Shown piece after piece: positions 1 to 64,000 of a stretch of DNA of 64,000 nt; within the stretch, counting starts at the first letter, position 1, and each line of letters starts with the position of its first letter. The stretch spans positions 19,457 to 83,456 of the forward strand of contig CALWRJ010000005.1 in assembly GCA_944383915.1 (NCBI GenBank), read 5' to 3'. The position numbers and the translations under genes were made by a program. The notes below the pieces were generated by a model. That model made no database searches. It was given only the letters and a program-made list of their open reading frames with translations, and was not told the origin of the DNA. This stretch comes from an uncultured Clostridia bacterium (GTDB taxonomy: Bacteria > Bacillota > Clostridia > Christensenellales > UBA1242).

Positions 1-23
1 AAAAAATTCGTACATATAAACTC

Positions 24-746
24 CTAGTTTAGCAAAAATTGATAACAAGCCCTTAAAAATTGATTTGTATCATCAATAAAACTAAAATGCCCACCATTAA
101 TTATTACAAGTATACTATTTTTTATCATTTTGTGCAATCTTTTTGCCATATAAATAGGCGTTGTTATATCTTTATCTCCCCAAATAATAAGTGTCGGCTT
201 ATTTATAGCACCTGCAAAACGCGCTAAATCTTGATTAACGACTCGCACAAATACGCCTTTCATTAGATCATTCAACGATTGATAATCAACCGAGCCAAAC
301 TTTTCAAGCGATTCTTTGCTTGCTTTTCCTTGCGCTACTATTCTTTTTTGTCTTTTATATTTTTTTATTAAATAATACTTTTTAAGACTAAATTTTGGTT
401 TTAGCCCAGCGCTATCCACTAAAATAATTTTTTTAACCAATTTGCTTTGCCCTAAAATTAGTGCAACTCGCCCACCGAAACTATGTCCTAAAATATTTGT
501 TGGAGCACAAATTATATTGCGAATAAATTGTTCAATAACATTTGCATAACTAAAAATATCGGCGTTAATTAAAGGCTTTTCGCTTTTCCCAAATCCCCAA
601 AAGTCGACACAGTATACGGTAAAGTTTTGCTCTAAATCATATAAAATCGGGCGCCAAATGTCGCTATTTGCCCCCCAGCCGTGAAGGAGTAAAATAGGTT
701 CACCGCACCCGTTTTTAGTATAATACATTCCACGATAAATGGGCAT
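24..746 (-). CDS. alpha/beta-fold hydrolase
   Basis: This 240-residue protein is a single-domain alpha/beta hydrolase that presumably cleaves an ester or related bond in the cytoplasm; the substrate cannot be read from the sequence. The oxyanion segment LLHGWG sits near residue 20. The nucleophile elbow GHSFGG places the serine at residue 89, the acid is probably Asp193 in GDKDITTP, and the histidine is His220 in NGGHFSF, so the triad is complete. There is no signal peptide. The ATG follows a GTGGAG ribosome binding site. It is the last gene of the rsfS-tsaE-tsaB/rimI run, about 50 bases after the fusion gene, and is probably co-transcribed. Family assignment is firm, function is open. Confidence 0.85.
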   Translation of the reverse strand: MPIYRGMYYTKNGCGEPILLLHGWGANSDIWRPILYDLEQNFTVYCVDFWGFGKSEKPLINADIFSYANVIEQFIRNIICAPTNILGHSFGGRVALILGQSKLVKKIILVDSAGLKPKFSLKKYYLIKKYKRQKRIVAQGKASKESLEKFGSVDYQSLNDLMKGVFVRVVNQDLARFAGAINKPTLIIWGDKDITTPIYMAKRLHKMIKNSILVIINGGHFSFIDDTNQFLRACYQFLLN

Positions 747-797
747 ACAAACTCCACTAATTATTTTAATTTATATATGCCCTAAAAGTATTTTTTG

Positions 798-1898
798 CTA
801 TAAATCATAGCGCATAAGAATCGCATCTTGACCGCGCTCATAGTAATCATCGCGCTTGCCAACTTCTCTAAAACCAATTTTTTTGTATAGTGAATATGCT
901 GGAAAGTTTTTTGAATTGACTTCCAAAAAGACAGCTTTACAATTTTCTTTTTTTAATGTCTCCAAGACAAAATTTAATAATCTAGTACCAACTTTATTTA
1001 AGCGCGCACTGCCTAAAACTACAACGCGTAAAATTTCCGCTTCCCCAGCAAGTAACATTACAGAAACCATACCCTTCACTTCGTCACCACTATACGCAAG
1101 ATAACACCTATAATTAGGATTATCAAAACTTTGGCGCGTTGCAATTTCACTCCATTGTAAGTCAAATGTATCATTTTGATTTTCTAAAATTAAAATATCA
1201 TCAATATCATTAATAGTTGCCTGACGAAAAGTTAAATTCTTTACATCTTGCTCCGCCTGACTAACTCGCAAATATAATGGCGCAATATTTATAGCATCAC
1301 TGAAATCTTTTTTCTCATACTTTAATTTTGCAATTTTAATTAATGCTTCAATTTCGTAATTAACTTGTTCGCCAAATTGTAAATATGGTTCGCTTTTCTC
1401 ATCGTTGTTATTGTAAGCAAATTCTATTTCATTATTAAAATTTGCTGAAATATATCCAAGATAATGCTCGACTTTATCAACATTTGGTGCTGTAATTTGA
1501 GTAATTGACTTATCTTTAATTAAAAATTCTTGATAGTAAACAAGTCCAGCCCCTGCATTAATAACAGCGGAAATTTTCTTTTCCGTCTTGTCTGCTTTAT
1601 TAATCGCGAGTAACTCTAACGCAGTTACTGAAATAATAGGAATTTTTTTCACAAAAGCAAAACCTTTTGCCACGCTCAAACCAATTCTAATCCCCGTAAA
1701 CGAACCTGGTCCAACCACACATGCAATAGCATCTAAATCATCTAGTGTAGTATTACTAATATTTAGTAAATCATCAAGCAACGGAAAAAGGGCTTCACTG
1801 TGTCGAGTAAAGCCTGAAATTTTGGTATATACTAAATCATCTTTTATAACAGCAAGTTGCGTTTCGCGCGCTGTTGTGTTTATACAAAGAATTTTCAT
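798..1898 (-). CDS. tsaB: TsaB-RimI fusion: t6A synthesis protein plus ribosomal protein N-acetyltransferase
   Basis: Two proteins that are usually separate are fused here. Residues 1 to about 210 are TsaB, the scaffold that works with TsaD and TsaE to make threonylcarbamoyladenosine in tRNAs; the VGPGSFTGIRIG motif near residue 62 is typical. Residues 222 to 366 are a GNAT acetyltransferase of the RimI type, which acetylates the N-terminal alanine of ribosomal protein S18; the segment ending NFPAYSLYKKIGFREVG is the conserved C-terminal part. The acetyl-CoA loop (RLNKVGTRLL) is slightly divergent. Its ATG overlaps the tsaE stop by four bases (ATGA), which suggests translational coupling. tsaD is not in the window. 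Fusions of these two are known in some Clostridia, so the call is secure. Confidence 0.93.
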   Translation of the reverse strand: MKILCINTTARETQLAVIKDDLVYTKISGFTRHSEALFPLLDDLLNISNTTLDDLDAIACVVGPGSFTGIRIGLSVAKGFAFVKKIPIISVTALELLAINKADKTEKKISAVINAGAGLVYYQEFLIKDKSITQITAPNVDKVEHYLGYISANFNNEIEFAYNNNDEKSEPYLQFGEQVNYEIEALIKIAKLKYEKKDFSDAINIAPLYLRVSQAEQDVKNLTFRQATINDIDDILILENQNDTFDLQWSEIATRQSFDNPNYRCYLAYSGDEVKGMVSVMLLAGEAEILRVVVLGSARLNKVGTRLLNFVLETLKKENCKAVFLEVNSKNFPAYSLYKKIGFREVGKRDDYYERGQDAILMRYDL

Positions 1899-2314
1899 TG
1901 CGTTTTTGAAACCTTTATTTTTCGAGAATTATCAGGTAGGACTGTAATATCAAGCATTATGTTTTTAGAAGGCAAGATTCCAGCAACTTTTTGTGGCCAT
2001 TCGACAAAGCAAACTCCTTCGCCTGATTTTAAAATCTCATCTAGCCCACTTTCGATTGCTTCTGCTCCAGATTTTAGCCTATACATATCAAAGTGATAAA
2101 TAGGCATTTTTCCTGAATACTCGTTTAAAAGAGTAAAAGTTGGACTTGTAACTAAACCTTCAAATCCTAATTCGCGCGCCACAAATTTAACAAAAGTTGT
2201 TTTACCAGCCCCTAAATCGCCTGTAAGCAAAACAACATCTCCAGGTTTAAGCCTTTTCGCAAAATCTACGGCAAAATTATTAAAATCTTGCAAATTTGAT
2301 ACAACCGTTTCCAT
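1895..2314 (-). CDS. tsaE: TsaE, ATPase of tRNA threonylcarbamoyladenosine synthesis
   Basis: TsaE is the small P-loop ATPase that energises the TsaB-TsaD complex for t6A modification of ANN-decoding tRNAs. The Walker A motif GDLGAGKTT lies at residues 32 to 40, followed by the family signature TSPTFTLLNEY and by HFDMYRL. The start was set at 2314 because an AAAAAGGAAT ribosome binding site precedes that ATG. An upstream in-frame start would run into the rsfS coding region and add 16 unconserved residues. The 139-residue length then fits the family. The start lies one base after the rsfS stop and the gene overlaps the tsaB fusion by four bases, so it is in the middle of a tight operon. Confidence 0.95.
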   Translation of the reverse strand: METVVSNLQDFNNFAVDFAKRLKPGDVVLLTGDLGAGKTTFVKFVARELGFEGLVTSPTFTLLNEYSGKMPIYHFDMYRLKSGAEAIESGLDEILKSGEGVCFVEWPQKVAGILPSKNIMLDITVLPDNSRKIKVSKTQ

Positions 2315-2315
2315 A

Positions 2316-2918
2316 CTATTCCTTTTTCTCCGAGTCGTTTTCACCATTCTGTGCAACTTCATTTTCAGCCAAAATGATTAATTTTTCATTATTTTGGCTT
2401 CTATCTATTTCTTTTACCTTTTTATTCTCTTTTGCTTTTTTATTTTCTTTCTTTAAATCGTCTTCACTCTTTACCACAGTTTCAATTTTATCACTTTCAC
2501 TTTCTGCTTGCGCCTTTTTACTCTCCAAATCAGCCTTTTCAATTAATTTATTAATACCAGCCATATTCAAAGTATTTTTTCCGTCATTCCACAATTTTTC
2601 CAAGTGATAAAACTCACGAATTTCAGGTGTAAATATATGAACAATTAAAGTTCCAAAATCGAGTACTAGCCACCTACCGTCACCAGCACCATCGCGCCTA
2701 TAAACTTTTTCGCCCTTTTTCTCTAACGCGTCCTCAATATGTTCAACTAAAGATTTTGCGTGAATAGTACTGTTCGCTGTTGCGATTACAAAATAATCAG
2801 CAATGTTAGATAAATATGAAACATCGATTAATAAAATGTTTTCCGCCTTATTTTCCTCAAAAACCTTGCACGCGGTCGTAGCAAGTGTATAGTCTTTAAC
2901 AAATTGTTTTGCTTTCAT
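2316..2918 (-). CDS. rsfS: RsfS ribosomal silencing factor with charged C-terminal tail
   Basis: RsfS binds ribosomal protein uL14 on the large subunit and blocks subunit joining when nutrients are scarce. The first 115 residues or so are the RsfS domain, with the typical segments DYFVIATANSTIHAKSL and GRWLVLDFGTLIVHIF. The remaining 85 residues are low-complexity and rich in lysine, glutamate, serine and alanine, which is not usual for a family of about 115 to 130 residues. The ATG follows TTTTAGGAGC. It is first in an operon with tsaE, tsaB-rimI and the hydrolase, and a strong sigma-A type promoter lies just upstream. Confidence 0.95.
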   Translation of the reverse strand: MKAKQFVKDYTLATTACKVFEENKAENILLIDVSYLSNIADYFVIATANSTIHAKSLVEHIEDALEKKGEKVYRRDGAGDGRWLVLDFGTLIVHIFTPEIREFYHLEKLWNDGKNTLNMAGINKLIEKADLESKKAQAESESDKIETVVKSEDDLKKENKKAKENKKVKEIDRSQNNEKLIILAENEVAQNGENDSEKKE

Positions 2919-2945
2919 TTCTGCTCCTAAAAGTGATTTGTTTAA

Positions 2946-2974
2946 ATTATACTCTTAATTGTTGTTTAAGTCAA
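2946..2974 (-). promoter_or_regulatory. sigma-A type promoter for the rsfS operon
   Basis: On the minus strand TTGACT (2974 to 2969) and TATAAT (2951 to 2946) are separated by exactly 17 bases. The start codon of rsfS is 28 bases beyond the -10 box. No other regulatory site is evident. Confidence 0.75.
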
Positions 2975-3036
2975 TTATTTTGTTTAATGTAAAGGCTTTT
3001 TGTTAATAATTACTCAAAAAAGAAAAGGAATACACA

Positions 3037-4008
3037 ATGCGTTCAAAACTTAGTATAATTTTAGATACAACAGTTTTATTTTTGGTTCTTTGGCTTTTGT
3101 TTTTTGCGTGGATAAGATTTTATTCTAGACAAGCAGTAATTAGCGCAATTCTCGGCGGAGTGCTTGCCTTTTTAATTACCTTTTTAGTATACTTTTTAAA
3201 TAAAAAGCATTCAATAAAAATTACATTAGACAAAAAAGAACGAGATACTGCTTCTAAAATTGCCCTAAACCTAAATTACACAAGCTTACCAAATATTTTA
3301 AATTATTTCGAAAAAATATTGTCTAAAACCTTTTACACCAAAAAATTAAAAAATGCCTTAATTTTAACTCAAAAGACTGCGCAAAATGATATGCATAGTA
3401 CTACGCACAATACAGTGCATAATACCACTAAAAATGAAACTCACGCTAGCCCTACACAACTTCTACTACCCCAACAAACTAATTTAAATAACACTCCTTC
3501 TAATTCTCCCATCCAATCAAATACTGAAAATTACAAAACGAATGAAAATAATATTTATGTAACGAAAGCCCTTTTTGTTCCCTATTTTAAAAATAGCGAA
3601 GTATCCCTTGAAACTTTATCAAAATTTATAATAATCGCCAAAAACAACAATATTAATAAAATAATATTTTGCGCCAACGATATTCAAGACGATGCGCGCA
3701 GCTTTGCAGAAAAAATAAACAATATAAAAATAGAGTTTTGGGACTTTTTTCTATTTTATCAAGACTACGCAAAAAGTTCCGCTGTTACCCTACCCGAAGT
3801 TATCGATATCACTAAACCAAAAATGAAATATAAAGAATTACTTGCCTATGCTTTTAACTCCGCACGCGCTCGCAATTATTTGCTTTTTGGGCTTTTAATA
3901 ATTTTAAGCAGTTTCTTAGTGCCTTTCAAAATTTATTATCTAATTTCAGGAAGTATTTTATGTATAATTGCGCTTATTATAAAAGTTTATCCATTAATAA
4001 AACGCTAG
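3037..4008 (+). CDS. membrane protein of unknown function with T/N/Q-rich middle carrying a repeat copy
   Basis: I do not recognise this 323-residue protein. It has two hydrophobic helices near residues 8 to 28 and 32 to 54, a long soluble middle, and two more helices near residues 279 to 299 and 302 to 320, so it is probably an inner-membrane protein with a cytoplasmic central part. The stretch around residues 115 to 175 is rich in Thr, Asn, His and Gln. It contains a copy of the dispersed palindrome (3393 to 3402 and the bases after it), translated as MHSTTHNTVHNTT, so the repeat is tolerated within the reading frame. The ATG follows AAAAGGAATACACA. It is transcribed divergently from rsfS and ends in its own terminator. 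Confidence 0.75.
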   Translation: MRSKLSIILDTTVLFLVLWLLFFAWIRFYSRQAVISAILGGVLAFLITFLVYFLNKKHSIKITLDKKERDTASKIALNLNYTSLPNILNYFEKILSKTFYTKKLKNALILTQKTAQNDMHSTTHNTVHNTTKNETHASPTQLLLPQQTNLNNTPSNSPIQSNTENYKTNENNIYVTKALFVPYFKNSEVSLETLSKFIIIAKNNNINKIIFCANDIQDDARSFAEKINNIKIEFWDFFLFYQDYAKSSAVTLPEVIDITKPKMKYKELLAYAFNSARARNYLLFGLLIILSSFLVPFKIYYLISGSILCIIALIIKVYPLIKR

Positions 4009-4070
4009 AAAGTGTATGAAATTATTTTATAAAAGAAAGGCGCAAATCGTCAACAATAACACAAAAATTA

Positions 4071-4107
4071 AAAGGGATAGCGAAATCAACGCTATCCTTT
4101 TATTTAT
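4071..4107 (+). terminator. rho-independent terminator after the membrane protein gene
   Basis: GGATAGCG (4074 to 4081) pairs with CGCTATCC (4090 to 4097) around an eight-base loop, flanked by A residues before and followed by TTTTATTTATT. Confidence 0.85.
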
Positions 4108-4170
4108 TAAGATTTAAAACTTAAATTTTAATCAAAAAATAAAAAGGTATGAAGTATAAAACTACATACA

Positions 4171-4452
4171 TTATTTTGCTTTCTTTTTCTCGTTCTTTTT
4201 GTATAAAACAATTTTTCGCCCTATCACTTGCACAATATCCGCCTTACAACGAGCCGCTAATTGTTCAGCAACATCACGAACGGCTAACTCGCAACTCTCT
4301 AACACAGTTATTTTTATCAATTCACGAGCAAAAAGTGCTTGGTCGGCAGTGTTGACAACATTTATTCCAAGCCCATCTTTACCAACCTGCATAATAGGTT
4401 CTATATTTTGCGCAGTCTTACGAAGTTCTGCACGCTGTTTTGGTGTAATCAT
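4171..4452 (-). CDS. yhbY: YhbY-family RNA-binding protein (CRM domain)
   Basis: This 93-residue protein consists of one CRM (CRS1/YhbY) domain, which binds pre-50S particles and takes part in ribosome assembly. Typical features are the N-terminal LTPKQRAELRK-like segment (here MITPKQRAELRK), the VGKDGLG turn near residue 23, and the C-terminal VQVIGRKIVLYK strand, which corresponds to the family GNKIVLYR motif. The ATG follows AAGGGGGAAAACG. It lies downstream of obg on the same strand, and the pairing of two large-subunit assembly factors is consistent with its role. The terminal KKNEKKKAK tail is short and basic. Confidence 0.92.
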   Translation of the reverse strand: MITPKQRAELRKTAQNIEPIMQVGKDGLGINVVNTADQALFARELIKITVLESCELAVRDVAEQLAARCKADIVQVIGRKIVLYKKNEKKKAK

Positions 4453-4613
4453 CGTTTTCCCCCTTATAAAAAATTTTTATTCTTATTTGCAATAAAGTTT
4501 TTAGTTACTAAAAATTAAAATTAATGTTAATAGATTAAAACTAACATAAAATTTAAAAATTTAATCTTTTTACGATTCAAATAATTCAAAAAATTATTGT
4601 TTATAAAATAAAT

Positions 4614-5927
<1,314 letters not shown>

Positions 5928-5960
5928 TTAGCGTAATTTTTTAATTTATAAATTAATAAT

Positions 5961-6021
5961 ACCGTTTTTGAACGGTTAAAAAATATATAACAATTTTACT
6001 AATTTTTTACAATATTGTCAA
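5961..6021 (-). promoter_or_regulatory. probable obg promoter and leader hairpin
   Basis: On the minus strand TTGACA (6021 to 6016) and TAAAAT (5998 to 5993) are 17 bases apart. Downstream in the leader, ACCGTT and AACGGT (5961 to 5976) form a perfect six-base stem with a four-base loop. The promoter is well supported; a regulatory role for the hairpin is inference. Confidence 0.6.
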
Positions 6022-6085
6022 GACTGCACTTCAATATATTATATAGTAAGCAAAAATAAGTATTTTTATTATAATAGTAGAATTA

Positions 6086-6724
6086 TTATTTCCCTACTTT
6101 TTCGTTAAAATATTTGCAAATTGATTTAAGTTTACAGTTTTCACAATCAGGCTTTTGCGCCTTGCATTTGTATCGACCAAACAACACTAAACGAAAATGC
6201 GCATCGTGGTTTATATATTCAGGGTAATATTCGTTCCATTGCTTTTCGACTTCAAGCGGATTTTTCGCATCGACCAAGCCTAACCTATTAGTTACGCGAA
6301 AAATATGAGTATCGACACCTATTCTATTCGCTCCGAATAACGCACTTGAAACAACATTAGCAGTTTTACGCCCAACCCCTGGTAAACTTTCTAAAGTTTC
6401 AGGGTCACTTGGAACATCGCCATTGTACTTTTCGTTTAAAACCTTGCAAAGTGCCAAAATATTCTTTGCTTTATTGTGATAGAAGCCAAGACTATATATT
6501 TCTTTTTCAAGTTCACTTTGAGATAATCTGCCTAAAGTAACTGAGTCTGGATATTTTTTAAAAAGACCTTCGGTTACTAAATTTACTCTTTTATCAGTAC
6601 ATTGTGCGCTTAAAATTACCGCCACCAAGCATTGAAAAGGTGTATCATATTTTAGTTCAGGATCGGGATTAGGAAAAAGTTCGGTTATGTGTGCCATAAT
6701 GGCATCAATATTTTTATTTTTCAT
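6086..6724 (-). CDS. nth: endonuclease III, base-excision repair glycosylase/AP lyase
   Basis: Endonuclease III removes oxidised pyrimidines and nicks abasic sites. The helix-hairpin-helix LPGVGRKTANVV holds the catalytic Lys120, and Asp138 follows in VDTHIFRVTNRLGL. Four cysteines at 187, 194, 197 and 203 (C-X6-C-X2-C-X5-C) form the 4Fe-4S cluster site. I start at the ATG at 6724, which has an AGTAGG ribosome binding site at good distance. A TTG ten codons upstream has none. This gives 212 residues, the normal length. It lies between obg and the sigF operon with gaps on both sides, so it is probably a single transcription unit. Confidence 0.95.
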   Translation of the reverse strand: MKNKNIDAIMAHITELFPNPDPELKYDTPFQCLVAVILSAQCTDKRVNLVTEGLFKKYPDSVTLGRLSQSELEKEIYSLGFYHNKAKNILALCKVLNEKYNGDVPSDPETLESLPGVGRKTANVVSSALFGANRIGVDTHIFRVTNRLGLVDAKNPLEVEKQWNEYYPEYINHDAHFRLVLFGRYKCKAQKPDCENCKLKSICKYFNEKVGK

Positions 6725-7053
6725 AATTTTAAACCTACTTTTGTATTTACTCAATTATATCAAAAAGACAAATAAAATTCAATAATAAAAACTACTATTT
6801 AAAAAACTTTAATATAACTTCATTTGTTATCCCCTATTTTAAAAACAAAAATTTATTTGAATACACGCCTTTTGCAAATCAAAATAAATTAATAACTATA
6901 CATAAATATGCATTTTTATTAAAAATAAAAACACTATAAAAAGTGCTTTCAATAATTAAAATATAAAATTTTAAAAAACCAAAAAATAAATTTAAATATA
7001 AAAAATAAGTACTATGCAATATACTATGCGTTGTTTTTTATTATAAAAAATTG
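6725..7053. other. AT-rich gap between sigF and nth with a pair of dispersed repeats
   Basis: No gene or convincing terminator was seen in these 329 bases. At 7008 to 7017 there is AGTACTATGC and at 7021 to 7029 ATACTATGC, both copies of the dispersed palindrome, just beyond the sigF stop. The rest is very AT-rich. Confidence 0.6.
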
Positions 7054-7773
7054 CTATTCTTTGAATTTTTTGCGCATAGTATCTATTACTTTATTTTCTA
7101 TACGAGAAACTTGTACTTGGCTTACACCTAATTCTTTCGCTATTTCGCTTTGTGTTTTATCGCGATAATAGCGCATAATTATAATTTTTCGCTCGCGCGG
7201 TGATAGCGTCGAAATCAATTCTTTTAGTATAAAGTGGTCTAATTTATTTTCCTCATCATCAGGGTCCGCTATGCGCTCACCTAATGTCACACTTCCTTCA
7301 TCGGTTGTATCAATTGGCGCAGAAAGACTCATTGGATATTTTACACTATCCATAGCAAAAATTACTTCTTGCGGATCTAAATTAAAATGGTTGGCTATTT
7401 CTTGTATATCAGGAGATTCATCATTAGGTAGGCTTTGAATATATTTTTTAATTTCAATTGCTTGGGCTTTTATGGCACGACTAACTTTAATATAGCCATC
7501 GTCTCGCAAAAAGCGTTTCACTTCTCCTGCTATCATTGGCACAGCATAAGTACTAAACTTTACATTATATGAACAGTCAAAATTATTAACTGCTTTTACA
7601 AAGCCGACACACCCAAGTTGAAATAAATCATCATAATCAACACCTTTATTACGATAACGCCTTATTACACTTTTTACGAGCGGATAATTTTGGTTGATAA
7701 GCATATTTTTGGCCGTCTCATCGCCCGCCTGCGCAAGTCTAATCAGCCTCAAAGTTTGCTCATAATCAACCAT
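7054..7773 (-). CDS. sigF: RNA polymerase sigma-F (forespore-specific)
   Basis: Sigma-F is the first compartment-specific sigma factor of sporulation and directs forespore transcription after polar division. Region 2 contains DYDDLFQLGCVGFVKAVNNFDCSYNVKFSTYAVPMIAGE, and the region 4 helix-turn-helix is KTQSEIAKELGVSQVQVSRIE. Its length of 239 residues and its place after spoIIAA and spoIIAB distinguish it from sigma-G or sigma-B. Its ATG overlaps the end of spoIIAB by eight bases and follows a TAGGGGGTG ribosome binding site. It is expected to be held inactive by SpoIIAB until SpoIIAA is dephosphorylated. Confidence 0.96.
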   Translation of the reverse strand: MVDYEQTLRLIRLAQAGDETAKNMLINQNYPLVKSVIRRYRNKGVDYDDLFQLGCVGFVKAVNNFDCSYNVKFSTYAVPMIAGEVKRFLRDDGYIKVSRAIKAQAIEIKKYIQSLPNDESPDIQEIANHFNLDPQEVIFAMDSVKYPMSLSAPIDTTDEGSVTLGERIADPDDEENKLDHFILKELISTLSPRERKIIIMRYYRDKTQSEIAKELGVSQVQVSRIENKVIDTMRKKFKE

Positions 7774-8224
7774 TTACACCCCCTATTGCGCTTTTTCGCC
7801 TTTCTAAAACTTTATGCATAAACACACAAACACCGCGCTTTCCATTTTTGCTTAAAACAACTTCATCCATAAAACTTTCCATAACTGTAAATCCCATTCC
7901 AGCGCGTTCATCATTCGGTTTTGTCGTAAAAAATGGTTCGCGCGCTTTGTTAAAGTCAGTTATTCCCACACCACTATCAAGTACTTTTATATCAATTTCG
8001 CGCGTATTGGTAAGCCCTACCCAAACTGTTATTTCCCCTTTTGTTTTAGGATATGCGTGGACCACGCAATTAGTAACAGCTTCGCTAACTGCAGTTTTTA
8101 TATCTGTTATTTCATCAAGTGTTGGATTAAGTTGCACACAAAAAGCGGCTACAGCACTTCGTGCAAAACCTTCATTTATCGAATGCGATTCAAAAGTCAG
8201 CGTCATTTCATTAATATAATTCAT
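7766..8224 (-). CDS. spoIIAB: anti-sigma-F factor and serine kinase SpoIIAB
   Basis: SpoIIAB binds and inhibits sigma-F and phosphorylates SpoIIAA. It has the GHKL ATPase boxes: the N box DIKTAVSEAVTNCVVHAYP, the G1 box VLDSGVGITD and the G2 box ERAGMGFTVMESFMD. At 152 residues it is slightly longer than Bacillus SpoIIAB because of a basic C-terminal end. The ATG follows TAAAGGAGTATTT. It is the middle gene of the spoIIA operon, ten bases after spoIIAA and overlapping sigF. Confidence 0.96.
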   Translation of the reverse strand: MNYINEMTLTFESHSINEGFARSAVAAFCVQLNPTLDEITDIKTAVSEAVTNCVVHAYPKTKGEITVWVGLTNTREIDIKVLDSGVGITDFNKAREPFFTTKPNDERAGMGFTVMESFMDEVVLSKNGKRGVCVFMHKVLERRKSAIGGVNG

Positions 8225-8234
8225 AAATACTCCT

Positions 8235-8543
8235 TTAATTTATTTTCGGCATTACATCATAAAGCGCCGTCATTTTAAAAATTTTATCTGCTTGAGCACT
8301 TGGGTTTGATATAAAAATTGGTAAATTTCGCTCTTTCATTTTTTTATATCGTCCTATTAGCACGCCTATCCCCGTACTATCCATAAAATCAAGTTGCGAT
8401 AAATCAATTATTACTTGTTTAAAATCTCCTTTTTCGAGTTGCTCATCCATTGTGGTTCGTGCATAATGTGCCGTATGCTCATCTAATTCACCCGAAATCT
8501 GTAGATACAAAGTATCAAGATATATTTTAGAATTTACTTGCAT
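8235..8543 (-). CDS. spoIIAA: anti-anti-sigma factor SpoIIAA
   Basis: SpoIIAA is the STAS-domain protein that displaces SpoIIAB from sigma-F when dephosphorylated by SpoIIE. The conserved phosphorylation site is Ser56 in FMDSTGIGVLIGR. The start at 8543 was chosen because a perfect AAAGGAGGT ribosome binding site precedes it and it gives 102 residues. Extending to upstream in-frame starts would add a hydrophobic, unconserved 26-residue segment. It is the first gene of the operon, as in Bacillus. Confidence 0.95.
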   Translation of the reverse strand: MQVNSKIYLDTLYLQISGELDEHTAHYARTTMDEQLEKGDFKQVIIDLSQLDFMDSTGIGVLIGRYKKMKERNLPIFISNPSAQADKIFKMTALYDVMPKIN

Positions 8544-8601
8544 AATACCTCCTTTGAGCATATATAATGAGTCTACATCAAATTTTCTTGCAAAAAATAA
8601 T

Positions 8602-8628
8602 AAAAATAGTGCTTTTAACACTATTTTT
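8602..8628 (-). terminator. terminator downstream of the subtilase gene
   Basis: AAAATAGTG and CACTATTTT arms surround a CTTTTAA loop. The site separates the spoIIA operon from the subtilase gene, in the right place to end some transcript on the minus strand; it lies between subtilase (stop at 8657) and spoIIAA, so it most likely ends the subtilase transcript. Confidence 0.7.
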
Positions 8629-8656
8629 GTCTAATTATGTATTAAATTTAAAAGCA

Positions 8657-9790
8657 TTAAAACTCAAAGCTTGCATAAGCGTCCAGCAAGCCCATTCCAC
8701 AATCATTAGGCTGGCAATCTAATTTTTGCGAACTGTACATTATTTTTGCCTTTATTTGATTAGGCGTAAGATACGGCTCGCGCTGTAATAAAAGTGTTGC
8801 AACGCCAGCAACAAATGGAGTGCTTACACTTGTGCCAGACATTTTTGTTAACAAATTCACATCATTAGAAAGAGAAGTAATATCAACCCCAGGCGCGACC
8901 AAATCAGGTTTAATTGTATCGAAAATTGGTCCACGAGAACTAAAGTCTGCAACTTTGGTTTGCTCGCCTGTTGTGTCAGCACAACCAACGGTTATAATTT
9001 TTGCACAACTTCCCGGTGATTTCACCGTTCCAGCATTTGGACCATCATTTCCAACAGCGCCAACCACCACAATTCCCGCATCCCAAAGGCTCGATGCTCC
9101 AAGGCTTAAAGGGTCATTGCGCGCAAGCGGAGTACTACCAAAACTCATACAAACAACTCTAATATTGTACTCGCTTTTATGTTCAAATACCCATTGCATA
9201 GCATCTAATACTTTAAATGCTTGTGTTTGACCATCATTATTTAGTGCTTTTAATATTATTAAATTACAGTCTGGCGCGATTCCGCAAAACTCCCCTGCAC
9301 TGCTTGCACCACTTCCAGCAAGCACGCCAGCCACAAAAGTACCATGACCATTGTCATCATATAAAATATTTTCATCATTAATAAAATCAACAAACTTAGT
9401 TACTCGATTTTTGCCAAGCAAGAAATCAACATGCGGATAACATCCGGTATCGATTACAGCAACAGTAACATTTGTTCCTAGATATCCCATTTTATGTAAT
9501 TGATTTACATTGACTTTTTCGCGTGCTTTATTCATTAAACATTGCGCTGTCGAAACTGATGAAATATAATTTACCCAACTTATTTGTGATAAAGAAAAAA
9601 TTTCCGCCGTGTTACTAGATATAGCAAAAGCGCGAATAAATGGGTATTCGCCTAAAATTTTTATATCAGGGTTGTTTTTTAATTTTTTTCGCGCTAAAAC
9701 AAAATTTTCAACATAGATAATACTATTTTGCATCTCTTTACTTGCAATTTTAACAACTAAAAGTTGGGGATCTATTTTAAATAAACACAT
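8657..9790 (-). CDS. S8-family subtilisin-like serine protease without signal peptide
   Basis: This 377-residue protein has the full subtilase triad: Asp in AVIDTGCYPH (near residue 114), His in DDNGHGTFVAG (near 148) and Ser in MSGTSVSTPFVAG (near 319). The oxyanion asparagine is in VGAVGNDG. About 100 residues precede the catalytic domain and resemble an inhibitor-like propeptide rather than a signal sequence, so it may act inside the cell or forespore, as do intracellular AprX/Isp-type subtilases. Its ATG lies immediately after the stop of the small gene at 9792, without a strong ribosome binding site of its own, which suggests coupled translation. Substrate and timing are unknown; the neighbouring spoIIA operon hints at sporulation but is separated by a terminator. 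Confidence 0.9.
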   Translation of the reverse strand: MCLFKIDPQLLVVKIASKEMQNSIIYVENFVLARKKLKNNPDIKILGEYPFIRAFAISSNTAEIFSLSQISWVNYISSVSTAQCLMNKAREKVNVNQLHKMGYLGTNVTVAVIDTGCYPHVDFLLGKNRVTKFVDFINDENILYDDNGHGTFVAGVLAGSGASSAGEFCGIAPDCNLIILKALNNDGQTQAFKVLDAMQWVFEHKSEYNIRVVCMSFGSTPLARNDPLSLGASSLWDAGIVVVGAVGNDGPNAGTVKSPGSCAKIITVGCADTTGEQTKVADFSSRGPIFDTIKPDLVAPGVDITSLSNDVNLLTKMSGTSVSTPFVAGVATLLLQREPYLTPNQIKAKIMYSSQKLDCQPNDCGMGLLDAYASFEF

Positions 9791-9791
9791 A

Positions 9792-10175
9792 CTAATCCAA
9801 AAAACTCATATAACTATACATTTTTTCCCGCTGTTCAGGAGTAAGCAATGGCGCAACACTGTTTGCCATTTCTTTAATTTTTTCAGCATCAAATGTGCCT
9901 TCGCGTTTTTTCTCCGCAATAAGTCGCATCATCTCGCTTAATAATTCTGGTTCGCTTTTTTCGCTATAATTTGCAATAAAATCTCGTACAGCATCGCCGT
10001 AATCATTTTCAATTTGCTTAAATTCGTCAGTATTTCTAATTTCCTCAAAGTTATTTTTTATATCTTTTTTCACCTCACCCTTTTTATCTTTTGAAACTTT
10101 TTCCTTCTCAAAATTTTTTTCGCTTTCTAAATCGTTACCTACATTTGTGTTTTCACTAAATTCTTTTAAATTCAT
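9792..10175 (-). CDS. small charged protein coupled to the subtilase
   Basis: I do not recognise this 127-residue protein. The first 45 residues are low-complexity and rich in lysine and glutamate. The rest is predicted helical and ends in MANSVAPLLTPEQREKMYSYMSFLD, a compact and probably conserved helical pair. It has no signal peptide or membrane segment. The ATG follows GGCGGTGAAAA. Its stop is one base before the start of the subtilase, so the two are co-transcribed and probably made together. A role as inhibitor, adaptor or substrate of the protease is only inference from position. Confidence 0.7.
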   Translation of the reverse strand: MNLKEFSENTNVGNDLESEKNFEKEKVSKDKKGEVKKDIKNNFEEIRNTDEFKQIENDYGDAVRDFIANYSEKSEPELLSEMMRLIAEKKREGTFDAEKIKEMANSVAPLLTPEQREKMYSYMSFLD

Positions 10176-10198
10176 TTTTCACCGCCTTTCACTAAAAC

Positions 10199-10218
10199 AA
10201 TATATGTCATCATATATT
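10199..10218. promoter_or_regulatory. palindrome in a divergent intergenic region
   Basis: AATATATG and CATATATT arms (8 bases each) flank TCAT. The site lies midway between the start codons of two divergent genes (10175 and 10235), where an operator would be expected. No known regulator consensus was recognised. Confidence 0.4.
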
Positions 10219-10234
10219 AAAGTGGTGATAACTT

Positions 10235-10729
10235 ATGGATATTTTTAGTATAATAAAAAATTTAGGCAGCGAAAATATAAGTGTTTTAATTAATGCTTTA
10301 TCAAAACTTTTTAGTCCATCACAAAACGATAATCCAAATCCCCCTTCGCCACCACCTGAAACAAAATCTTTTGATTTAAGCAACCCTTATTGGTCGTTGC
10401 CCAACTATGCACAAAATGTTAATAATAGTAGTACTATGCAAAACAAAAATCAATGCATAGTACATAATAACAGTGTCAATAATACTAATTTTTACGATAA
10501 TACACAAAAATCAAATCAGAGTTATAGCCAACAACAAAATTATCAATCTGCAGATAATCAACAGCAGACCAATCAAAATGGCGCTAACTTTATAGAAATT
10601 TTAAAAGTACTCCTTCCCCTTTTTACACAAGATGATAAAAATGCAACGCCTATAAAAGCAGAAAATAAAAGTGTAAATAGTGGAGAAAATTTTGAAATTT
10701 TAAAACTTAAAAAAACAAAAGACACATAA
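10235..10729 (+). CDS. small N/Q/S-rich protein carrying two repeat copies
   Basis: I do not recognise this 164-residue protein. It begins with a short helical segment (MDIFSIIKNLGSENISVLINALSKLF), followed by a proline-rich stretch and a long Asn/Gln/Ser-rich low-complexity region. A second short hydrophobic helix (FIEILKVLLPLFTQ) follows near residue 128. Two copies of the dispersed palindrome (10430 to 10439 and 10454 to 10463) are translated as part of the low-complexity region. The ATG follows AAAGTGGTGATAACTT. Its general build (short helix, prolines, low-complexity, repeat) is like that of the 103-residue protein at 28382. Coding is plausible from length and ribosome binding site, but a degenerate or rapidly evolving gene cannot be excluded. 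Confidence 0.6.
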   Translation: MDIFSIIKNLGSENISVLINALSKLFSPSQNDNPNPPSPPPETKSFDLSNPYWSLPNYAQNVNNSSTMQNKNQCIVHNNSVNNTNFYDNTQKSNQSYSQQQNYQSADNQQQTNQNGANFIEILKVLLPLFTQDDKNATPIKAENKSVNSGENFEILKLKKTKDT

Positions 10730-10736
10730 CTGTGTC

Positions 10737-11123
10737 TTACTCTAAATTTTGTAAACGCACGGACTTATTTGTTCGGCGTTTTCTTTTTTGCTCATATCTT
10801 TTTAAAATTAATAAAACATTAAGCGTTACTGCATCTTCAAAATTGCGGATATCTAAACCTAACATTCGTTTAATTTTTTCAAGTCTATAAAGAAGTGTAT
10901 TCCTGTGCACAATTGCATCTTTGCTAGTTTGGAGAATATTTAAGTTGTTTTTAAAAAACAATTCTGCTGTTGTTGTCAATTCATCATCATTGAAAAATTT
11001 TTGTACATTTTCATCTTGTAGCATATTGCTCACACTCCCTAAACTTTGCTCATCAAGGTTTGCAAGCAACTTACCCAAAAGTGATGAATTAATAGAAATT
11101 TTTTCAGTATAATCATTTCTCAT
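10737..11123 (-). CDS. PucR/CdaR-type C-terminal HTH protein
   Basis: This 128-residue protein corresponds to the C-terminal helix-turn-helix of PucR/CdaR regulators. The diagnostic segment is TAELFFKNNLNILQTSKDAIVHRNTLLYRLEKIKRMLGLDI followed by FEDAVTLNVLLIL. The sensory N-terminal domains of full-length PucR proteins are missing; only about 50 residues precede the HTH. The C-terminus is very basic (KRRTNKSVRLQ). It is probably a DNA-binding regulator, but targets are not evident. It converges with the gene at 10235 with only seven bases between stops. The ribosome binding site is a weak AGGT. Confidence 0.8.
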   Translation of the reverse strand: MRNDYTEKISINSSLLGKLLANLDEQSLGSVSNMLQDENVQKFFNDDELTTTAELFFKNNLNILQTSKDAIVHRNTLLYRLEKIKRMLGLDIRNFEDAVTLNVLLILKRYEQKRKRRTNKSVRLQNLE

Positions 11124-11223
11124 TTTTTTACCTAAACTTATTTTTTTATTTTTGTTTTGCTATTAAATAAACATTCATTTCTTTTAAATTTAGTAAAATC
11201 TTAATTTAGTAAATTAAACTTCA

Positions 11224-12213
11224 TTAATTTTTTGAGTCTTTCTTTTTAGAATTTTGTTCAGCATTAACTTGCGTAGACTTCTCTAATTCTTTTTCTTTAT
11301 TTTCGGCTTTTTCGCTCTCTTGTTTATTTACTTCGTCATTTTTAGCATTTTCTTTATCGTTTTTATTATCAACTATTTCTTGTTCTACAGTTGCCTTTTG
11401 AATTTTAGACTTTTCACTCTTAGATTGTTGCTTTGCCTTACTTTGAGAATTTGTCTTTTCCTTAACAATATTTTCAGCGTCTTTTTCTATAGTTTCAAAT
11501 TTTACCTCTACTTTTTCGTCTATTTTAGCTGTCTCTTTCCCTTTCTCTTTGTCCACTAAACTACCAGACTTAATCTCAATAAACTTATTAACAAAGCCCT
11601 CGCAAGATTTACGGTCTGTGCTTGTCATAATTATCACTTTATCTTTTGGAGCGCTATCAAAAAGCTTTAATAAAGCCTTTCTAATTCTCGCCTTTGTGTC
11701 CATATCGTCATACTCCGCCAAAACATCATCGCAAAGCACAATTTCAAGTGGACGCATAGACATACGCGCAATTTGGACAAGACGGCGATCGCTAGAACAA
11801 AGATTTTTCACCTTTTCATCACGGAGTCCTTCAATTCCATACTCTCGTAAAACATTTTCAATTCTCTCTTTTCTTTCGGCTTTGTCTACCTTGTGCACCT
11901 TTAAAGCCCACATTAAATTTTTATAAACGCTTTTGCGCTCAAAGAATACGGCTTTTGTAGATAAATAGCCGAGAGAAACATCGCGAGCAAAATTCACCTT
12001 GTTTACAGGAGTTCCTTTTAAAAGACACTCGCCTTCTTTTGCTTTTTCCAACCCAGCAATTAGACGAATAAGCGCAGTTTTACCACTTCCCGTATCACCA
12101 TAAATGCAAATACGGTCGCCTTTTTTTAATTCTAAATTAATGTCATAAAGCGCACAATAATCTTTGTTGTACGCAAGATTGACACCTTTTAATTCAATAA
12201 TATTTTCAGCCAT
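11224..12213 (-). CDS. ABC-type ATPase with degenerate motifs and K/E-rich tail
   Basis: Residues 1 to about 215 form an ABC ATPase domain with an intact Walker A (GDTGSGKTALIRL). The other motifs are degenerate. The LSGGQ signature position reads LCSSDRRLVQIAR, Walker B ends in CDD rather than DE, and the switch histidine is replaced (MTSTDRKS). Residues from about 220 to 329 are a low-complexity tail of lysine, glutamate, asparagine and alanine. No permease gene is adjacent, and the gene stands alone behind an AAGGAGATT ribosome binding site. It may act as a regulatory or structural ATPase (an FtsE-like role is possible), or as part of a complex encoded elsewhere. The fold is certain, the function is not. 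Confidence 0.8.
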   Translation of the reverse strand: MAENIIELKGVNLAYNKDYCALYDINLELKKGDRICIYGDTGSGKTALIRLIAGLEKAKEGECLLKGTPVNKVNFARDVSLGYLSTKAVFFERKSVYKNLMWALKVHKVDKAERKERIENVLREYGIEGLRDEKVKNLCSSDRRLVQIARMSMRPLEIVLCDDVLAEYDDMDTKARIRKALLKLFDSAPKDKVIIMTSTDRKSCEGFVNKFIEIKSGSLVDKEKGKETAKIDEKVEVKFETIEKDAENIVKEKTNSQSKAKQQSKSEKSKIQKATVEQEIVDNKNDKENAKNDEVNKQESEKAENKEKELEKSTQVNAEQNSKKKDSKN

Positions 12214-12365
12214 TTTAATCTCCTTATTTATTAATAATACACTTTTTAATGAATTTTATCAACTAAATATATTAAACTTTTAAATTATTTAATAAGTAAT
12301 TTTACTAGTCAAAACCAAAAATATTTGTTATAATAATTTATATTAATACTAAACGGAGAAATGAA

Positions 12366-13568
12366 ATGGATTTATTTGAAAAATGTGAAAAATTTTCAAC
12401 AGTGGACAAAGTAAAGGAAATGGGCATTTACCCCTATTTCCACTATCTAGAAAGCGGACAAGATGTTGTCGTAAACATGGAAGGCCACAGAGTTATAATG
12501 ATTGGTAGTAACAACTATCTAGGTTTAACTAGCCACCCCGAAGTTATCGAAGCAGGTATTGAAGCATACAAAAAATATGGTTCTGGTTGTTCTGGTTCGC
12601 GCTTCTTAAACGGAACTTTAGACTTGCATCTTGAATTTGAAAACGAACTTGCTAAATTTTTGCACAAGGACGAAGTTATCACCTTCGGTACAGGTTTTCA
12701 AAGCAATCTCGGAATTATCAGCGCGATTGCTGGGCGCAACGATGTAATTTTATGTGATAAAGAAAACCACGCAAGTATATATGATGGTTGTAGATTAAGT
12801 TATGCAAAAATGTACAGATACAACCACAGCGATATGGAAGATCTAGAGCGTAACCTTCAAAATATTCCACAAGATAAAGGAATACTAATCGTAACCGATG
12901 GTGTATTTTCTATGGGCGGTGATATTTGTAAACTCCCCGAAATTGTTACACTCGCTAAAAAATATGGTGCTCGCGTTATGGTAGATGATGCACACGGACT
13001 TGGAGTTTTCGGTGAACATGGTCGAGGCACTGCAGAATACTTTGGTTTGGAAGACGAAGTAGATATAATCATGGGTACTTTCTCAAAGAGCCTAGCAAGC
13101 CTTGGTGGTTTTATGGCTGCTAAAAAATATGTTGTAGAATATGTAAAACACAATTCGCGCCCTTTCATTTTTTCTGCAAGTATGACACCTGCAAATGTTG
13201 CTTGTGCTTTTGCCGCTCTTAAAATTTTGGAGCGCGAACCCGAGCGTGTAAAACATTTGATGGATATAACAAATTATATGCGCAACGCACTAAAAGAGCG
13301 AAATATCCCTATTCGCGAAAGCGTAGCGCCGATTATTCCTATTAATACCTATGATGACAATCGCACATTCTATGCTTGCAAAGTTTTGTTTGATAAAGGC
13401 GTATATGTAAACCCTGTAGTTAGTCCCGCTGTTCCTGTTGGTGATGCTATTATTCGCACAAGTTACACAGCAACGCATACAAAAGAACTTATGGACGAAG
13501 CAGCAGATATTATTCAAGATGTTTTTGAAAATGATTTACCTAATATGCCAGAATTTAAAATGGACTAA
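12366..13568 (+). CDS. alpha-oxoamine synthase, serine palmitoyltransferase-like PLP enzyme
   Basis: This 400-residue enzyme belongs to the alpha-oxoamine synthase family, which condenses an amino acid with an acyl-CoA using PLP. The Schiff-base lysine is Lys241 in TFSKSLASLGGF. The PLP ring contacts are His135 (NHAS) and Asp207/His210 (VDDAHGLG). The segments YPYFHYLESGQD, GSNNYLGLTSHPEV and SGSRFLNGTLDLH resemble, from memory, the serine palmitoyltransferases of sphingolipid-making Bacteroidetes more than Kbl, whose corresponding motif differs. Glycine C-acetyltransferase is the alternative. No tdh, bio or other lipid gene is adjacent, so context does not decide. The ATG follows CGGAGAA, and the gene has its own terminator. 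Confidence 0.85.
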   Translation: MDLFEKCEKFSTVDKVKEMGIYPYFHYLESGQDVVVNMEGHRVIMIGSNNYLGLTSHPEVIEAGIEAYKKYGSGCSGSRFLNGTLDLHLEFENELAKFLHKDEVITFGTGFQSNLGIISAIAGRNDVILCDKENHASIYDGCRLSYAKMYRYNHSDMEDLERNLQNIPQDKGILIVTDGVFSMGGDICKLPEIVTLAKKYGARVMVDDAHGLGVFGEHGRGTAEYFGLEDEVDIIMGTFSKSLASLGGFMAAKKYVVEYVKHNSRPFIFSASMTPANVACAFAALKILEREPERVKHLMDITNYMRNALKERNIPIRESVAPIIPINTYDDNRTFYACKVLFDKGVYVNPVVSPAVPVGDAIIRTSYTATHTKELMDEAADIIQDVFENDLPNMPEFKMD

Positions 13569-13584
13569 AAAATTAACATTATAA

Positions 13585-13620
13585 AAAGGATATCCTATCA
13601 TTAAGGATACCCTTTATTTT
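13585..13620 (+). terminator. terminator of the PLP enzyme gene
   Basis: AAAGGATATCCT pairs imperfectly with AAGGATACCCTTT, followed by ATTTTTTGTT. Confidence 0.8.
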
Positions 13621-13635
13621 TTGTTGTAATCATAA

Positions 13636-13664
13636 TAAAAAAGAAAGCGAGAAATCTTCTCGCT
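13636..13664 (-). terminator. terminator of the lipoprotein gene
   Basis: On the minus strand AGCGAGAA and TTCTCGCT form a perfect eight-base stem with a three-base loop, followed by TTCTTTTTT. Confidence 0.85.
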
Positions 13665-13758
13665 CTTTTCGTATAGGTCTACACTAAAAGAGTCGCCCGA
13701 GAAAAAAGTCCCGCTTTTTCTTAATTAAAATTGTTTCCTAAAATGAATAATTTTTCAA

Positions 13759-14379
13759 TTATTCTTGAGCCGTAGGAGCAGCTTCAAGTTCATAGTTTTC
13801 AGGGTCAATTACAAACAAGTAAGTTTTAGCGTTTTCAGCTGTGCCATCAAAACTAATTTCAATAGACAAAGTCTTTACAGTATTGTCAATACCTTGGAAC
13901 AAATAATAGTCATAACTTGAATCAACATCATCTTTCTTTGCACCAAAACTACCGTGTTTTACAACTGTTTCAGCTTTGTCTGTACCATAGTTATTTGTAA
14001 TCTTAGCGTAGAAGCCTTCACCCGTTTTTTTATTGTAAGCTACTTTTGCAATCTCCTCTGAAGAAATGTGAATCACAGCAAAGTTCCAAATATCAAGCGT
14101 ATCATATCTCATATTTGGAAGAGTTGCAAACTCCGCATTGTAAGGAACTGTTCCTGTAAGAGTGTAAACTTTCTCAAAACCTTCTTGGTCTGATTCTGTC
14201 CATGTAGTTCCCTTTAATTGATACTCTGTCTTAAAATCATCACCAACAGTACCATTAAAGTCCACTTTGTAAAGTGGGGTTTCGCCACAAGCGGCAAGAC
14301 CAAATACACATGCTAACGCAATAACAATTGCAAAAGCACCGATAGTCAATGTTCTAAACAAACTAGTAGATTTTACCAT
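13759..14379 (-). CDS. predicted lipoprotein of unknown function
   Basis: The first 30 residues are a type II signal peptide with a hydrophobic core, ending in the lipobox GLAAC, so Cys31 is the likely lipidated residue on the outer face of the membrane. The mature 175 residues look like a beta-rich globular domain with no motif I recognise. The ATG follows GAAGAAGAAAG. The gene stands alone between a sigma-A type promoter and a terminator. The signal core resembles that of the lipoprotein at 26777 only in general type. Confidence 0.8.
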   Translation of the reverse strand: MVKSTSLFRTLTIGAFAIVIALACVFGLAACGETPLYKVDFNGTVGDDFKTEYQLKGTTWTESDQEGFEKVYTLTGTVPYNAEFATLPNMRYDTLDIWNFAVIHISSEEIAKVAYNKKTGEGFYAKITNNYGTDKAETVVKHGSFGAKKDDVDSSYDYYLFQGIDNTVKTLSIEISFDGTAENAKTYLFVIDPENYELEAAPTAQE

Positions 14380-14421
14380 TTCTTTCTTCTTCTCTAATTT
14401 TTAACCGTTTAGGTTGATTTT

Positions 14422-14450
14422 AGTATACCCAAAATTATTTAAAATACCAA
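14422..14450 (-). promoter_or_regulatory. putative promoter of the lipoprotein gene
   Basis: TTGGTA (14450 to 14445) and TATACT (14427 to 14422) on the minus strand are separated by 17 bases, 43 bases upstream of the start codon. Confidence 0.55.
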
Positions 14451-14549
14451 ACGATTTTACATAATTTTTCAAAATTTTGCATAAAATTTTTTAATATAGC
14501 ATTATATTTAAACAATATTAAAAATTTTGTATAAAAATTCATTGGGTTT

Positions 14550-15773
14550 TTACATAGTTTGTGCTTTATTTTGTTCTTTTTCTTTTTTATTTAAATCAAA
14601 TTCTGGTAAATTTTGAATAAACTTCTTTAAGTCTTGCATATCAAGTCCTGCAGGAATTGGTTCTTTTATTTCTTTAATATGTTCTTTCATTCCCCATAAA
14701 ATATTTTTTTGTTCATTTATAACTTCATCAACACTATTATACTTATGTATTCCATTAAAATTAGAATTAGTAGCTTCAAACAAATTAATTGAATTATCGT
14801 CTTTAAACACCGTAAAAAAGTGCGCGGACAGCTCGTCCTTCTCGTCAATCTTATAAATACAAAATTGTCTACTTTCGATACCATTTTTATCAAAATAATA
14901 TTTTAAAAAACGGCTTGTATCACAGCAATTAAAAACTCTATTCTCTAAAATTTCACCTATACTTGCAGTACGGTAGTTTGTTTGCATACCATCATAATTT
15001 TTGCGAAAAGTATTAGTTTCTTTATCCATATAACCATAATTAAAGTTTATATCCAAAAACAAAAGAAGTTCGTCCATACTATTCACATCGTCTAATTTGG
15101 TTGGAAACTTATGTAAATTATATAAATCTTGATAGAAGTAAAAACACCTATTTACTAATTTTTTAGTGTCTAAAGAAGTTGTGCAAATATCTTTTATACT
15201 CATTTTTTCAATTTTAGCCAAATAGTCTACAATATAAAAATTAAATTCTGGTTTAAATCCACTTATATTATTTTCATTATTTATAAAATCGTCTAAAAAT
15301 GTTATAGGGTTTTCTCTCCCTTTAACTCGTTTAAGTACACTAATTACAAAATTATTTCTCATTTGATTATCTTGTGAAAATATGCCGAATCTTTCGTTTA
15401 GTAAATACCATACAATCCCATCACGCATCCACCACGCTGGCAAGTTTTCTCCACTTTTAATATGATTTAAAACATTATTTGTATAAGACTTAATAATCTC
15501 GGTGCGTTCGGTTTTCTCGCTCATCGTGTTAGCAACATTCCACTTAAAAAATAGAGTGTTGTCCGCCTTTTCAAATTCATCTACTTTGCGCTTACCTATA
15601 AAAACGAGATTAACCCTATCTTTTTTTGCATAATCGCCTAATTTTGTATCGATAAACTCCCTATCGTCTGCCAAATTTTTTAAAAGTCCATCGACATTTT
15701 TACAATTTTCTTTATCACCATAAATAGAGAAAACTTCATTTTCTCCTAATAAATCTAAATCTTGATACTTCAT
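14550..15773 (-). CDS. orphan protein with transglutaminase-like C-terminal region
   Basis: I do not recognise the 407-residue protein as a whole. Near residue 280 to 345 the run EILENRVFNCCDTSRFLKYY, then IESRQFCIYKI and SAHFFTVFKDD, looks like a transglutaminase or papain-like core, with Cys near 288 and His near 318; Asn or Asp in LFEATNS could be the third residue. Around residues 110 to 130, LPAWWMRDGIVWYLLNE resembles the helix after the zinc motif of peptidase MA-like proteins, but I see no HEXXH. There is no signal peptide, and the C-terminus is lysine-rich. The ATG follows AAGGAGTC. Two possibilities are a cysteine peptidase and an inactive binding protein. Confidence 0.65.
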   Translation of the reverse strand: MKYQDLDLLGENEVFSIYGDKENCKNVDGLLKNLADDREFIDTKLGDYAKKDRVNLVFIGKRKVDEFEKADNTLFFKWNVANTMSEKTERTEIIKSYTNNVLNHIKSGENLPAWWMRDGIVWYLLNERFGIFSQDNQMRNNFVISVLKRVKGRENPITFLDDFINNENNISGFKPEFNFYIVDYLAKIEKMSIKDICTTSLDTKKLVNRCFYFYQDLYNLHKFPTKLDDVNSMDELLLFLDINFNYGYMDKETNTFRKNYDGMQTNYRTASIGEILENRVFNCCDTSRFLKYYFDKNGIESRQFCIYKIDEKDELSAHFFTVFKDDNSINLFEATNSNFNGIHKYNSVDEVINEQKNILWGMKEHIKEIKEPIPAGLDMQDLKKFIQNLPEFDLNKKEKEQNKAQTM

Positions 15774-15795
15774 ATTTGACTCCTTAACTTAATTA

Positions 15796-15824
15796 AGTAT
15801 AGCAAATTTACCTTAAGTAGTCAA
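15796..15824 (-). promoter_or_regulatory. sigma-A type promoter of the transglutaminase-like gene
   Basis: TTGACT (15824 to 15819) and TATACT (15801 to 15796) on the minus strand have a 17-base spacer, 23 bases before the start codon. The -10 box runs into the small palindrome ACTTAATTAAGT. Confidence 0.75.
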
Positions 15825-15861
15825 TTTAAAAATTAGTTCGCGTTAGATTTCGGCTTGCACT

Positions 15862-15900
15862 TTTTATTAAAACAAAAAACAGGGTTACCCCTGCTTTTGT
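15862..15900 (-). terminator. second terminator hairpin downstream of rplA
   Basis: On the minus strand CAGGG and CCCTG (15880 to 15893) form a stem followed by TTTTTTGTTTT. The flanks, including GCGTAACAAAA before and TTTTTTGTTTTAAT after the stem, are like those of the hairpin at 16030, so one looks like a duplicate of the other. Confidence 0.7.
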
Positions 15901-16027
15901 TACGCTTTTCTTTTGACAGGACTTGTTCGGTCTGTCGTCTTTCGTTCCTTATTTAGACTTGACACTTTTTAGTACTATAATATAGATTTTTGTCCGCACT
16001 TCGCCAGACTATGTTCCCTAGCATTAA

Positions 16028-16055
16028 AACAAAAAACGGGATATACCCGTTTTTG
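16028..16055 (-). terminator. terminator of the rpmG-secE-nusG-rplK-rplA operon
   Basis: AAAAACGGG and CCCGTTTTT (16032 to 16054) form a stem with a five-base loop directly after the rplA stop, followed on the minus strand by TTGTTTTAAT. It suggests the operon ends without rplJ-rplL. Confidence 0.85.
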
Positions 16056-16730
16056 TTACGCTTGCACTTTAATGCCAGGACCCATAGTGCTCGCCATTGT
16101 TACGCTACGGAGGTATGTACCTTTTGCAGCAGCTGGCTTAGCCCTAATAATTGCGTCCATAAGTGCTGTATAGTTTTCCATAAGTTTGTCTGCGCCAAAA
16201 CTTATTTTACCGATTGGACAGTGAACGATATTGTCCTTGTCAAGACGGTATTCAACTTTACCAGCACGAACATCGTTGATTGCTTTTGTAATGTCTGTTG
16301 TAACAGTACCACTCTTTACATTTGGCATCAAACCTTTAGGTCCAAGCACGCGTGCTACTCTACCAATTGCACCAAACATATCAGGTGTTGTAATGCAGAC
16401 ATCAAAGTCTAGCCAACCACCTGCGATTTTAGCAACGATTTCCTCAGCGCCAACATAATCAGCACCAGCCTTTGTTGCCTCGTCTGCTTTGTCACCCTTT
16501 GCAATTACCAAAATACGAACTTTTTTACCTGTTCCTGCAGGCAAAACAACTGTACCACGGACTTGTTGGTCCGCTTTTTGTCCGTCTACACCTAATTTGA
16601 TGTGGAGTTCTAGAGTTTCGTCAAACTTTGCAGTTGCAGTTTTGATAGCAAGGTCGATTGCTTCCTTTGGTGAGTAAAGTTTGCCAGCATCAACTAATTT
16701 TAATGCTTCGATATGTTTCTTTCCAGCCAT
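16056..16730 (-). CDS. rplA: 50S ribosomal protein L1
   Basis: L1 binds 23S rRNA at the L1 stalk and often represses its own operon. The protein is a full-length 224 residues, with typical segments [18 protein letters not shown] near the N-terminus, [28 protein letters not shown] in domain II and [20 protein letters not shown] at the C-terminus. The ATG follows GGGAGGTAAAGTAAT. It begins one base after rplK stops. A terminator follows directly, so the usual downstream genes rplJ and rplL are not part of this operon. Confidence 0.97.
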
Positions 16731-16731
16731 A

Positions 16732-17178
16732 TTACTTTACCTCCCCTTCATCATCCTCAACTGTTACACCCATACTGCGAGCAGTCCCCGCAATCATAGA
16801 CATAGCCGCTTCAATAGACGCCGCGTTTAAGTCTGGCATCTTAGTCTCTGCGATTTGACGAATTTGTGATTTTTTAATTGTACCAGCATTAATTTTAGGT
16901 GTTTTAGCGCTACCCTTTTCAATGCCGACTACTTTCTTAATTAAAACTGCTGCAGGTGGAGTTTTGTAAATAATGTCAAAACTGCGGTCTGCATAAATGT
17001 TGATGATTACAGGAATAATCATACCTACTTGGTTTGCGGTTGCATCGTTGAATTGCTTAATGAAAGCACCGATGTTTACACCGTGTGGTCCAAGTGCACC
17101 ACCTAACTGTTGACCAGCGGTTGCCTTACCAGCAGGCAACTGTGCTTTAACAACAGCAACAGGTTTTCTTTCTGCCAT
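16732..17178 (-). CDS. rplK: 50S ribosomal protein L11
   Basis: L11 forms the base of the GTPase-associated stalk with 23S rRNA. The conserved [32 protein letters not shown] and the C-terminal [13 protein letters not shown] are present. The ATG at 17178 is used because GGAGG sits eight bases upstream. A TTG five codons earlier overlaps that ribosome binding site. The length becomes 148 residues; the usual is about 141. The 376-base gap before it holds a leader hairpin and the cloverleaf element. Confidence 0.97.
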
Positions 17179-17384
17179 ATAGTTTTCCTCCAATGTGGTA
17201 AAAGCGAGTGTGCAGTTAAGAAAATTTCTGCACTCTCTCCCACGAATATGTTTAACGCTAGCGCGTATAAACCAAAATAAATTGAATTTAGATGTTGAAA
17301 TTTATTATATTAATTAAATAAATTATAATGTTCTGCTTAAATTTACTTCATTAACAATGAAATCAAACATCTACACTTCATAGT
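17179..17384 (-). promoter_or_regulatory. leader region of rplK with hairpin
   Basis: In the minus-strand leader, GAGTGCAG and CTGCACACTC (17190 to 17245) can form an imperfect stem shortly before the rplK ribosome binding site. It is preceded by CGTGGGAG. Such structure could serve L1 autoregulation, but I could not identify the L1 site with certainty. The remainder is AT-rich. Confidence 0.35.
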
Positions 17385-17477
17385 GGGTGCCCGCCACGCG
17401 TATGCGAATGCATACGGGCGCGGGAAGCGCCAACCGCCAGCGCTAAAAATTTTAGCGCGCGGGCGTGGCGGGCACCG
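17385..17477. repeat. GC-rich cloverleaf-like inverted-repeat element between nusG and rplK
   Basis: A perfect 14-base outer stem (GGTGCCCGCCACGC with its complement at the other end, about 17386 to 17400 and 17463 to 17476) encloses three further hairpins: CGTATGC/GCATACG, GGCGC/GCGCC and GCGCTAAAA/TTTTAGCGC. The composition is far more GC-rich than its surroundings. It looks like a small mobile or repetitive extragenic element, or a structured RNA. Confidence 0.75.
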
Positions 17478-17554
17478 TAATAGTTACGCTCGCTTTTACT
17501 TATTATAAATATTACCGCAAAAGCATGAGCGCAAAATATAGTTAAATGCGCATA

Positions 17555-18085
17555 TTAAACTTTTGCAACTTGCGAGTATTGAAGTTCGAGCGGAGTTTCA
17601 CGACCAAACATATTTACAACGACATTGCAAATTTGCTTTTCGGGGTCGACTTTTGTAACTTTACAAACTGTATTTACAAGCGCTCCACTTAAAATACGAA
17701 CTTCGTCACCAACTTCAAGAGTAAAATCAACCGCAACTTTTTCAAGATGCATTTTGCGAATTTCCTCGTCAGTTAATGGAAGTGGACGACCTTTTGGACC
17801 TACAAAACCCGTTATACCACGAGTATGCGTAATTGTGTGCCAAATATCGTCACCATAAATCATTTTGATAAAAATGTAGCAAGGCATTGATTTGCGTGTT
17901 ACAATTTTACGCTTGCCGTCATTTTCCTCAATAACATCTTCGGTTGGAATGACAATATCAAAAATTCTATCGTGCAAGTTACCATTTTCAATCACCTGCT
18001 CGAGATTTTGCTTTGCTACCGCTTCATATCCTGAAAAAGTGTGCAAAACATACCATTTAGGTTCTGTGCTCATAAACTTTGCCAT
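17555..18085 (-). CDS. nusG: transcription elongation/antitermination factor NusG
   Basis: NusG binds RNA polymerase and modulates pausing and coupling to translation. The NGN domain starts at WYVLHTFSGYEAVAKQNLE and includes the PCYIFIKM segment and HTRGITGFVGP. The C-terminal KOW domain is FTLEVGDEVRILSGALVNTVCKVTKVD. Its 176 residues are the normal length. The ATG follows AGGGGGTGTAAAAT and lies 12 bases after secE. Confidence 0.97.
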   Translation of the reverse strand: MAKFMSTEPKWYVLHTFSGYEAVAKQNLEQVIENGNLHDRIFDIVIPTEDVIEENDGKRKIVTRKSMPCYIFIKMIYGDDIWHTITHTRGITGFVGPKGRPLPLTDEEIRKMHLEKVAVDFTLEVGDEVRILSGALVNTVCKVTKVDPEKQICNVVVNMFGRETPLELQYSQVAKV

Positions 18086-18097
18086 ATTTTACACCCC

Positions 18098-18706
18098 CTA
18101 AACAATAGTAACAGGTTGCCCGAGTAAAAGTTCGTATAGTACTGATAATAACAAGTCAAATGCAAACAATACAATAGCAAAGAAAATTACTACTGCAAGC
18201 ACAATTCCAGTTTTCTTAACAACAGTACCAAATGACGGCCAACTAATTTTTTTAAGTTCGCTAACGGTTTCTTTTATTCTCTTACCAAGACCGCGTTTTT
18301 CGCCCTTGTCTTTTTTCTTTTTGTCTTTCTTGCCTTTACTGTCTTTTCCGTCTTTTTTATCTTTTTCGGCTTTTTCTTGTTTTGCATCTTTTTTGCCGTC
18401 ATTTTCAGCACTTGCAGATGCTTCACTTTCTGTCTTTTTGCCCTTTTTAGACGAATTTTCAGTTGTAGCACTCTCTACTTCGCTACCAGGCTCAATAACT
18501 TCGTCAGCAACAACAGCCTTTGCTTCCTCGCTTTCAAGTTTTGCTTTCTTTGCCTGTTCGCGAGCTTCTGCTTCCTCTAACTTTCTTTTTTCAGCCTCGG
18601 CATTCTCGCGCTCTATCATTTTGTTTTGATTGATTAGCGCCTTAATGTTTTTAGCATTAGAACCGTTGTTTGTATTCTTTTTAGACTTTGATTTTGATTT
18701 AGACAT
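18098..18706 (-). CDS. secE: SecE translocase subunit with long charged N-terminal extension
   Basis: SecE clamps SecY in the protein translocase. The SecE domain is only the last 70 residues: the amphipathic helix RIKETVSELKKISWPSF and one membrane helix (TGIVLAVVIFFAIVLFAFDLLL). The first 130 residues are low-complexity, rich in lysine, glutamate, alanine and serine, and probably disordered in the cytoplasm. Bacillota SecE proteins are commonly 60 to 75 residues, so the extension is striking. The start at 18706 is set by AGGAGGCAAA. Its place between rpmG and nusG is canonical. Confidence 0.95.
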   Translation of the reverse strand: MSKSKSKSKKNTNNGSNAKNIKALINQNKMIERENAEAEKRKLEEAEAREQAKKAKLESEEAKAVVADEVIEPGSEVESATTENSSKKGKKTESEASASAENDGKKDAKQEKAEKDKKDGKDSKGKKDKKKKDKGEKRGLGKRIKETVSELKKISWPSFGTVVKKTGIVLAVVIFFAIVLFAFDLLLSVLYELLLGQPVTIV

Positions 18707-18732
18707 TTTGCCTCCTCTTTGCAAAAAATAAA

Positions 18733-18882
18733 TTATTTACTTTCTTTGTGAATAGTGTGTTTTTTGCAGAAAGGACAATACATCTTGATTTCCATACGGT
18801 CTGGGTCGTTCTTTTTGTTCTTTTCCGAAGTGTGTGTGTATCTCTTGCATTCTGTGCAAGCAAGTTTAATGTTTACGCGCAT
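18733..18882 (-). CDS. rpmG: 50S ribosomal protein L33, zinc-binding type
   Basis: This 49-residue protein was found by translating the minus strand before secE. It starts [15 protein letters not shown] and ends [14 protein letters not shown]. The two CxxC pairs (Cys9/12 and Cys36/39) show the zinc-ribbon form of L33. The ATG follows AAGAGGAACT. It is the first gene of the rpmG-secE-nusG-rplK-rplA operon, the canonical order. Length and motifs leave no doubt. Confidence 0.96.
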
Positions 18883-18911
18883 TTTTTAGTTCCTCTTTAA
18901 TAAAAAATTAC

Positions 18912-18965
18912 ACTACTTTACGGCAGTGTGTAAAGTAGTATAACATAACATTTCAAAAAAATCAA
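18912..18965 (-). promoter_or_regulatory. rpmG operon promoter with overlapping inverted repeat
   Basis: TTGATT (18965 to 18960) and TATACT (18942 to 18937) on the minus strand are 17 bases apart. A perfect ten-base inverted repeat, ACTACTTTAC and GTAAAGTAGT (18912 to 18921 and 18930 to 18939), overlaps the -10 box and expected start site. It could be an operator or a hairpin at the 5' end of the mRNA. Confidence 0.6.
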
Positions 18966-19170
18966 GAGAAAATATGAAATTTTCTGTAAATTTGTCAGTA
19001 GTTTTAAGTAAGTTTTTTAGTTTTTTCGTACAACTTCCATTTTGATTTAAATTTCCAATCAATTAAATTTCTATTAGCAATAAAATCTGCCATTTAAACG
19101 AATAATTTTATAACTATATTATTTTCATTAAAACTGATTGTTTATAAGCGTTCCCCGCCCCCGTAGAATT
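18966..19170. other. gap between rpmG operon promoter and orphan gene
   Basis: Nothing gene-like was seen. The stretch is AT-rich with no clear hairpin. Confidence 0.5.
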
Positions 19171-20190
19171 TTATCTATCAAATTCATTATGTTTCGTTAA
19201 ATTAACATTTGGTTTTTCAATAACCACACTGCGCCCGTGTTTATTGAAATAATCACGCGAAACAATAACTGATTCATTCATCAGGCTTGTATTCATTAAA
19301 TAATCAAAAAGTGCACTTTTTATCACTTCGTTTGGTGAGCGAAAATCTTTTTCGTTTACTCTTATGCCGTTATCAAAGTAAGGAAGGTTTGCTTTCACAA
19401 ACTCATCATAATCTCTACAAGGAATACCATTTCCAAAATTTAAATTAGTTTGTCTACCATCGCAATCGTAAACTTTTAATTCATAAGTATCTTTGCAATC
19501 AATCATTGAAATGTCGATGTCATTTGAAGCAAAATAATCTTTAAAATTTTCCGCAATTTTACTAAACAGTGCTGATTTCTCATCACCACTAATCATAAGG
19601 CTACCGACTGCTTGATGCAATTTCTTTAAATTCTTATCAACATCATTTTCAACACTGCCACTAAGCATATTATTCCAAAATAAATTTGTATTCGCTCCAT
19701 AAAATGCTTGTGCTGGTGAAAGAGCAAAGACCATATCTTTACCGTGATTTTGCTGATACATATACCCTTTTATAATAGGATTATCTGGTTGCATAACGGC
19801 AAGTTTTTTAAAGTGTAGCGGAAAATCTATATGACATTTATTATGAACCTTTCGTCCGCTAAACAAAATTCCATTTTTATACACATTTTCACAAAAACGC
19901 GCGTAAACACTGCTATTTGTTGGAGTGAAATACTTGCCTTTTTGTTTAATTTGCTTGCTTAACTCTTGCGTAATTGCTTCTGCTGTAATATCCACCATAT
20001 CTTGAATATTTGCGCTTTTCATTTGTTCAAGAAGTTTGTCATTCGGGACACTTCGAGTGGCAACAACATACGCAAGATAGCACTCTAAAAACTGTTCGCC
20101 TGTAACTCTATTAGCATTTTCCATAAAAGTTTCAGAGTTTAGTAAACTTCTAAAAAATTTCATTAAATCTTTGTTATCGCTAAATTCCAT
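19171..20190 (-). CDS. orphan cytoplasmic protein of 339 residues
   Basis: I do not recognise this protein. It has no signal peptide or membrane helix and looks globular, with a mainly helical first third. Tryptophan is rare and asparagine frequent. The central part contains cysteine and histidine residues (GRKVHNKCHIDFPLHF) but no clear metal motif. The C-terminal 30 residues are basic and low-complexity. The ATG follows CGGAGGTTAGAG, and a consensus promoter lies upstream, so it is expressed as a single gene. Its general style and promoter resemble the genes at 14550 and 40858, but I see no sequence similarity by eye. Confidence 0.65.
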   Translation of the reverse strand: MEFSDNKDLMKFFRSLLNSETFMENANRVTGEQFLECYLAYVVATRSVPNDKLLEQMKSANIQDMVDITAEAITQELSKQIKQKGKYFTPTNSSVYARFCENVYKNGILFSGRKVHNKCHIDFPLHFKKLAVMQPDNPIIKGYMYQQNHGKDMVFALSPAQAFYGANTNLFWNNMLSGSVENDVDKNLKKLHQAVGSLMISGDEKSALFSKIAENFKDYFASNDIDISMIDCKDTYELKVYDCDGRQTNLNFGNGIPCRDYDEFVKANLPYFDNGIRVNEKDFRSPNEVIKSALFDYLMNTSLMNESVIVSRDYFNKHGRSVVIEKPNVNLTKHNEFDR

Positions 20191-20255
20191 TATACTCTAA
20201 CCTCCGCGTTTTTTAATTAAATATTAAATTCTAACTACTCAATTTTGTTAAATTA

Positions 20256-20284
20256 AGTATAACATAAAATGCCTAATTTGTCAA
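20256..20284 (-). promoter_or_regulatory. consensus sigma-A type promoter of the 339-residue orphan
   Basis: TTGACA (20284 to 20279) and TATACT (20261 to 20256) on the minus strand have a 17-base spacer. The rest of the 20191 to 20527 gap is AT-rich and without a gene. Confidence 0.75.
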
Positions 20285-20527
20285 GAAAGGCAAAAATTCC
20301 ATTATCTCCTAAATAAAATTATCACCCATCTCGCAATGCTTTATTTATGAAAACAAATTTTTATAATTTGATATTTAAATATAAACACATTCATTTCGCA
20401 ATAAAAATAAGGTGAAAAGTGCGTAAAAGTCTAAAAATTTACTCAATTTAATATTATGTGTACAAAAATATTTGCGGTTTTAAAGAATTTTTTGTATAAT
20501 TAATTTATTCCATAAAAAAGGTGCATT

Positions 20528-21010
20528 ATGGCAAAGAAAGATTTTTTATGCAATGTTATATTTAAAGTGCTGGCGCGCGGAGTTGCTGTTTTGAGCGAAA
20601 AAGACAGCGTTATAAAAGCCGAATTTGACGCTCTGCCAGATAATTTTTGCGTAACACTCGGTATCGAGCCTTATGGAAATTATATCTATATTGTTAAGCG
20701 TGAAAACAAAGTTTATGTTTCTAAAACTTTCGACAAAGCCGACTTAACAGTTGCTTTTAAAACTGCAAAAGGGGCAAAACGAGTTATGCTAGCGCGTAGC
20801 AGTATTGCCGAAAGTTATTGTAGGCACGATTTGCTTGTAAAAGGTGATATTTCGCTTGCTATGGGGCTTGTGCGAGCAATAAACCGTGCGGAGAAATACC
20901 TATTCCCCCACTTTATGACAAAACGCTTTTTACCAAAAATTAAAAAAGAATATAGCAGTATTAAACTATACTTAAAAATTTTCTTTTCAAGACTTGGGCT
21001 ACCAAAATAA
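20528..21010 (+). CDS. SCP2-like small protein upstream of an alcohol dehydrogenase
   Basis: This 160-residue protein probably has an SCP2-type (sterol carrier) fold. The middle segment ADLTVAFKTAKGAKRVML, followed by HDLLVKGDISLAMGLVRAINRAEKYLFP, has the pattern seen in small clostridial SCP2-domain proteins that bind hydrophobic ligands. The C-terminal 30 residues are basic and amphipathic (RFLPKIKKEYSSIKLYLKIFF), possibly membrane-associating. The ATG follows AAAAGGTGCATT. An alcohol dehydrogenase gene follows 150 bases later on the same strand, so they may be linked. The family call is from pattern only. Confidence 0.6.
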   Translation: MAKKDFLCNVIFKVLARGVAVLSEKDSVIKAEFDALPDNFCVTLGIEPYGNYIYIVKRENKVYVSKTFDKADLTVAFKTAKGAKRVMLARSSIAESYCRHDLLVKGDISLAMGLVRAINRAEKYLFPHFMTKRFLPKIKKEYSSIKLYLKIFFSRLGLPK

Positions 21011-21159
21011 GAATTTAAAAAATTTTTACACAAACATTTTTGTTACAAAACTTAAAATTTGATACGCAACATAAAATCACTAACTAAATTTATTTATAAC
21101 TAAACATTAAAACAACTTACTAAATTATTTATAACAAAAACACATTTAAGGGGTAAACT

Positions 21160-22335
21160 ATGAAATATTTTGAATTTATCAATTCAGTAAAAATTTGTTC
21201 AGGCGAAAACGCGCTTGAAAATATTGCTTATGAACTAGACTTTCTCGGTTGTACTCACCCACTTATTTTGAGTGATAATGGAGTAAAGGGCGCAGGAGTT
21301 TTAGATAAAGTATTGTCTATTTTAAAAGCAAATGACTTACCAACTGACACTGTATTTACAGACATTCCAGCAGATAGTGATGTGTCTGTAATCAATAATA
21401 TTGTAGAACTTTACCGTTCATCAAAATGTGATGGAATTATTGCTTGCGGGGGCGGAAGTGTAATCGATACCGCTAAAGGCGTGCGTCTTGTTTTATCACA
21501 AAAAGGAAAAGATATTTTAAACCTTATGGGAAATGAGTTAATTAAAAAGGGCGAAAGCATTCCTTTTATAGTACTACCTACTACTTGTGGTACAGGTAGT
21601 GAATGCACTGCTGTTGCCGTTATTAAAAACCACGAAACAGGTGTTAAAATGGAATACATTTCAAGCGAACTTTTGCCAAACACTGCAATAATTGATGTTA
21701 GACTTACCGAAACACTCCCTAAAAAATTGATTGCAAGTAGCGCTATGGATGCGCTTGTTCACTCTATCGAATCATATTCTAGTGCACAAAAAAATCCTAT
21801 TAGTGATGCATATGCTCTCACCGCAATGAGATTAATTGCTACAAACCTTCCACTCACTCTAACAAGTCCGACAAAAGAGAGCCGTCAAAATCTTGCGTTT
21901 GCATCTACCCTTGCGGGTATTGCTTTTAGTAATGCGATGGTTGGCGTTGTACATGCAATCGGTCATGCTTGCGGAGGAGAATGTGGAGTACCGCACGGAA
22001 ATGCAATGGCAGTCTTACTCCCTGAATGTATGCGTTTTAATTTAGATGTTAATGAAAACGAATATGCAGAAATTCTCCTTTATCTTGCGGGGGCGGAAGG
22101 TTTTGCAAATACTCCTAAAAATGAGCGCGCAAAAAAATGCATTGAATGGATAGAATCATTTGAAAATCAAATTTCATCGCTTAGCGGAATTTCACTACAT
22201 TTAAAAGACTACCGCGTTACAGAAAATAATTTAGAAAATATTGCAAAAAAAGCCCTGAATGATGGCGCAGTTATAGCAAACAAGAAAACTGTTACACACG
22301 ATGATGTTAAAAATATTTTAAAGAAGTGCTTGTAA
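21160..22335 (+). CDS. iron-containing alcohol dehydrogenase
   Basis: This 391-residue enzyme is a group III (iron-type) alcohol dehydrogenase that interconverts alcohols and aldehydes with NAD(P)H. The nucleotide site is GGGSVIDTAKG, and DIPADSDVSVINNIVELYR is typical of the N-terminal domain. Metal ligands lie in SAMDALVHSIESYSS and in VVHAIGHACGGECGVPHGNAMAVLLP, including three histidines. The ATG follows AAGGGGTAAACT. Substrate and preferred direction cannot be told. Its partner is perhaps the SCP2-like gene upstream, and a terminator follows. Confidence 0.93.
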   Translation: MKYFEFINSVKICSGENALENIAYELDFLGCTHPLILSDNGVKGAGVLDKVLSILKANDLPTDTVFTDIPADSDVSVINNIVELYRSSKCDGIIACGGGSVIDTAKGVRLVLSQKGKDILNLMGNELIKKGESIPFIVLPTTCGTGSECTAVAVIKNHETGVKMEYISSELLPNTAIIDVRLTETLPKKLIASSAMDALVHSIESYSSAQKNPISDAYALTAMRLIATNLPLTLTSPTKESRQNLAFASTLAGIAFSNAMVGVVHAIGHACGGECGVPHGNAMAVLLPECMRFNLDVNENEYAEILLYLAGAEGFANTPKNERAKKCIEWIESFENQISSLSGISLHLKDYRVTENNLENIAKKALNDGAVIANKKTVTHDDVKNILKKCL

Positions 22336-22356
22336 TTTAATAAATAAAAAACTAGT

Positions 22357-22395
22357 AAAAAGGTAGTGGAAATATTTTTACCACTACTTTTTATA
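22357..22395 (+). terminator. terminator of the alcohol dehydrogenase gene
   Basis: GTAGTGG (22363 to 22369) pairs with CCACTAC (22381 to 22387), flanked by A residues and followed by TTTTTATATTTG. Confidence 0.85.
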
Positions 22396-22520
22396 TTTGT
22401 TAAAAAATAATTGCTTACGGTTAATTTTATTTAAAATTTTAAAAAGCGTTAACTTTTATTAAATTAATTTTTTGTACAACAAAATTTTTCTATAAAAAGT
22501 CCTATTATTTTTATATGATA

Positions 22521-22603
22521 TAGTACTATGTAACTTTTTAAAAAATCTAGTTTTTTAAATAACAACTATTCGCAAAACGGTTTGCATAGTACTGTGCATA
22601 GTA
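22521..22603. repeat. dispersed palindrome copies with AACTATTCGCAAAA motif
   Basis: The convergent gap 22336 to 22837 has no gene. It holds TAGTACTATG (22521), AACTATTCGCAAAA (22564 to 22577), GCATAGTACT (22584 to 22593) and GTGCATAGTA (22594 to 22603). The last three form a unit of about 45 bases, of which a diverged copy exists at 28713. Confidence 0.75.
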
Positions 22604-22694
22604 TTTTTGCTTAAATGATATAAAACTAATTACATTACTTATTATTTAATTATTACACCCGATAAAAATTCTAATATAACTTTAATAAAAACGA

Positions 22695-22722
22695 AAAACA
22701 CAAGCGAGTTTTCACTTGTGCT
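22695..22722 (-). terminator. terminator of the ABC exporter gene
   Basis: On the minus strand CACAAG and CTTGTG (22699 to 22720) form a stem followed by TTTTTCGTTTTTA. Confidence 0.75.
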
Positions 22723-22837
22723 TTTGTCTTTTAATTCTCTTTTTTAAATGTTGATTTTTTAAACTCTACCCTATTTTTAAAACTTTTATATCTAAAACTT
22801 TTTATCTACTTGCTTGTTTTAGATTTCTTACTTTTAC

Positions 22838-24700
22838 TTACTCAAATTTTTCTTTTGTTTCGTCATCTTGTTTATATAGTTCGCGATAAGTTGGACAAGT
22901 CATCATTAACTGCTCGTGTGAGCCTTCTGCATTAATTTTATGATTTGATAATACCATAATTTTATCGCAGTCCATAACTGTACTTAATCTGTGCGCAACA
23001 ATAAGAATAGTACACTGTCCTTTTAAGTTGTTGATGGCTTCTTTTACTTTGCCTTGGCTTTCGTTATCAAGCGCACTAGTTGCTTCATCTAAAAGCAAAA
23101 TTTTACTTCCCTTCAAAAAGGCTCTCGCAATAGCAAGGCGTTGTTTTTGCCCACCGCTCAACACAACTCCGCCCTCACCGACTTTTGTATCATACTGCTC
23201 GGGCTTAGACATTATAAAATCGTGAATTTGCGCTTTCTTGCACGCGTCCTCAATTTCATCTTGTGTAGCATCTGGTTTTACATAGAGTAAATTTTCACGA
23301 ATCGAAATATTAAATATATATGGATTTTGTGAAACGATGCTCACCGTATCGCGTAGCGAATCACAAGTTAATCGGCGAATATCGACTCCGTCAATAGTTA
23401 TTTCGCCACTTGAAACATCGTAAAGTCTTGGCATTAGTGATAGAATTGTACTTTTACCTTCACCAGAACGCCCAACTAGTCCTACGCATTCACCTGCTTT
23501 AATTTCAAAATTAAGGTCTTCAAAAACGACATTGTCGTCATACTTAAAACCAACATTGTTAAATTTAATATCGCCGTACACTTTATTTAGTACTCGATCA
23601 CCAAAAACTTCTTTTGGATAAACGGAATTATCCATTATTTCATACATACGCTTTGCTCGAACTTCCATACTGTTAAGGTCATCGTAAATTCTTGAAATAT
23701 CGCTAAATGCGTTGTATACACCCCAATCATACATCATAATTGTAAGCATCACACTCAACGCCATCATATCTTGTGTAATTAAAACAATGCACAAGATATA
23801 ACCTACTGCAGAGAAAAAATAAGATAAGGCATTTTGAGATGACCACATACCATTTCTCATTATAGATAAATTATCATTTGAATTACGGTTATAGTTTAGT
23901 TGCGCTCTAAAATTGCGAGCAAAGAAACTGTTTAAGTTTAGGCTTTTTATATCACGAACGCCACGCACCATTTCATTTGTTAGACTTTGGAAGTTATCCT
24001 CAATTTTACTATCTCTATGTCTTGCTGGTCCTACGCATTTTTTAGAAATTATCATAGGAATTATACATACGATTAAACCTGCAATTATCGCGTAAATACC
24101 AAATACCCAACTTAATGCAAAAAATGTAGCAAGACGGGAAATGCGAATAACAGTAAAATTTAATCGGTCAATAATCATTGAAATAGTGTCTGAAAATCTT
24201 TCCGGGTCACTTGATACACGATTTAAAATGTCACCTGAACTCGTAGTGTCGAATTTTGTTACTTTTGTTTCTAAAATACTATCAGATAACTTTTTTCGCA
24301 TACGCATAATAACTCGGTTAAATAAACGCGTTAGTAAACTGGTATAACCAAAATAAAAGGCTTCGGAAAATACATAGGCAAAACCATAAATAGAAATAAT
24401 TAATAGTGCGTAATCAAAATTACTTAATGTTAGTGCGTCAATTCCCCAATTTAATAAAAGAGGCGCTACGACATTTATTGCCATAGATAACAACATTAAG
24501 ATGCCAATTAGTATCATAGACTTCCATTCACCTTTAAAAAATTCTTTAAATTTAAAGATGTACTTTAGTCCATTTTTCTCGCCTTTTTTCTTTACATCGT
24601 TAATATGGATTCCGTATTTAGCGAAATACTTATTATCTTTTTCAATTTGTTTTTGTTCTTTTCGTACTTCTTGTGTAAGGCGATCTTTCTGCTTTCGCAT
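22838..24700 (-). CDS. ABC transporter half-unit, fused permease and ATPase (exporter type)
   Basis: This 620-residue protein is a type IV (ABC-B) exporter half-transporter. After a 60-residue charged N-terminus come about six membrane helices (residues 60 to 345). The ATPase domain follows, with Walker A GRSGEGKST, signature LSGGQKQRLAIARAF, Walker B ILLLDEATSALD and the switch histidine in VAHRLS. All motifs are intact. It works as a homodimer or with a partner encoded elsewhere; drug, lipid or peptide export cannot be separated by sequence. The ATG follows AAGAAGGTGATTTT. A tiny leader ORF lies about 90 bases upstream and may control it. Confidence 0.93.
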   Translation of the reverse strand: MRKQKDRLTQEVRKEQKQIEKDNKYFAKYGIHINDVKKKGEKNGLKYIFKFKEFFKGEWKSMILIGILMLLSMAINVVAPLLLNWGIDALTLSNFDYALLIISIYGFAYVFSEAFYFGYTSLLTRLFNRVIMRMRKKLSDSILETKVTKFDTTSSGDILNRVSSDPERFSDTISMIIDRLNFTVIRISRLATFFALSWVFGIYAIIAGLIVCIIPMIISKKCVGPARHRDSKIEDNFQSLTNEMVRGVRDIKSLNLNSFFARNFRAQLNYNRNSNDNLSIMRNGMWSSQNALSYFFSAVGYILCIVLITQDMMALSVMLTIMMYDWGVYNAFSDISRIYDDLNSMEVRAKRMYEIMDNSVYPKEVFGDRVLNKVYGDIKFNNVGFKYDDNVVFEDLNFEIKAGECVGLVGRSGEGKSTILSLMPRLYDVSSGEITIDGVDIRRLTCDSLRDTVSIVSQNPYIFNISIRENLLYVKPDATQDEIEDACKKAQIHDFIMSKPEQYDTKVGEGGVVLSGGQKQRLAIARAFLKGSKILLLDEATSALDNESQGKVKEAINNLKGQCTILIVAHRLSTVMDCDKIMVLSNHKINAEGSHEQLMMTCPTYRELYKQDDETKEKFE

Positions 24701-24791
24701 AAAATCACCTTCTTTATATTATTTTTAAAATTGTTTTTTGTTTCGGCAAATATTTTTTGCTAAAATAGCTTACCAAGTAAACTGATAAGTC

Positions 24792-24818
24792 TTAAAGGAT
24801 TCTCACCTCAAAAATCAT
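24792..24818 (-). CDS. candidate leader peptide of eight residues before the ABC exporter
   Basis: On the minus strand GGAGG (24831 to 24827) is followed at ideal distance by ATG and a reading frame MIFEVRIL ending in TAA. A ribosome binding site this strong with only eight codons is typical of a regulatory leader. Downstream, before the exporter start, short stems (such as CTTAT/GTAAG and GCTA/TAGC) could allow attenuation. Leader-peptide control is known for other antibiotic-responsive ABC exporters, but here it is inference. Confidence 0.45.
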   Translation of the reverse strand: MIFEVRIL

Positions 24819-24985
24819 TTTTATTACCTCCTTTTCCCTATATTAATTTTAGTTTACCAAAAAAATTAGAAATAATCAATACTAAATAGCAAACTTTTTG
24901 GTTAAATTATCAATCTATAATTAATAAATTCAAAAAATTATATATATTTTTATATTTTGTTAGTAGAATTTATGGTATAAACTAT

Positions 24986-25012
24986 AAAGTGCGGAGATAT
25001 TCTCCGCACTTT
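24986..25012 (-). terminator. terminator of spoIVA
   Basis: AAGTGCGGAGA and TCTCCGCACTT form an 11-base perfect stem with loop TAT (24987 to 25011). The T-run on the minus side is short (CTTTATAG), while the plus side has TTTGCTTTTT. The stretch 24840 to 25134 holds nothing else. Confidence 0.7.
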
Positions 25013-25134
25013 TGCTTTTTATAATTATAATAAAGTTGTAAATCTACTATGAATACTAATTTGTGTAATGTTTTTAAATAATATCAATAATGTTGTTTTT
25101 TAACTATATTTATATTTTTAAAGGCAAGTAAATG

Positions 25135-26619
25135 TTATAAAAGAATACAAATAATTCCGCCACGTCCTTCGTTTACTATTCGTGACAACGCTTTACGCAT
25201 TTTCTTTTGCGCCTCCAACGGCATAGCATTTAATTTAGATGAAATTCCATCGCTCATAAGTTGGTGCATAGTTTTGCCAAACATATTTGTTTCCCAAATC
25301 GCTTCGGGGTTTGTAGTTGCTTCGGTATTTAGATAATTTACAAGGTCTTGTGATTGTTGTTCCGTGCCAACCATTGGACTAACTTCGGTTTCGAGGTCCA
25401 CACGCATAATATGAAGGCTGGGTGCTGTTGCTTTAATTCGCACACCGTAACGATTTGGACCTTGTTTTACAATTTGTGGCTCGTCTAAAACAAGTTCATC
25501 AAGGCTTGGCTCGACCACCCCATAGCCTGTTTCATTAACTTGGTCAAGCGCGGTTTTCATTTTATCATAATGCTTTTTAGCAAGGGCGAGTGAACGAATT
25601 TGCGCAATCAACTCAAAATCATTATTTATGCTCATTTCACATTGCATACTTAAAACTTTATAAAACAGATTTTCTTTTGGCACGATGTCGTATAATATTC
25701 GCCCTTCTCCCATTTCAACAGAACTTAAAACTACGGGCTCAAATCGTTCGCTATTTTCAAATAATACTGCACCTTTATCAAACTCGCCGATTTTTGTTAC
25801 ATTTTGCGATACTCTTTGCAACTCGTCTGCAATTTCTTTTATAATTTCATTATCAAAAGGAAGTGCTGTTATCCATGCGGGCATATTTACTTCGACACTC
25901 ACAATAGGAAATTCTTGTAAAATCTTATCGAAAGTGTTTGCAACATCTTTTTGCTCTAACTTGTCCGCATCAATTGCAAGAGTACCTACAGAATACTTCT
26001 CTCGAAGGGATAGTACTAAATCTTTAGTTTCTTGCGATTTAGGGTGCGCACTATTTACAACTATTACAAATGGCTTCCCTGTTTCGCGCAATTCTCGAAC
26101 TAGTCGTTCCTCGGCTGGCACAAAGTTTTCTCTAGGAATCTCTCCAAAAGAACCGTCTGTTGTAAGTAAAATTGCCACAGAACAATGTTCGGTTACGACT
26201 CGTTGAGTACCAATTTCGGCGGCGCGTTCAAAAGGCATTTCCTCTGCTGACCACGGAGTCTTAACCATTCTTGTCTTACCGTCAGGACCGATATGCCCTT
26301 GCGCACCAGCGACTAAATAGCCAACGCAATCAATCATTCGCACATTTGCAAGCACATTATTTCCTAAATCTACGCGCACACTTTGTGCTGGCACAAATTT
26401 AGGTTGAGTCGTCATAATAGTACTACCATCAGCGCTTTGTGGAAGTTCGTCAAGGGCACATGCGTGCATATTTTGTTCAGTAATATTCGGTAAGACAAAT
26501 TGTTCCATAAATTTTGTAATAAAAGTCGATTTACCAACACGCACAGGGCCGACAACGCCGACATACAAGTCCCCTTTTGTACGAGTGGCAATATCGTGAT
26601 ATATATCGTAAGAGTTCAT
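25135..26619 (-). CDS. spoIVA: stage IV sporulation protein A, coat-basement ATPase
   Basis: SpoIVA polymerises with ATP hydrolysis on the forespore outer membrane and is the platform for coat assembly. The Walker A motif GPVRVGKS is at residues 24 to 31. The start DIYHDIATRTKGDLYVGVVGPVR and the C-terminal SRIVNEGRGGIICILL are typical, and 494 residues is the usual size. The ATG follows AAGGAGATAACTTT. It is a single gene here. Its known partner SipL, in clostridia, binds it through a LysM domain, and a matching protein is encoded at 46323. Expression by sigma-E in the mother cell is expected from the family. Confidence 0.97.
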   Translation of the reverse strand: MNSYDIYHDIATRTKGDLYVGVVGPVRVGKSTFITKFMEQFVLPNITEQNMHACALDELPQSADGSTIMTTQPKFVPAQSVRVDLGNNVLANVRMIDCVGYLVAGAQGHIGPDGKTRMVKTPWSAEEMPFERAAEIGTQRVVTEHCSVAILLTTDGSFGEIPRENFVPAEERLVRELRETGKPFVIVVNSAHPKSQETKDLVLSLREKYSVGTLAIDADKLEQKDVANTFDKILQEFPIVSVEVNMPAWITALPFDNEIIKEIADELQRVSQNVTKIGEFDKGAVLFENSERFEPVVLSSVEMGEGRILYDIVPKENLFYKVLSMQCEMSINNDFELIAQIRSLALAKKHYDKMKTALDQVNETGYGVVEPSLDELVLDEPQIVKQGPNRYGVRIKATAPSLHIMRVDLETEVSPMVGTEQQSQDLVNYLNTEATTNPEAIWETNMFGKTMHQLMSDGISSKLNAMPLEAQKKMRKALSRIVNEGRGGIICILL

Positions 26620-26743
26620 AAAGTTATCTCCTTAAAAATATTTGCACACCATAATATATGCGGACAATTTATCAAATATTCGATTACTTTCTTATTAAAT
26701 AGAAAGCAACTTGTTAAAAGTATAAATTTATTAAAAAATAAAA

Positions 26744-26767
26744 AAGAACACTATTTTAAGTGTTCTT
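26744..26767 (-). terminator. terminator of the 495-residue lipoprotein gene
   Basis: AAGAACACT and AGTGTTCTT form a nine-base stem. On the minus strand it is followed by TTTATTTTTTAA. Confidence 0.85.
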
Positions 26768-26776
26768 AAAAATTTA

Positions 26777-28264
26777 TTATTCGTGGGTGTGTTCGTCCTC
26801 ATCAGGAACTTCAACATAGTCGGCTTCTACTAATTCACCTACAAAGTGCGAGTATGGAGTTTCAGGGTCACCGTCTACGGTGATTGAGTAGTCAACATAA
26901 TGTAAATAATAATTTTCTGTGTATTGAACAAAGTAACAAATACGAGCACCGTCTACATCAAAGTTTGCGGGAATATCAGCCTTTGGTGTATCAGTTGACG
27001 GTATAACAACTTCGCTAGTATTTCCAGATGAAGTATAAGTTAGTTTGTTTAAATTGCTGTCTGCAATATAGTAAATCGTATCGCCTTGAATTTCTACCAT
27101 ATTTGTTAAAATATCACTTGAAGCAATTTGAATAGCATTTTGTTTAGCAGACTTAAAGAAAGTGAGCGAACCGTTTGTGTAGAGAATTGATGGTCCGTAC
27201 TCTCCTGCAACAAGCACATAATTTGAACTATATGTCGTTAGTCCAGCGTCTGACGAAGCAACAGGAACGGCTGAAACTTCGATAGGACTAGAAAGTACCC
27301 CATTGTTTGATGACACTGCGTACACAGTAGCATTTTGTCCAGGGTTAGATGTAATTGATTTTGTGTAGAAAAGATAATTTCCGCTTGTGCCTTTCAATTC
27401 GTAAGTTTCGCCTTCGTTACTATAAACTGTGTTAACCTCCTCGCTTGCTAGATTATATGCTTTTACAATCGTACCGCCTGTAACGATGTTTTCGTCAAAA
27501 TTTTCGGTAAAGTAAACATTATAATCAATATCGTTAATTATGTCAGTGCTGTTTTCATAGTTAGCGAGCGCAACTTCGTTTACATTTTCTGAAATAGTTT
27601 TTGATTCAAATTTATTGCCATTTATATAAACAACAACTAAATTTGTACCATCTTGAATAATTTGGTAAACTGTATCACCTATTTGGTACATTGTCATATA
27701 AACATTTGAGTTTGTCGCATTTGATGAATATAAAAGGTCTTGTCCACCGCTACGGTCTAGTTTTGTACGATAAAAATTTAAAAGTGTGCTTTGGACTGTG
27801 CCTGCGCTATCTTTTAAATGATTTGGTGTTGTGTAGTAGAGATAGTCGCCGAAAATGAATAGATTACTATATTCAAAACCTGCAACTTTTGGAACAAAAA
27901 TTTCAAGATTTGAAATTTCTTGCTTTTCATCAGGTTTTAAACAGCCGTCCTCATAATACTGAATGTTAGCCTCAGTAACTTTTCCATTATCAAGTTTTGC
28001 GCGGTAAATTGCTGAAATTGTAATATTTCCATAATTATTAGTTTCGCCGATGTCCGAAGTGTTGACATATCCGTTTGTAAAGTAAAGATAATCACCTTTT
28101 TGAACGGACAATCCACCATTTCCTATAACTATATCGTTATCACTTGGATTGTCTTCAAAACGAGATAGACCGCCACAAGCAGATAAGCAAAACACTGTTA
28201 CAACAATCATTGCAAAAATCGCAAGAATTAGTATAGATTTTTGTAAAACTTTTGATCTAGTCAT
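26777..28264 (-). CDS. lipoprotein with beta-propeller-like extracellular domain
   Basis: Residues 1 to 29 are a signal peptide ending in the lipobox LSAC, with Cys30 as the lipidated residue. The mature part is beta-rich, with repeated short strands such as GDYLYFTNGYV, GDYLYYTTPNH, GNYLFYTKSI and GDTIYYIADSN. These match the general style of DUF5050-type propeller proteins in clostridia. Function is unknown; such proteins are often surface sensors or binding proteins. The C-terminal tail ends acidic (VPDEDEHTHE). The ATG follows GAAGGAGATACTAG. It is alone in its transcription unit. Confidence 0.82.
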   Translation of the reverse strand: MTRSKVLQKSILILAIFAMIVVTVFCLSACGGLSRFEDNPSDNDIVIGNGGLSVQKGDYLYFTNGYVNTSDIGETNNYGNITISAIYRAKLDNGKVTEANIQYYEDGCLKPDEKQEISNLEIFVPKVAGFEYSNLFIFGDYLYYTTPNHLKDSAGTVQSTLLNFYRTKLDRSGGQDLLYSSNATNSNVYMTMYQIGDTVYQIIQDGTNLVVVYINGNKFESKTISENVNEVALANYENSTDIINDIDYNVYFTENFDENIVTGGTIVKAYNLASEEVNTVYSNEGETYELKGTSGNYLFYTKSITSNPGQNATVYAVSSNNGVLSSPIEVSAVPVASSDAGLTTYSSNYVLVAGEYGPSILYTNGSLTFFKSAKQNAIQIASSDILTNMVEIQGDTIYYIADSNLNKLTYTSSGNTSEVVIPSTDTPKADIPANFDVDGARICYFVQYTENYYLHYVDYSITVDGDPETPYSHFVGELVEADYVEVPDEDEHTHE

Positions 28265-28381
28265 CTAGTATCTCCTTCAAAATTTTAAGTATTAGTAAAC
28301 TTTAATTAAACAGTAGACATATAATATCATTAATTAGCCATTTAGTCAATTATTTCAAAGTAAATAAAAGGAAAATGTTTT

Positions 28382-28693
28382 ATGAAAAAATTTGATTTTG
28401 TAGACAACGCTTATACCCCGCCTGTATTACCGCAATTTAATGATTCGAACGAAAACTCACCTTTTAATCTAAATAAATTATTGCAAATTTTACCCAAATT
28501 AAACCTAAATTTACTTTTTGGTGGTGCGAAAAACTCTGATAACTCTTTTCCATCAACACCTCAAAATCAACCTACTTTTGACACTAACCAAATTTTACAT
28601 AGGCAAAACACTATTGAAACTTTAAAAAGTATAAATAAACACAATGATTTAGTTAGACGCATTAATGACGAAGCAAATAGTACTATGCAGTAA
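28382..28693 (+). CDS. small proline/asparagine-rich protein ending in a repeat
   Basis: I do not recognise this 103-residue protein. A proline-containing start (YTPPVLPQF) is followed by a short leucine-rich helix (LNKLLQILPKLNLNLLFGG), a low-complexity region and a final charged helix. The last residues NSTMQ are translated from the dispersed palindrome (28679 to 28688), so the repeat forms the end of the frame just before the stop. The ATG follows AAAGGAAAATGTTTT. Its layout is like that of the protein at 10235. It may be a small sporulation-related protein, but that is speculation. Confidence 0.55.
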   Translation: MKKFDFVDNAYTPPVLPQFNDSNENSPFNLNKLLQILPKLNLNLLFGGAKNSDNSFPSTPQNQPTFDTNQILHRQNTIETLKSINKHNDLVRRINDEANSTMQ

Positions 28694-28712
28694 AAGCCCA
28701 ATAATTAAATAA

Positions 28713-28748
28713 AACTATTCGCAAAATCGTATGTATAGTACGATGCAT
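28713..28748. repeat. AACTATTCGCAAAA motif plus diverged palindrome
   Basis: AACTATTCGCAAAA (28713 to 28726) is followed by TATAGTACGATGCATA (28733 to 28748). The unit aligns over about 45 bases with that at 22564 to 22603, with a few changes. It lies in a convergent gap. Confidence 0.7.
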
Positions 28749-28850
28749 ATTATGTACTTCCTAATTTTATTTGTTAAAATTTTTAAGTTATATCTTTCTC
28801 GTAATAAACGACAAAAAATAGTGCTTACTAAATTAACTACAAAGAAAAAA

Positions 28851-28872
28851 CATATTGAAAATTTTCAATATG
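28851..28872 (-). terminator. terminator of hpf
   Basis: CATATTGAAAATTTTCAATATG is an 11-base-arm palindrome. On the minus strand it is followed by TTTTTTCTTTG. Confidence 0.8.
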
Positions 28873-28899
28873 CCCTTTTTTAAATATTTAACTTTTTAC

Positions 28900-29442
28900 T
28901 TAAATAATAACTGTTGGGTCGATAATACCGTAGTCGCCTGACGACCTTTTGTAAATTATGTTTACTTTTCCCTTCTCGTTTACATACACATAGAATGCGT
29001 GGTCGGAATTTTCAAGTTCCATAATTGCTTCTGTCGTAGTAAGCGGATAAATATCAAATTTCTTAACTTTACTAACCATACTTTCATCTGGTTTAAAGTC
29101 GTCTTCAAGCATTTCGTTAAACATAAGTTCGCTTAAATCAACATTTTTACGCAACTTGTCTTGAATTTTTTTAGAGTATTTAACAATTTGTCTTTCAACC
29201 TTTGGCAAAGCCAAGTCAATATTTTGATACATATTATCCGAAATAACTTCGCTACGGAACAACAATCCCTTATCTTTAATAGTTAACTCTAATTTAAAAG
29301 TATCTTTGTTAACGCGCGAGCAAACAACCTTTGCCGATGCGCTATCCTCAAAATAGCGGTCGAGTTTGCTTACCTTTTCGGTAATTATACGCTCGAGTTT
29401 GTCGCTTATTGTATAATTTTTGGACATAAATTGGATTTTCAT
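28900..29442 (-). CDS. hpf: ribosome hibernation-promoting factor, long form
   Basis: HPF pairs 70S ribosomes into inactive 100S dimers in stationary phase. The N-terminal domain (residues 1 to 100, beginning MKIQFMSKNYTISDKLERIITEKVSKLDRYF) binds the decoding centre. The C-terminal domain (from about residue 122, VKKFDIYPLTTTEAIMELENSDHAFYVYVNEKG) dimerises, so this is the long form found in Bacillota. At 180 residues the length is normal. The ATG follows GGGGGTGACATT. It is expressed alone, between a terminator and a gap. Confidence 0.96.
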   Translation of the reverse strand: MKIQFMSKNYTISDKLERIITEKVSKLDRYFEDSASAKVVCSRVNKDTFKLELTIKDKGLLFRSEVISDNMYQNIDLALPKVERQIVKYSKKIQDKLRKNVDLSELMFNEMLEDDFKPDESMVSKVKKFDIYPLTTTEAIMELENSDHAFYVYVNEKGKVNIIYKRSSGDYGIIDPTVII

Positions 29443-29505
29443 AATGTCACCCCCTTGTATGTATTTATTATAGCAAACAATTAAATTTTTGGCAATTAAT
29501 TTTAA

Positions 29506-30096
29506 CTAAAAAAGGTAAATACTATTAACTATAACCACGCTCGCAAGAACGACTAAACTTAACCCTAGCCCTACCCATGAAATAACGCAATTGTGTGATT
29601 TAAAAATTGCCACAATTCCAAAAAGTGCTGAAATTACACCACAAAGCACGCTTCCAATTATACCAATAGGCACTAAAATAAATGTGTAAACCCACAAGAA
29701 AAATCCGCTTGCATTTTCAAAATTTAGTCCTGTGGCTACGGCTATTATGACAAAAATCAAGCACACAAAAGAAACACACGCTAAAACTACTGCCGATGTA
29801 CCATACGAAGTTTTTTGTTCGTCAGCCTTTACTCTATATATAGACTGCTTTTCTTTGTTTATACTTTGCGCTTTTTGGTTATCGTTTGGAGTAAAAGTAC
29901 CGTCATCTGCATCGTACTTTGCGTTATTATTTAACATAAATAATGTAGGCTGATTAGGCTCACTATTGCTCACATTTTCATTTTGAGCATTTGTCGTATC
30001 AGTATTTTGCTTTGTTGAATTAACTTCTTTTTGAAGCGCATCAAGGTTTTTTAGAGTCTTACCAGCCACCTTTTGCGCTTGTGTCTTATCGCTCAC
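29506..30096 (-). CDS. membrane protein with DUF4190-like C-terminal half
   Basis: This 196-residue protein has a polar first half (residues 1 to 95, rich in Asn, Gln and Lys) and three or so hydrophobic helices after it: SAVVLACVSFVCLIFVIIAV, FFLWVYTFILVPIGIIGSVLCGV with ALFGIVAIF, and WVGLGLSLVVLASVVIVNSIYLF. The pattern resembles DUF4190-type proteins, whose role is unknown. The start is a GTG preceded by TAAGGGGAAAAATA. Transcribed in the same direction as hpf but with a gap of about 60 bases. Confidence 0.7.
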   Translation of the reverse strand: MSDKTQAQKVAGKTLKNLDALQKEVNSTKQNTDTTNAQNENVSNSEPNQPTLFMLNNNAKYDADDGTFTPNDNQKAQSINKEKQSIYRVKADEQKTSYGTSAVVLACVSFVCLIFVIIAVATGLNFENASGFFLWVYTFILVPIGIIGSVLCGVISALFGIVAIFKSHNCVISWVGLGLSLVVLASVVIVNSIYLF

Positions 30097-30343
30097 TATT
30101 TTTCCCCTTAATTTATTTAAAGTATTTTACCATACTTAATGCCACTTTATCAAGTAAAAATAACATTATATGGAATATCGTGCAAATTTAGCAAATTTGT
30201 ACAATTTTAAACAATTTTTAAAGAAAAACGCGCCACCTTACCGCTAAAAATTGTTATTATTCTTTAAAATAATTTTCTAATTACCAAACGAAATGAAATA
30301 GATTTTTTAATCGCAAAACTACTTAAAAACAAAAAGGCGCGCC

Positions 30344-31195
30344 CTACAAGCGCACGTTTTCACCAGTTTCAGCATTTTGATACATTACCCAATAGCCTTC
30401 ATCGTCTGGTTTGTCAAGGTTTAACGGAAGCCACTGACAATAATCTGTTAAATTACTTGGTGGCGCAGTGCTTCGTGATGGCGCTGGAATTCCGTAACAC
30501 AAGTGCGTAACTTCTGCCCCATCGTAAAGTTTTCCTAAAATATAATGCTTGCTTCCATCGTCCGAATAACTTACTTTTATCCATTCGGTATTTTCGACTA
30601 AGTCCTCCAACTGCTTAAAGTGTGGAAAACGCGCAAAAAGTTCATCAAGTTGCGGTTGAATTAATGAGTAAAAATTTCCGTTTTTCTCTACACTGGGCGC
30701 ATCAACTTTTTCATCAGTGCTGTCTATATTATTCTCGTCTTTTTCATCATCAGGAAATTTTAAATCACTTTCTGCGAGCGAAAAAAGTTCGGTTTTATCT
30801 AATTCATTATTAATTAAAGAATCAAGTTCGGCATCGCTTAATTCTCCAAACAAATCATCATATGGTGCGTTTCCACCTGCATTTTGTCCGCAAGCAATAC
30901 CTTGGACATAATTTTCTTTAATATAGGCAATTAGAATAGTGATATTTTCGCTATTAGGTGCGTTCACCATTTTAAAATTATAATTTTGCGGGTCATCAAT
31001 GTCTGTATAAATGTATTTTTTATCACCAATTTTTATAGCCATTGCAATTGGCAGAATATCATTCGGCACATTAAATAATTTTAGAATACCTGTAATATTC
31101 CCGCTACCTATTAGCGTTACTAAACCGCGCACAAACTTTGGCTCGGTATTTTTAAAATCAGCAATTTGCGAAACAATAATATTTTTGGTAACCAT
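30344..31195 (-). CDS. conserved-looking protein of unknown function (283 residues)
   Basis: I do not recognise a named family. The N-terminal 110 residues look like an alpha/beta domain. An acidic linker (residues 125 to 165, rich in Asp and Glu) follows. The C-terminal part contains YSLIQPQLDELFARFPHFKQLEDLVENTEWIKVSY, then HLCYGIPAPSRSTAPPSNLTDYCQWLPLN and GYWVMYQNAETGENV, a segment I believe recurs in gut Clostridia without assigned function. No signal peptide. The ATG follows GGAGTAAAA. The GGCGCGCC palindrome just after the stop could be part of a terminator. Confidence 0.7.
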   Translation of the reverse strand: MVTKNIIVSQIADFKNTEPKFVRGLVTLIGSGNITGILKLFNVPNDILPIAMAIKIGDKKYIYTDIDDPQNYNFKMVNAPNSENITILIAYIKENYVQGIACGQNAGGNAPYDDLFGELSDAELDSLINNELDKTELFSLAESDLKFPDDEKDENNIDSTDEKVDAPSVEKNGNFYSLIQPQLDELFARFPHFKQLEDLVENTEWIKVSYSDDGSKHYILGKLYDGAEVTHLCYGIPAPSRSTAPPSNLTDYCQWLPLNLDKPDDEGYWVMYQNAETGENVRL

Positions 31196-31269
31196 TTTTA
31201 CTCCTAATATCTTTTTATATTATATATTATTTAGGCTTAAAAATGTTGCGAATAATTTTTGTTTAAAAA

Positions 31270-31300
31270 AGAAAAAAGCGCAAATAAAAGCGCATTTTGT
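31270..31300 (-). terminator. probable terminator of the tatD-rsmA operon
   Basis: GCGC (31278 to 31281) and GCGC (31290 to 31293) arms form a short stem, flanked by A/T residues that extend it. On the minus strand it is followed by TTTTTTCTTTTTT. Confidence 0.6.
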
Positions 31301-31309
31301 CTAAAATTA

Positions 31310-32122
31310 TCAAATCAGTTTATTTTCTCTAATTTTTTGAGTAAGTAAAACAAATTTATCTTTATCAAGAGTTTCGGCGCGTGCATTTGGTTCAATTTTG
31401 ATACTTTCTAAAATCTCGTTTGCTTGCTCACGGGATATTTTAAATGCCTGCATTATATTGTTTGCAAGAGTTTTTCTGCGCATCGCAAAACAACTTTTTA
31501 CCACTTTTGAAATATCTTTAATATCATTACGGCGATTATGATTTATTAAAATTGTAATAATGCTACTATCAACATTTGGACGCGGAGTAAAAAGCGTGCG
31601 TGGAACATCGCGAGTCTTTTTAATCTCGCCATACAGTCCTAAAATTACCGAAATTCCACCGTAGTCTTTTGTACCAACTTTTGCCACAATTCTATCTGCT
31701 AATTCCTTTTGGAGCATAATTGTAATACTCTCAATCGGAAGGTCGTTTTCAATTAAATAAAAAATTATGGGGGTGCTAATATAGTATGGCAAGTTTGCCA
31801 CAACTTTAAAAGGCTTGTTGTCAAACTTTGCGCATAGTTCAGCAGGCTTTACCTTTAAAATATCATCAAAAACGACTTCAACATTTGATAAACCTTTAAG
31901 ATTTTCATTTAATATAGGTTGTAATGTTTTATCAATTTCTACGCTTAAAACTTTTCCGCTCGTACTTTTAGCCAACTCGCGAGTAAGAGTTCCCGCCCCC
32001 GCGCCGATTTCTAAAACATTTTCGTTGCCTTTAACATCGGCATCACCAACTATTGCTTTTAAAAGGTTGGTATCTGTTAAAAAATTTTGTCCAAATTTCT
32101 TTTTAAAATTAAATTTTTCCAA
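31310..32122 (-). CDS. rsmA: 16S rRNA dimethyladenosine transferase RsmA (KsgA)
   Basis: RsmA dimethylates two adjacent adenines near the 3' end of 16S rRNA with SAM. The motifs KKFGQNFLTD, the SAM site VLEIGAGAGTLTRELA and the catalytic NLPYYISTP are all present in 270 residues. The start is a TTG behind CTAGGGGGAAAAC, which is a strong ribosome binding site; the coding region thus overlaps tatD by 14 bases. The two are commonly neighbours in Bacillota (with rnmV between them, absent here). Confidence 0.95.
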   Translation of the reverse strand: MEKFNFKKKFGQNFLTDTNLLKAIVGDADVKGNENVLEIGAGAGTLTRELAKSTSGKVLSVEIDKTLQPILNENLKGLSNVEVVFDDILKVKPAELCAKFDNKPFKVVANLPYYISTPIIFYLIENDLPIESITIMLQKELADRIVAKVGTKDYGGISVILGLYGEIKKTRDVPRTLFTPRPNVDSSIITILINHNRRNDIKDISKVVKSCFAMRRKTLANNIMQAFKISREQANEILESIKIEPNARAETLDKDKFVLLTQKIRENKLI

Positions 32123-32894
32123 GTTTTCCCCCTAGTTTATCAAAAAATACAAAGGCATTTTTTGTTGTAATTTCATCAATACTTGCCGAATTTTCCCCTT
32201 TTATTTCAGCAATTTTATCTGCAACAAGTGCGGTGTATTCGGGCTTGTTTACTTTGCTTCTAAAAGGTTCGGGCGTTAAATACGGAGCATCAGTTTCACA
32301 CATAATTTTATCTAACGGAATTATTTTTACCGCTTCTCGCAGTGCTTCACGATGTTTAAATGTAACTAACCCTGTCACCGAAATATAAAGCCCTAAATCG
32401 AGAAGTTTTTCCGCAATTTCACTATCACCTTCGAAACAGTGCACAACTCCACGCTTTATTAAAGTTTTGTTTTGTTCAATTACTTTAAAGAAATCGTCCC
32501 ACGCGTCACGCACATGAAATATTATTGGCAAATCAAACTTATGTGCAAGTTCAATTTGGCGTACCAAAACTTTGCGTTGTAGTTCTTTTTTGTCTACACC
32601 ATAATGATAATCAAGTCCAATTTCACCAACCGCCACAACATTTTTATCGCCTAAATTAGATAACAAAAATTTTTCAACTTCGGCATTGTATTCAGCGCAG
32701 TTTTCGGGGTGAATACCGAGAGCGCAAGCAACGCGCGGATGCTTTGCAACTATCAAAGACGATTTACTAGACTTCAAATCATAACTCGGGCAAATCACCG
32801 CCCCTACTCTATCCGTTTCAAGTTTTTGTAAAATTTCGGGAAGGCTGTCCGCTAGTTTTTCGTGATTAATATGAGAGTGCGTATCAATGAGCAT
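32109..32894 (-). CDS. tatD: TatD-family metal-dependent DNase
   Basis: TatD proteins are cytoplasmic metal-dependent deoxyribonucleases with a TIM-barrel fold. Metal ligands are visible: DTHSHIN (two histidines at 6 and 8), GEIGLDYHYG (Glu), FHVRDAWDD, HCFEGD and CETDAPYLTPEP (Asp). The length of 261 residues is normal. The ATG follows TTTAAAGGAAATTAAA. First gene of a two-gene operon with rsmA. Divergent from spmA. Confidence 0.95.
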   Translation of the reverse strand: MLIDTHSHINHEKLADSLPEILQKLETDRVGAVICPSYDLKSSKSSLIVAKHPRVACALGIHPENCAEYNAEVEKFLLSNLGDKNVVAVGEIGLDYHYGVDKKELQRKVLVRQIELAHKFDLPIIFHVRDAWDDFFKVIEQNKTLIKRGVVHCFEGDSEIAEKLLDLGLYISVTGLVTFKHREALREAVKIIPLDKIMCETDAPYLTPEPFRSKVNKPEYTALVADKIAEIKGENSASIDEITTKNAFVFFDKLGGKLGKI

Positions 32895-33025
32895 TTTAAT
32901 TTCCTTTAAAAATTTATAAAAGTTTAATTTTTATTTTATAACGACTTTTCTTTTTATATTTTATAGAAATTTTTAAAGTTAGTCAAGTTTTTCATATATA
33001 CAAAAAATATTTCATATTTTATGGT

Positions 33026-33751
33026 ATGCGTAAAATTTGGTTTTTTATGGTGCTAGCGAGCCTCGTTACCCTTCTTTTTATCGACCCTGAAGACAGCATA
33101 AACGCGATGATGAATGCGGGTGCTGATGCGGTAACGCTAACAATTCGCTTGCTCGGTATTTATGCGGTGTGGCTTGGAATAATTGCACTAGTTGACGCTT
33201 GCGGACTTTCTAACAAAATTGCAACTTTACTCGACCCTGTGATAGATTTTTTATTTGGCAAAACGGATAATAACACTAAAAAATATTTGGCACTAAATAT
33301 GTCCGCAAATATTTTAGGTATGGGAAATGCCTGTACTCCAACAGGGCTAAAAGCAATGGAAGGGCTTGATAAACAAAATAATTCGTCAACAGCATCGGTT
33401 GCGATGATTATGCTTGTTGTAATAAACGCGACAAGCCTTCAACTCATTCCAACTACAATTATTGGACTCCGCCAGCAATATGGCAGTACGAGTAGCAGTG
33501 ATATAATTTTGCCTACAATTATTGCGACTTTAATTTCAACCATTGTTGGCGTGTTGCTTGTAAAACTATGCGATAAGTTCTATAAAAAGCACAAAAAAGA
33601 CGATAAGCCAAAACAAGATTATCCTAGCACAAAAAACAAAATTTTAAAAAACTTTTTCACTTCTAAAAACGCACAAAAAGGCAAATGTACACTTTCTAAT
33701 ACTCAAAAAAACCAGCCTAATAAAATAGTTTTTAAGGACAATAAAAAGTGA
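33026..33751 (+). CDS. spmA: spore maturation protein A
   Basis: SpmA is a membrane protein of the nucleoside-recognition (Gate) family needed for spore core dehydration. Several helices and the typical segment NMSANILGMGNACTPTGLKAMEGLDK are present, as well as IINATSLQLIPTTIIGLR-like residues (here VINATSLQLIPTTIIGLRQQYGS). The C-terminal 50 residues are a basic cytoplasmic tail, longer than in Bacillus (about 196 residues there, 241 here). No clear ribosome binding site precedes the ATG. It overlaps spmB by four bases. Confidence 0.95.
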   Translation: MRKIWFFMVLASLVTLLFIDPEDSINAMMNAGADAVTLTIRLLGIYAVWLGIIALVDACGLSNKIATLLDPVIDFLFGKTDNNTKKYLALNMSANILGMGNACTPTGLKAMEGLDKQNNSSTASVAMIMLVVINATSLQLIPTTIIGLRQQYGSTSSSDIILPTIIATLISTIVGVLLVKLCDKFYKKHKKDDKPKQDYPSTKNKILKNFFTSKNAQKGKCTLSNTQKNQPNKIVFKDNKK

Positions 33752-34260
33752 ATGTAAGCGTTTTTATCACCCCTGTACTTATAATACTTTTGCTAATTTA
33801 TTGTGCGAAAAAGAAAGTAAACTGCTACAATACTTTTGCAAGTGGTGCAAAAGGCGCTATTTCGCTTTGCCTTGATGTTTTGCCATTTTTAGTTACTATT
33901 TTTGTTGCCATTCAACTTTTTAGAATAAGTGGACTAGCTGAAACTACTGCCAACCTTTTTGCCCCCGTAATGGAAGTATTAGGCATTCCCAAAGAATTAA
34001 CCGAACTAATGATAATTCGCCCTTTTAGCGGGAGCGGAAGTCTTGCAATGGCGGAACAAATATTCTCTACCTATGGAGCAGATAGTTACATTTCAAGATG
34101 CGCGTCTGTCATTATGGGAAGCAGTGAAACGATTTTTTATGTCGCCACAATTTACCTAAGCCAAACAAAAGCAAAGCGACTTTTATACGCTATCCCCGTT
34201 GCCCTAATCGCAACGATTATTAGTAGCGTTGTCGCCTGTCTCCTTTGCCGAGTTATGTAA
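33748..34260 (+). CDS. spmB: spore maturation protein B
   Basis: SpmB is the partner of SpmA. It is a 170-residue membrane protein with the conserved GAKGAISLCLDVLPFLVTIFVAIQLFRISG and IIRPFSGSGSLAM motifs, followed by MGSSETIFYVATIYL. The start is a GTG overlapping the spmA stop (GTGA), a sign of coupling. Normal length. No terminator is clear; a gap with two repeat copies follows. Confidence 0.96.
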   Translation: MNVSVFITPVLIILLLIYCAKKKVNCYNTFASGAKGAISLCLDVLPFLVTIFVAIQLFRISGLAETTANLFAPVMEVLGIPKELTELMIIRPFSGSGSLAMAEQIFSTYGADSYISRCASVIMGSSETIFYVATIYLSQTKAKRLLYAIPVALIATIISSVVACLLCRVM

Positions 34261-34458
34261 TTGATTTAATCTTATTCAATTTGCATAAAAGTTTAATAAA
34301 CTTAAAAAAGTTAGTCTACTAGAATCATATCTAACTAAAAAATTTGTTAGAAAAAGTCGCATTAACCATAAAATAATATAATTAGAAATTTACACTAACT
34401 TCTTTATTCGCTTTTACCTTTTTAATGACAAATGCAATTAGATATAAGTGCTACGCAA

Positions 34459-34530
34459 AGTACTATGCACTCACTTTTGCGCATAGATACACTATTAAAA
34501 CCTAAATATAATTAAAAATTGCATAGTACT
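34459..34530. repeat. two dispersed palindrome copies
   Basis: AGTACTATGC at 34459 to 34468 and GCATAGTACT at 34521 to 34530, about 60 bases apart, in the gap where spmB and the gene at 34529 converge. The second copy provides the stop codon of that gene. Confidence 0.7.
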
Positions 34531-35029
34531 AAAAATTTTTTAAAATTATCAAGTCATAAAATTTTGTGGTGTGGTTGTAAAGTTTAACTGTAAAATCACC
34601 TGAGGTTGTAACAGTAGACCAAGTTTCAAACCAAGAAGGAATCCAAAATTTGTCGTTATAGGCGGTCGAATCCCATTCCCAATGAGTATAATAGTTTGCG
34701 TTGCTAGTATATTCTAACCCTTGGTGGTGAGCAAAATAACTAGAACCACTATAGCTAGTGTCTGGCTGTGTTTCTTGCCACATTATATTTGCTTCTTGTG
34801 GGCTTTGAATAAATTCATTTAGTATAGGATAATTGTTAGCCAAATCATAATAAATTGCGTTTGTAAGGTTTCGCAAATCGGAATTTGAATAATTCCCTAT
34901 ATAAGTATTTTGTGTATAAGAAAGATAACTATCGTCAATATAATTATGTATTAAATCAAGGTTTTTCTGGCTTAAACTGTAAGTCGCGCTATTACTATTA
35001 AATCTATCGGTAGTGTATGGTTCGGTCAT
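34529..35029 (-). pseudogene. fragment-like reading frame, possible gene remnant
   Basis: This 166-residue frame has no recognisable family. It is rich in Tyr, Asn, Ser and Trp (SYFAHHQGLEYTSN, THWEWDSTAYND), a composition typical of parts of extracellular proteins, but it lacks a signal peptide. No ribosome binding site precedes the ATG, and its TAG stop falls within a dispersed palindrome copy. These points suggest a remnant of a larger gene or a frame shortened by repeat insertion. A real small gene with weak translation remains possible. Confidence 0.45.
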
Positions 35030-35099
35030 CCAAACAGTAATAAAATTACCAAAAATCTAATTAAACATCATTCATTAAATACTTTTTTACTAAAAAATA

Positions 35100-35124
35100 A
35101 AGCCTATACGATTTGTATAGGTTT
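35100..35124 (-). terminator. terminator of the ctsR-mcsA-clpC operon
   Basis: CCTATAC and GTATAGG form a seven-base stem with a five-base loop (35103 to 35121). On the minus strand it is followed by CTTTATTTTTTAG. Confidence 0.8.
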
Positions 35125-35232
35125 TATTATTTTTTTGTAATTTTTTGAAAACGCATTGTAAAAGAGTTAACATATTAATTTATTAAATAATTTTATCAAT
35201 ATAATTTTTTATTTTTTATTTAATTTTTAATT

Positions 35233-37731
35233 TTAACTTGCGACATTTTCGGTTTCGACTTTTGGCTGATAAATGCGGAATTTAAGTTTACCGAGTTCGA
35301 CATCGGCATCAACGGTTACTTTCGCACCTGTACCAAGTTTGCCAGACAAAATTTCGTCTGCAAGTTTATCCTCGATTTCTTGCTCAATTACCCTTCTTAA
35401 AGGACGAGCACCGTAATCTGCGGTATAGCCTTTTTGCACTAGATATTTTAGTGCTTCCTCAGTGAATTTTAGTTCGATATTTTGCGCTTTAAGTTTGTTT
35501 ACAACTTTAGTTATCAACAATTTAGCAATGTGTGCAAGTTCGGGTTTTGATAACGATTTAAATATTACGATAGAATCAATACGGTTTAAAAACTCAGGTC
35601 TAAACATACTTTTTATTGCCTTGTTTAAAATTTCGCTTGCTTCCTCGTCAAGTTTTTCGATTTGCTCCTCGTCATCCTCTTGTTCGTATTGTTCCCTATT
35701 CTTTTTGTATTTCGGGTCGCTAACACCTGCGTTACTTGTCATAATGATGATAGTATTTTTAAATGATACCGTACGCCCGTGACTATCGGTTAACCTCCCA
35801 TCGTCCATTATTTGAAGTAAGATATTAAATACGTCAGGGTGCGCTTTTTCAATTTCATCAAATAGAATAATAGAATAAGGTTTCCTACGCACTTGCTCGG
35901 TTAATTGTCCGCCGTCCTCGTGACCAACATATCCTGGGGGCGAACCTATCAACTTGCTTACTGAGTGTGATTCCATATACTCACTCATATCAAGCCTAAT
36001 AATTAAGTTTTCGTCATCAAACATCGCTTCGGCTAATGCCTTACTCAACTCTGTTTTACCTACACCAGTTGGTCCTAAAAATAGGAATGTACCAATTGGT
36101 CTATTCGGGTCTTTAAGTCCAGCACGAGCCCTACGAATCGCCTTACTTACCGCAACTACTGCTTGGTCTTGCCCAATTACACGAGCGTGAAGCAAGTTTT
36201 CAAGCCCCATAAGTTTATCTCTTTCAGTTTCAGTTAGTTTAGTTACAGGAATATGAGTCCACGCACTTACGACTCTTGCAATATCATCAAAGCCGATGCT
36301 TGCAGAACTTTCGTTTTTCTTGAAGTCCTCTTGCATTTTTTCAATTTCTGCTGTAACTTTTTTAATTTCCTCACGAATTTGCGCCGCTTTTTCGTAATTT
36401 TGAGCAACTACGGCTTCTTTTTTGTCGTTCTCCAAACGAATGAGTTCCTCTTTTTTGTCTTTTAGCGGGGTTGGAACAATTGCGCCACTAACTTTTGCAC
36501 GACTGCTCGCTTCGTCTATTAAGTCTATTGCCTTGTCTGGAAGGCTTCTATCCATAATATAGCGGTCGCTCAAAGTTGCCGCTGCTTCGATTGCTTCGTC
36601 AGTTATTTTAACATTATGGAAAGCCTCGTAACTATCTCTCAACCCTTTTAAAATATTTATCGTTTGCTCAACTGTTGGTGGATTGATTAAAACAGGCTGG
36701 AATCTGCGCTCGAGTGCCTTATCTTTCTCGATAAATTTACGGTATTCGTCAGTAGTTGTAGCACCGATTGTCTGTAACTCTCCACGAGCAAGATAAGGTT
36801 TGAGCATATCAGCAGGGCTAATTTCTCCCTTATCTCCACCTGCTTGTGCTAAAGTGTGAAGTTCGTCAATAAACACGATTATATCTTTATTTTGAGTAAT
36901 TGTTTCAATCGCGTTTTTGAGTTTTTCCTCCATACTACCTCGATACTTTGTCCCAGCCATTAATGAACCTAGTTCAAGCGAGAAAATCGTCTTGTTTTTA
37001 AGCAAATCTGGTACATTGCCATCAACGATTGCTTGAGCAAGCCCTTCTACAACAGCAGACTTACCAACACCCGCTTCACCAATCAGTACAGGGTTGTTTT
37101 TCGTCTTTCGGCACAAAATCTCAATAACTCGCTCGATTTCATCCTCTCTACCAATGACGGGGTCAATTTTATTTTGCTTTGCTTTTAAGGTTAAATCAGT
37201 ACCGAGTTCGAGTAGGTTTTTAGGAAGTGTGCTACCTTCGTTACTATTATCAACTGGTTCACCATTTTCACCTTCGTCAAAAGATTCATTTCTTAAAGCA
37301 TTAAGTACATCGTATTTTAAGGCGTCAATGTTTAGATTGAAACCGCGTTCGAGCATTGTAACTGCTGCACTGCGATTTGTGGCAAGCATTGCAAGCATAA
37401 CATGCTCAGTCCCAACAAAAGTTTGCCCTAACCTTGCTGAAATTTCTTGACTTGCGCGCAAAATTTCTTTAACTAATGGTGTTAAATCAATTTCACTTTG
37501 GTCAAGGCTTGGGCTTTTTTGGACATTTTCATCAAATAATTGTAAGTAACTTGCAGTCGTTACTCCATATTTTTTCAAAATCTTACTAGACAAGCACTCT
37601 TCAACCGAGATAATACCAAAAAGCAAATGCTCGGTGCCAAGTTCTAAATGTCCACTACGAGTCGCAAGTTCGCCCGCATTTTGTAGTGCTTCGTCTACAA
37701 GTTGTGTGAATCCATTATTTTGTGAATACAT
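35233..37731 (-). CDS. clpC: ClpC, Hsp100 AAA+ unfoldase
   Basis: ClpC unfolds proteins for degradation by ClpP. It has an N-terminal double Clp repeat (residues 1 to 145). The first AAA+ domain has Walker [14 protein letters not shown], and a UVR-containing middle region ([17 protein letters not shown]) follows. The second AAA+ domain has [12 protein letters not shown] and ends in [23 protein letters not shown]. The 832 residues are full length. Its ATG overlaps the mcsA stop (TAATG), with AAGGGGGTAAC upstream, so translation is coupled. Third gene of the CtsR-controlled operon. mcsB, which normally lies before clpC, is absent. Confidence 0.97.
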
Positions 37732-38234
37732 TATTTGTTACCCCCTTCTTTTTTCCCTTCAATATTGTCTATTTGTCGCTTTAATGCAGCCGCATCCTCG
37801 TATCTTTCCTCGTTTACAGCACAACGCAAACGCTCGCGCAAACTATCGACTTCGCTCGCCTTTGGTAACGATGCGCGTTTAAGTTTTACCTTTTCAATAG
37901 GAGCAGGTTTTTCTGCATAAAAGTTTTTGATTGCTGGTGATACAACTTCGCTTAAATATTTATAGCACTCGGGACAATTAAATCTGCCCGTTTCCAAAAA
38001 ATCTTTGCTCGTATATCCGCACGCCTTACAAGAAATCGTCCTTTTTGATGGTTTGCGTCTTGCAAACATTACTGGAAAGTCAAAAAACTCGCCAATCATT
38101 GGCTCGATTAATTCATCAAGCCCCCTTTCTTTTGATGCACAATCAGCGCAAAGATGTTGTTCCATACGCTCGCCATTTACTTCTAGCCAAGTTAAATGCG
38201 TGGCAGGTTTGCCACATTTATCACAATAATACAT
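37731..38234 (-). CDS. mcsA: McsA-like zinc-finger protein with UVR motif
   Basis: This 167-residue protein has the McsA arrangement: CxxC pairs in YYCDKCGKP, HLCADCASKE, ISCKACGYTSKDF and FNCPECYKYL, then a C-terminal UvrB/UvrC-like motif (LRERLRCAVNEERYEDAAALKRQIDNIE). In Bacillus, McsA activates the arginine kinase McsB and helps CtsR control. Here no mcsB follows, so it may act as a ClpC adaptor by itself. The ATG follows AGGAGATTTTAGT. Between ctsR and clpC in one operon. Confidence 0.92.
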   Translation of the reverse strand: MYYCDKCGKPATHLTWLEVNGERMEQHLCADCASKERGLDELIEPMIGEFFDFPVMFARRKPSKRTISCKACGYTSKDFLETGRFNCPECYKYLSEVVSPAIKNFYAEKPAPIEKVKLKRASLPKASEVDSLRERLRCAVNEERYEDAAALKRQIDNIEGKKEGGNK

Positions 38235-38300
38235 ACTAAAATCTCCTTTTACATTTTTTATCCTACAACATTGATGTCAATTTACCTATTTTTAATATTT

Positions 38301-38783
38301 TCAAATAGAACTAGTTTTACTTTCACCATGCTGTTTTATATTATGTTTTAAAATAATTCTGCGCAAAATCTGCGACCTAAGTCTATTTTCAAGTTTAAAA
38401 GGATTAGCAAGCGCGTTTGGACTAATCGCGGTTTTGATTATTTCCCCTTGACTGCTTTTAAAAAACTTTTTATTAACTAACTCATCAACTATATAACACC
38501 CTGTGCGGTAGTCCACTTCTTGATTTAACCTATCAAGTATGCCGTCAAGCCAAACTGATGTACTATCATCAGCACGCATAATAGTAATATGCCCACCACC
38601 GCCACGCTTTGACTCTGTCAAGAACCCACGCTCATAATTAAATCTAGTAGACAAAACATAGTTTATTTGGCTCGGCGCAACATTAAAATAATTTGCTAGT
38701 TCATTTCGACTAATGTCAAGATACTCGCCTTCCCCTAAACTATCCATTATAAACGACTCTATCATATCCGAAATACTCGACAT
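38301..38783 (-). CDS. ctsR: CtsR, class III heat-shock repressor
   Basis: CtsR represses clp genes and senses heat through its glycine-rich wing. The N-terminal winged helix includes ISDMIESFIMDSLGEGEYLDISRNELANYFNVAPSQINYVLSTRF, and the tetraglycine loop is SKRGGGGHITI. The length of 160 is normal. The ATG follows GGGGGTGGTCGA. It is first in its operon, and an exact CtsR operator lies in its promoter, so it represses itself. Confidence 0.96.
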   Translation of the reverse strand: MSSISDMIESFIMDSLGEGEYLDISRNELANYFNVAPSQINYVLSTRFNYERGFLTESKRGGGGHITIMRADDSTSVWLDGILDRLNQEVDYRTGCYIVDELVNKKFFKSSQGEIIKTAISPNALANPFKLENRLRSQILRRIILKHNIKQHGESKTSSI

Positions 38784-38855
38784 TCGACCACCCCCTTATT
38801 TACAAAGTCAATTGCTTATCTTTTATTTGAAATTCAATTATTTTCGCCCCTGCTT

Positions 38856-38904
38856 TTTGACTTTCTTTGACCTTTATTATATACTTATTATATGCAATTG
38901 TCAA
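38856..38904 (-). promoter_or_regulatory. perfect promoter with CtsR operator
   Basis: On the minus strand TTGACA (38904 to 38899) and TATAAT (38881 to 38876) with a 17-base spacer form a full-consensus sigma-A promoter. Just beyond the -10 box, GGTCAAA GAA AGTCAAA (38872 to 38856) matches the CtsR heptad direct repeat exactly. CtsR bound here would block the start site. Confidence 0.93.
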
Positions 38905-39167
38905 CACTTTTTAAACATTTTTTTATAAAAATAATAAAAATTTTTTAAATTGCCCTCAAAATGCCTTATTTTTTAATTTTGCGAATAGTTTATTGCTTTA
39001 AATCTGCTTTTTAAAGAATAAATGATTATACCTTTTTATTAAATTGCCAAATATATACTTAAAATTTTTAGAACAAATGTTTTAAATTCTATTTACTTTT
39101 CTAATTTTTCATTATATAATATAAAAGGCAAATAAAATGGTTAGTAAAATTATAAGGAGTAAGGAAA
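38905..39167. other. gap between ctsR and dinB
   Basis: AT-rich with no gene. An inverted copy of the motif AACTATTCGCAAAA lies at 38977 to 38990. Immediately before dinB a ribosome binding site AAGGAGTAAGGAAA is visible. Confidence 0.55.
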
Positions 39168-40409
39168 GTGGATAAAGTAATTTTGCATTGCGATTTAAAC
39201 AACTTTTACGCATCAGTTGAGTGCGTACAAAACCCTACCCTATGGACAAAGCCCGTGGCAGTAACAGGCAACCCGCGCACGCGTCACGGCATAATTCTTG
39301 CAAAAAACAATGTAGCAAAAAGTTATGGAATCAAGACTGCACAAACAATTTGGGAAGCCAAAAAATTATGTCCTAATCTTATTTGCCTTCCTCCTCAATT
39401 TGAATTGTACCAAAAATACAGCAAACAAGTTCGCGAAATATATATGCGGTTTACCGATAAAGTCGAGAGTTTTGGCCCTGATGAATGTTGGCTTGATGTC
39501 ACCCACTCTCAAAAACTTTTTGGTGATGGTAAAACGATTGCAGACAAATTGCGCAAAATTGTGAAAACAGAAACAGGCGGACTAACAATTTCGGTTGGTG
39601 TTTCTTTTAATAAATATTTTGCAAAACTTGGAAGTGACCTCAAAAAGCCAGATGCCACCACTGTTATAAGCAGAGAAAATTTCAAAGAAAAAATTTTTGG
39701 ACTTCCTGCCGATAACCTTATTTTTATAGGCAAACGAACTTTCCAAAAACTCAACAAACTAAATATTTTTACCATTGGCGACCTAGCAAACGCGGACGAA
39801 AGAACACTTGCATACCATTTTGGAATACTCGGTCCACAATATAAACGCATCGCCAGTGGTCAAGATGTAACTGAAATCGCGCACCAAGACTTTTTAGATG
39901 AAACAAAGTCTGTTGGTAATGGGATGACAGCTATTCGAAATCTAGTTTCGCGGGAGGAAGTAGAAATAATGGTACTCACCCTTGCAGAAAAAGTAACATA
40001 TCGTATGAGACAACTAGGACTAAAAGGACGGACTGCAAGATTAAGTATTCGTAATAGTGATTTGACGCATAGTTCTCACTCAATAACAAGCACAAAAGCC
40101 ATAGACAACGCAAACGATTTTGCCAAAATGTGTATGAATATTTTTGATACCTATTGGAAAAATTCTGCGCCGTACTCTATTCGCTCGGTTAGGGTCAGTC
40201 TATCAAATCTTGAAAAAACGAACAAATCTACACAAATAAACTTATTCGATTACCAAAAAGACGAAAAATTACGCAAACTAAACGAAAGCCTGGATAAAAT
40301 TCGCGATAAATACGGCTACTACTCTGTTCGGCGCGCAAAAACTATAAAACGCGACTTTATCAATTACTACGAAGCAGACGAAGAGGAAAATATTGACGAT
40401 ATGGAGTAA
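39168..40409 (+). CDS. dinB: DNA polymerase IV, Y-family translesion polymerase
   Basis: DinB copies damaged DNA templates. The catalytic acidic residues are Asp9 (HCDLNNFYASVE) and Asp105/Glu106 (SFGPDECWLDV). The palm, thumb and little-finger regions are complete in 413 residues. A C-terminal clamp-binding motif QINLF (near residue 374) would tether it to the beta clamp. The start is a GTG behind AAGGAGTAAGGAAA. A small XRE regulator follows. No LexA or other SOS box was identified in the upstream gap. Confidence 0.95.
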   Translation: MDKVILHCDLNNFYASVECVQNPTLWTKPVAVTGNPRTRHGIILAKNNVAKSYGIKTAQTIWEAKKLCPNLICLPPQFELYQKYSKQVREIYMRFTDKVESFGPDECWLDVTHSQKLFGDGKTIADKLRKIVKTETGGLTISVGVSFNKYFAKLGSDLKKPDATTVISRENFKEKIFGLPADNLIFIGKRTFQKLNKLNIFTIGDLANADERTLAYHFGILGPQYKRIASGQDVTEIAHQDFLDETKSVGNGMTAIRNLVSREEVEIMVLTLAEKVTYRMRQLGLKGRTARLSIRNSDLTHSSHSITSTKAIDNANDFAKMCMNIFDTYWKNSAPYSIRSVRVSLSNLEKTNKSTQINLFDYQKDEKLRKLNESLDKIRDKYGYYSVRRAKTIKRDFINYYEADEEENIDDME

Positions 40410-40414
40410 AAAAT

Positions 40415-40458
40415 ATGCTCAATTTTTGAGCAAGTCAACAAAATTGAGCATAATTTTT
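40415..40458 (+). terminator. terminator of dinB, overlapping the XRE gene promoter region
   Basis: ATGCTCAATTTT (40415 to 40426) and AAAATTGAGCAT (40440 to 40451) are a perfect 12-base inverted repeat with a 13-base loop, followed by AATTTTTAT. Because the XRE gene starts 21 bases later, it may also be an operator. Confidence 0.65.
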
Positions 40459-40472
40459 ATATTATTTATATT

Positions 40473-40730
40473 ATGATTAGTGAAAATTTAAAAAGTTTAA
40501 GACTTGAAAGAGGTCTAACTCAACAAAAACTTGCTTCTATATTTAAAACCTCGCGCCAAAATATTTCGCATTTAGAAAGCGGATACATTGAGCCAAACTG
40601 CGATATGCTACGCAAATATTGTGTATTTTTTGATATTAGTGCTGACGAAATTTTAGATTTAAACACCGAGAAAGACCGCAAAAGCTATTTAGAAAAAATC
40701 AATTTTGACAACTTACCTACTAAAAAATAA
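40473..40730 (+). CDS. XRE-family helix-turn-helix regulator
   Basis: This 85-residue protein is a Cro/CI-type HTH domain: LKSLRLERGLTQQKLASIFKTSRQNISHLESGYIEPNCDMLRKYCVFFDISADEILDL. It has little else and probably acts as a dimeric repressor. No ribosome binding site is seen before the ATG, so it may be leaderless or translated from a longer dinB transcript. The perfect inverted repeat directly upstream is a candidate operator for autoregulation. No toxin or phage gene is nearby. Confidence 0.87.
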   Translation: MISENLKSLRLERGLTQQKLASIFKTSRQNISHLESGYIEPNCDMLRKYCVFFDISADEILDLNTEKDRKSYLEKINFDNLPTKK

Positions 40731-40828
40731 ATTTATATTTTTCTTACAAACTACAATTTAAAATTTTTTTAATAAAACTGCAATTATATTTGCTGATGTA
40801 AAAATAACTTACGATTATAAAATAAAAA

Positions 40829-40858
40829 ATAGCACTTAATAATGCCGAAGTGCTATTT
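40829..40858 (-). terminator. terminator of the 277-residue orphan
   Basis: AATAGCACTT and AAGTGCTATT form a ten-base stem with an AATAATGCCG loop, overlapping the stop. On the minus strand it is followed by TTTTATTTT. Confidence 0.85.
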
Positions 40859-41691
40859 TATCTATTTCTTTCTATATCATTTGATGATTTGATGTTTGGT
40901 TTTTTTGAATTATTTATTGTCTTGTATAGGGGTAGCGTAAGTTCATTTTCTATGGAATCAATTTCATCATAAAAAGAATCATCAAAATCATCATTCTCTA
41001 CTTCACCTTTGTACGCAATGCCAAATTCAATGCGCAATTTATCAATTACGCTTTCGATTAAATAATAATTATTATCGTTAATTTCATCTATATAATTTGA
41101 AATTTCATCTCTAACAACATTTCTTATATGCTCATCGAAATTTTCATAATTTAAAATAGTACGCGCTTCTCTTTCATCATCTGCCACAATCATTTTTGCT
41201 TGACTATAATTTATCTCACCGAGGCGCGCAAGCAAAAATGCTTCATCATATTCCGCCGAGTACGAAACAAGTTTATCAATATAAAAAGGCTCTAATTTTT
41301 TACCAAACTCATCTATCAATGCGGAATTTGCCTTATCTACTGCGTCCCATATTAATAAAACTTGTTTCTCATCTTTTAAATTTTCTCCAATATAATTATA
41401 AGCCACGGTAAACATAGCGGCAAGTCTTGTACCAAAAGCGCAAGCCGAATTTTCGTGATTTAGCCCATTTTCTAGTAACTCTTTTATATCGAGAGGATTT
41501 GTAAATTGATAACATTCAACAATTTGTTTAACACGAGCAATACTAGGATAATCACCTAATTTTTGGAGTGCGCGCACACATTTATCTTTGTCTTTGTCGC
41601 AAATCACAAATTCACTATTCTTAATATCCGAAATTTTATCGGCATTATAATCTTTGATTATCGTAAACTCATAATCGTGTAACTTTTCCAT
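40858..41691 (-). CDS. orphan acidic protein of 277 residues
   Basis: I do not recognise this protein. It is acidic, rich in Asp, Glu and Asn, without signal peptide or membrane helices, and probably mainly helical. The C-terminal 20 residues are basic and low-complexity (NNSKKPNIKSSNDIERNR). A short stretch repeats the pattern of aromatic residues around helices, but no catalytic motif is visible. The ATG follows AAAGGATT. Between its own consensus promoter and terminator. Same style as the orphan genes at 14550 and 19171. Confidence 0.65.
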   Translation of the reverse strand: MEKLHDYEFTIIKDYNADKISDIKNSEFVICDKDKDKCVRALQKLGDYPSIARVKQIVECYQFTNPLDIKELLENGLNHENSACAFGTRLAAMFTVAYNYIGENLKDEKQVLLIWDAVDKANSALIDEFGKKLEPFYIDKLVSYSAEYDEAFLLARLGEINYSQAKMIVADDEREARTILNYENFDEHIRNVVRDEISNYIDEINDNNYYLIESVIDKLRIEFGIAYKGEVENDDFDDSFYDEIDSIENELTLPLYKTINNSKKPNIKSSNDIERNR

Positions 41692-41762
41692 AATCCTTTC
41701 CTTTTAGCATAAAAGTCACAAAATCACTTGTCGCGAAACTGCTAACAAAATTTATTTATTAT

Positions 41763-41791
41763 ATTATACAATCTTTTATGGGAAAAGTCAA
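41763..41791 (-). promoter_or_regulatory. sigma-A type promoter of the 277-residue orphan
   Basis: TTGACT (41791 to 41786) and TATAAT (41768 to 41763) on the minus strand, with a 17-base spacer. Confidence 0.75.
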
Positions 41792-41873
41792 TAGTAGCGA
41801 ATAAATACTAAATTTGAACAAAAAATTAAGTTTAATTTAAATTAATACACCAAAAATAACAAAAATTTAATAT

Positions 41874-41902
41874 TTGACAAAATCGCAAAAATATTATATT
41901 AT
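41874..41902 (+). promoter_or_regulatory. mnmA promoter
   Basis: TTGACA (41874 to 41879) and TATTAT (41897 to 41902) with a 17-base spacer, about 80 bases before the mnmA start. Confidence 0.7.
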
Positions 41903-41944
41903 TTAATATAAGATGTATTTGTTATTTTAAAAAATTTTATTTGA

Positions 41945-43060
<1,116 letters not shown>

Positions 43061-43078
43061 AAATAATAATAAAATTGT

Positions 43079-43144
43079 TGCATAATACTTATGCATAGTA
43101 CTGTTTTTTATGGTTTTTTAGACAATTTTACAATGCATAGTACT
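43079..43144. repeat. pair of dispersed palindrome copies after mnmA
   Basis: GCATAGTACT occurs at 43093 to 43102 (preceded by the related TGCATAATACTTAT) and again at 43135 to 43144, in the convergent gap between mnmA and ypeB. Confidence 0.75.
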
Positions 43145-43165
43145 TAATTTTACAAAATTAAAAGC

Positions 43166-43197
43166 AAAAAGAACGAGTAAAACACTCGTTCTTTTTA
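43166..43197. terminator. bidirectional terminator between mnmA and ypeB
   Basis: AAAGAACGAGT and ACTCGTTCTTT form an 11-base stem with a five-base loop; runs of A and T on either side make it functional for both genes. Confidence 0.85.
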
Positions 43198-43265
43198 ATA
43201 ATAAATTTACATCACTTTTTGCATTAAAAAACTATAGTATACATTTTATTTCGATGATATTTCTT

Positions 43266-44594
43266 TTACATCAAGAGATTTCCGTCATCAGTTTCTACGA
43301 CTTTCAAAATATTGACCTGCTTGCCTGTTTCTGCATTAACATAAATATAATAAGTCGCACCATCATTTACACACATAAACTCATAAGTTAATGTTTCACC
43401 GATATAGTCATTTGGAATAATTGCTAGTTTTGTTGTACGCACATCCATATCACTTGTTAAAGCACTGCGAGCGGTTATTTCATTAATTTCGGGTGATAAA
43501 TTATTGCGTTCTGTATGATTATATGCCCAAGAGCGCGCTTCCCAGCCAACTATTTCTCCACTATCTTGCGCAACTTTTACTTTTATTAAATCAGGATAAA
43601 TTATAACATCATTCATTATTGGAGTTAAATTTACATAGACAAACCCATTACTTGCAGTACTCCAAACGCCTTTCATATCACTAAAACCTAGATTGGTTGC
43701 AAATGTTTCAGCAATTGTCACGCACTCGTCCTCATTTTTTGTACTACTACCAGCAGTGTAACCGCTATTTAGTTGCAACAAAATTCCATCACGCTTCGTA
43801 ACTTGTGCATAGTATTCCGTTTCACCCTTAGAAAGTGTGAAATTAAATGTTTTAAATTCGCCCTTTGTTTCCCCGTTCGCTGAAATTAAATAATCAGGAA
43901 ACCACTCTTTCATTCGAGCAAGAGCCTCTTCGGCGTTAATTTCATTAGTCGATAAACCATTAATTTCTTTATTCGTTACCGAATCACTAAACGGGCCATC
44001 ATAAATTAATTGTGGATATTCAACAATATCATTATTTAAACCGCTGAATTGACTATCAAAATCGCTACTATCAATATTTGGGTCTTTTATATTATCAACA
44101 ATTGAATAGCCTCCTGCAAGCATTACAGACAACCTATTAAGTTCATACTTAATATTTTGGCTTGAAGTGTGTAAACTTTCGATTTGGTCCATATCATCCA
44201 TACTAATTTCTTGTCCATCTGCAATATTTTGTTGCAAAACTAAACAAAATCCACTCAATTGGTTGATAAAAGTTGTTGTGTCGTTTATTGCATTATGATT
44301 TATAGGCAAAGTCGCTATATTATCTTGCGCCGAGTTTGATAACGCAACAATATTTGCTAAATATTTTTCTTGGACTGATTTATCGGTTGAAACCTTCAAT
44401 TTGCTTAAATTAGACTCAATATTATTGATATTTTCTGCTAATTCATAAAAATTTTGCTCATAGACATATTCTAGTTGCATTTTATATGAGCCAAGTTGAT
44501 TTGCTGTCATTCCCCAATTTATTCCTGTATAAGTAATTGCGCCAGCCACAACCACACACGCTAGCACCAGCGCAACTATTGCACCTTTTTTCAT
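43266..44594 (-). CDS. ypeB: YpeB, partner of cortex-lytic enzyme SleB
   Basis: YpeB is required for the localisation and stability of SleB in the spore. Residues 1 to 25 form a membrane anchor (GAIVALVLACVVVAGAITY), followed by a helical YpeB N-terminal domain (WGMTANQLGSYKMQLEYVYEQNFYELAENINNIESNLSKL), and then PepSY-like domains in the second half (EALARMKEWFPDYLI; GETEYYAQVTKRDGILLQLNSG). The start at 44594 is set by AAGGAGGTTTTA. It is downstream of sleB on the same strand, the usual arrangement, although separated by more than 200 bases containing repeats. Confidence 0.95.
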   Translation of the reverse strand: MKKGAIVALVLACVVVAGAITYTGINWGMTANQLGSYKMQLEYVYEQNFYELAENINNIESNLSKLKVSTDKSVQEKYLANIVALSNSAQDNIATLPINHNAINDTTTFINQLSGFCLVLQQNIADGQEISMDDMDQIESLHTSSQNIKYELNRLSVMLAGGYSIVDNIKDPNIDSSDFDSQFSGLNNDIVEYPQLIYDGPFSDSVTNKEINGLSTNEINAEEALARMKEWFPDYLISANGETKGEFKTFNFTLSKGETEYYAQVTKRDGILLQLNSGYTAGSSTKNEDECVTIAETFATNLGFSDMKGVWSTASNGFVYVNLTPIMNDVIIYPDLIKVKVAQDSGEIVGWEARSWAYNHTERNNLSPEINEITARSALTSDMDVRTTKLAIIPNDYIGETLTYEFMCVNDGATYYIYVNAETGKQVNILKVVETDDGNLLM

Positions 44595-44727
44595 TAAAAC
44601 CTCCTTAAAGTTTAATTTTATAGAAATCACAAAATAGTAATTGATAATAATTTTCTTTTATTTTTAAATAAAATCTTTGCAATTTCTACTCTTTTAAATA
44701 TTTTTTCGCAAGCGTTTTTTTATTTTA

Positions 44728-44808
44728 AGTACTATGCATATTTTAAAATAATACAGTATTATGGCATAAAATTATGCGCAAATTTAGTATTATGCATAGT
44801 ACTATGCA
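44728..44808. repeat. dispersed palindrome, including a perfect 16-base copy
   Basis: AGTACTATGC at 44728 to 44737 and the complete palindrome TGCATAGTACTATGCA at 44793 to 44808. They lie between sleB and ypeB. Confidence 0.8.
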
Positions 44809-44810
44809 CG

Positions 44811-45491
44811 CTATCTAGCAAAATTATGCTTACCAATAGTTGTTATAATTTCGCGCGACCATATCCAACTACTTGTTGCTGTATCAGGGTTGTAATAATA
44901 GATTGCTCCATAAGTTGGGTCCCACCCATTTAACGCATCACGCGCAGCATTATATGCCGTTTGATTTGGTTCAAGATTAATTTGTCCGTCACTAACGCAA
45001 GTAAAAGCGTACGGCTGGTAAATTACACCGTAAATAGTATTTGGGAACGAACTGCTCTCCACCCTATTTAAAATAACCGCACCAATTGCCACTTGCCCAA
45101 CATATGGCTCACCGCGCGCTTCAGCATAAATACATTTTGCAAGCAAATATAAATCATTGCTACTTTGACTAGACAGACTCATTCCAAGCGCTGCAGCCGT
45201 TTCACTACCAACTATTCCGTCAACTTGCAAACCGTTATTGCGCTGAAACCAAATGACCGCATTGCGAGTTTGTGAACCGTAAATTCCATCAACAGAACCT
45301 GTATAATACCCCCAATTTTTAAGTTTTTGCTGAATTGTTTTAATTTGCGAAGTTGTTAGCCCTGTTTCAATCACTTGGTCAACATTATATGTCATAGGGT
45401 TATAAATACCAACTATACCAACAGCAATAATTGCACCCAAGCACAAAAACAAACCTAAACTTTTAAAAACTTTTTTCGCCTTATCACTCAT
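44811..45491 (-). CDS. sleB: spore cortex-lytic enzyme SleB
   Basis: SleB is a lytic transglycosylase that degrades muramic-lactam cortex peptidoglycan at germination. A membrane-anchored or signal N-terminus (residues 10 to 30) is followed by a peptidoglycan-binding domain (IKTIQQKLKNWGYYTGSVDGIYGSQTRNAVIWFQRNNGL). The Hydrolase_2 catalytic domain comes next, with CIYAEARGEPYVGQVAIGAVILNRV, which holds the catalytic glutamate. The end YNPDTATSSWIWSREIITTIGKHNFAR is also typical. The ATG follows GGGAGGGGGAA. Upstream of ypeB and after spoIIR. Confidence 0.97.
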   Translation of the reverse strand: MSDKAKKVFKSLGLFLCLGAIIAVGIVGIYNPMTYNVDQVIETGLTTSQIKTIQQKLKNWGYYTGSVDGIYGSQTRNAVIWFQRNNGLQVDGIVGSETAAALGMSLSSQSSNDLYLLAKCIYAEARGEPYVGQVAIGAVILNRVESSSFPNTIYGVIYQPYAFTCVSDGQINLEPNQTAYNAARDALNGWDPTYGAIYYYNPDTATSSWIWSREIITTIGKHNFAR

Positions 45492-45629
45492 TTCCCCCTC
45501 CCAGATTTTAAATTGATTGTTAATTTTAATTAACCATAAAAAAGCATAAACTTTTTTGAGAATTATACCTTTTTTGTTAATTTTAATACTAAAATTGGTT
45601 AAAAAACTTAATTTTTAAAGAAAAATAGA

Positions 45630-46172
45630 CTAATTAAAGAATGAATTAATAATTTCGACTAATTTAGAACGATATACAACATTTTGCGAACCGTCATCAA
45701 CAGTGTTTACAAAACATAGTGGCGGATAAACTACGCACCACCAATTATTCCCTTCCGCACTCCCTAGTTCTACAATTAAACTATCATATTCTCCACTTTC
45801 TAAAACCACCCCATCGTATGAGCGCGTAGGAAAATATTCACTCCGTAAAACAGCCTTTGCCCCATAAGTATAACCGTTATTCTCTAAAACTGTACTTGCG
45901 ATTTTGCTTAATTCGTCCAAATTTTCACTAACACACAAAATCGCGCTCTGCTTGTCTGTGGCGTCAGCAAGAATTGGTGTAAGATAACTTGTTATTGCAT
46001 CTTTTACCAAATACTTAACACTTTGGTCGTCATCACTATTACTATTTGCTCTAATATGTATCCTTAAAAAACTATCTGGTGTTAGTTCTGTACTTTTACC
46101 TACGCTAACACCAACAATACCAACTATTATTAATAATAAAACTAAAAAAATAATACCTATTTGTTTTGCCAT
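45630..46172 (-). CDS. spoIIR: SpoIIR, forespore signal for pro-sigma-E processing
   Basis: SpoIIR is made in the forespore under sigma-F and exported to trigger SpoIIGA to process pro-sigma-E. An N-terminal membrane segment (IGIIFLVLLLIIVGIVGVSV) is followed by the conserved LRIHIRANSNSDDDQSVKYLVKDAI, then by SGEYDSLIVELGSAEGNNWWCVVYPPLCFV, which is diagnostic. The start at 46172 is set by AAGGGGGAAATT. It is 150 bases after sipL and 138 before sleB. The 180-residue length is normal. Confidence 0.96.
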   Translation of the reverse strand: MAKQIGIIFLVLLLIIVGIVGVSVGKSTELTPDSFLRIHIRANSNSDDDQSVKYLVKDAITSYLTPILADATDKQSAILCVSENLDELSKIASTVLENNGYTYGAKAVLRSEYFPTRSYDGVVLESGEYDSLIVELGSAEGNNWWCVVYPPLCFVNTVDDGSQNVVYRSKLVEIINSFFN

Positions 46173-46244
46173 AATTTCCCCCTTAATACAAACTATTGAC
46201 AAAACAAATTTTGTTATACCTATATAATTTATTTTTTATAAAAA

Positions 46245-46280
46245 AGTACTATGCATAGCGAAAACTATATGCATAGTACT
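46245..46280. repeat. pair of dispersed palindrome copies between sipL and spoIIR
   Basis: AGTACTATGC at 46245 to 46254 and GCATAGTACT at 46271 to 46280, both with extra matching bases (GCATAG and TATGCA), 16 bases apart and oriented so as to form a larger inverted pair. Confidence 0.75.
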
Positions 46281-46322
46281 GTATTTTTGAGTAAAATTAC
46301 TGTTATTTTGTTAAATTTGTAA

Positions 46323-47855
46323 TTAAATGTGTTTTTGTTTATAAATAATAAGTCTTTGTGGAGTCGTAATTGGAAATGATAAATCCGGATTCTGCTCCAT
46401 AATAACACTACCTGGAATTGCTAGCGCTTTTGAAACTTCCCACAAATCATTAGCACTTGGCACGATATATAACCCTATAGCGCTTGTATTTTCTGGTCGC
46501 CTTTCGCCTAGCGTAACATTTTGTAAAATTGCACCATCTTTATTTTTCGAAATATCTAATTCGAGTGCAACTTCGGCTAAAATATCTATTTCTTTCGATT
46601 TTTTATTGCGAGCCTCAATTTCTTTAGGCACAATATTTAGGCGTACTAAATCGTTAGCATCTAAATTATCGCGCCTAATGGTTAGAGTAAATGGCACTTC
46701 GGCAAAAATTGATTGGACAGAACCTAAATCATCATCTAGGATATAAATAATATTGCAAGTTAGCACTCCTGAAACTTGGATTTCATTGTCTAAAATTTCA
46801 CTATTTCTTAAAACTACATTTCCAGCACTCACTGCAAGTACTCTATCAATTCGTGGCGCATCATCACCTAAAGTTATGCTTCCGTCCACCTTTTCAAAAC
46901 GCAATTCACAGCCTTCAAACTCTTGGGATTTAAAAGACGAAATTTCCGTATTCAATAAATAATTGGGGCAAAAAGCATCTGCAACCACATCTATACTTTT
47001 ATTTTGGTATACAAAAATATTAGACTTGCATTCATTCTTTAATATTACCGTACTTTTTGCGTTTCCTAGTTCTCCTTGGACTTCATAAGAAACCATACAG
47101 TTTTGGATGCTCGCGTTTACTTTATCAGTGCCCACAATATTATTGGCTAACAACTCGTGAGTAAAATTTTGCGAATAACGCTGATTTTTAAGTTTTGGAT
47201 TTTCGTCATTTGTTAAATAAACAAGATTAGAATACACTTCGCCATTTAAAGTAATTACATCATTTCCTGCTTCCGCGCTATTTAACACCAACCTACTTTC
47301 CACGCACAAAATTTTGCTAATTGATGACGGCAAATCAAGTTCTACGCCGACTTCAAATTCTTGCATCGTGCTTGCTACTATGTCACTATAAGACAGCGTT
47401 TCTTTTTTCTGTTCCGCAACAGGCAAATCGGCAAGATATTTAACGCGCTCGGAACACAAAAGTTTAAGTTTTGCTAAAACATTGCAAGTAAAAGTAACAG
47501 ATTGCTCTGAGGCCTGCACATTATTTACCCCAATATTATATAAATTAGCAAAAATTTCACTTTCAGGCGTAATTTCTGGTGACATTGCGTGAATAGTGAA
47601 ATTTGTCGTGCCTTCTAGACACGAATATCCACCTTCAACTAGTTCTACAATAATCTTTGCGCATAGTTTGCCGTCAATTTGCGCGCTACCTGAATTTGCC
47701 ACCACCTGTTCCAACAACGGACTAGCATAAATAGAAATAACTCGCGAAATAGCCCCCTCGCTATTTGAGAGAGTCATCACAACGGGCACCGCCTCCGAAT
47801 TGATAACTTTTGCGTACTTTAATTCAAAATCTGCACTTTTTGGTTCAAATGCCAT
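46323..47855 (-). CDS. sipL: SipL-like SPOCS/LysM coat-assembly protein
   Basis: The 510-residue protein has repeated SPOCS (DUF3794) modules over its first 400 residues, with segments such as VVALDVEGEV-like strands here seen as KIIVELVEGGYSCLEGTTNFTIHA. It ends in a LysM domain (IGLYIVPSANDLWEVSKALAIPGSVIMEQNPDL, about residues 458 to 505). In Clostridioides difficile, SipL binds SpoIVA through LysM to anchor the coat. spoIVA is in this window at 25135. The ATG follows TTTTAGGAGGGCAAA. veg lies just upstream. The domain order rather than close similarity supports the call. Confidence 0.88.
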   Translation of the reverse strand: MAFEPKSADFELKYAKVINSEAVPVVMTLSNSEGAISRVISIYASPLLEQVVANSGSAQIDGKLCAKIIVELVEGGYSCLEGTTNFTIHAMSPEITPESEIFANLYNIGVNNVQASEQSVTFTCNVLAKLKLLCSERVKYLADLPVAEQKKETLSYSDIVASTMQEFEVGVELDLPSSISKILCVESRLVLNSAEAGNDVITLNGEVYSNLVYLTNDENPKLKNQRYSQNFTHELLANNIVGTDKVNASIQNCMVSYEVQGELGNAKSTVILKNECKSNIFVYQNKSIDVVADAFCPNYLLNTEISSFKSQEFEGCELRFEKVDGSITLGDDAPRIDRVLAVSAGNVVLRNSEILDNEIQVSGVLTCNIIYILDDDLGSVQSIFAEVPFTLTIRRDNLDANDLVRLNIVPKEIEARNKKSKEIDILAEVALELDISKNKDGAILQNVTLGERRPENTSAIGLYIVPSANDLWEVSKALAIPGSVIMEQNPDLSFPITTPQRLIIYKQKHI

Positions 47856-47935
47856 TTTGCCCTCCTAAAATTTTCTACAACTAATCTATTTTAGAAAAAA
47901 CAAAATTATGACAACATTTCAAAAAGTTTATAAAA

Positions 47936-47968
47936 AACAAACATCCACTCTTTTAGGGTGGTTGATTT
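47936..47968 (-). terminator. probable terminator of veg
   Basis: On the minus strand CAACCAC and GTGGATG (about 47942 to 47964) form a stem, followed by TTTGTTTTTTATAAA. The rest of the gap to veg is AT-rich. Confidence 0.6.
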
Positions 47969-48093
47969 TTCATTATTTATAAATTTAAAACAAATGAAAA
48001 GTTTTAATTTTCATCTACTAACAAGTATTTTAGATTTTTTTATCTACTTTTATTTTTGTATTAAAACTCAAATAATATTTTTACATCACACTA

Positions 48094-48336
48094 CTATGCT
48101 TTGACTTTGATTTTGACATCGCCACATAGGACATCGGTATAACTGCAACTCATTTTTTCGATTTTTTGAGCGTTAGTGATACGCACGACAAAAACACTAT
48201 TGTATAAGTCCTCGAGTACGCCTTCATATTTTGTAATCTTTCTCCTACCTTTATTGACCGCCATTTCAACATACTTTCCTTTAAGTTTTAAAATTTCGGC
48301 TTTAACTTCGTTTAAATCCATTGTTGGTTTACGCAT
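48094..48336 (-). CDS. veg: Veg protein (biofilm/sporulation-associated)
   Basis: Veg is a small, highly expressed protein of Bacillota linked to biofilm formation and spore germination through indirect evidence. The 80 residues contain the family pattern EILKLKGKYVEMAVNKGRRKITKYEGVLEDLYNSVFVVRI and end in the ...SYTDVLCGDVKI... motif. The ATG follows AAAGAGGTAAATTTT. In clostridia it often precedes the SPOCS-LysM gene, as here. Confidence 0.95.
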   Translation of the reverse strand: MRKPTMDLNEVKAEILKLKGKYVEMAVNKGRRKITKYEGVLEDLYNSVFVVRITNAQKIEKMSCSYTDVLCGDVKIKVKA

Positions 48337-48473
48337 AAAATTTACCTCTTTGCTTGATTTTGCGCCAAAAAATTAATTTTTAAACAATACTTTTTTAAAT
48401 TATTAGGCAAACAAACAAATTTTTATAAAAAACAATTACTTTATTTACCAAAACGAAGCATAACATAAAAATA

Positions 48474-48494
48474 AAAAGGAGCGTTATGCCCCTA
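48474..48494 (-). terminator. probable terminator of transketolase gene
   Basis: On the minus strand AGGGG and CTCCT (about 48476 to 48492) pair with one G-T, followed by TTTTTATTTTTATG. Confidence 0.5.
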
Positions 48495-48496
48495 AA

Positions 48497-50479
48497 TTAA
48501 ATGATTGATTCTACAATAGTTTGATTTTCTTTTATCAATTTATCCATAATTTTTACGATATTTGGGAGTGTGAAACCGAATTTTGCGTAGAGTTCGCTCG
48601 CCTTTCCGCTTTCGCCGAATTCATCAATTCCTAGCACAAAACCATCTTGACCAGCGACTCTATACCAGCCAGCACTCGCCCCTGCCTCGATTACAAGACG
48701 GCATTTCATTTTTGACGGCAAGACTTTTTCTCTATATTTTTTGTCTTGTTTAAAAAACAGTTCGCGACACGGCATACTCACAACTCGAATCGAAAGCCCG
48801 TCATCCTCCATAATTTCTTGCGCTTTTAGGGCAAGTTCGACTTCGCTTCCCGTGGCAATGATTATTCCGTGAAGTTCTTTTTTGTTGTACTCGTGTTTAA
48901 TAATATAACCACCATAAAGCGCACCCTCAAAACTGCTGTTTTTAAGCGCTGGCAATTTTTGTCTTGATAAAATAAGCGCGGTTGGGCTTTTTTCATTTTT
49001 AAGCGCAAGTGCGTAGCCCGCCGCTGTTTCGGTCGCATCGGCTGGGCGAAAAACAGTTAGGTTTGGAATTAAGCGCAGACTTTCAATTTGTTCAACAGGT
49101 TGGTGAGTCGTTCCGTCCTCGCCTACTGCAATACTATCGTGCGTGAAAATAAAGAGTTCGCGCAAGTTCATAATACACGCCATACGAATTGCGTAGCGCA
49201 TATAGTCCGAAAAAACAGCGAAAGTGGACGAAAAAGGCAAAAATTCTCCGTGTAATGCAAGACCATTTGAAATCGCGCCCATCGCATGTTCGCGGACACC
49301 AAATGCGATATTGCGTCCATTAACATTTTGATTTGAAAAATAAGTTGAGTCGTCTAAAATTGCAAGCGTGCTTTTGCTTAAATCTGCACTTCCGCCTACT
49401 AAATTAGGCACTTCGTTAGCAACAACTTGCAAGACTTTATGCCCTGCCTCGCGCGTACTCATATCCTCGTTAAATTTTAGGCTTGATAATTTAGCAATCG
49501 CGCGTTTAGTGTCAATAGTAAGTTCTCGAGAAAGTATAGGATAACGGATTCCGTAGCGCGAACGCAATTTTTTCCACTCGGCGTAAATTTTGTATTTATC
49601 ATTAAGTAAAGAGTTACAGTGTTCGTAAACATCACGGTCCACTTGGAAAGGCGTTGTGTCAAGTCCAAAACCTTTTACTGTTTCCATCATAGTCATTGCA
49701 TTAAAGGGGTTTGCGTGGCATTTTTCACTATCTGCATAAATACTGCCGTAGCCAATAACGGTATTGCAGATGATAAGATTAGGTTTATATGAGTTTTGCG
49801 CAGTCTTAATGGCTTGAATAATGCTTTCGTAGTCGTTTCCGTCTTCCACCACCTGCACCGCCCAACCGCACGAAGCGAACCTTTCGGCAGTGTTTTCTAG
49901 TGTACTTATATCCGTTTTTCCGTCTAACGAAGTGCGATTTGAGTCGTAGAGCACTATTAGTTTATTTAATTCGTACTTGCCAGCAAAAGAAGCGGACTCG
50001 TAACTAATTCCTTCCATTAAATCGCCGTCACCAACTATTGCATAAGTATAGTGGTCGAAAATATTAAATTTAGGCTTGTTGTACTTTTGTAACATTTTTT
50101 CGGCAAGCGCCATACCAACTGCGTTTGCTAGTCCTTGTCCTAACGCGCCTGTCGATGCTTCTACACCAGCCGTTTTAATCTCGGGGTGTCCAGGCGTCTT
50201 GCTCCCAAACTTTCTAAAATTTTTTAAGTCATCCATTGTTAAAAAGCCGAATAAATGCATAGCGGCGTATAAAAGAGCGCTTCCGTGTCCAGCACTCAAA
50301 ACTATTCGGTCGCGGTTTGGCCATTTTGTGTCAGCAGGGTTGAAATTTGCACAACGAAAAACGGCGTACATAATAGGGCTAGCGCTTAAAACTATCCCTG
50401 TATGCCCTGAATTTGCGGTAACGACTTCGTTTAGTCCAAGTTTTCGCAAAGTATTAATAACTTTATTTTCAATATCCAT
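48497..50479 (-). CDS. tkt: transketolase
   Basis: Transketolase transfers two-carbon units in the pentose phosphate pathway with thiamine diphosphate. The TPP motif begins at GDGDLMEGISYESASFAGKYELNKLIVLYDSN, and the early segments NSGHTG and HPE (PGHPEI) fit. The transketolase pyrimidine-binding domain includes GEDGTTHQPVEQIESLRLIPN. Full length at 660 residues. The start at 50479 was chosen over one four codons earlier because GGGGGAAAAT precedes it. No other pathway gene is adjacent. Confidence 0.96.
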   Translation of the reverse strand: MDIENKVINTLRKLGLNEVVTANSGHTGIVLSASPIMYAVFRCANFNPADTKWPNRDRIVLSAGHGSALLYAAMHLFGFLTMDDLKNFRKFGSKTPGHPEIKTAGVEASTGALGQGLANAVGMALAEKMLQKYNKPKFNIFDHYTYAIVGDGDLMEGISYESASFAGKYELNKLIVLYDSNRTSLDGKTDISTLENTAERFASCGWAVQVVEDGNDYESIIQAIKTAQNSYKPNLIICNTVIGYGSIYADSEKCHANPFNAMTMMETVKGFGLDTTPFQVDRDVYEHCNSLLNDKYKIYAEWKKLRSRYGIRYPILSRELTIDTKRAIAKLSSLKFNEDMSTREAGHKVLQVVANEVPNLVGGSADLSKSTLAILDDSTYFSNQNVNGRNIAFGVREHAMGAISNGLALHGEFLPFSSTFAVFSDYMRYAIRMACIMNLRELFIFTHDSIAVGEDGTTHQPVEQIESLRLIPNLTVFRPADATETAAGYALALKNEKSPTALILSRQKLPALKNSSFEGALYGGYIIKHEYNKKELHGIIIATGSEVELALKAQEIMEDDGLSIRVVSMPCRELFFKQDKKYREKVLPSKMKCRLVIEAGASAGWYRVAGQDGFVLGIDEFGESGKASELYAKFGFTLPNIVKIMDKLIKENQTIVESII

Positions 50480-50508
50480 ATTTTCCCCCATTTTACCAAA
50501 AAATGCCT

Positions 50509-50943
50509 TTAATTAATTTTATTCTGTTGAATTTTTTCTATTTTATTTTTACTTTTTGGCTTTTTCGTAGTATTTTGAATTTCGGCAGAATTACCGATTT
50601 TTCCGCCTTCTATTTCGCCTTTATGCTCATTTACATCAAGAGAAACTTCAATCTTCGCGTTATTTTCTTGTTGTTTGTCTGTTATTTCACCATTCTCAAT
50701 GGTATTATTATTTTTATTTCTTTTCTCTTTTTTTATAAGGACTATTAAAAAGGATATATTTATTAACATTAAGCCAACATTAAGAGCAACTGTAGGAATT
50801 GTTACTGTTAAAATTCCATATGTAGCACAGAGTATAGAACCGCAAATATTTACTATCCTTATCCACTTAACCGTTGTCATTAATGACGAACATAAAATAA
50901 TAGCCATACCTACATAGCCAATAATTTCAACAAAAACTTCCAC
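50509..50943 (-). CDS. small membrane protein, YgjV-like
   Basis: This 144-residue protein has three membrane helices in its first 75 residues (IIGYVGMAIILCSSLM, IVNICGSILCATYGILTV, ALNVGLMLINISFLIVLI), an arrangement similar to YgjV-type proteins and half of a PQ-loop/SemiSWEET unit. The C-terminal 65 residues are polar, charged and low-complexity. The start is a GTG preceded by CGGGAGTGC. Its gap to transketolase is 29 bases, so both may be co-transcribed. Transport function is only suggested. Confidence 0.65.
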   Translation of the reverse strand: MEVFVEIIGYVGMAIILCSSLMTTVKWIRIVNICGSILCATYGILTVTIPTVALNVGLMLINISFLIVLIKKEKRNKNNNTIENGEITDKQQENNAKIEVSLDVNEHKGEIEGGKIGNSAEIQNTTKKPKSKNKIEKIQQNKIN

Positions 50944-50995
50944 TACGCACTCCCGAATATATTATTTACAAAAAACACAAAAAAACGCGCGAAAA

Positions 50996-51526
50996 TTAAG
51001 CCTTTCTCGCGCGAGTTTTCTTAAAAAATTTATTTATGGCTTTCATCAATTTTTTGACCGCTTTTTGCTCTTTAAAAGTACTGCAATTTAACACGATGTC
51101 GCTTTTATTTACAAAAGCCTTGTCCTGCTCGGTAAAATCAATTTGGCTTAATGCTTCGTCCACATAATCGCCCGAGTACTTGCAACGCTGTTCGAAATAC
51201 TTTGGTGAAATTTGCAAGTAAATTATATAACTAGTGTTTGCGATTTTATCAAAATTATCACCGTCAAACATATTTTTAGGCTCGATAACGATAATTGTGT
51301 TTTCGAAACTTGTAACATTTTTTACGACTTTATGCTCGCAATCGTGAATGTATTTGTCCCCTGCATCAGCGCCCAAAGCGTCTTTGATATGCTCTTGGTC
51401 GCCGAGTTCGAACTGCACCATTTCCTCGACATTCACATAAAACATCTCGAGTTTTTCAGAGAGCAATTTCGCCACATTTTTGGCGTAATTTTCCAATAAA
51501 CAAATGAACGCAATATTTGTCTTCAT
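50996..51526 (-). CDS. unassigned protein, cytidylate kinase-like fold possible
   Basis: I do not recognise the family with certainty. The 176-residue protein starts MKTNIAFICLLENYAKNVAKLLSEKL. It then resembles a small-molecule kinase of the shikimate or cytidylate kinase kind in strand order (FENTIIVIEP, YIIYLQISPKYFEQRC), but the P-loop glycines and lysine are missing. The start at 51526 is set by AAAAAGGTGGTTTTTT. An upstream extension would be hydrophobic and lacks a ribosome binding site. It follows nrdG on the same strand, with the frames separated by about 80 bases. Confidence 0.6.
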   Translation of the reverse strand: MKTNIAFICLLENYAKNVAKLLSEKLEMFYVNVEEMVQFELGDQEHIKDALGADAGDKYIHDCEHKVVKNVTSFENTIIVIEPKNMFDGDNFDKIANTSYIIYLQISPKYFEQRCKYSGDYVDEALSQIDFTEQDKAFVNKSDIVLNCSTFKEQKAVKKLMKAINKFFKKTRARKA

Positions 51527-51605
51527 AAAAAACCACCTTTTTGGTAATATGAATATAACAAATATTAAAAAATTTTGCAAATAATTTACACAAAATAACG
51601 AAAAT

Positions 51606-52271
51606 TTAACGCAATTCACACGATTTTACATAATTTTTTGCAATTTCTAGGTATTTTTTCATTGTTTCGTACGAATGTGGCTCGGGAGCATTTTTTAGAA
51701 AGTCAGGCTTGCGGTAGATTTGGAGGAAGTATTTTTCTGCTCCTGCAATTCGGCTAGCCAATAGTTTTATATCGTTTTCTGTAAGTTCAGGCACAACGGT
51801 TGTACGAAATTCGTACTCCACCCTATTTTGCATCAATAAGTCGATGCTTTTTTCGATTTCGGCAATTTTAGCGTTACACTTAACAACGCTATCCAATTTT
51901 ATAGGCGGTGCTTTTAAATCCATTGCGATATAGTCCACTAAACTATTATTGATTAGGTACTTCATCATTTCAGGATTAGTGCCGTTTGTGTCTAGTTTTG
52001 TATCAAAGCCCATACTTTTAATTTTTTGCATAAAATCTGGAAGGTCGTTATGAATTGTAGGCTCGCCACCACAAATAACAACTCCGTCAATTAGTCCTTT
52101 GCGTTTTTCCAAAAAGGCGAACAATTCACTAGTTAAGTCGTCTTTTCTATTTAGAAGTGTTGCGTTTTGGCAGTACCAACAATTATAATTGCACCCCAAA
52201 GTAAAAGAGACGCAAGCAATGCGTCTTGGAAAATCTATCATCGAGTTTTTAATAATATTTACGATTTTCAC
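51606..52271 (-). CDS. nrdG: anaerobic ribonucleotide reductase activase (radical SAM)
   Basis: This 221-residue protein generates the glycyl radical of NrdD. The radical SAM motif is CNYNCWYC (C-X3-C-X2-C) near residue 28, with GGEPT about residue 68. The segment MIDFPRRIACVSFTLGC is typical of the longer NrdG type found in clostridia. The start is a GTG (52271). It lies about 115 bases downstream of nrdD and is probably co-transcribed with it. Confidence 0.92.
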   Translation of the reverse strand: MKIVNIIKNSMIDFPRRIACVSFTLGCNYNCWYCQNATLLNRKDDLTSELFAFLEKRKGLIDGVVICGGEPTIHNDLPDFMQKIKSMGFDTKLDTNGTNPEMMKYLINNSLVDYIAMDLKAPPIKLDSVVKCNAKIAEIEKSIDLLMQNRVEYEFRTTVVPELTENDIKLLASRIAGAEKYFLQIYRKPDFLKNAPEPHSYETMKKYLEIAKNYVKSCELR

Positions 52272-52385
52272 TTCTTTTACTACCTTTATAGATTTTAAAT
52301 TTTGTTTTTATTTTTTGCAAAAAGATTTTGCGTTAGCAAAAATTTTTGCCAAATATGATTAAATAAAATTATAAATTATAATTAC

Positions 52386-54539
52386 CTAAATACTCGCTGC
52401 GCTTATTCCGTTTCGCTCGCGGTGGAGTTGTTCAAGTTCGTCTGTATCAAGTAATTGCTCAGGTTTTACCACAAATTTCTTGCGGTCGAAGTACTCTTGC
52501 TGTTTAGATTTATTGAAATCGGACACGCAACGGAAGTACCCAACGACTCTCGACCACACTTCTGCACTTTTGCCACAGTGCGGACAATTGAAGTGTTCGC
52601 CAGCGATATATCCGTGTTCTGGACAAACACTAAATGTTGGCGTAATACTAATATACGGCATTTCATTATTTGTAAATATTTTGCGAATTAACGATTTGCA
52701 GGTTTCACGGTCAGTAATTCTTTCGCCTAGGTAAAGGTGTAAAACTGTTCCGCCCGTGTACATTGATTGCAATTTATCTTGAAGTCTAACAACCTCAAAA
52801 ATATCGTCCGTATAACCAACAGGAATTTGAGTTGAGTTTGTGTAATATGGTTCGTCACCGCCTGATGTAATAATATCAGGGTAACGCGCCTTATCGAGTC
52901 TTGCAAAACGCGCCGAAACGCCTTCTGCTGGTGTAGCCTCAAGATTGTATTGGTTGCCTGTTTCCTCTTGATATTTTATCATTTTGCTACGAAGCAATTC
53001 CATAACCTCAATAGCAAAAGCCTGCCCTTCGTCCGTTGTTAAATCTTTGCCCATAAGGTTTAGCAAAGCCTCGTTCATACCGTTTACACCAATTGTTGCA
53101 AAGTGATTTGCCCAATACTGCCCACTGCGTTCTTTTACAGGACTAAGATAAAAGGCTGAATAAGGATATAGGCCATTTTCTGTTTGTTCCTCAACGATTT
53201 TGCGTTTGATTTCAAGACTCGTTTTGGCAAGGTCCGCAAGTTTTGAAACTCTCACCAAAAACTCCTCTTTTGTTTTAGACAAGTACCCAATTCGCGGGAG
53301 ATTGATTGTAACCACACCGATTGAGCCAGTAAGCGGGTTTGAGCCGAATAGCCCCCCACCGCGTTTACGCAACTCGCTTAAATCGAGTCTAAGCCTGCAA
53401 CACATTGAAAGGGCGTCCTCTGGGCTAAGGGTGGAGTTTATGTAGTTTGCAAAATAAGGAATACCATATTTGCAAGTCATATCCATAATAGCGTTAAATA
53501 CGGGACTGTCCCAATCTAAGTCTTTGGTAATGTTTATAGTAGGAATCGGGAATGTAAAAATTCGCCCATTCGCATCGCCTTCCATCATAACTTCGCAGAA
53601 AGCCATATTAAACATATCCATTTCTTTTTGGAACTCGCCATAAGTGCGTTCTTGCGGAACACCGCCGATAATCACTGGTCTATCTTTTAATAAAGGGTGA
53701 ACCTTAATATCAAGCGTAACATTGCTAAATGGACATTGGAAACCAACGCGAGTAGCCACATTCATATTAAACACCCAGCCTTGTAGCAACTGTTTAACTT
53801 CGTCATAACTCAAATTGTCATACGCGATAAAGGGTGCGCAATATGTATCAAAACTGCTCCAAGCCTGCGCCCCTGCACTTTCGCCTTGTAGAGTAAATGT
53901 CGCATTTGTAATTTGTCCTAGGAATGAACGCAAGTGTTTTGGCGGGCTAGATGAAATTTTACCTGGAACACCTGTAAATCCAAGTGTTAAAATTTGCGCT
54001 AAATCCCAACCTACGCAATAACTTCCAAAAAAGCCAAGGTCGTGGAGATGAAAATCACCGCTTAAATGCGCTTCGCGAACATCAACAGGATAAACTTCAT
54101 TAAGCCAATAGTTTTTAGTAAACTCCTCGCGTACGAAATTGTTAAGCCCAGCAACCGAGCGTTGCATATTTGCGTTTTCTTTCGTAGACCAATCGGCGTC
54201 ATCTATGTATTTATCAAATAAATCAATAGTCGCACCGATTAGCGCGTTTTTCTCACGAGCAGTCTTGCGTTTCTCTCTATATAATATAAAGGCTTTAGCA
54301 GTCTGCGAGTGCCTGTTGTCAATTAAGGTGTATTCAACTGCATCTTGAATTTGTTCAACAGTGGGCACTCTGTCCCCTATGCGCTCTTTTAACAACGCTT
54401 CGACCTTTTTCGCAAGGTTAAGAGCCGTGTCGTAATCACTTCCGTTACACGCCACAGCAGCCTTGTAAATAGCATCGGCAATTTTTTTCAAATCAAATTC
54501 TTGATAAGTGCCGTCTCTTTTTAAAACTTGCCCACTCAT
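52386..54539 (-). CDS. nrdD: class III anaerobic ribonucleoside-triphosphate reductase
   Basis: NrdD reduces ribonucleotides under anaerobic conditions with a glycyl radical. An ATP-cone (VLKRDGTYQEFDLKKIADAIYKAA) covers the first 90 residues. The catalytic core includes FFGSYCVGWDLAQILTLGF and CRLRLDLSELRKRGGGLFGSNPLTGSIG. The zinc cysteines lie in FSVCPEHGYI and FNCPHCGK, and the radical glycine is in RVVGYFRC. The start at 54539 is set by AAAGGAGAAAATT. Two NrdR boxes just upstream indicate control by the repressor NrdR. 717 residues. Confidence 0.97.
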   Translation of the reverse strand: MSGQVLKRDGTYQEFDLKKIADAIYKAAVACNGSDYDTALNLAKKVEALLKERIGDRVPTVEQIQDAVEYTLIDNRHSQTAKAFILYREKRKTAREKNALIGATIDLFDKYIDDADWSTKENANMQRSVAGLNNFVREEFTKNYWLNEVYPVDVREAHLSGDFHLHDLGFFGSYCVGWDLAQILTLGFTGVPGKISSSPPKHLRSFLGQITNATFTLQGESAGAQAWSSFDTYCAPFIAYDNLSYDEVKQLLQGWVFNMNVATRVGFQCPFSNVTLDIKVHPLLKDRPVIIGGVPQERTYGEFQKEMDMFNMAFCEVMMEGDANGRIFTFPIPTINITKDLDWDSPVFNAIMDMTCKYGIPYFANYINSTLSPEDALSMCCRLRLDLSELRKRGGGLFGSNPLTGSIGVVTINLPRIGYLSKTKEEFLVRVSKLADLAKTSLEIKRKIVEEQTENGLYPYSAFYLSPVKERSGQYWANHFATIGVNGMNEALLNLMGKDLTTDEGQAFAIEVMELLRSKMIKYQEETGNQYNLEATPAEGVSARFARLDKARYPDIITSGGDEPYYTNSTQIPVGYTDDIFEVVRLQDKLQSMYTGGTVLHLYLGERITDRETCKSLIRKIFTNNEMPYISITPTFSVCPEHGYIAGEHFNCPHCGKSAEVWSRVVGYFRCVSDFNKSKQQEYFDRKKFVVKPEQLLDTDELEQLHRERNGISAASI

Positions 54540-54581
54540 AATTTTCTCCTTTAATTTATTGTACGGTCTAATTATAACCAA

Positions 54582-54630
54582 ATACTATATATTGTGTCAA
54601 ATAATAATTGCAAAATACTATATATTGTGT
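54582..54630 (-). promoter_or_regulatory. tandem NrdR boxes
   Basis: ATACTATATATTGTGT occurs twice, exactly, at 54582 to 54597 and 54615 to 54630. This is the NrdR box consensus (ACACTATATATTGTGT-like), and the centres are 33 bases apart, about three helical turns, as usual for NrdR. nrdR itself is not in the window. Confidence 0.9.
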
Positions 54631-54639
54631 TATTTTTGT

Positions 54640-54970
54640 ACTTTGTGCACAAATCGTATCTAAATTTGTCGATTTATAAAAATTCAAAAAATTAATAAAA
54701 TACAACTTTTTGCGAATAGTTAATAGCGAATTTTCTATTCAATAAACTTATAAATATAAACAAAATTGCTCTTGTCTGTTTATATGTTGCAATGTTAAAA
54801 AAGTTTTTAATGATTGCGCGCTAGCGCCATTATATTTGATACCGCACCACCACCTTGTACTTGAATTGTTGTAGAATTGCAATTTACAAAACAATATCAA
54901 GCCTATTCAATAAAATCAAATAAATAATCTTTTAAAACTAATTAAATAGTCTACATAAAATTTTTTTAAC
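54640..54970. other. gap upstream of nrdD with motif copy
   Basis: No gene supported. An inverted AACTATTCGCAAAA motif lies at 54708 to 54721. A short frame on the minus strand (54805 to 54885) reads VQGGGAVSNIMALARNH before a stop but has no start or ribosome binding site, so it may be a remnant. Confidence 0.4.
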
Positions 54971-54971
54971 A

Positions 54972-55010
54972 AAAAAAGAAACTTATCGGTATTGATAAAG
55001 TTCTTTTTTA
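54972..55010 (-). terminator. terminator of the MBL-fold gene
   Basis: AGAAACTTATC and GATAAAGTTCT pair with two internal mismatches around GGTATT. On the minus strand it is followed by TTTTTTTGTT. Confidence 0.7.
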
Positions 55011-55157
55011 ATATTAGCATAGTTTTATGAATATTTACTAGAAAAACTGATTGTTTATGGTCTTTAATTTTTATTCTTAAATTAATTATAATTTACTAAT
55101 TTATACTAATTAAATTACTAATTTACTGTAAAAGTAAACATTTACAAATGCTTATTT

Positions 55158-56795
55158 TTATTTAGACTTGCCTTTTTTAACTGCTTTTATAATACTTGGC
55201 GCGATTACGAGCAGTAAAACTGCCGAAACTACAATTACGCCAACTACGATATACCACCATCTCATCTCGGTTACGGTAATTTCGCCGTTTTTCGTTATAC
55301 CAACAACATAAGCAAATTCTGGTGTGCTAACTTCGGTAACATCACTTTCTGGCGTATTTTCGCTACCCGCCACGCTTTCGTCTGTTGTGTCCCCTACTGT
55401 ACTTTCGTTACTTGTTGTATTAGGTGCTGTTTGGCTTGCAGTGTCTATACTGCCTGTGTCACCTGCTGTGCCTTCGCCTGTGTTTTCTGGTGTGTAATCA
55501 AGCGCAACGCAAATATTGCCGTTGTTGTTTGTGGTAAAGAAACAGTTTTTTGCAACGCCAGCATCTAAAAATCTTTGGACAGTTTCGTCTGCTGGGTGGT
55601 CGTATGCGTCACCATTATCGCACGAACAAATCACAACTTCGGGTTTTAAAATATCCAAAAGCGCGCTACTGCTACTCGTTCTGCTCCCGTGGTGTCCTGC
55701 GTCCATAATATCTACATCGGGAAGTTCATCACCGTACAAATCAATGATTTGCTCCTCGAGTTCGGCTTCAGTGTCCCCCGTAAAGCAATATGTTATATCG
55801 TTAAATTCGAGAATAATAAATGCAGAATAGTTGTTCATATCGGTGTACAAGTGCTGGCTATCAATAGGTGCGTAAAAGGTGAAAGTGTAGACATCGCTAG
55901 GGTCGACATTAGGGTCATTTGCGTTTGTGATTGTGTCTAATTCAAAGGTAAAGCCAACTTTTGAATCTCCGCCGTTTTGCTCTGCTTCGGCATACATAGC
56001 CATTAAAGTATCACCATACGAAGCAACGCTTTGCGTCTTTACATTAAATCCATTATATGTATCCCTATCCTCTTGATACATCTCCTCAGTTACATACGCA
56101 GCGTCTATTGCCTCGGCTCTTTCCCTTTCCTCTTCGGCAAAAGCTAGGTCCTCAGCACTTGCGCTTGATTCGTCCTCAATACCGAAATAAACATTTGGTC
56201 TATACATCTCGACTACTTCAAAATTTTCAAGTATTGCTTCCATAAAGGAGAAGTGGTCGTAATCAGGGTGCGTCATAATCATATAGTCGATTTTTGGATT
56301 CCCGCTATCAACCAAATAAGAGCGAATACTACTAACCACATTATCGTCACTTGCTTCTGGATAATCACTCCTATTGTGATAATCAAGAATTGTTCCCGCA
56401 TCGATAATCATATTTTTACCGTCTGGCAAATTTATCAAAATGCAGTCACCCTGCAAAACATTTATGTAGTTAATATTTAGCGTACTGTGTTCACGAGCAT
56501 CAGTAATTGCGGTAATCACGCCATCGCGCTCAAATGTTGAGTTGATTTTGCTTTCAAAATATTCACTAAAAGGCAAAGTACAGAGCATAACAATAGTAAT
56601 TACGATAAAAATACCAGCAAGCCACTTGTTAGACTTTGCATTTTTAACCGCAGTTTTGGCTTGGTTAATCTCTGATTTCGTGAGTTTATCACTGCTCTTG
56701 CCTGTTAGTTTATCGGCAGTTTTAGATGCCTTTTCTAATTTATTTTGCGCTTCTTTTGCCTTCTTTCGCGCTTCGTTATATTTATCCCAAGACAA
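55158..56795 (-). CDS. membrane-anchored metallo-beta-lactamase-fold protein (ComEC/Rec2 C-terminal type)
   Basis: This protein has a coiled-coil-like charged N-terminus, one membrane helix (about residues 58 to 78, WLAGIFIVITIVMLCTLPF), and an extracellular MBL-fold domain of the ComEC C-terminal kind. Metal-binding segments are INVLQGDCILI, MTHPDYDHFSF, FTGDTEAE and AGHHGSRTSSSS. A Thr/Ser-rich linker (about 440 to 495) and a C-terminal membrane helix follow. A TTG at 56795 is the likely start, as AGGGGGTGA is eight bases upstream; a GTG three codons earlier overlaps that site. It is directly after the patatin gene. The substrate is unknown; a nuclease role is possible. Confidence 0.85.
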   Translation of the reverse strand: MSWDKYNEARKKAKEAQNKLEKASKTADKLTGKSSDKLTKSEINQAKTAVKNAKSNKWLAGIFIVITIVMLCTLPFSEYFESKINSTFERDGVITAITDAREHSTLNINYINVLQGDCILINLPDGKNMIIDAGTILDYHNRSDYPEASDDNVVSSIRSYLVDSGNPKIDYMIMTHPDYDHFSFMEAILENFEVVEMYRPNVYFGIEDESSASAEDLAFAEEERERAEAIDAAYVTEEMYQEDRDTYNGFNVKTQSVASYGDTLMAMYAEAEQNGGDSKVGFTFELDTITNANDPNVDPSDVYTFTFYAPIDSQHLYTDMNNYSAFIILEFNDITYCFTGDTEAELEEQIIDLYGDELPDVDIMDAGHHGSRTSSSSALLDILKPEVVICSCDNGDAYDHPADETVQRFLDAGVAKNCFFTTNNNGNICVALDYTPENTGEGTAGDTGSIDTASQTAPNTTSNESTVGDTTDESVAGSENTPESDVTEVSTPEFAYVVGITKNGEITVTEMRWWYIVVGVIVVSAVLLLVIAPSIIKAVKKGKSK

Positions 56796-56796
56796 G

Positions 56797-57747
56797 TTAT
56801 TCACCCCCTATTCTCTTTTTTTCACGAGCAATTTGTTTCGCTTTTCGTTGCATAACTTTTAGCCTATGAGCCGTTTCTTTAATGCTTTCATCAGGCACGC
56901 GCATACCGAGTACTTTTAGAATATTCGGCATTTCCGCCTTTGTAACTTCGTACCCAATCTTTATCATTTCGTCTACATTTTCCAACTTTCGTTGGTCGTA
57001 CTGCGCAAGGTCAACTTTTAAAACATAGTCGCTGTAAACATAGCCCTTTACCGAGTTAGACTTCATTAAAATGCGAAGCGCCGCCTTCATTAATTCCATA
57101 TACTTTGTGCTAGTTGTGCCATAACCACGAGTTGGATTTATGTCTACCGCTAAAACGATGTCCGCCCCCATTTCACGCACAACATCGGCAGGAATATTAT
57201 TTTGAATACCGCCATCGAAAAAACGGTATTCGCCGAAATCAACAGGGTTAAATACTCCTGGCACTGCGCACGAGCCCGAAATAGCCTTCGCAAGATTTCC
57301 GCTAGAAATATGCACTTCTTTTGCGCTAATTATGTCCACCGCAACCGCGGTAAAGGGAATTTTTAAGTCTTGAAAAGTGCGCCCGCCTAACACATCGTTT
57401 ACCACGCTTTCGAGTTTCTCTGTCTTGTTCGGCATAAATGTAATTTTGCTAGTCAAAATGTCTTTTGCTTTTAGCGAACGAGCGCGCTGTTCCATTTCCT
57501 CTACGCTTAACCCCGCACAATACGCCGCCCCCATTAGAGAACCAACCGAAGTCCCTGCCACATAGTCAAATTTTAGCCCAGCCTCATTAAAAGCCTTAAT
57601 TACCCCGATGTACGCAACTCCACGAGTACCGCCCCCGCTGAACGCAAGCCCTAATTTTAACGGATGTAACGGTGCTTCTGGCGCTTGCTCAATTTTTTTA
57701 GTAGTTGGCTTTTTAAAAATATTTTTTAACCAATTCCCAAAGCCCAT
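56797..57747 (-). CDS. patatin-like phospholipase
   Basis: Patatin-like enzymes hydrolyse lipid acyl chains with a Ser-Asp dyad. The oxyanion motif GGGTRG is at residues 38 to 43, Ser67 is in GTSVG, and Asp178 is in FFDGGIQNN, so the active site is complete. The domain ends at about residue 270, and the C-terminal segment is basic (KAKQIAREKKRIGG). Residues 1 to 12 contain a hydrophobic start (GFGNWLKNIF) that may touch the membrane. The start at 57747 is set by GGGGGGTGGAAA. The last codons provide the ribosome binding site for the MBL-fold gene. Confidence 0.93.
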   Translation of the reverse strand: MGFGNWLKNIFKKPTTKKIEQAPEAPLHPLKLGLAFSGGGTRGVAYIGVIKAFNEAGLKFDYVAGTSVGSLMGAAYCAGLSVEEMEQRARSLKAKDILTSKITFMPNKTEKLESVVNDVLGGRTFQDLKIPFTAVAVDIISAKEVHISSGNLAKAISGSCAVPGVFNPVDFGEYRFFDGGIQNNIPADVVREMGADIVLAVDINPTRGYGTTSTKYMELMKAALRILMKSNSVKGYVYSDYVLKVDLAQYDQRKLENVDEMIKIGYEVTKAEMPNILKVLGMRVPDESIKETAHRLKVMQRKAKQIAREKKRIGGE

Positions 57748-57829
57748 TTTCCACCCCCCGAAAATACTCTGTATAATTGTAACAAAATAAATAAAAAAGC
57801 GCAAATAATTTGCTTAATATTTTTATTTA

Positions 57830-57858
57830 AAAAAAGCGCCAAATTAATGGCGCAAGAA
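57830..57858 (-). terminator. terminator of the glycosyltransferase gene
   Basis: GCGCC and GGCGC (57836 to 57853) form a stem with an eight-base loop; on the minus strand TTTTTTTAAATAAAA follows. Confidence 0.8.
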
Positions 57859-57955
57859 TTATTATATTTTCCTTAAAATTTTGCACATAATATTTAGTAT
57901 TATGCTAAAAAATGCAAAATGCTAAAATTTATGAAAAACTTTGATTGCACAAAGT

Positions 57956-58819
57956 TTAGACATTGTGCTTTACCTGTTGCACATCCTCCACGTGAAAACA
58001 TTCTGGGTTGTCTTTTATAATTTGCTTAATTTCGCTAAAAAGTTGCGTATATTGTGGGCATTTTGTAGCGAGCAAGTCCATTTCGTCTGGTTTAATACGG
58101 TGCCACCATTTTTTAGTGAACGGAATATGCCCTTCCCTAACCGAGCAAACGTGGTGAATAATACAATCATCGCCCTTGCCGTTGTATGAATTGAATTTGG
58201 TTGGAATTAATTTTTTCTTTTTGTTAGGAATGATTTTATTCAGCGCGCCCATATCTATGTAGCAGATAAATTTTTTCTCGCCCACCATTTCAGCCGCTTT
58301 CTCAAACGAACCGCTTTCTATAATAGCCTTTAAATTTAAAAGCATTACGCCCGTTTGGAAATATTTTGTAATTCGCCCTAAATCTCTACGCCCCAACACT
58401 TCATAATTAGTTACGTCCATATTCCATAATTCGCTCAAATCTTTGCAAATTATCGTGTCGGTGTCGAGCCAAAGCGCTTTGTCGCCGAGTTCCTTAATAA
58501 ATGGCGCTAAAAGCCTTACGCACACAAACATATTGTAATACTTATTCTCGGCATTCGGTCCGTGCATAAAATACTTGCGGAATAGGTCGGAAACATCAAT
58601 CGCGGTCCACGTGTTTTCGGGGTTTGCCTCTTTTAAAGTTTTTTCCAAAAGTGCGTTTTGTGCGTCACTCAAACGCTTGCTAGACTTTCTGTACTCTGGC
58701 ACTTCGGTAGTAAGACTAATTACCCTCAAAGGCTCTTTGTTCGTCTTTGCAAGCGAATATACGCTTATAAATTGTTGCTTAAACATTCGGTCATCAGAAC
58801 TGTAAAATATCGTTATCAT
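57956..58819 (-). CDS. glycosyltransferase family 8
   Basis: GT8 enzymes transfer hexoses, typically galactose or glucose, from UDP-sugars. The metal-binding DXD is in LWLDTDTIICKDLSELW (near residue 119), with FQTGVMLLNLKAI later. The second histidine-rich segment (IIHHVCSVREGHIPFTKKWWH) is typical. At 287 residues it is normal length. The protein starts MITIFYSSDDRMFK, without a signal peptide. The ATG follows CGAAGGAGTTTTTTT. Stand-alone gene; the acceptor (lipid, wall polymer or protein) cannot be seen. Confidence 0.9.
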   Translation of the reverse strand: MITIFYSSDDRMFKQQFISVYSLAKTNKEPLRVISLTTEVPEYRKSSKRLSDAQNALLEKTLKEANPENTWTAIDVSDLFRKYFMHGPNAENKYYNMFVCVRLLAPFIKELGDKALWLDTDTIICKDLSELWNMDVTNYEVLGRRDLGRITKYFQTGVMLLNLKAIIESGSFEKAAEMVGEKKFICYIDMGALNKIIPNKKKKLIPTKFNSYNGKGDDCIIHHVCSVREGHIPFTKKWWHRIKPDEMDLLATKCPQYTQLFSEIKQIIKDNPECFHVEDVQQVKHNV

Positions 58820-58994
58820 AAAAAAACTCCTTCGTAATATTGTTTAATTATAACATAAAGAATCAATTTTACAAAGCGAATTTATAGTACTTCATTCAAT
58901 TTTGAATTTTGTTTAATAAATTAAGATAATTTTTATTTAATTTATCAAAAATCTATGCTGGAGCAAAATCTCTATTCGCTTCGCTCAAATTAAA

Positions 58995-59020
58995 CAAAAA
59001 AACACCTTTCGGTGCTTTTT
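58995..59020 (-). terminator. terminator of the coiled-coil membrane protein gene
   Basis: GCACC and GGTGT pair around a GAAA tetraloop (59003 to 59015); on the minus strand followed by TTTTTTTGTTT. Confidence 0.9.
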
Positions 59021-59025
59021 ATAAA

Positions 59026-60228
59026 TTACTTGTTTTCTTGTTCTTTAAGTTTTGCGATTGCAGTTTCGACTTCTGCGATGTCGTCCTTGATTTGACGGTT
59101 TTGCTCAACTAAGATTTGGTTAGTTTTTTCAAGAATCGGGAAGCGGTCTTTGTTTTGTTCCATAACCTCTTCGCAGTGTTGAACAGAAAGTCTAAGTCCG
59201 TCTAGCAAGTCTAGGTCCTCACTCAACTTTTTAGCCTTTTCCTCGTCAATGTCTACATAGTTGTTTACGCCATAAAGAAGGACTTTCTTACGAGCGATAA
59301 TTGCTTCTCTTCTACGCAACTTCTCTTGGTCGCGTTGCAAATTGCGTTTTACGCGTGCAAGTGGGTTATATTCCTTACGGTTTCCGCGAAGGTCGCGCTC
59401 GTTAACTTTAAGACGCTCTTGAAGTTTTTTGAGTCTTTCCTCAAGTTGTTCAATTGGGAAGTACTCGTAAACATTTACAATTGGTCTTGCTGGAATTACA
59501 GGCTCGATTGGAGTCTCGTCCTCACCCTCGTCACTTTCGTCCGGCTCTACAACTTCTTGTTGTGGCTCAACAACTTCAGGCTCTGGTTGTACTTCGGGCT
59601 CTGGCTCTGGTTGAACTTCGGTAACGCTTTCAAACTCGTCAACATCATTTTCGACAGGCACAACAGCCTCGTTTTTCTCGCCTGCTTCGTACTTCATAAC
59701 AGACTCGGAGTTAATCTCGTTTATCATATCATCAAAGTCGAAGTCGTCCTCTGGCTTTGTGTCAGCCTTTTGTTCACTTGCTTGCTCTGGTTCAACAGGT
59801 TTAGACTCGTCATCATCAAACAACGAATCAAAGTCGTCAAAGTCGTCAAACTCTTGCTTACGGCGTTCAATCATTTCGTTGCGCTCGTCAGCAAAAGACT
59901 TTTTCTCTACAGCAGGTTGTTCGTCTTGCATACCTGCTTGCCCCATTAACAAGGCTTGTTGCTCGCGCTCAGCCTCGTCCTCATCCCAAGTCTTACGAAC
60001 GGGTTCTTGTGTGCCATTTTCATCCGCCATTACTTCGGGACGGTCGGGGTTTCCTTTTTTGACTTTTACTTCGTCATTGTCAGAATTGCGACCTCTAAAG
60101 AAAATTGAGCCTTTCTTGTTAGTGATCGACAACACAAGGTCGACTAAAAGAATTACGATAAAGGCAAGTGCTGCGATTAACGCAATAATTGTCAGCACAT
60201 TTAAAATTGCTTCTACTACTGGATCCAT
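59026..60228 (-). CDS. membrane-anchored coiled-coil protein of unknown function
   Basis: I do not recognise this 400-residue protein. One membrane helix (ILNVLTIIALIAALAFIVILLVDLVLSI) lies at residues 8 to 35. A long acidic, Glu/Asp/Pro/Gln-rich, probably disordered region follows, containing repeated PEPE/VVEP units (near 205 to 240). The last 150 residues form a coiled coil (QLEERLKKLQERLKVNERDL and onward to AKLKEQENK). The architecture suggests a cell-envelope or division-associated scaffold, but this is inference. The ATG follows GGAGCAAATGAAAA. It is close to ssrA but has its own terminator. Confidence 0.75.
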   Translation of the reverse strand: MDPVVEAILNVLTIIALIAALAFIVILLVDLVLSITNKKGSIFFRGRNSDNDEVKVKKGNPDRPEVMADENGTQEPVRKTWDEDEAEREQQALLMGQAGMQDEQPAVEKKSFADERNEMIERRKQEFDDFDDFDSLFDDDESKPVEPEQASEQKADTKPEDDFDFDDMINEINSESVMKYEAGEKNEAVVPVENDVDEFESVTEVQPEPEPEVQPEPEVVEPQQEVVEPDESDEGEDETPIEPVIPARPIVNVYEYFPIEQLEERLKKLQERLKVNERDLRGNRKEYNPLARVKRNLQRDQEKLRRREAIIARKKVLLYGVNNYVDIDEEKAKKLSEDLDLLDGLRLSVQHCEEVMEQNKDRFPILEKTNQILVEQNRQIKDDIAEVETAIAKLKEQENK

Positions 60229-60262
60229 TTTTCATTTGCTCCTATTTAATAATTTTGCACAC

Positions 60263-60666
60263 TGGTGGAAGCGATGGGAATCGAACCCATGTCCAAACGA
60301 TGTCTGCCACATCTCGAATTACGCGCATATTCCCTTTTTAAATTTAATCTAATTAGGCACTAGGGACTGCACCTATTTAGACGATTTTACCTAACTTAAC
60401 TCCGACACCGACAAAAAGAGCATCGGGCGTGGTATGACTACGGTTGAAGCCCACAAAATAAGCATCACACCAGACCTAGATTGTAGACTGTCTTAAATAG
60501 TTTTAAGACGGGATTTAAGCGTATGCAACTGCGCCAAAGTTGGTAGCAGGCATAGGCTTAACTGCTTTTGATTCAGCATTTAATTTTACTTTCCGTTTTT
60601 AACGCCGACGAGCCGGCGACACGCAAGATATGACACCCTGTCATCTGTCAAAACCAGTACGCTCCC
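60263..60666 (-). ncRNA. ssrA: tmRNA
   Basis: The 5' end GGGAGCGTACTGGTTTTGACAG and the 3' end GGTTCGATTCCCATCGCTTCCACCA, written here as separate parts of the tRNA-like domain, pair in a seven-base acceptor stem (GGGAGCG with CGCTTCC, one G-U). The CCA is encoded. The resume codon GCT is at 60577 and the frame reads AESKAVKPMPATNFGAVAYA before TAA (60517 to 60515). tmRNA rescues stalled ribosomes with SmpB, which is encoded directly upstream, and RNase R, encoded before that, degrades the freed mRNA. The arrangement rnr-smpB-ssrA is canonical. Confidence 0.96.
60518..60577 (-). other. tmRNA-encoded degradation tag
   Basis: Twenty codons from GCT to GCT followed by TAA. The encoded tag ends in VAYA instead of the common ALAA. 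The resume codon was placed by the preceding AAAAT, as in Bacillus tmRNA, and could be off by one or more codons upstream. Confidence 0.75.
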
Positions 60667-60683
60667 ATGAATAATCACAGGAC

Positions 60684-61124
60684 TTACTGTCTTAACTCTC
60701 GTTCTCTATCTCGGGCAATGTCGCGTTTTTTAATAGTGTCGCGTTTGTCGTACAACTTTTTACCCTTGACGATTGCGATGTCAACTTTGACGAGCGATTT
60801 CACAAAATAAAGTTTTAACGGGACAACCGTCAATCCTTTTTGCGAGATTGCACCGTTTAACTCGGCAATTTCGCTTTTGTTTAGCAAAAGTTTCCGGGCT
60901 CTGCGCTCGTCAGGAACAAAGTTTTGAGCGTATGAGTAAGGCTTGATGTACATATTAATTATATACGCTTCGCCATTCTTTACCGCCACAAAAGTATCGT
61001 TTAGGCTGACATGCCCTGCGCGAATAGATTTGACTTCACTACCTTGTAAACTTATGCCTGCCGTAAAGGTTTTTAGAATAAAATACTCAAACCCTGCGCG
61101 CTTGTTGGTGGCAATAACCTTCAT
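60684..61124 (-). CDS. smpB: SsrA-binding protein SmpB
   Basis: SmpB binds tmRNA and brings it to stalled ribosomes. The segment LQGSEVKSIRAGHVSLNDTFVAVKNGEAYIINMYIKPY is diagnostic, and the C-terminal basic tail (KKLYDKRDTIKKRDIARDRERELRQ) inserts into the mRNA channel. At 146 residues it is normal length. The ATG follows AATAGGAGTATAAGGA. It is 17 bases upstream of ssrA and 100 bases downstream of rnr. Confidence 0.97.
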   Translation of the reverse strand: MKVIATNKRAGFEYFILKTFTAGISLQGSEVKSIRAGHVSLNDTFVAVKNGEAYIINMYIKPYSYAQNFVPDERRARKLLLNKSEIAELNGAISQKGLTVVPLKLYFVKSLVKVDIAIVKGKKLYDKRDTIKKRDIARDRERELRQ

Positions 61125-61224
61125 TCCTTATACTCCTATTATACCACAAATTAAAAATTTTTCAATACCTTTTTACAAAAAATGATAAATATTTAATAAA
61201 AATACGCCAAAAAAGCCGAAAAAG

Positions 61225-63342
61225 TTACTTTTCCAGCATTTTAAAGTCTATTTGGCGCTTCCTTAAATTTACGCTAATACACTGCACACGCACTTTTTGC
61301 CCAAGTTGATAATCGTGTTTTGTGCCCGCAAGTTTGTATAGTTTTTCTATGAAAACATAGTTGTCGCTTGGAATATTTTCCATACTACAAAGCCCTTCGA
61401 CCGTATTAGCGAGTTCGACAAAGACCCCAAAATTCGTTACCCCTGTAATAGTGCCATCGAATATTTCGCCGACATGATTTTGCATATAATCGGCTTTTTT
61501 GAGATCCTCGACCTCGCGTTCGGCGGTTTCAGCGAGTTTTTCGCGTTCACTCGTAAATGGCGCTGCCTCTTGCACAAATTCTTTGTAAAATTCGAGTTCT
61601 TTTTTATCTTTATTGCGTAGATAAAATTTCTTTATAATTCGGTGAATTAGCAAGTCTGGATAGCGTCTTATTGGTGAAGTAAAGTGGCAATAATTTATCG
61701 CTGCGATACCGAAGTGCCCTAGATTTTTAGGGTCATAACGCGCTTTTTGAAGGCTACGAAGCATTACAGAATTGATTAGCGTTTCGTATGGTTGCCCTTC
61801 GACCGTTTTAAGTAATTTTTGCAAGTCTTTTGGTGTAACTTTGTCGGGGTTGTTTGCAACTTTTAGTCCAAACTGCCCTGCAAATTGAAAGAAATCAAAC
61901 ATTTTTTGTCCGTCTGGCTGTTCGTGCACACGATACAAAAACGGCAATTTTTCTTTACTGCACGCGAGCGCAACTGTTTCGTTCGCCTCAAGCATAAAAG
62001 ATTCAATCATCATATGCGCTTCGTTTCTCTCGTGCAGTTTAACATCAAGTACATGCCCCGCTTCGTCCATTTCAAACTCGCATTCTGGCAAATCAAACTC
62101 GAGAGCACCGCGAGCCTGCCTTTTCTTTAATAAAATGCGGTGTAATTTCTGCATTGTTTTAAATTCTGGCACTAAATCGTGATATCTAGCGCAAGCGGTT
62201 GGTTCGTCATTAAATATCGCAAAAACATCGTCATAAGTCATTTTTTCGCGAGAACGAATTACACCTTCGCAAATCTCGTAGTCGTAGGTATTCCCCTTTT
62301 CGTCAATTTGCATAATTACTGACAGAGTTAGCCTATTTACCTTTGGGTTAAGCGAACAAATGCCGTTACTTAGTTCACGCGGAAGCATAGGATAAACTAA
62401 ATCAGGGAAATAAACGCTCGTACCTCTTTTGTATGCTTCGTTATCAAGTGGGCTATTTTGCTTTACATAATGGCTAACATCGGCAATATGCACACCAAGA
62501 GTAAAATGCCCGTCTGGGTGTTCGGTAACTTGCACCGCGTCATCAATATCGCGCGTGTCCGCACCGTCAATCGTAACTATTGGCTCGGCGGTAAAATCAC
62601 GGCGTCCGCGCATCGCTTCAAAGGTTACGGACTGCGGAAGTGTGCGCGCCTCTGCCAGTACTTCGGGCTCAAACTCTTCGTAAAGATTATTTTCGCGAAT
62701 AATTGCGAGCATTTCAATTTTAGGGTCGCCGTTAAGCCCAAGTACTTCGGTTAGTACGCCTTGTGGGTTTTTGTCGTTAGCGGTATATTTAGTAATTTGG
62801 CAAACGACTTTATCCCCTTCTTTTACCCTAAACTTCTTGTGGTTGCGGACAACAATATCTTTAAAATAGCGTGTGTCATCAGGCTTAACAAATGCCAAGT
62901 GGTCGTTAACGATATCGAGCGTGCCAACGATGTTTTTAGAATTGCGAGCAACGATTTTTACGACCGCCCCTTCCGTTTTGTCGCCATTTTTGCGTACTTT
63001 TACTAGCACGGTATCGTTGTGTAGCGCTGTTTTAAGTTGTGTTGGCGGAATGAACACATCAGGCGTTTCACCGCCATCGGTAAACTTGCAAAACGCAAAG
63101 CCACGCGAATTGCCGATAAGAATACCTTTTCTAAGCCCCAGCGCTTGCGGTGTGGCGAGTTTGTCTTTGCCTTCGATAATTAAGTCGCCCATTTCAATTA
63201 GTTCGCCAATGCGTCCGTAGGCTTGCGTAAAATCAAACCCTAGCCCGTCACTTAAATTGCGCGCGAGTTCGGTGCGAGTGCGAAAATTTAGTTGATGCTC
63301 ATTAATGAAATTTAAAATGTCTACTGTTTCGTATTCTTGCAT
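61225..63342 (-). CDS. rnr: ribonuclease R, 3' to 5' exoribonuclease
   Basis: RNase R degrades structured RNA, including nonstop mRNA released by tmRNA. After an N-terminal winged-helix region come cold-shock OB domains (residues 65 to 215). The RNB catalytic domain contains the aspartates of TIDGADTRDIDDAVQV (about residues 262 to 277), with GVHIADVSHYV next. A C-terminal S1 domain (ITGVTNFGVFVEL, about residue 625 on) ends the 705-residue chain. The ATG follows TAAAAGGAAAAAGAT. It heads the rnr-smpB-ssrA set. secG, a common upstream neighbour, is not in the window. Confidence 0.97.
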   Translation of the reverse strand: MQEYETVDILNFINEHQLNFRTRTELARNLSDGLGFDFTQAYGRIGELIEMGDLIIEGKDKLATPQALGLRKGILIGNSRGFAFCKFTDGGETPDVFIPPTQLKTALHNDTVLVKVRKNGDKTEGAVVKIVARNSKNIVGTLDIVNDHLAFVKPDDTRYFKDIVVRNHKKFRVKEGDKVVCQITKYTANDKNPQGVLTEVLGLNGDPKIEMLAIIRENNLYEEFEPEVLAEARTLPQSVTFEAMRGRRDFTAEPIVTIDGADTRDIDDAVQVTEHPDGHFTLGVHIADVSHYVKQNSPLDNEAYKRGTSVYFPDLVYPMLPRELSNGICSLNPKVNRLTLSVIMQIDEKGNTYDYEICEGVIRSREKMTYDDVFAIFNDEPTACARYHDLVPEFKTMQKLHRILLKKRQARGALEFDLPECEFEMDEAGHVLDVKLHERNEAHMMIESFMLEANETVALACSKEKLPFLYRVHEQPDGQKMFDFFQFAGQFGLKVANNPDKVTPKDLQKLLKTVEGQPYETLINSVMLRSLQKARYDPKNLGHFGIAAINYCHFTSPIRRYPDLLIHRIIKKFYLRNKDKKELEFYKEFVQEAAPFTSEREKLAETAEREVEDLKKADYMQNHVGEIFDGTITGVTNFGVFVELANTVEGLCSMENIPSDNYVFIEKLYKLAGTKHDYQLGQKVRVQCISVNLRKRQIDFKMLEK

Positions 63343-63674
63343 ATCTTTTTCCTTTTACGAAAAAGTATAACATAACAAGCGCCGTTTATCAATTATTTTT
63401 AAACAATTTGTAATTTAAAATTATTTTTATCGCATTTAGCGAAAATTATTTTTTGATTTATTTTGGTACTTTTATTTATTGTTTAGTTTTAGTTTTTTGT
63501 TTTAATTTATTTTTGTACTTTTATGGCTTAAAAATTTCCGCTACGCGAAAAATTTTAAGCAAAAAAACAAAATGCTTCGCATTATTTTTTGTCCTACGCG
63601 GACGGCGGGACGGTGACCGTCCAAGCAATACGCCTACGGCGAGTGCAATACTTCGTAAATTAGCAATTAGTAGG
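63343..63674. other. gene-free region upstream of rnr with a GC palindrome
   Basis: No gene is supported. GGACGGTGACCGTCC (63608 to 63622) is a perfect inverted repeat with one central base. Around it are GC-richer short words (CTACGCG, GCCTACGGCG) unlike the AT-rich gene-flanking sequence. Confidence 0.5.
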
Positions 63675-63918
63675 TAGCAATTAGCAGTTAATGTGCGCGT
63701 GCGCGCAAGCATTTAAAAATATTTTTAAATATTTTCTAGCCTTAATTCAAAAATCAAAATTAAGCGAGGCCAAAGGCGAAGCATTCAGCCTTAATTCCTA
63801 ATTCCTAATTGTTTGGGCTTGCGCGCGCGCACATCAATTCAAAATTCAAAATTCCTAATTCAAAATTAAGCGCAGCGCATGTGCTTGCGCGCATGCGCAC
63901 ATTAACTGCTAATTGCTA
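63675..63918. repeat. long inverted-repeat element with near-perfect 37-base arms
   Basis: The segment 63675 to 63711 (starting TAGCAATTAGCAGTTAATG) is the reverse complement of 63882 to 63918 with one mismatch. The 170 bases between contain several further repeats of CAAAATTAAG, CCTAATT and GCGCGC words. No ORF of any credibility lies inside. It is probably a MITE-like or repetitive extragenic element. Confidence 0.75.
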
Positions 63919-63957
63919 ATTTGAGCGTAGCGAGTAAGATTGCTAATTACTAATTTA

Positions 63958-63993
63958 TTAAAAAATTCACCCCTTTTGAAGTGAATTTTTTAA
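63958..63993. terminator. bidirectional terminator near the window end
   Basis: AAAAATTCAC (63961 to 63970) and GTGAATTTTT (63981 to 63990) form a ten-base stem with a ten-base loop. It may end a gene just beyond the window. Confidence 0.7.
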
Positions 63994-64000
63994 TGCAAAG

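What the first reader, a model, noticed from the sequence alone, without database searches (positions are those of the whole stretch)
7008..46280. Dispersed palindrome TGCATAGTACTATGCA, many copies in gaps between genes
The ten-base half GCATAGTACT or its complement AGTACTATGC occurs exactly at 3393, 7008, 10430, 22584, 28679, 34459, 34521, 43093, 43135, 44728, 44793 (full 16-base palindrome), 46245 and 46271, with close variants next to many. Chance expectation for such a ten-mer in 64 kb is well below one. Copies often come in pairs 15 to 70 bases apart, and four of the sites lie in gaps where genes converge. Conserved genes are free of it. This looks like a selected site (DNA-binding protein, chromosome organisation, methylation or a mobile short repeat) and I know of no described family with this sequence.
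Basis: partly seen in the sequence, partly recalled or inferred. Interest (0 to 1): 0.75.

Follow-up and report, generated by a model that had tools for sequence, protein, structure and literature searches.

The report
Helix-phased ten-base anchor sites
A strictly fixed ten-base DNA word is scattered through the gaps between genes of some uncultured Clostridia, spaced in step with the turns of the DNA helix and set in phased A/T-rich DNA, which suggests docking sites for an unidentified protein that bends or wraps the chromosome.

Summary
In detail: GCATAGTACT occurs 14 times in the window (0.11 expected) and 64 times in the 1.18-Mb genome (backwards control 0). The unit is the 10-mer TGCATAGTAC (81 per genome), not the 16-base palindrome. 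It is sharp: 55 copies against 0.6 expected in 391 kb, one-base variants at 0-4 each except TGCATAATAC (25) and TGCATAGTAT (7). Neighbouring copies, in any orientation, lie about 12, 22, 32, 42 and 52 bp apart (best period 9.9 bp, 0 of 500 nulls). In genus g1 the flanks carry AT/GC waves of 10.6 bp to about 55 bp on each side, and AA/TT phasing is about double that of word-free gaps. Copies favour gaps, convergent ones most, show no strand bias, and some persist unchanged between species whose flanks have diverged. This points to docking sites for a cooperative protein that reads double-stranded DNA and bends or wraps about 120 bp. The protein was not found; parS/Noc, TrpR, Lrp, RNA hairpins and Y1-transposase repeats were tested and not supported. 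Gyrase or another wrapping protein remains open.

The parts
3392..3401 (+). word TGCATAGTAC inside ORF 3037-4008, followed by degenerate units
   Evidence: ORF without Pfam hit
7009..7018 (-). word, between a HhH-GPD glycosylase gene and the 3' end of a sigma factor gene (sporulation sigma-F like by its neighbours)
   Evidence: my gene caller extended a frame over it
10431..10440 (-). left arm of inverted pair, inside ORF 10235-10729
   Evidence: ORF without Pfam hit
10454..10463 (+). right arm of the same pair (13-bp spacer)
22583..22592 (+). word in convergent gap, with degenerate units beside it
28680..28689 (-). word near the end of a doubtful short ORF 28382-28693; degenerate copy at 28732
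34460..34469 (-). word in convergent gap
34520..34529 (+). word in the same convergent gap, 60 bp on
43092..43101 (+). word in convergent gap beside a mnmA-like gene; TGCATAATAC variant 13 bp before it
43134..43143 (+). word in the same gap, 42 bp on (four helical turns)
44729..44738 (-). word in the gap between a ypeB-like and a cell-wall-hydrolase (sleB-like) gene
44793..44808 (.). perfect 16-base palindrome = two words sharing GTAC, same gap
46246..46255 (-). left arm of inverted pair in the sipL-spoIIR gap; a site in this gap also in 4 related genomes
46270..46279 (+). right arm of the same pair (14-bp spacer)

Best explanation
The word is the recognition core of a dispersed DNA element, about 120 bp long in genus g1, that a sequence-specific protein binds as double-stranded DNA. 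Several protein units dock on one face of the helix, because words are spaced by whole turns in any orientation, and the flanking DNA, with A/T tracts repeated every 10.6 bp, bends or wraps around them. Roughly a hundred such anchors, mostly in gaps and most often between converging genes, most likely structure the nucleoid or manage supercoiling locally, as BIME/gyrase sites or Noc sites do elsewhere. Shown: word, sharpness, spacing, phased flanks, lack of strand bias, gap preference, retention between species. Inferred: that a protein binds, that it wraps, and the nucleoid role.
For: Genome-wide excess. Sharpness: TGCATAGTAC 55 vs 0.59 expected in 391 kb of this genome; one-base variants 0-4 each except TGCATAATAC 25 vs 1.4 and TGCATAGTAT 7 vs 1.0. 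Spacing: 85 direct or inward spacings of 10-70 bp, best period 9.8, R 0.63, 0 of 1000 jittered nulls; from listed coordinates of three genomes, 76 spacings, period 9.9, R 0.61, 0 of 500. Flanks: GC wave of 10.6 bp at 244 sites, 0 of 300 rotated nulls, also at 21 sites without a second word (two mismatches or fewer) within 90 bp; random gap positions z -0.5 to 0.6; AA/TT phasing above word-free gaps, P 8e-10 and 2e-7. No strand bias in tandem gaps, 70 sense vs 75 antisense. Pairing inside and outside inverted pairs at chance in 14 of 15 positions. Convergent gaps with a site 15 of 79, other gaps 30 of 394, P 0.003. Retention: orthologous gaps pooled 9 both, 13 one, 111 none, P 1.3e-6; G044 vs G088, 3 of 5 gaps with all words identical (60 of 60 bases) at flank identity 60-73%.
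Against: No cognate protein was found. One member of the genus, G068, has 3 copies of GCATAGTACT and no comparable replacement word in 574 kb, so the system can be missing. In genus g16 the flank wave is weak (z 2.2) although word spacing is phased there. Without spacings of 14 bp or less the best period becomes 19.7 bp, about twice the helical repeat (47 spacings, R 0.45, 3 of 1000 nulls). G044 alone fits 12.4 bp best, and G000 alone is weak (13 spacings, 27 of 500 uniform and 17 of 500 jittered nulls). Of word-free gap windows 15% reach the median GC phasing of the sites. Two of five aligned gaps show loss or moving of a word. Pooled species pairs are not independent, and G000 stretches were partly chosen around hits.
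Confidence: 0.55

Rival explanations
1. Strong DNA gyrase sites, comparable to BIME-2 or the Mu site: gyrase wraps about 130 bp whose GC content varies with a 10-bp phase, and removes positive supercoils between converging genes; the word would favour cleavage or loading.
For: Phased GC wave over about 120 bp and convergent-gap preference resemble the 130-bp gyrase motif with phased G/C variation and the gyrase-rich BIME-2 elements described in PMC6379681 (abstract and passages read).
Against: The described gyrase motif is degenerate, while here ten bases are nearly invariant. Gyrase is universal in bacteria (recalled), yet many relatives lack the word. The described motif has a 36-bp centre between periodic arms, while here the wave is strongest within 40 bp of the word.
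Confidence: 0.15
2. Operators of one large transcription regulon, with a cooperative repressor or activator controlling the neighbouring genes.
For: Recurrent placement beside the same genes, for example spoIIR (5 genomes), parA (8), rnpA (6), mnmG (4); phased operators are typical of cooperative regulators (recalled).
Against: Convergent gaps, where no flanking gene starts, are favoured; divergent gaps are not (7 of 85 against 23 of 309 tandem); the word is sharper than usual operator sets (comparison recalled).
Confidence: 0.15
3. DNA uptake words as in Neisseria or Haemophilus, kept by biased uptake during competence.
For: Sharp lineage-specific 10-mer, copies in gaps and in some low-constraint coding stretches, turnover between species; a ComEC domain is present in 18 of 18 genomes.
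Against: ComEC is equally present in word-poor genomes. Helical spacing and phased flanks are not expected for uptake words (inference). Density only about one per 15 kb in this genome.
Confidence: 0.06
4. A mobile REP- or MITE-like short repeat.
For: Dispersed pairs and inverted pairs; scattered across genera and another family; Y1-transposase remnants in 3 carriers.
Against: No shared sequence beyond about 11 bp among 178 copies; remnants are split or carry stops and lie in 3 of 10 g1/g16 genomes tested; one-base decay variants are nearly missing.
Confidence: 0.05
5. RNA hairpins acting as transcription terminators.
For: Inverted pairs can fold and some are followed by T runs.
Against: Direct pairs are about as common; pairing beyond the arms at chance; no sense bias; a separate stem-loop with a T run stands just after the word at 43134.
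Confidence: 0.04

Closest known systems
BIME-2/REP elements and strong gyrase sites (Escherichia coli; PMC6379681, abstract and passages read)
   Same: Dispersed gap elements; about 130 bp with 10-bp phased GC content; linked to supercoiling and gene ends
   Different: REPs share a longer sequence and a transposase origin (recalled); gyrase motif is degenerate; here a nearly invariant 10-mer and phased multiple words
Noc binding sites / parS (Bacillus; PMC7383237, passages read)
   Same: Fixed short words on the chromosome, bound by a specific protein
   Different: Different sequence; one strong ParB-type match per genome, the extra matches in G000 and G010 being short, no Noc paralogue seen; parS-like sites exist separately; no clear clustering near parB
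RefZ binding motifs (Bacillus; PMC6657595, passages read)
   Different: Only five sites, at conserved positions relative to oriC; here about a hundred
HIP1 (cyanobacteria; PMC4390886, abstract and outline read)
   Same: Over-represented short word of uncertain role, rare or absent in some relatives
   Different: HIP1 is tied to methyltransferases; its one-base deviations fall at the first and last bases; far more frequent (recalled), no helical spacing known to me
DNA uptake sequences (Neisseriaceae; PMC3630211, listing only)
   Same: Sharp lineage-specific words with dialects
   Different: No helical phasing expected; denser (recalled)

Membership tests
parS / Noc site | sequence TGTTTCACGTGAAACA (parS, recalled) or its Noc variant | tested here: not met
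   word unrelated; parS-like sites found separately near parB in G000, G053, G107 and, fewer, in G044, G088, G068; none with two mismatches or fewer listed for G016
parS / Noc site | second ParB-family protein (Noc) in carriers | tested here: not met
   one strong PF17762 match in each of 18 genomes; extra matches in G000 (21.5 bits, below cut-off) and G010 (two, about 23 bits, just over it) are short
parS | clustering near the origin | tested here: inconclusive
   genes near sites, median distance from parAB on the G068 map: G000 174 kb vs 164 kb for all mapped genes; G044 64 vs 169 kb; the map covers about 41% of G068
REP / RAYT element | intact Y1 transposase in carriers | tested here: not met
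   matches in 3 of 18 genomes, split or with stops
REP / MITE | shared sequence longer than the core | tested here: not met
   178 copies in register, strong information only in about 11 bp
gyrase strong site / BIME-2 | phased GC variation over about 130 bp | tested here: met
   10.6-bp wave out to about 55 bp on both sides in g1; weak in g16
gyrase strong site / BIME-2 | gyrase binding or cleavage | not testable with these tools
   needs Topo-Seq
Lrp/AsnC phased wrapping sites | Lrp/AsnC protein in carriers | tested here: not met
   PF01037 in 0 of 35 genomes of the family searched; in 5 of 5 outside it
TrpR/YerC operator (outline recalled) | Trp_repressor protein in carriers | tested here: not met
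   0 of 19 genomes of the family over the cut-off, 7 with weak matches below it; present in G225
DNA uptake sequence | sequence-specific uptake receptor | not testable with these tools
   ComEC present in 18 of 18, uninformative
HIP-type word | cognate methyltransferase | not tested
   no methyltransferase or methylation data examined
intrinsic terminator | RNA stem kept by compensatory changes | tested here: not met
   31 two-unit inverted pairs, pairing at chance for 14 of 15 positions, one outer position P 0.036

The most novel reading that the evidence does not exclude
A bacterial nucleosome-like positioning system: an unidentified protein recognises a nearly invariant 10-bp word and wraps about 120 bp of curved, helically phased DNA at roughly a hundred fixed places, giving these small-genome spore formers a sequence-programmed chromosome architecture.
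Probability: 0.25. Interest if true: 0.85.

Novelty: new variant of a known kind. Interest (0 to 1): 0.66.

Why it matters
Bacterial nucleoid proteins mostly read DNA loosely (recalled). A set of sites with a nearly invariant core, whole-turn spacing and phased A/T tracts would make chromosome folding readable from sequence in an uncultured lineage, and would give a direct way to fish out a new architectural protein.

Tried and rejected
parS or Noc sites: separate parS-like sites exist and there is one strong ParB match per genome. Origin clustering: not seen in G000, suggestive in G044. TrpR/YerC, suggested by a recalled likeness of operator outline: not over the cut-off in the family. Lrp/AsnC: no match in the 35 family genomes searched. 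The small HTH_30 protein at 10737-11123 looked promising because it was not found in the held part of G068 beside its neighbour's orthologue, but the wider search found it in G068 and in word-poor genomes: rejected. RNA hairpins, mobile repeat, sense-strand RNA signal. A replacement word in G068: none in 574 kb. Viral contigs: no inverted pair. In G225, of another family, the word often comes as a palindrome plus a second word 28 bp away; the inner parts looked complementary in some of the five places read, a hint of hairpins there that I did not test.

Literature: the word occurs in 16 papers (listing only; the titles are not of bacterial chromosomes, so I take these to be primers, not checked); no paper holds Christensenellales with repeat, motif and intergenic; a search on uptake words, Firmicutes and palindromes listed 5 papers, none on this word by title. 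Nothing wider is claimed.
Full report
Observation. The listed copies are all there. The window is G000:C5:19457-83456 of a 1.18-Mb, 23-contig genome that holds 64 GCATAGTACT and 81 TGCATAGTAC, backwards controls 0. The window carries a sporulation sigma factor with its anti-sigma and STAS neighbours, a YpeB-like protein, a cell wall hydrolase, SipL and SpoIIR, so the host is a spore-forming Clostridia relative.

Distribution. Of 198 genomes of the family, 120 hold GCATAGTACT, mostly a few times. Genus g1 is rich, from 12 to 81 copies in 8 of 10 genomes (G003 has 10, G068 has 3), and so is g16 (80, 34, 67). Of 396 genomes of the order searched, G225, of another family, has 43 TGCATAGTAC and its family mate G248 has 11. 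A scan of named genomes for inverted pairs gave 75 stretches, 48 of them from the six records above; viral contigs gave none.

The unit. In 391 kb of G000 (partly chosen around hits) TGCATAGTAC is found 55 times against 0.59 expected. Its one-base variants sum to 59 against 20.1 expected; 32 of these are TGCATAATAC (25) and TGCATAGTAT (7), the others 0 to 4 each. G044 shows the same, with 36 copies, 11 and 13 of these two variants, and a third, TGCAAAGTAC, at 6. Among 178 copies, some from loci fetched for their inverted pairs, flanks carry no strong shared sequence beyond a purine before GTAC. In G068 no comparable word stands out.

Placement. In G000, 41 of 55 copies lie in predicted gaps against about 9 expected, 13 in predicted genes against 45.6, one at an edge (a home-made gene caller, and at least the gene calls at 7009 and 28680 are doubtful). 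Gaps of 20 bp or more with a site: convergent 9 of 37 and 6 of 42, tandem 13 of 153 and 10 of 156, divergent 3 of 39 and 4 of 46 in G000 and G044; convergent against others P 0.003. In tandem gaps orientation is even, 70 to 75.

Spacing. Neighbouring words lie 6 (overlapping), 11-14, 20-25, 28-36, 41-45 and 51-53 bp apart, with few in between, in direct, inward and outward order. Of 85 direct and inward spacings of 10-70 bp the best period is 9.8 bp (R 0.63, 0 of 1000); without those of 14 bp or less it is 19.7 (R 0.45, 3 of 1000). On coordinate listings, cut by the tool (100 of 107 copies for G044, 50 of 81 for G000, 100 of 121 for G016), 76 spacings give a best period of 9.9 bp, R 0.61, 0 of 500 nulls; G044 and G016 alone 0 of 500 each, with best periods 12.4 and 9.6; G000 alone is weak, 27 of 500.

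Flanks. Around 244 g1 sites GC content swings between about 0.08 and 0.45 with a 10.6-bp period within 40 bp on both sides, fading by 60-80 bp; 0 of 300 rotated-flank nulls reach it. The set includes loci fetched because they held inverted pairs. It also holds for 21 sites with no other word (two mismatches or fewer) within 90 bp, for 154 sites from stretches not fetched for pairs (z 20.4) and for 56 copies of the TGCATAATAC variant (z 9.0). Random gap positions give z -0.5 to 0.6; of five control words with enough copies, four gave z 0.7 to 2.6, and AGTACTATAA, which shares part of the word, gave 4.1; g16 gives only z 2.2. Site by site, AA/TT phasing is about double that of word-free gaps (36 sites in G000, 20 in G044), though 15% of word-free gap windows reach the sites' median GC phasing. 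Spacers of inverted pairs hold an A4 or T4 tract in 28 of 31 (14.8 after shuffling) and their pairing is at chance in 14 of 15 positions. In part the wave may come from degenerate words with three or more mismatches; either way the element spans several helical turns.

Conservation. Pooled over ten species pairs, 9 orthologous gaps hold a site in both, 13 in one, 111 in none (P 1.3e-6, pairs not independent); G044-G088 alone 4, 1, 32. In five aligned G044-G088 gaps words are identical in 20/20, 20/20, 10/20, 4/10 and 20/20 bases, 74 of 90 in all, against flank identity of 57-73%, 662 of 996; the 10/20 case lost one word, in the 4/10 case the word moved. One of these gaps (C4 at 4485, 73%) includes the small yidD gene, which my caller missed (compare), so its flank is partly coding. 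The sipL-spoIIR gap holds a site in five genomes, parA's upstream gap in eight.

Mechanism. Sharp core, whole-turn spacing in any orientation, phased A/T tracts and no strand bias are best explained by a protein that reads double-stranded DNA, binds cooperatively on one face and bends or wraps it. That is inference; no protein was identified. Tested and not supported: ParB/Noc, TrpR/YerC, HTH_30, Lrp/AsnC, Y1 transposase. ComEC is uninformative. DNA gyrase remains a serious alternative: PMC6379681 (abstract and passages) describes a 130-bp motif with phased 10-bp G/C variation and enrichment in BIME-2 and downstream of highly transcribed operons.

Limits. Draft genomes only; about two fifths of the window's genome held as sequence; ori mapping on one 574-kb contig of G068; no expression, binding or methylation data.

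Noticed in passing
G000 stretches, (e.g. L002 near the sites): Even more abundant short repeats: AGCAATTAGCA 198 times in 371 kb, apparently tandem AATTAGC heptads, plus related AATTAGGA and CCTTAACTGC words; a second, unrelated repeat family.
   Followed up: no
G044 stretches: What looks like a longer dispersed repeat containing GTCATCCTGA and AGATCCTTCG, 10-17 copies of its 10-mers in 410 kb.
   Followed up: no
G225 contigs (L300-L318): In another family the word often comes as palindrome plus a second word 28 bp away, a fixed layout with changing spacer; some spacers look self-complementary.
   Followed up: partly
family genomes near parB: parS varies between genera: TGTTTCACGTGAAACA, TGTTTCATGTGAAACA, TGTTCCACGTGGAACA, TGTTCCACATGGAACA; none with two mismatches or fewer listed in G016.
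   Followed up: partly
G000:C7:1772-2101, G044:C8:29007-29338, G053:C13:25775-26132: Interrupted Y1 transposase remnants.
   Followed up: no
G044:C1:1-40000 and G000:C23:100001-148731: Only 14 and 11 predicted genes in 40 and 49 kb, suggesting very large genes.
   Followed up: no
window 60263-60666: tmRNA gene next to smpB.
   Followed up: no
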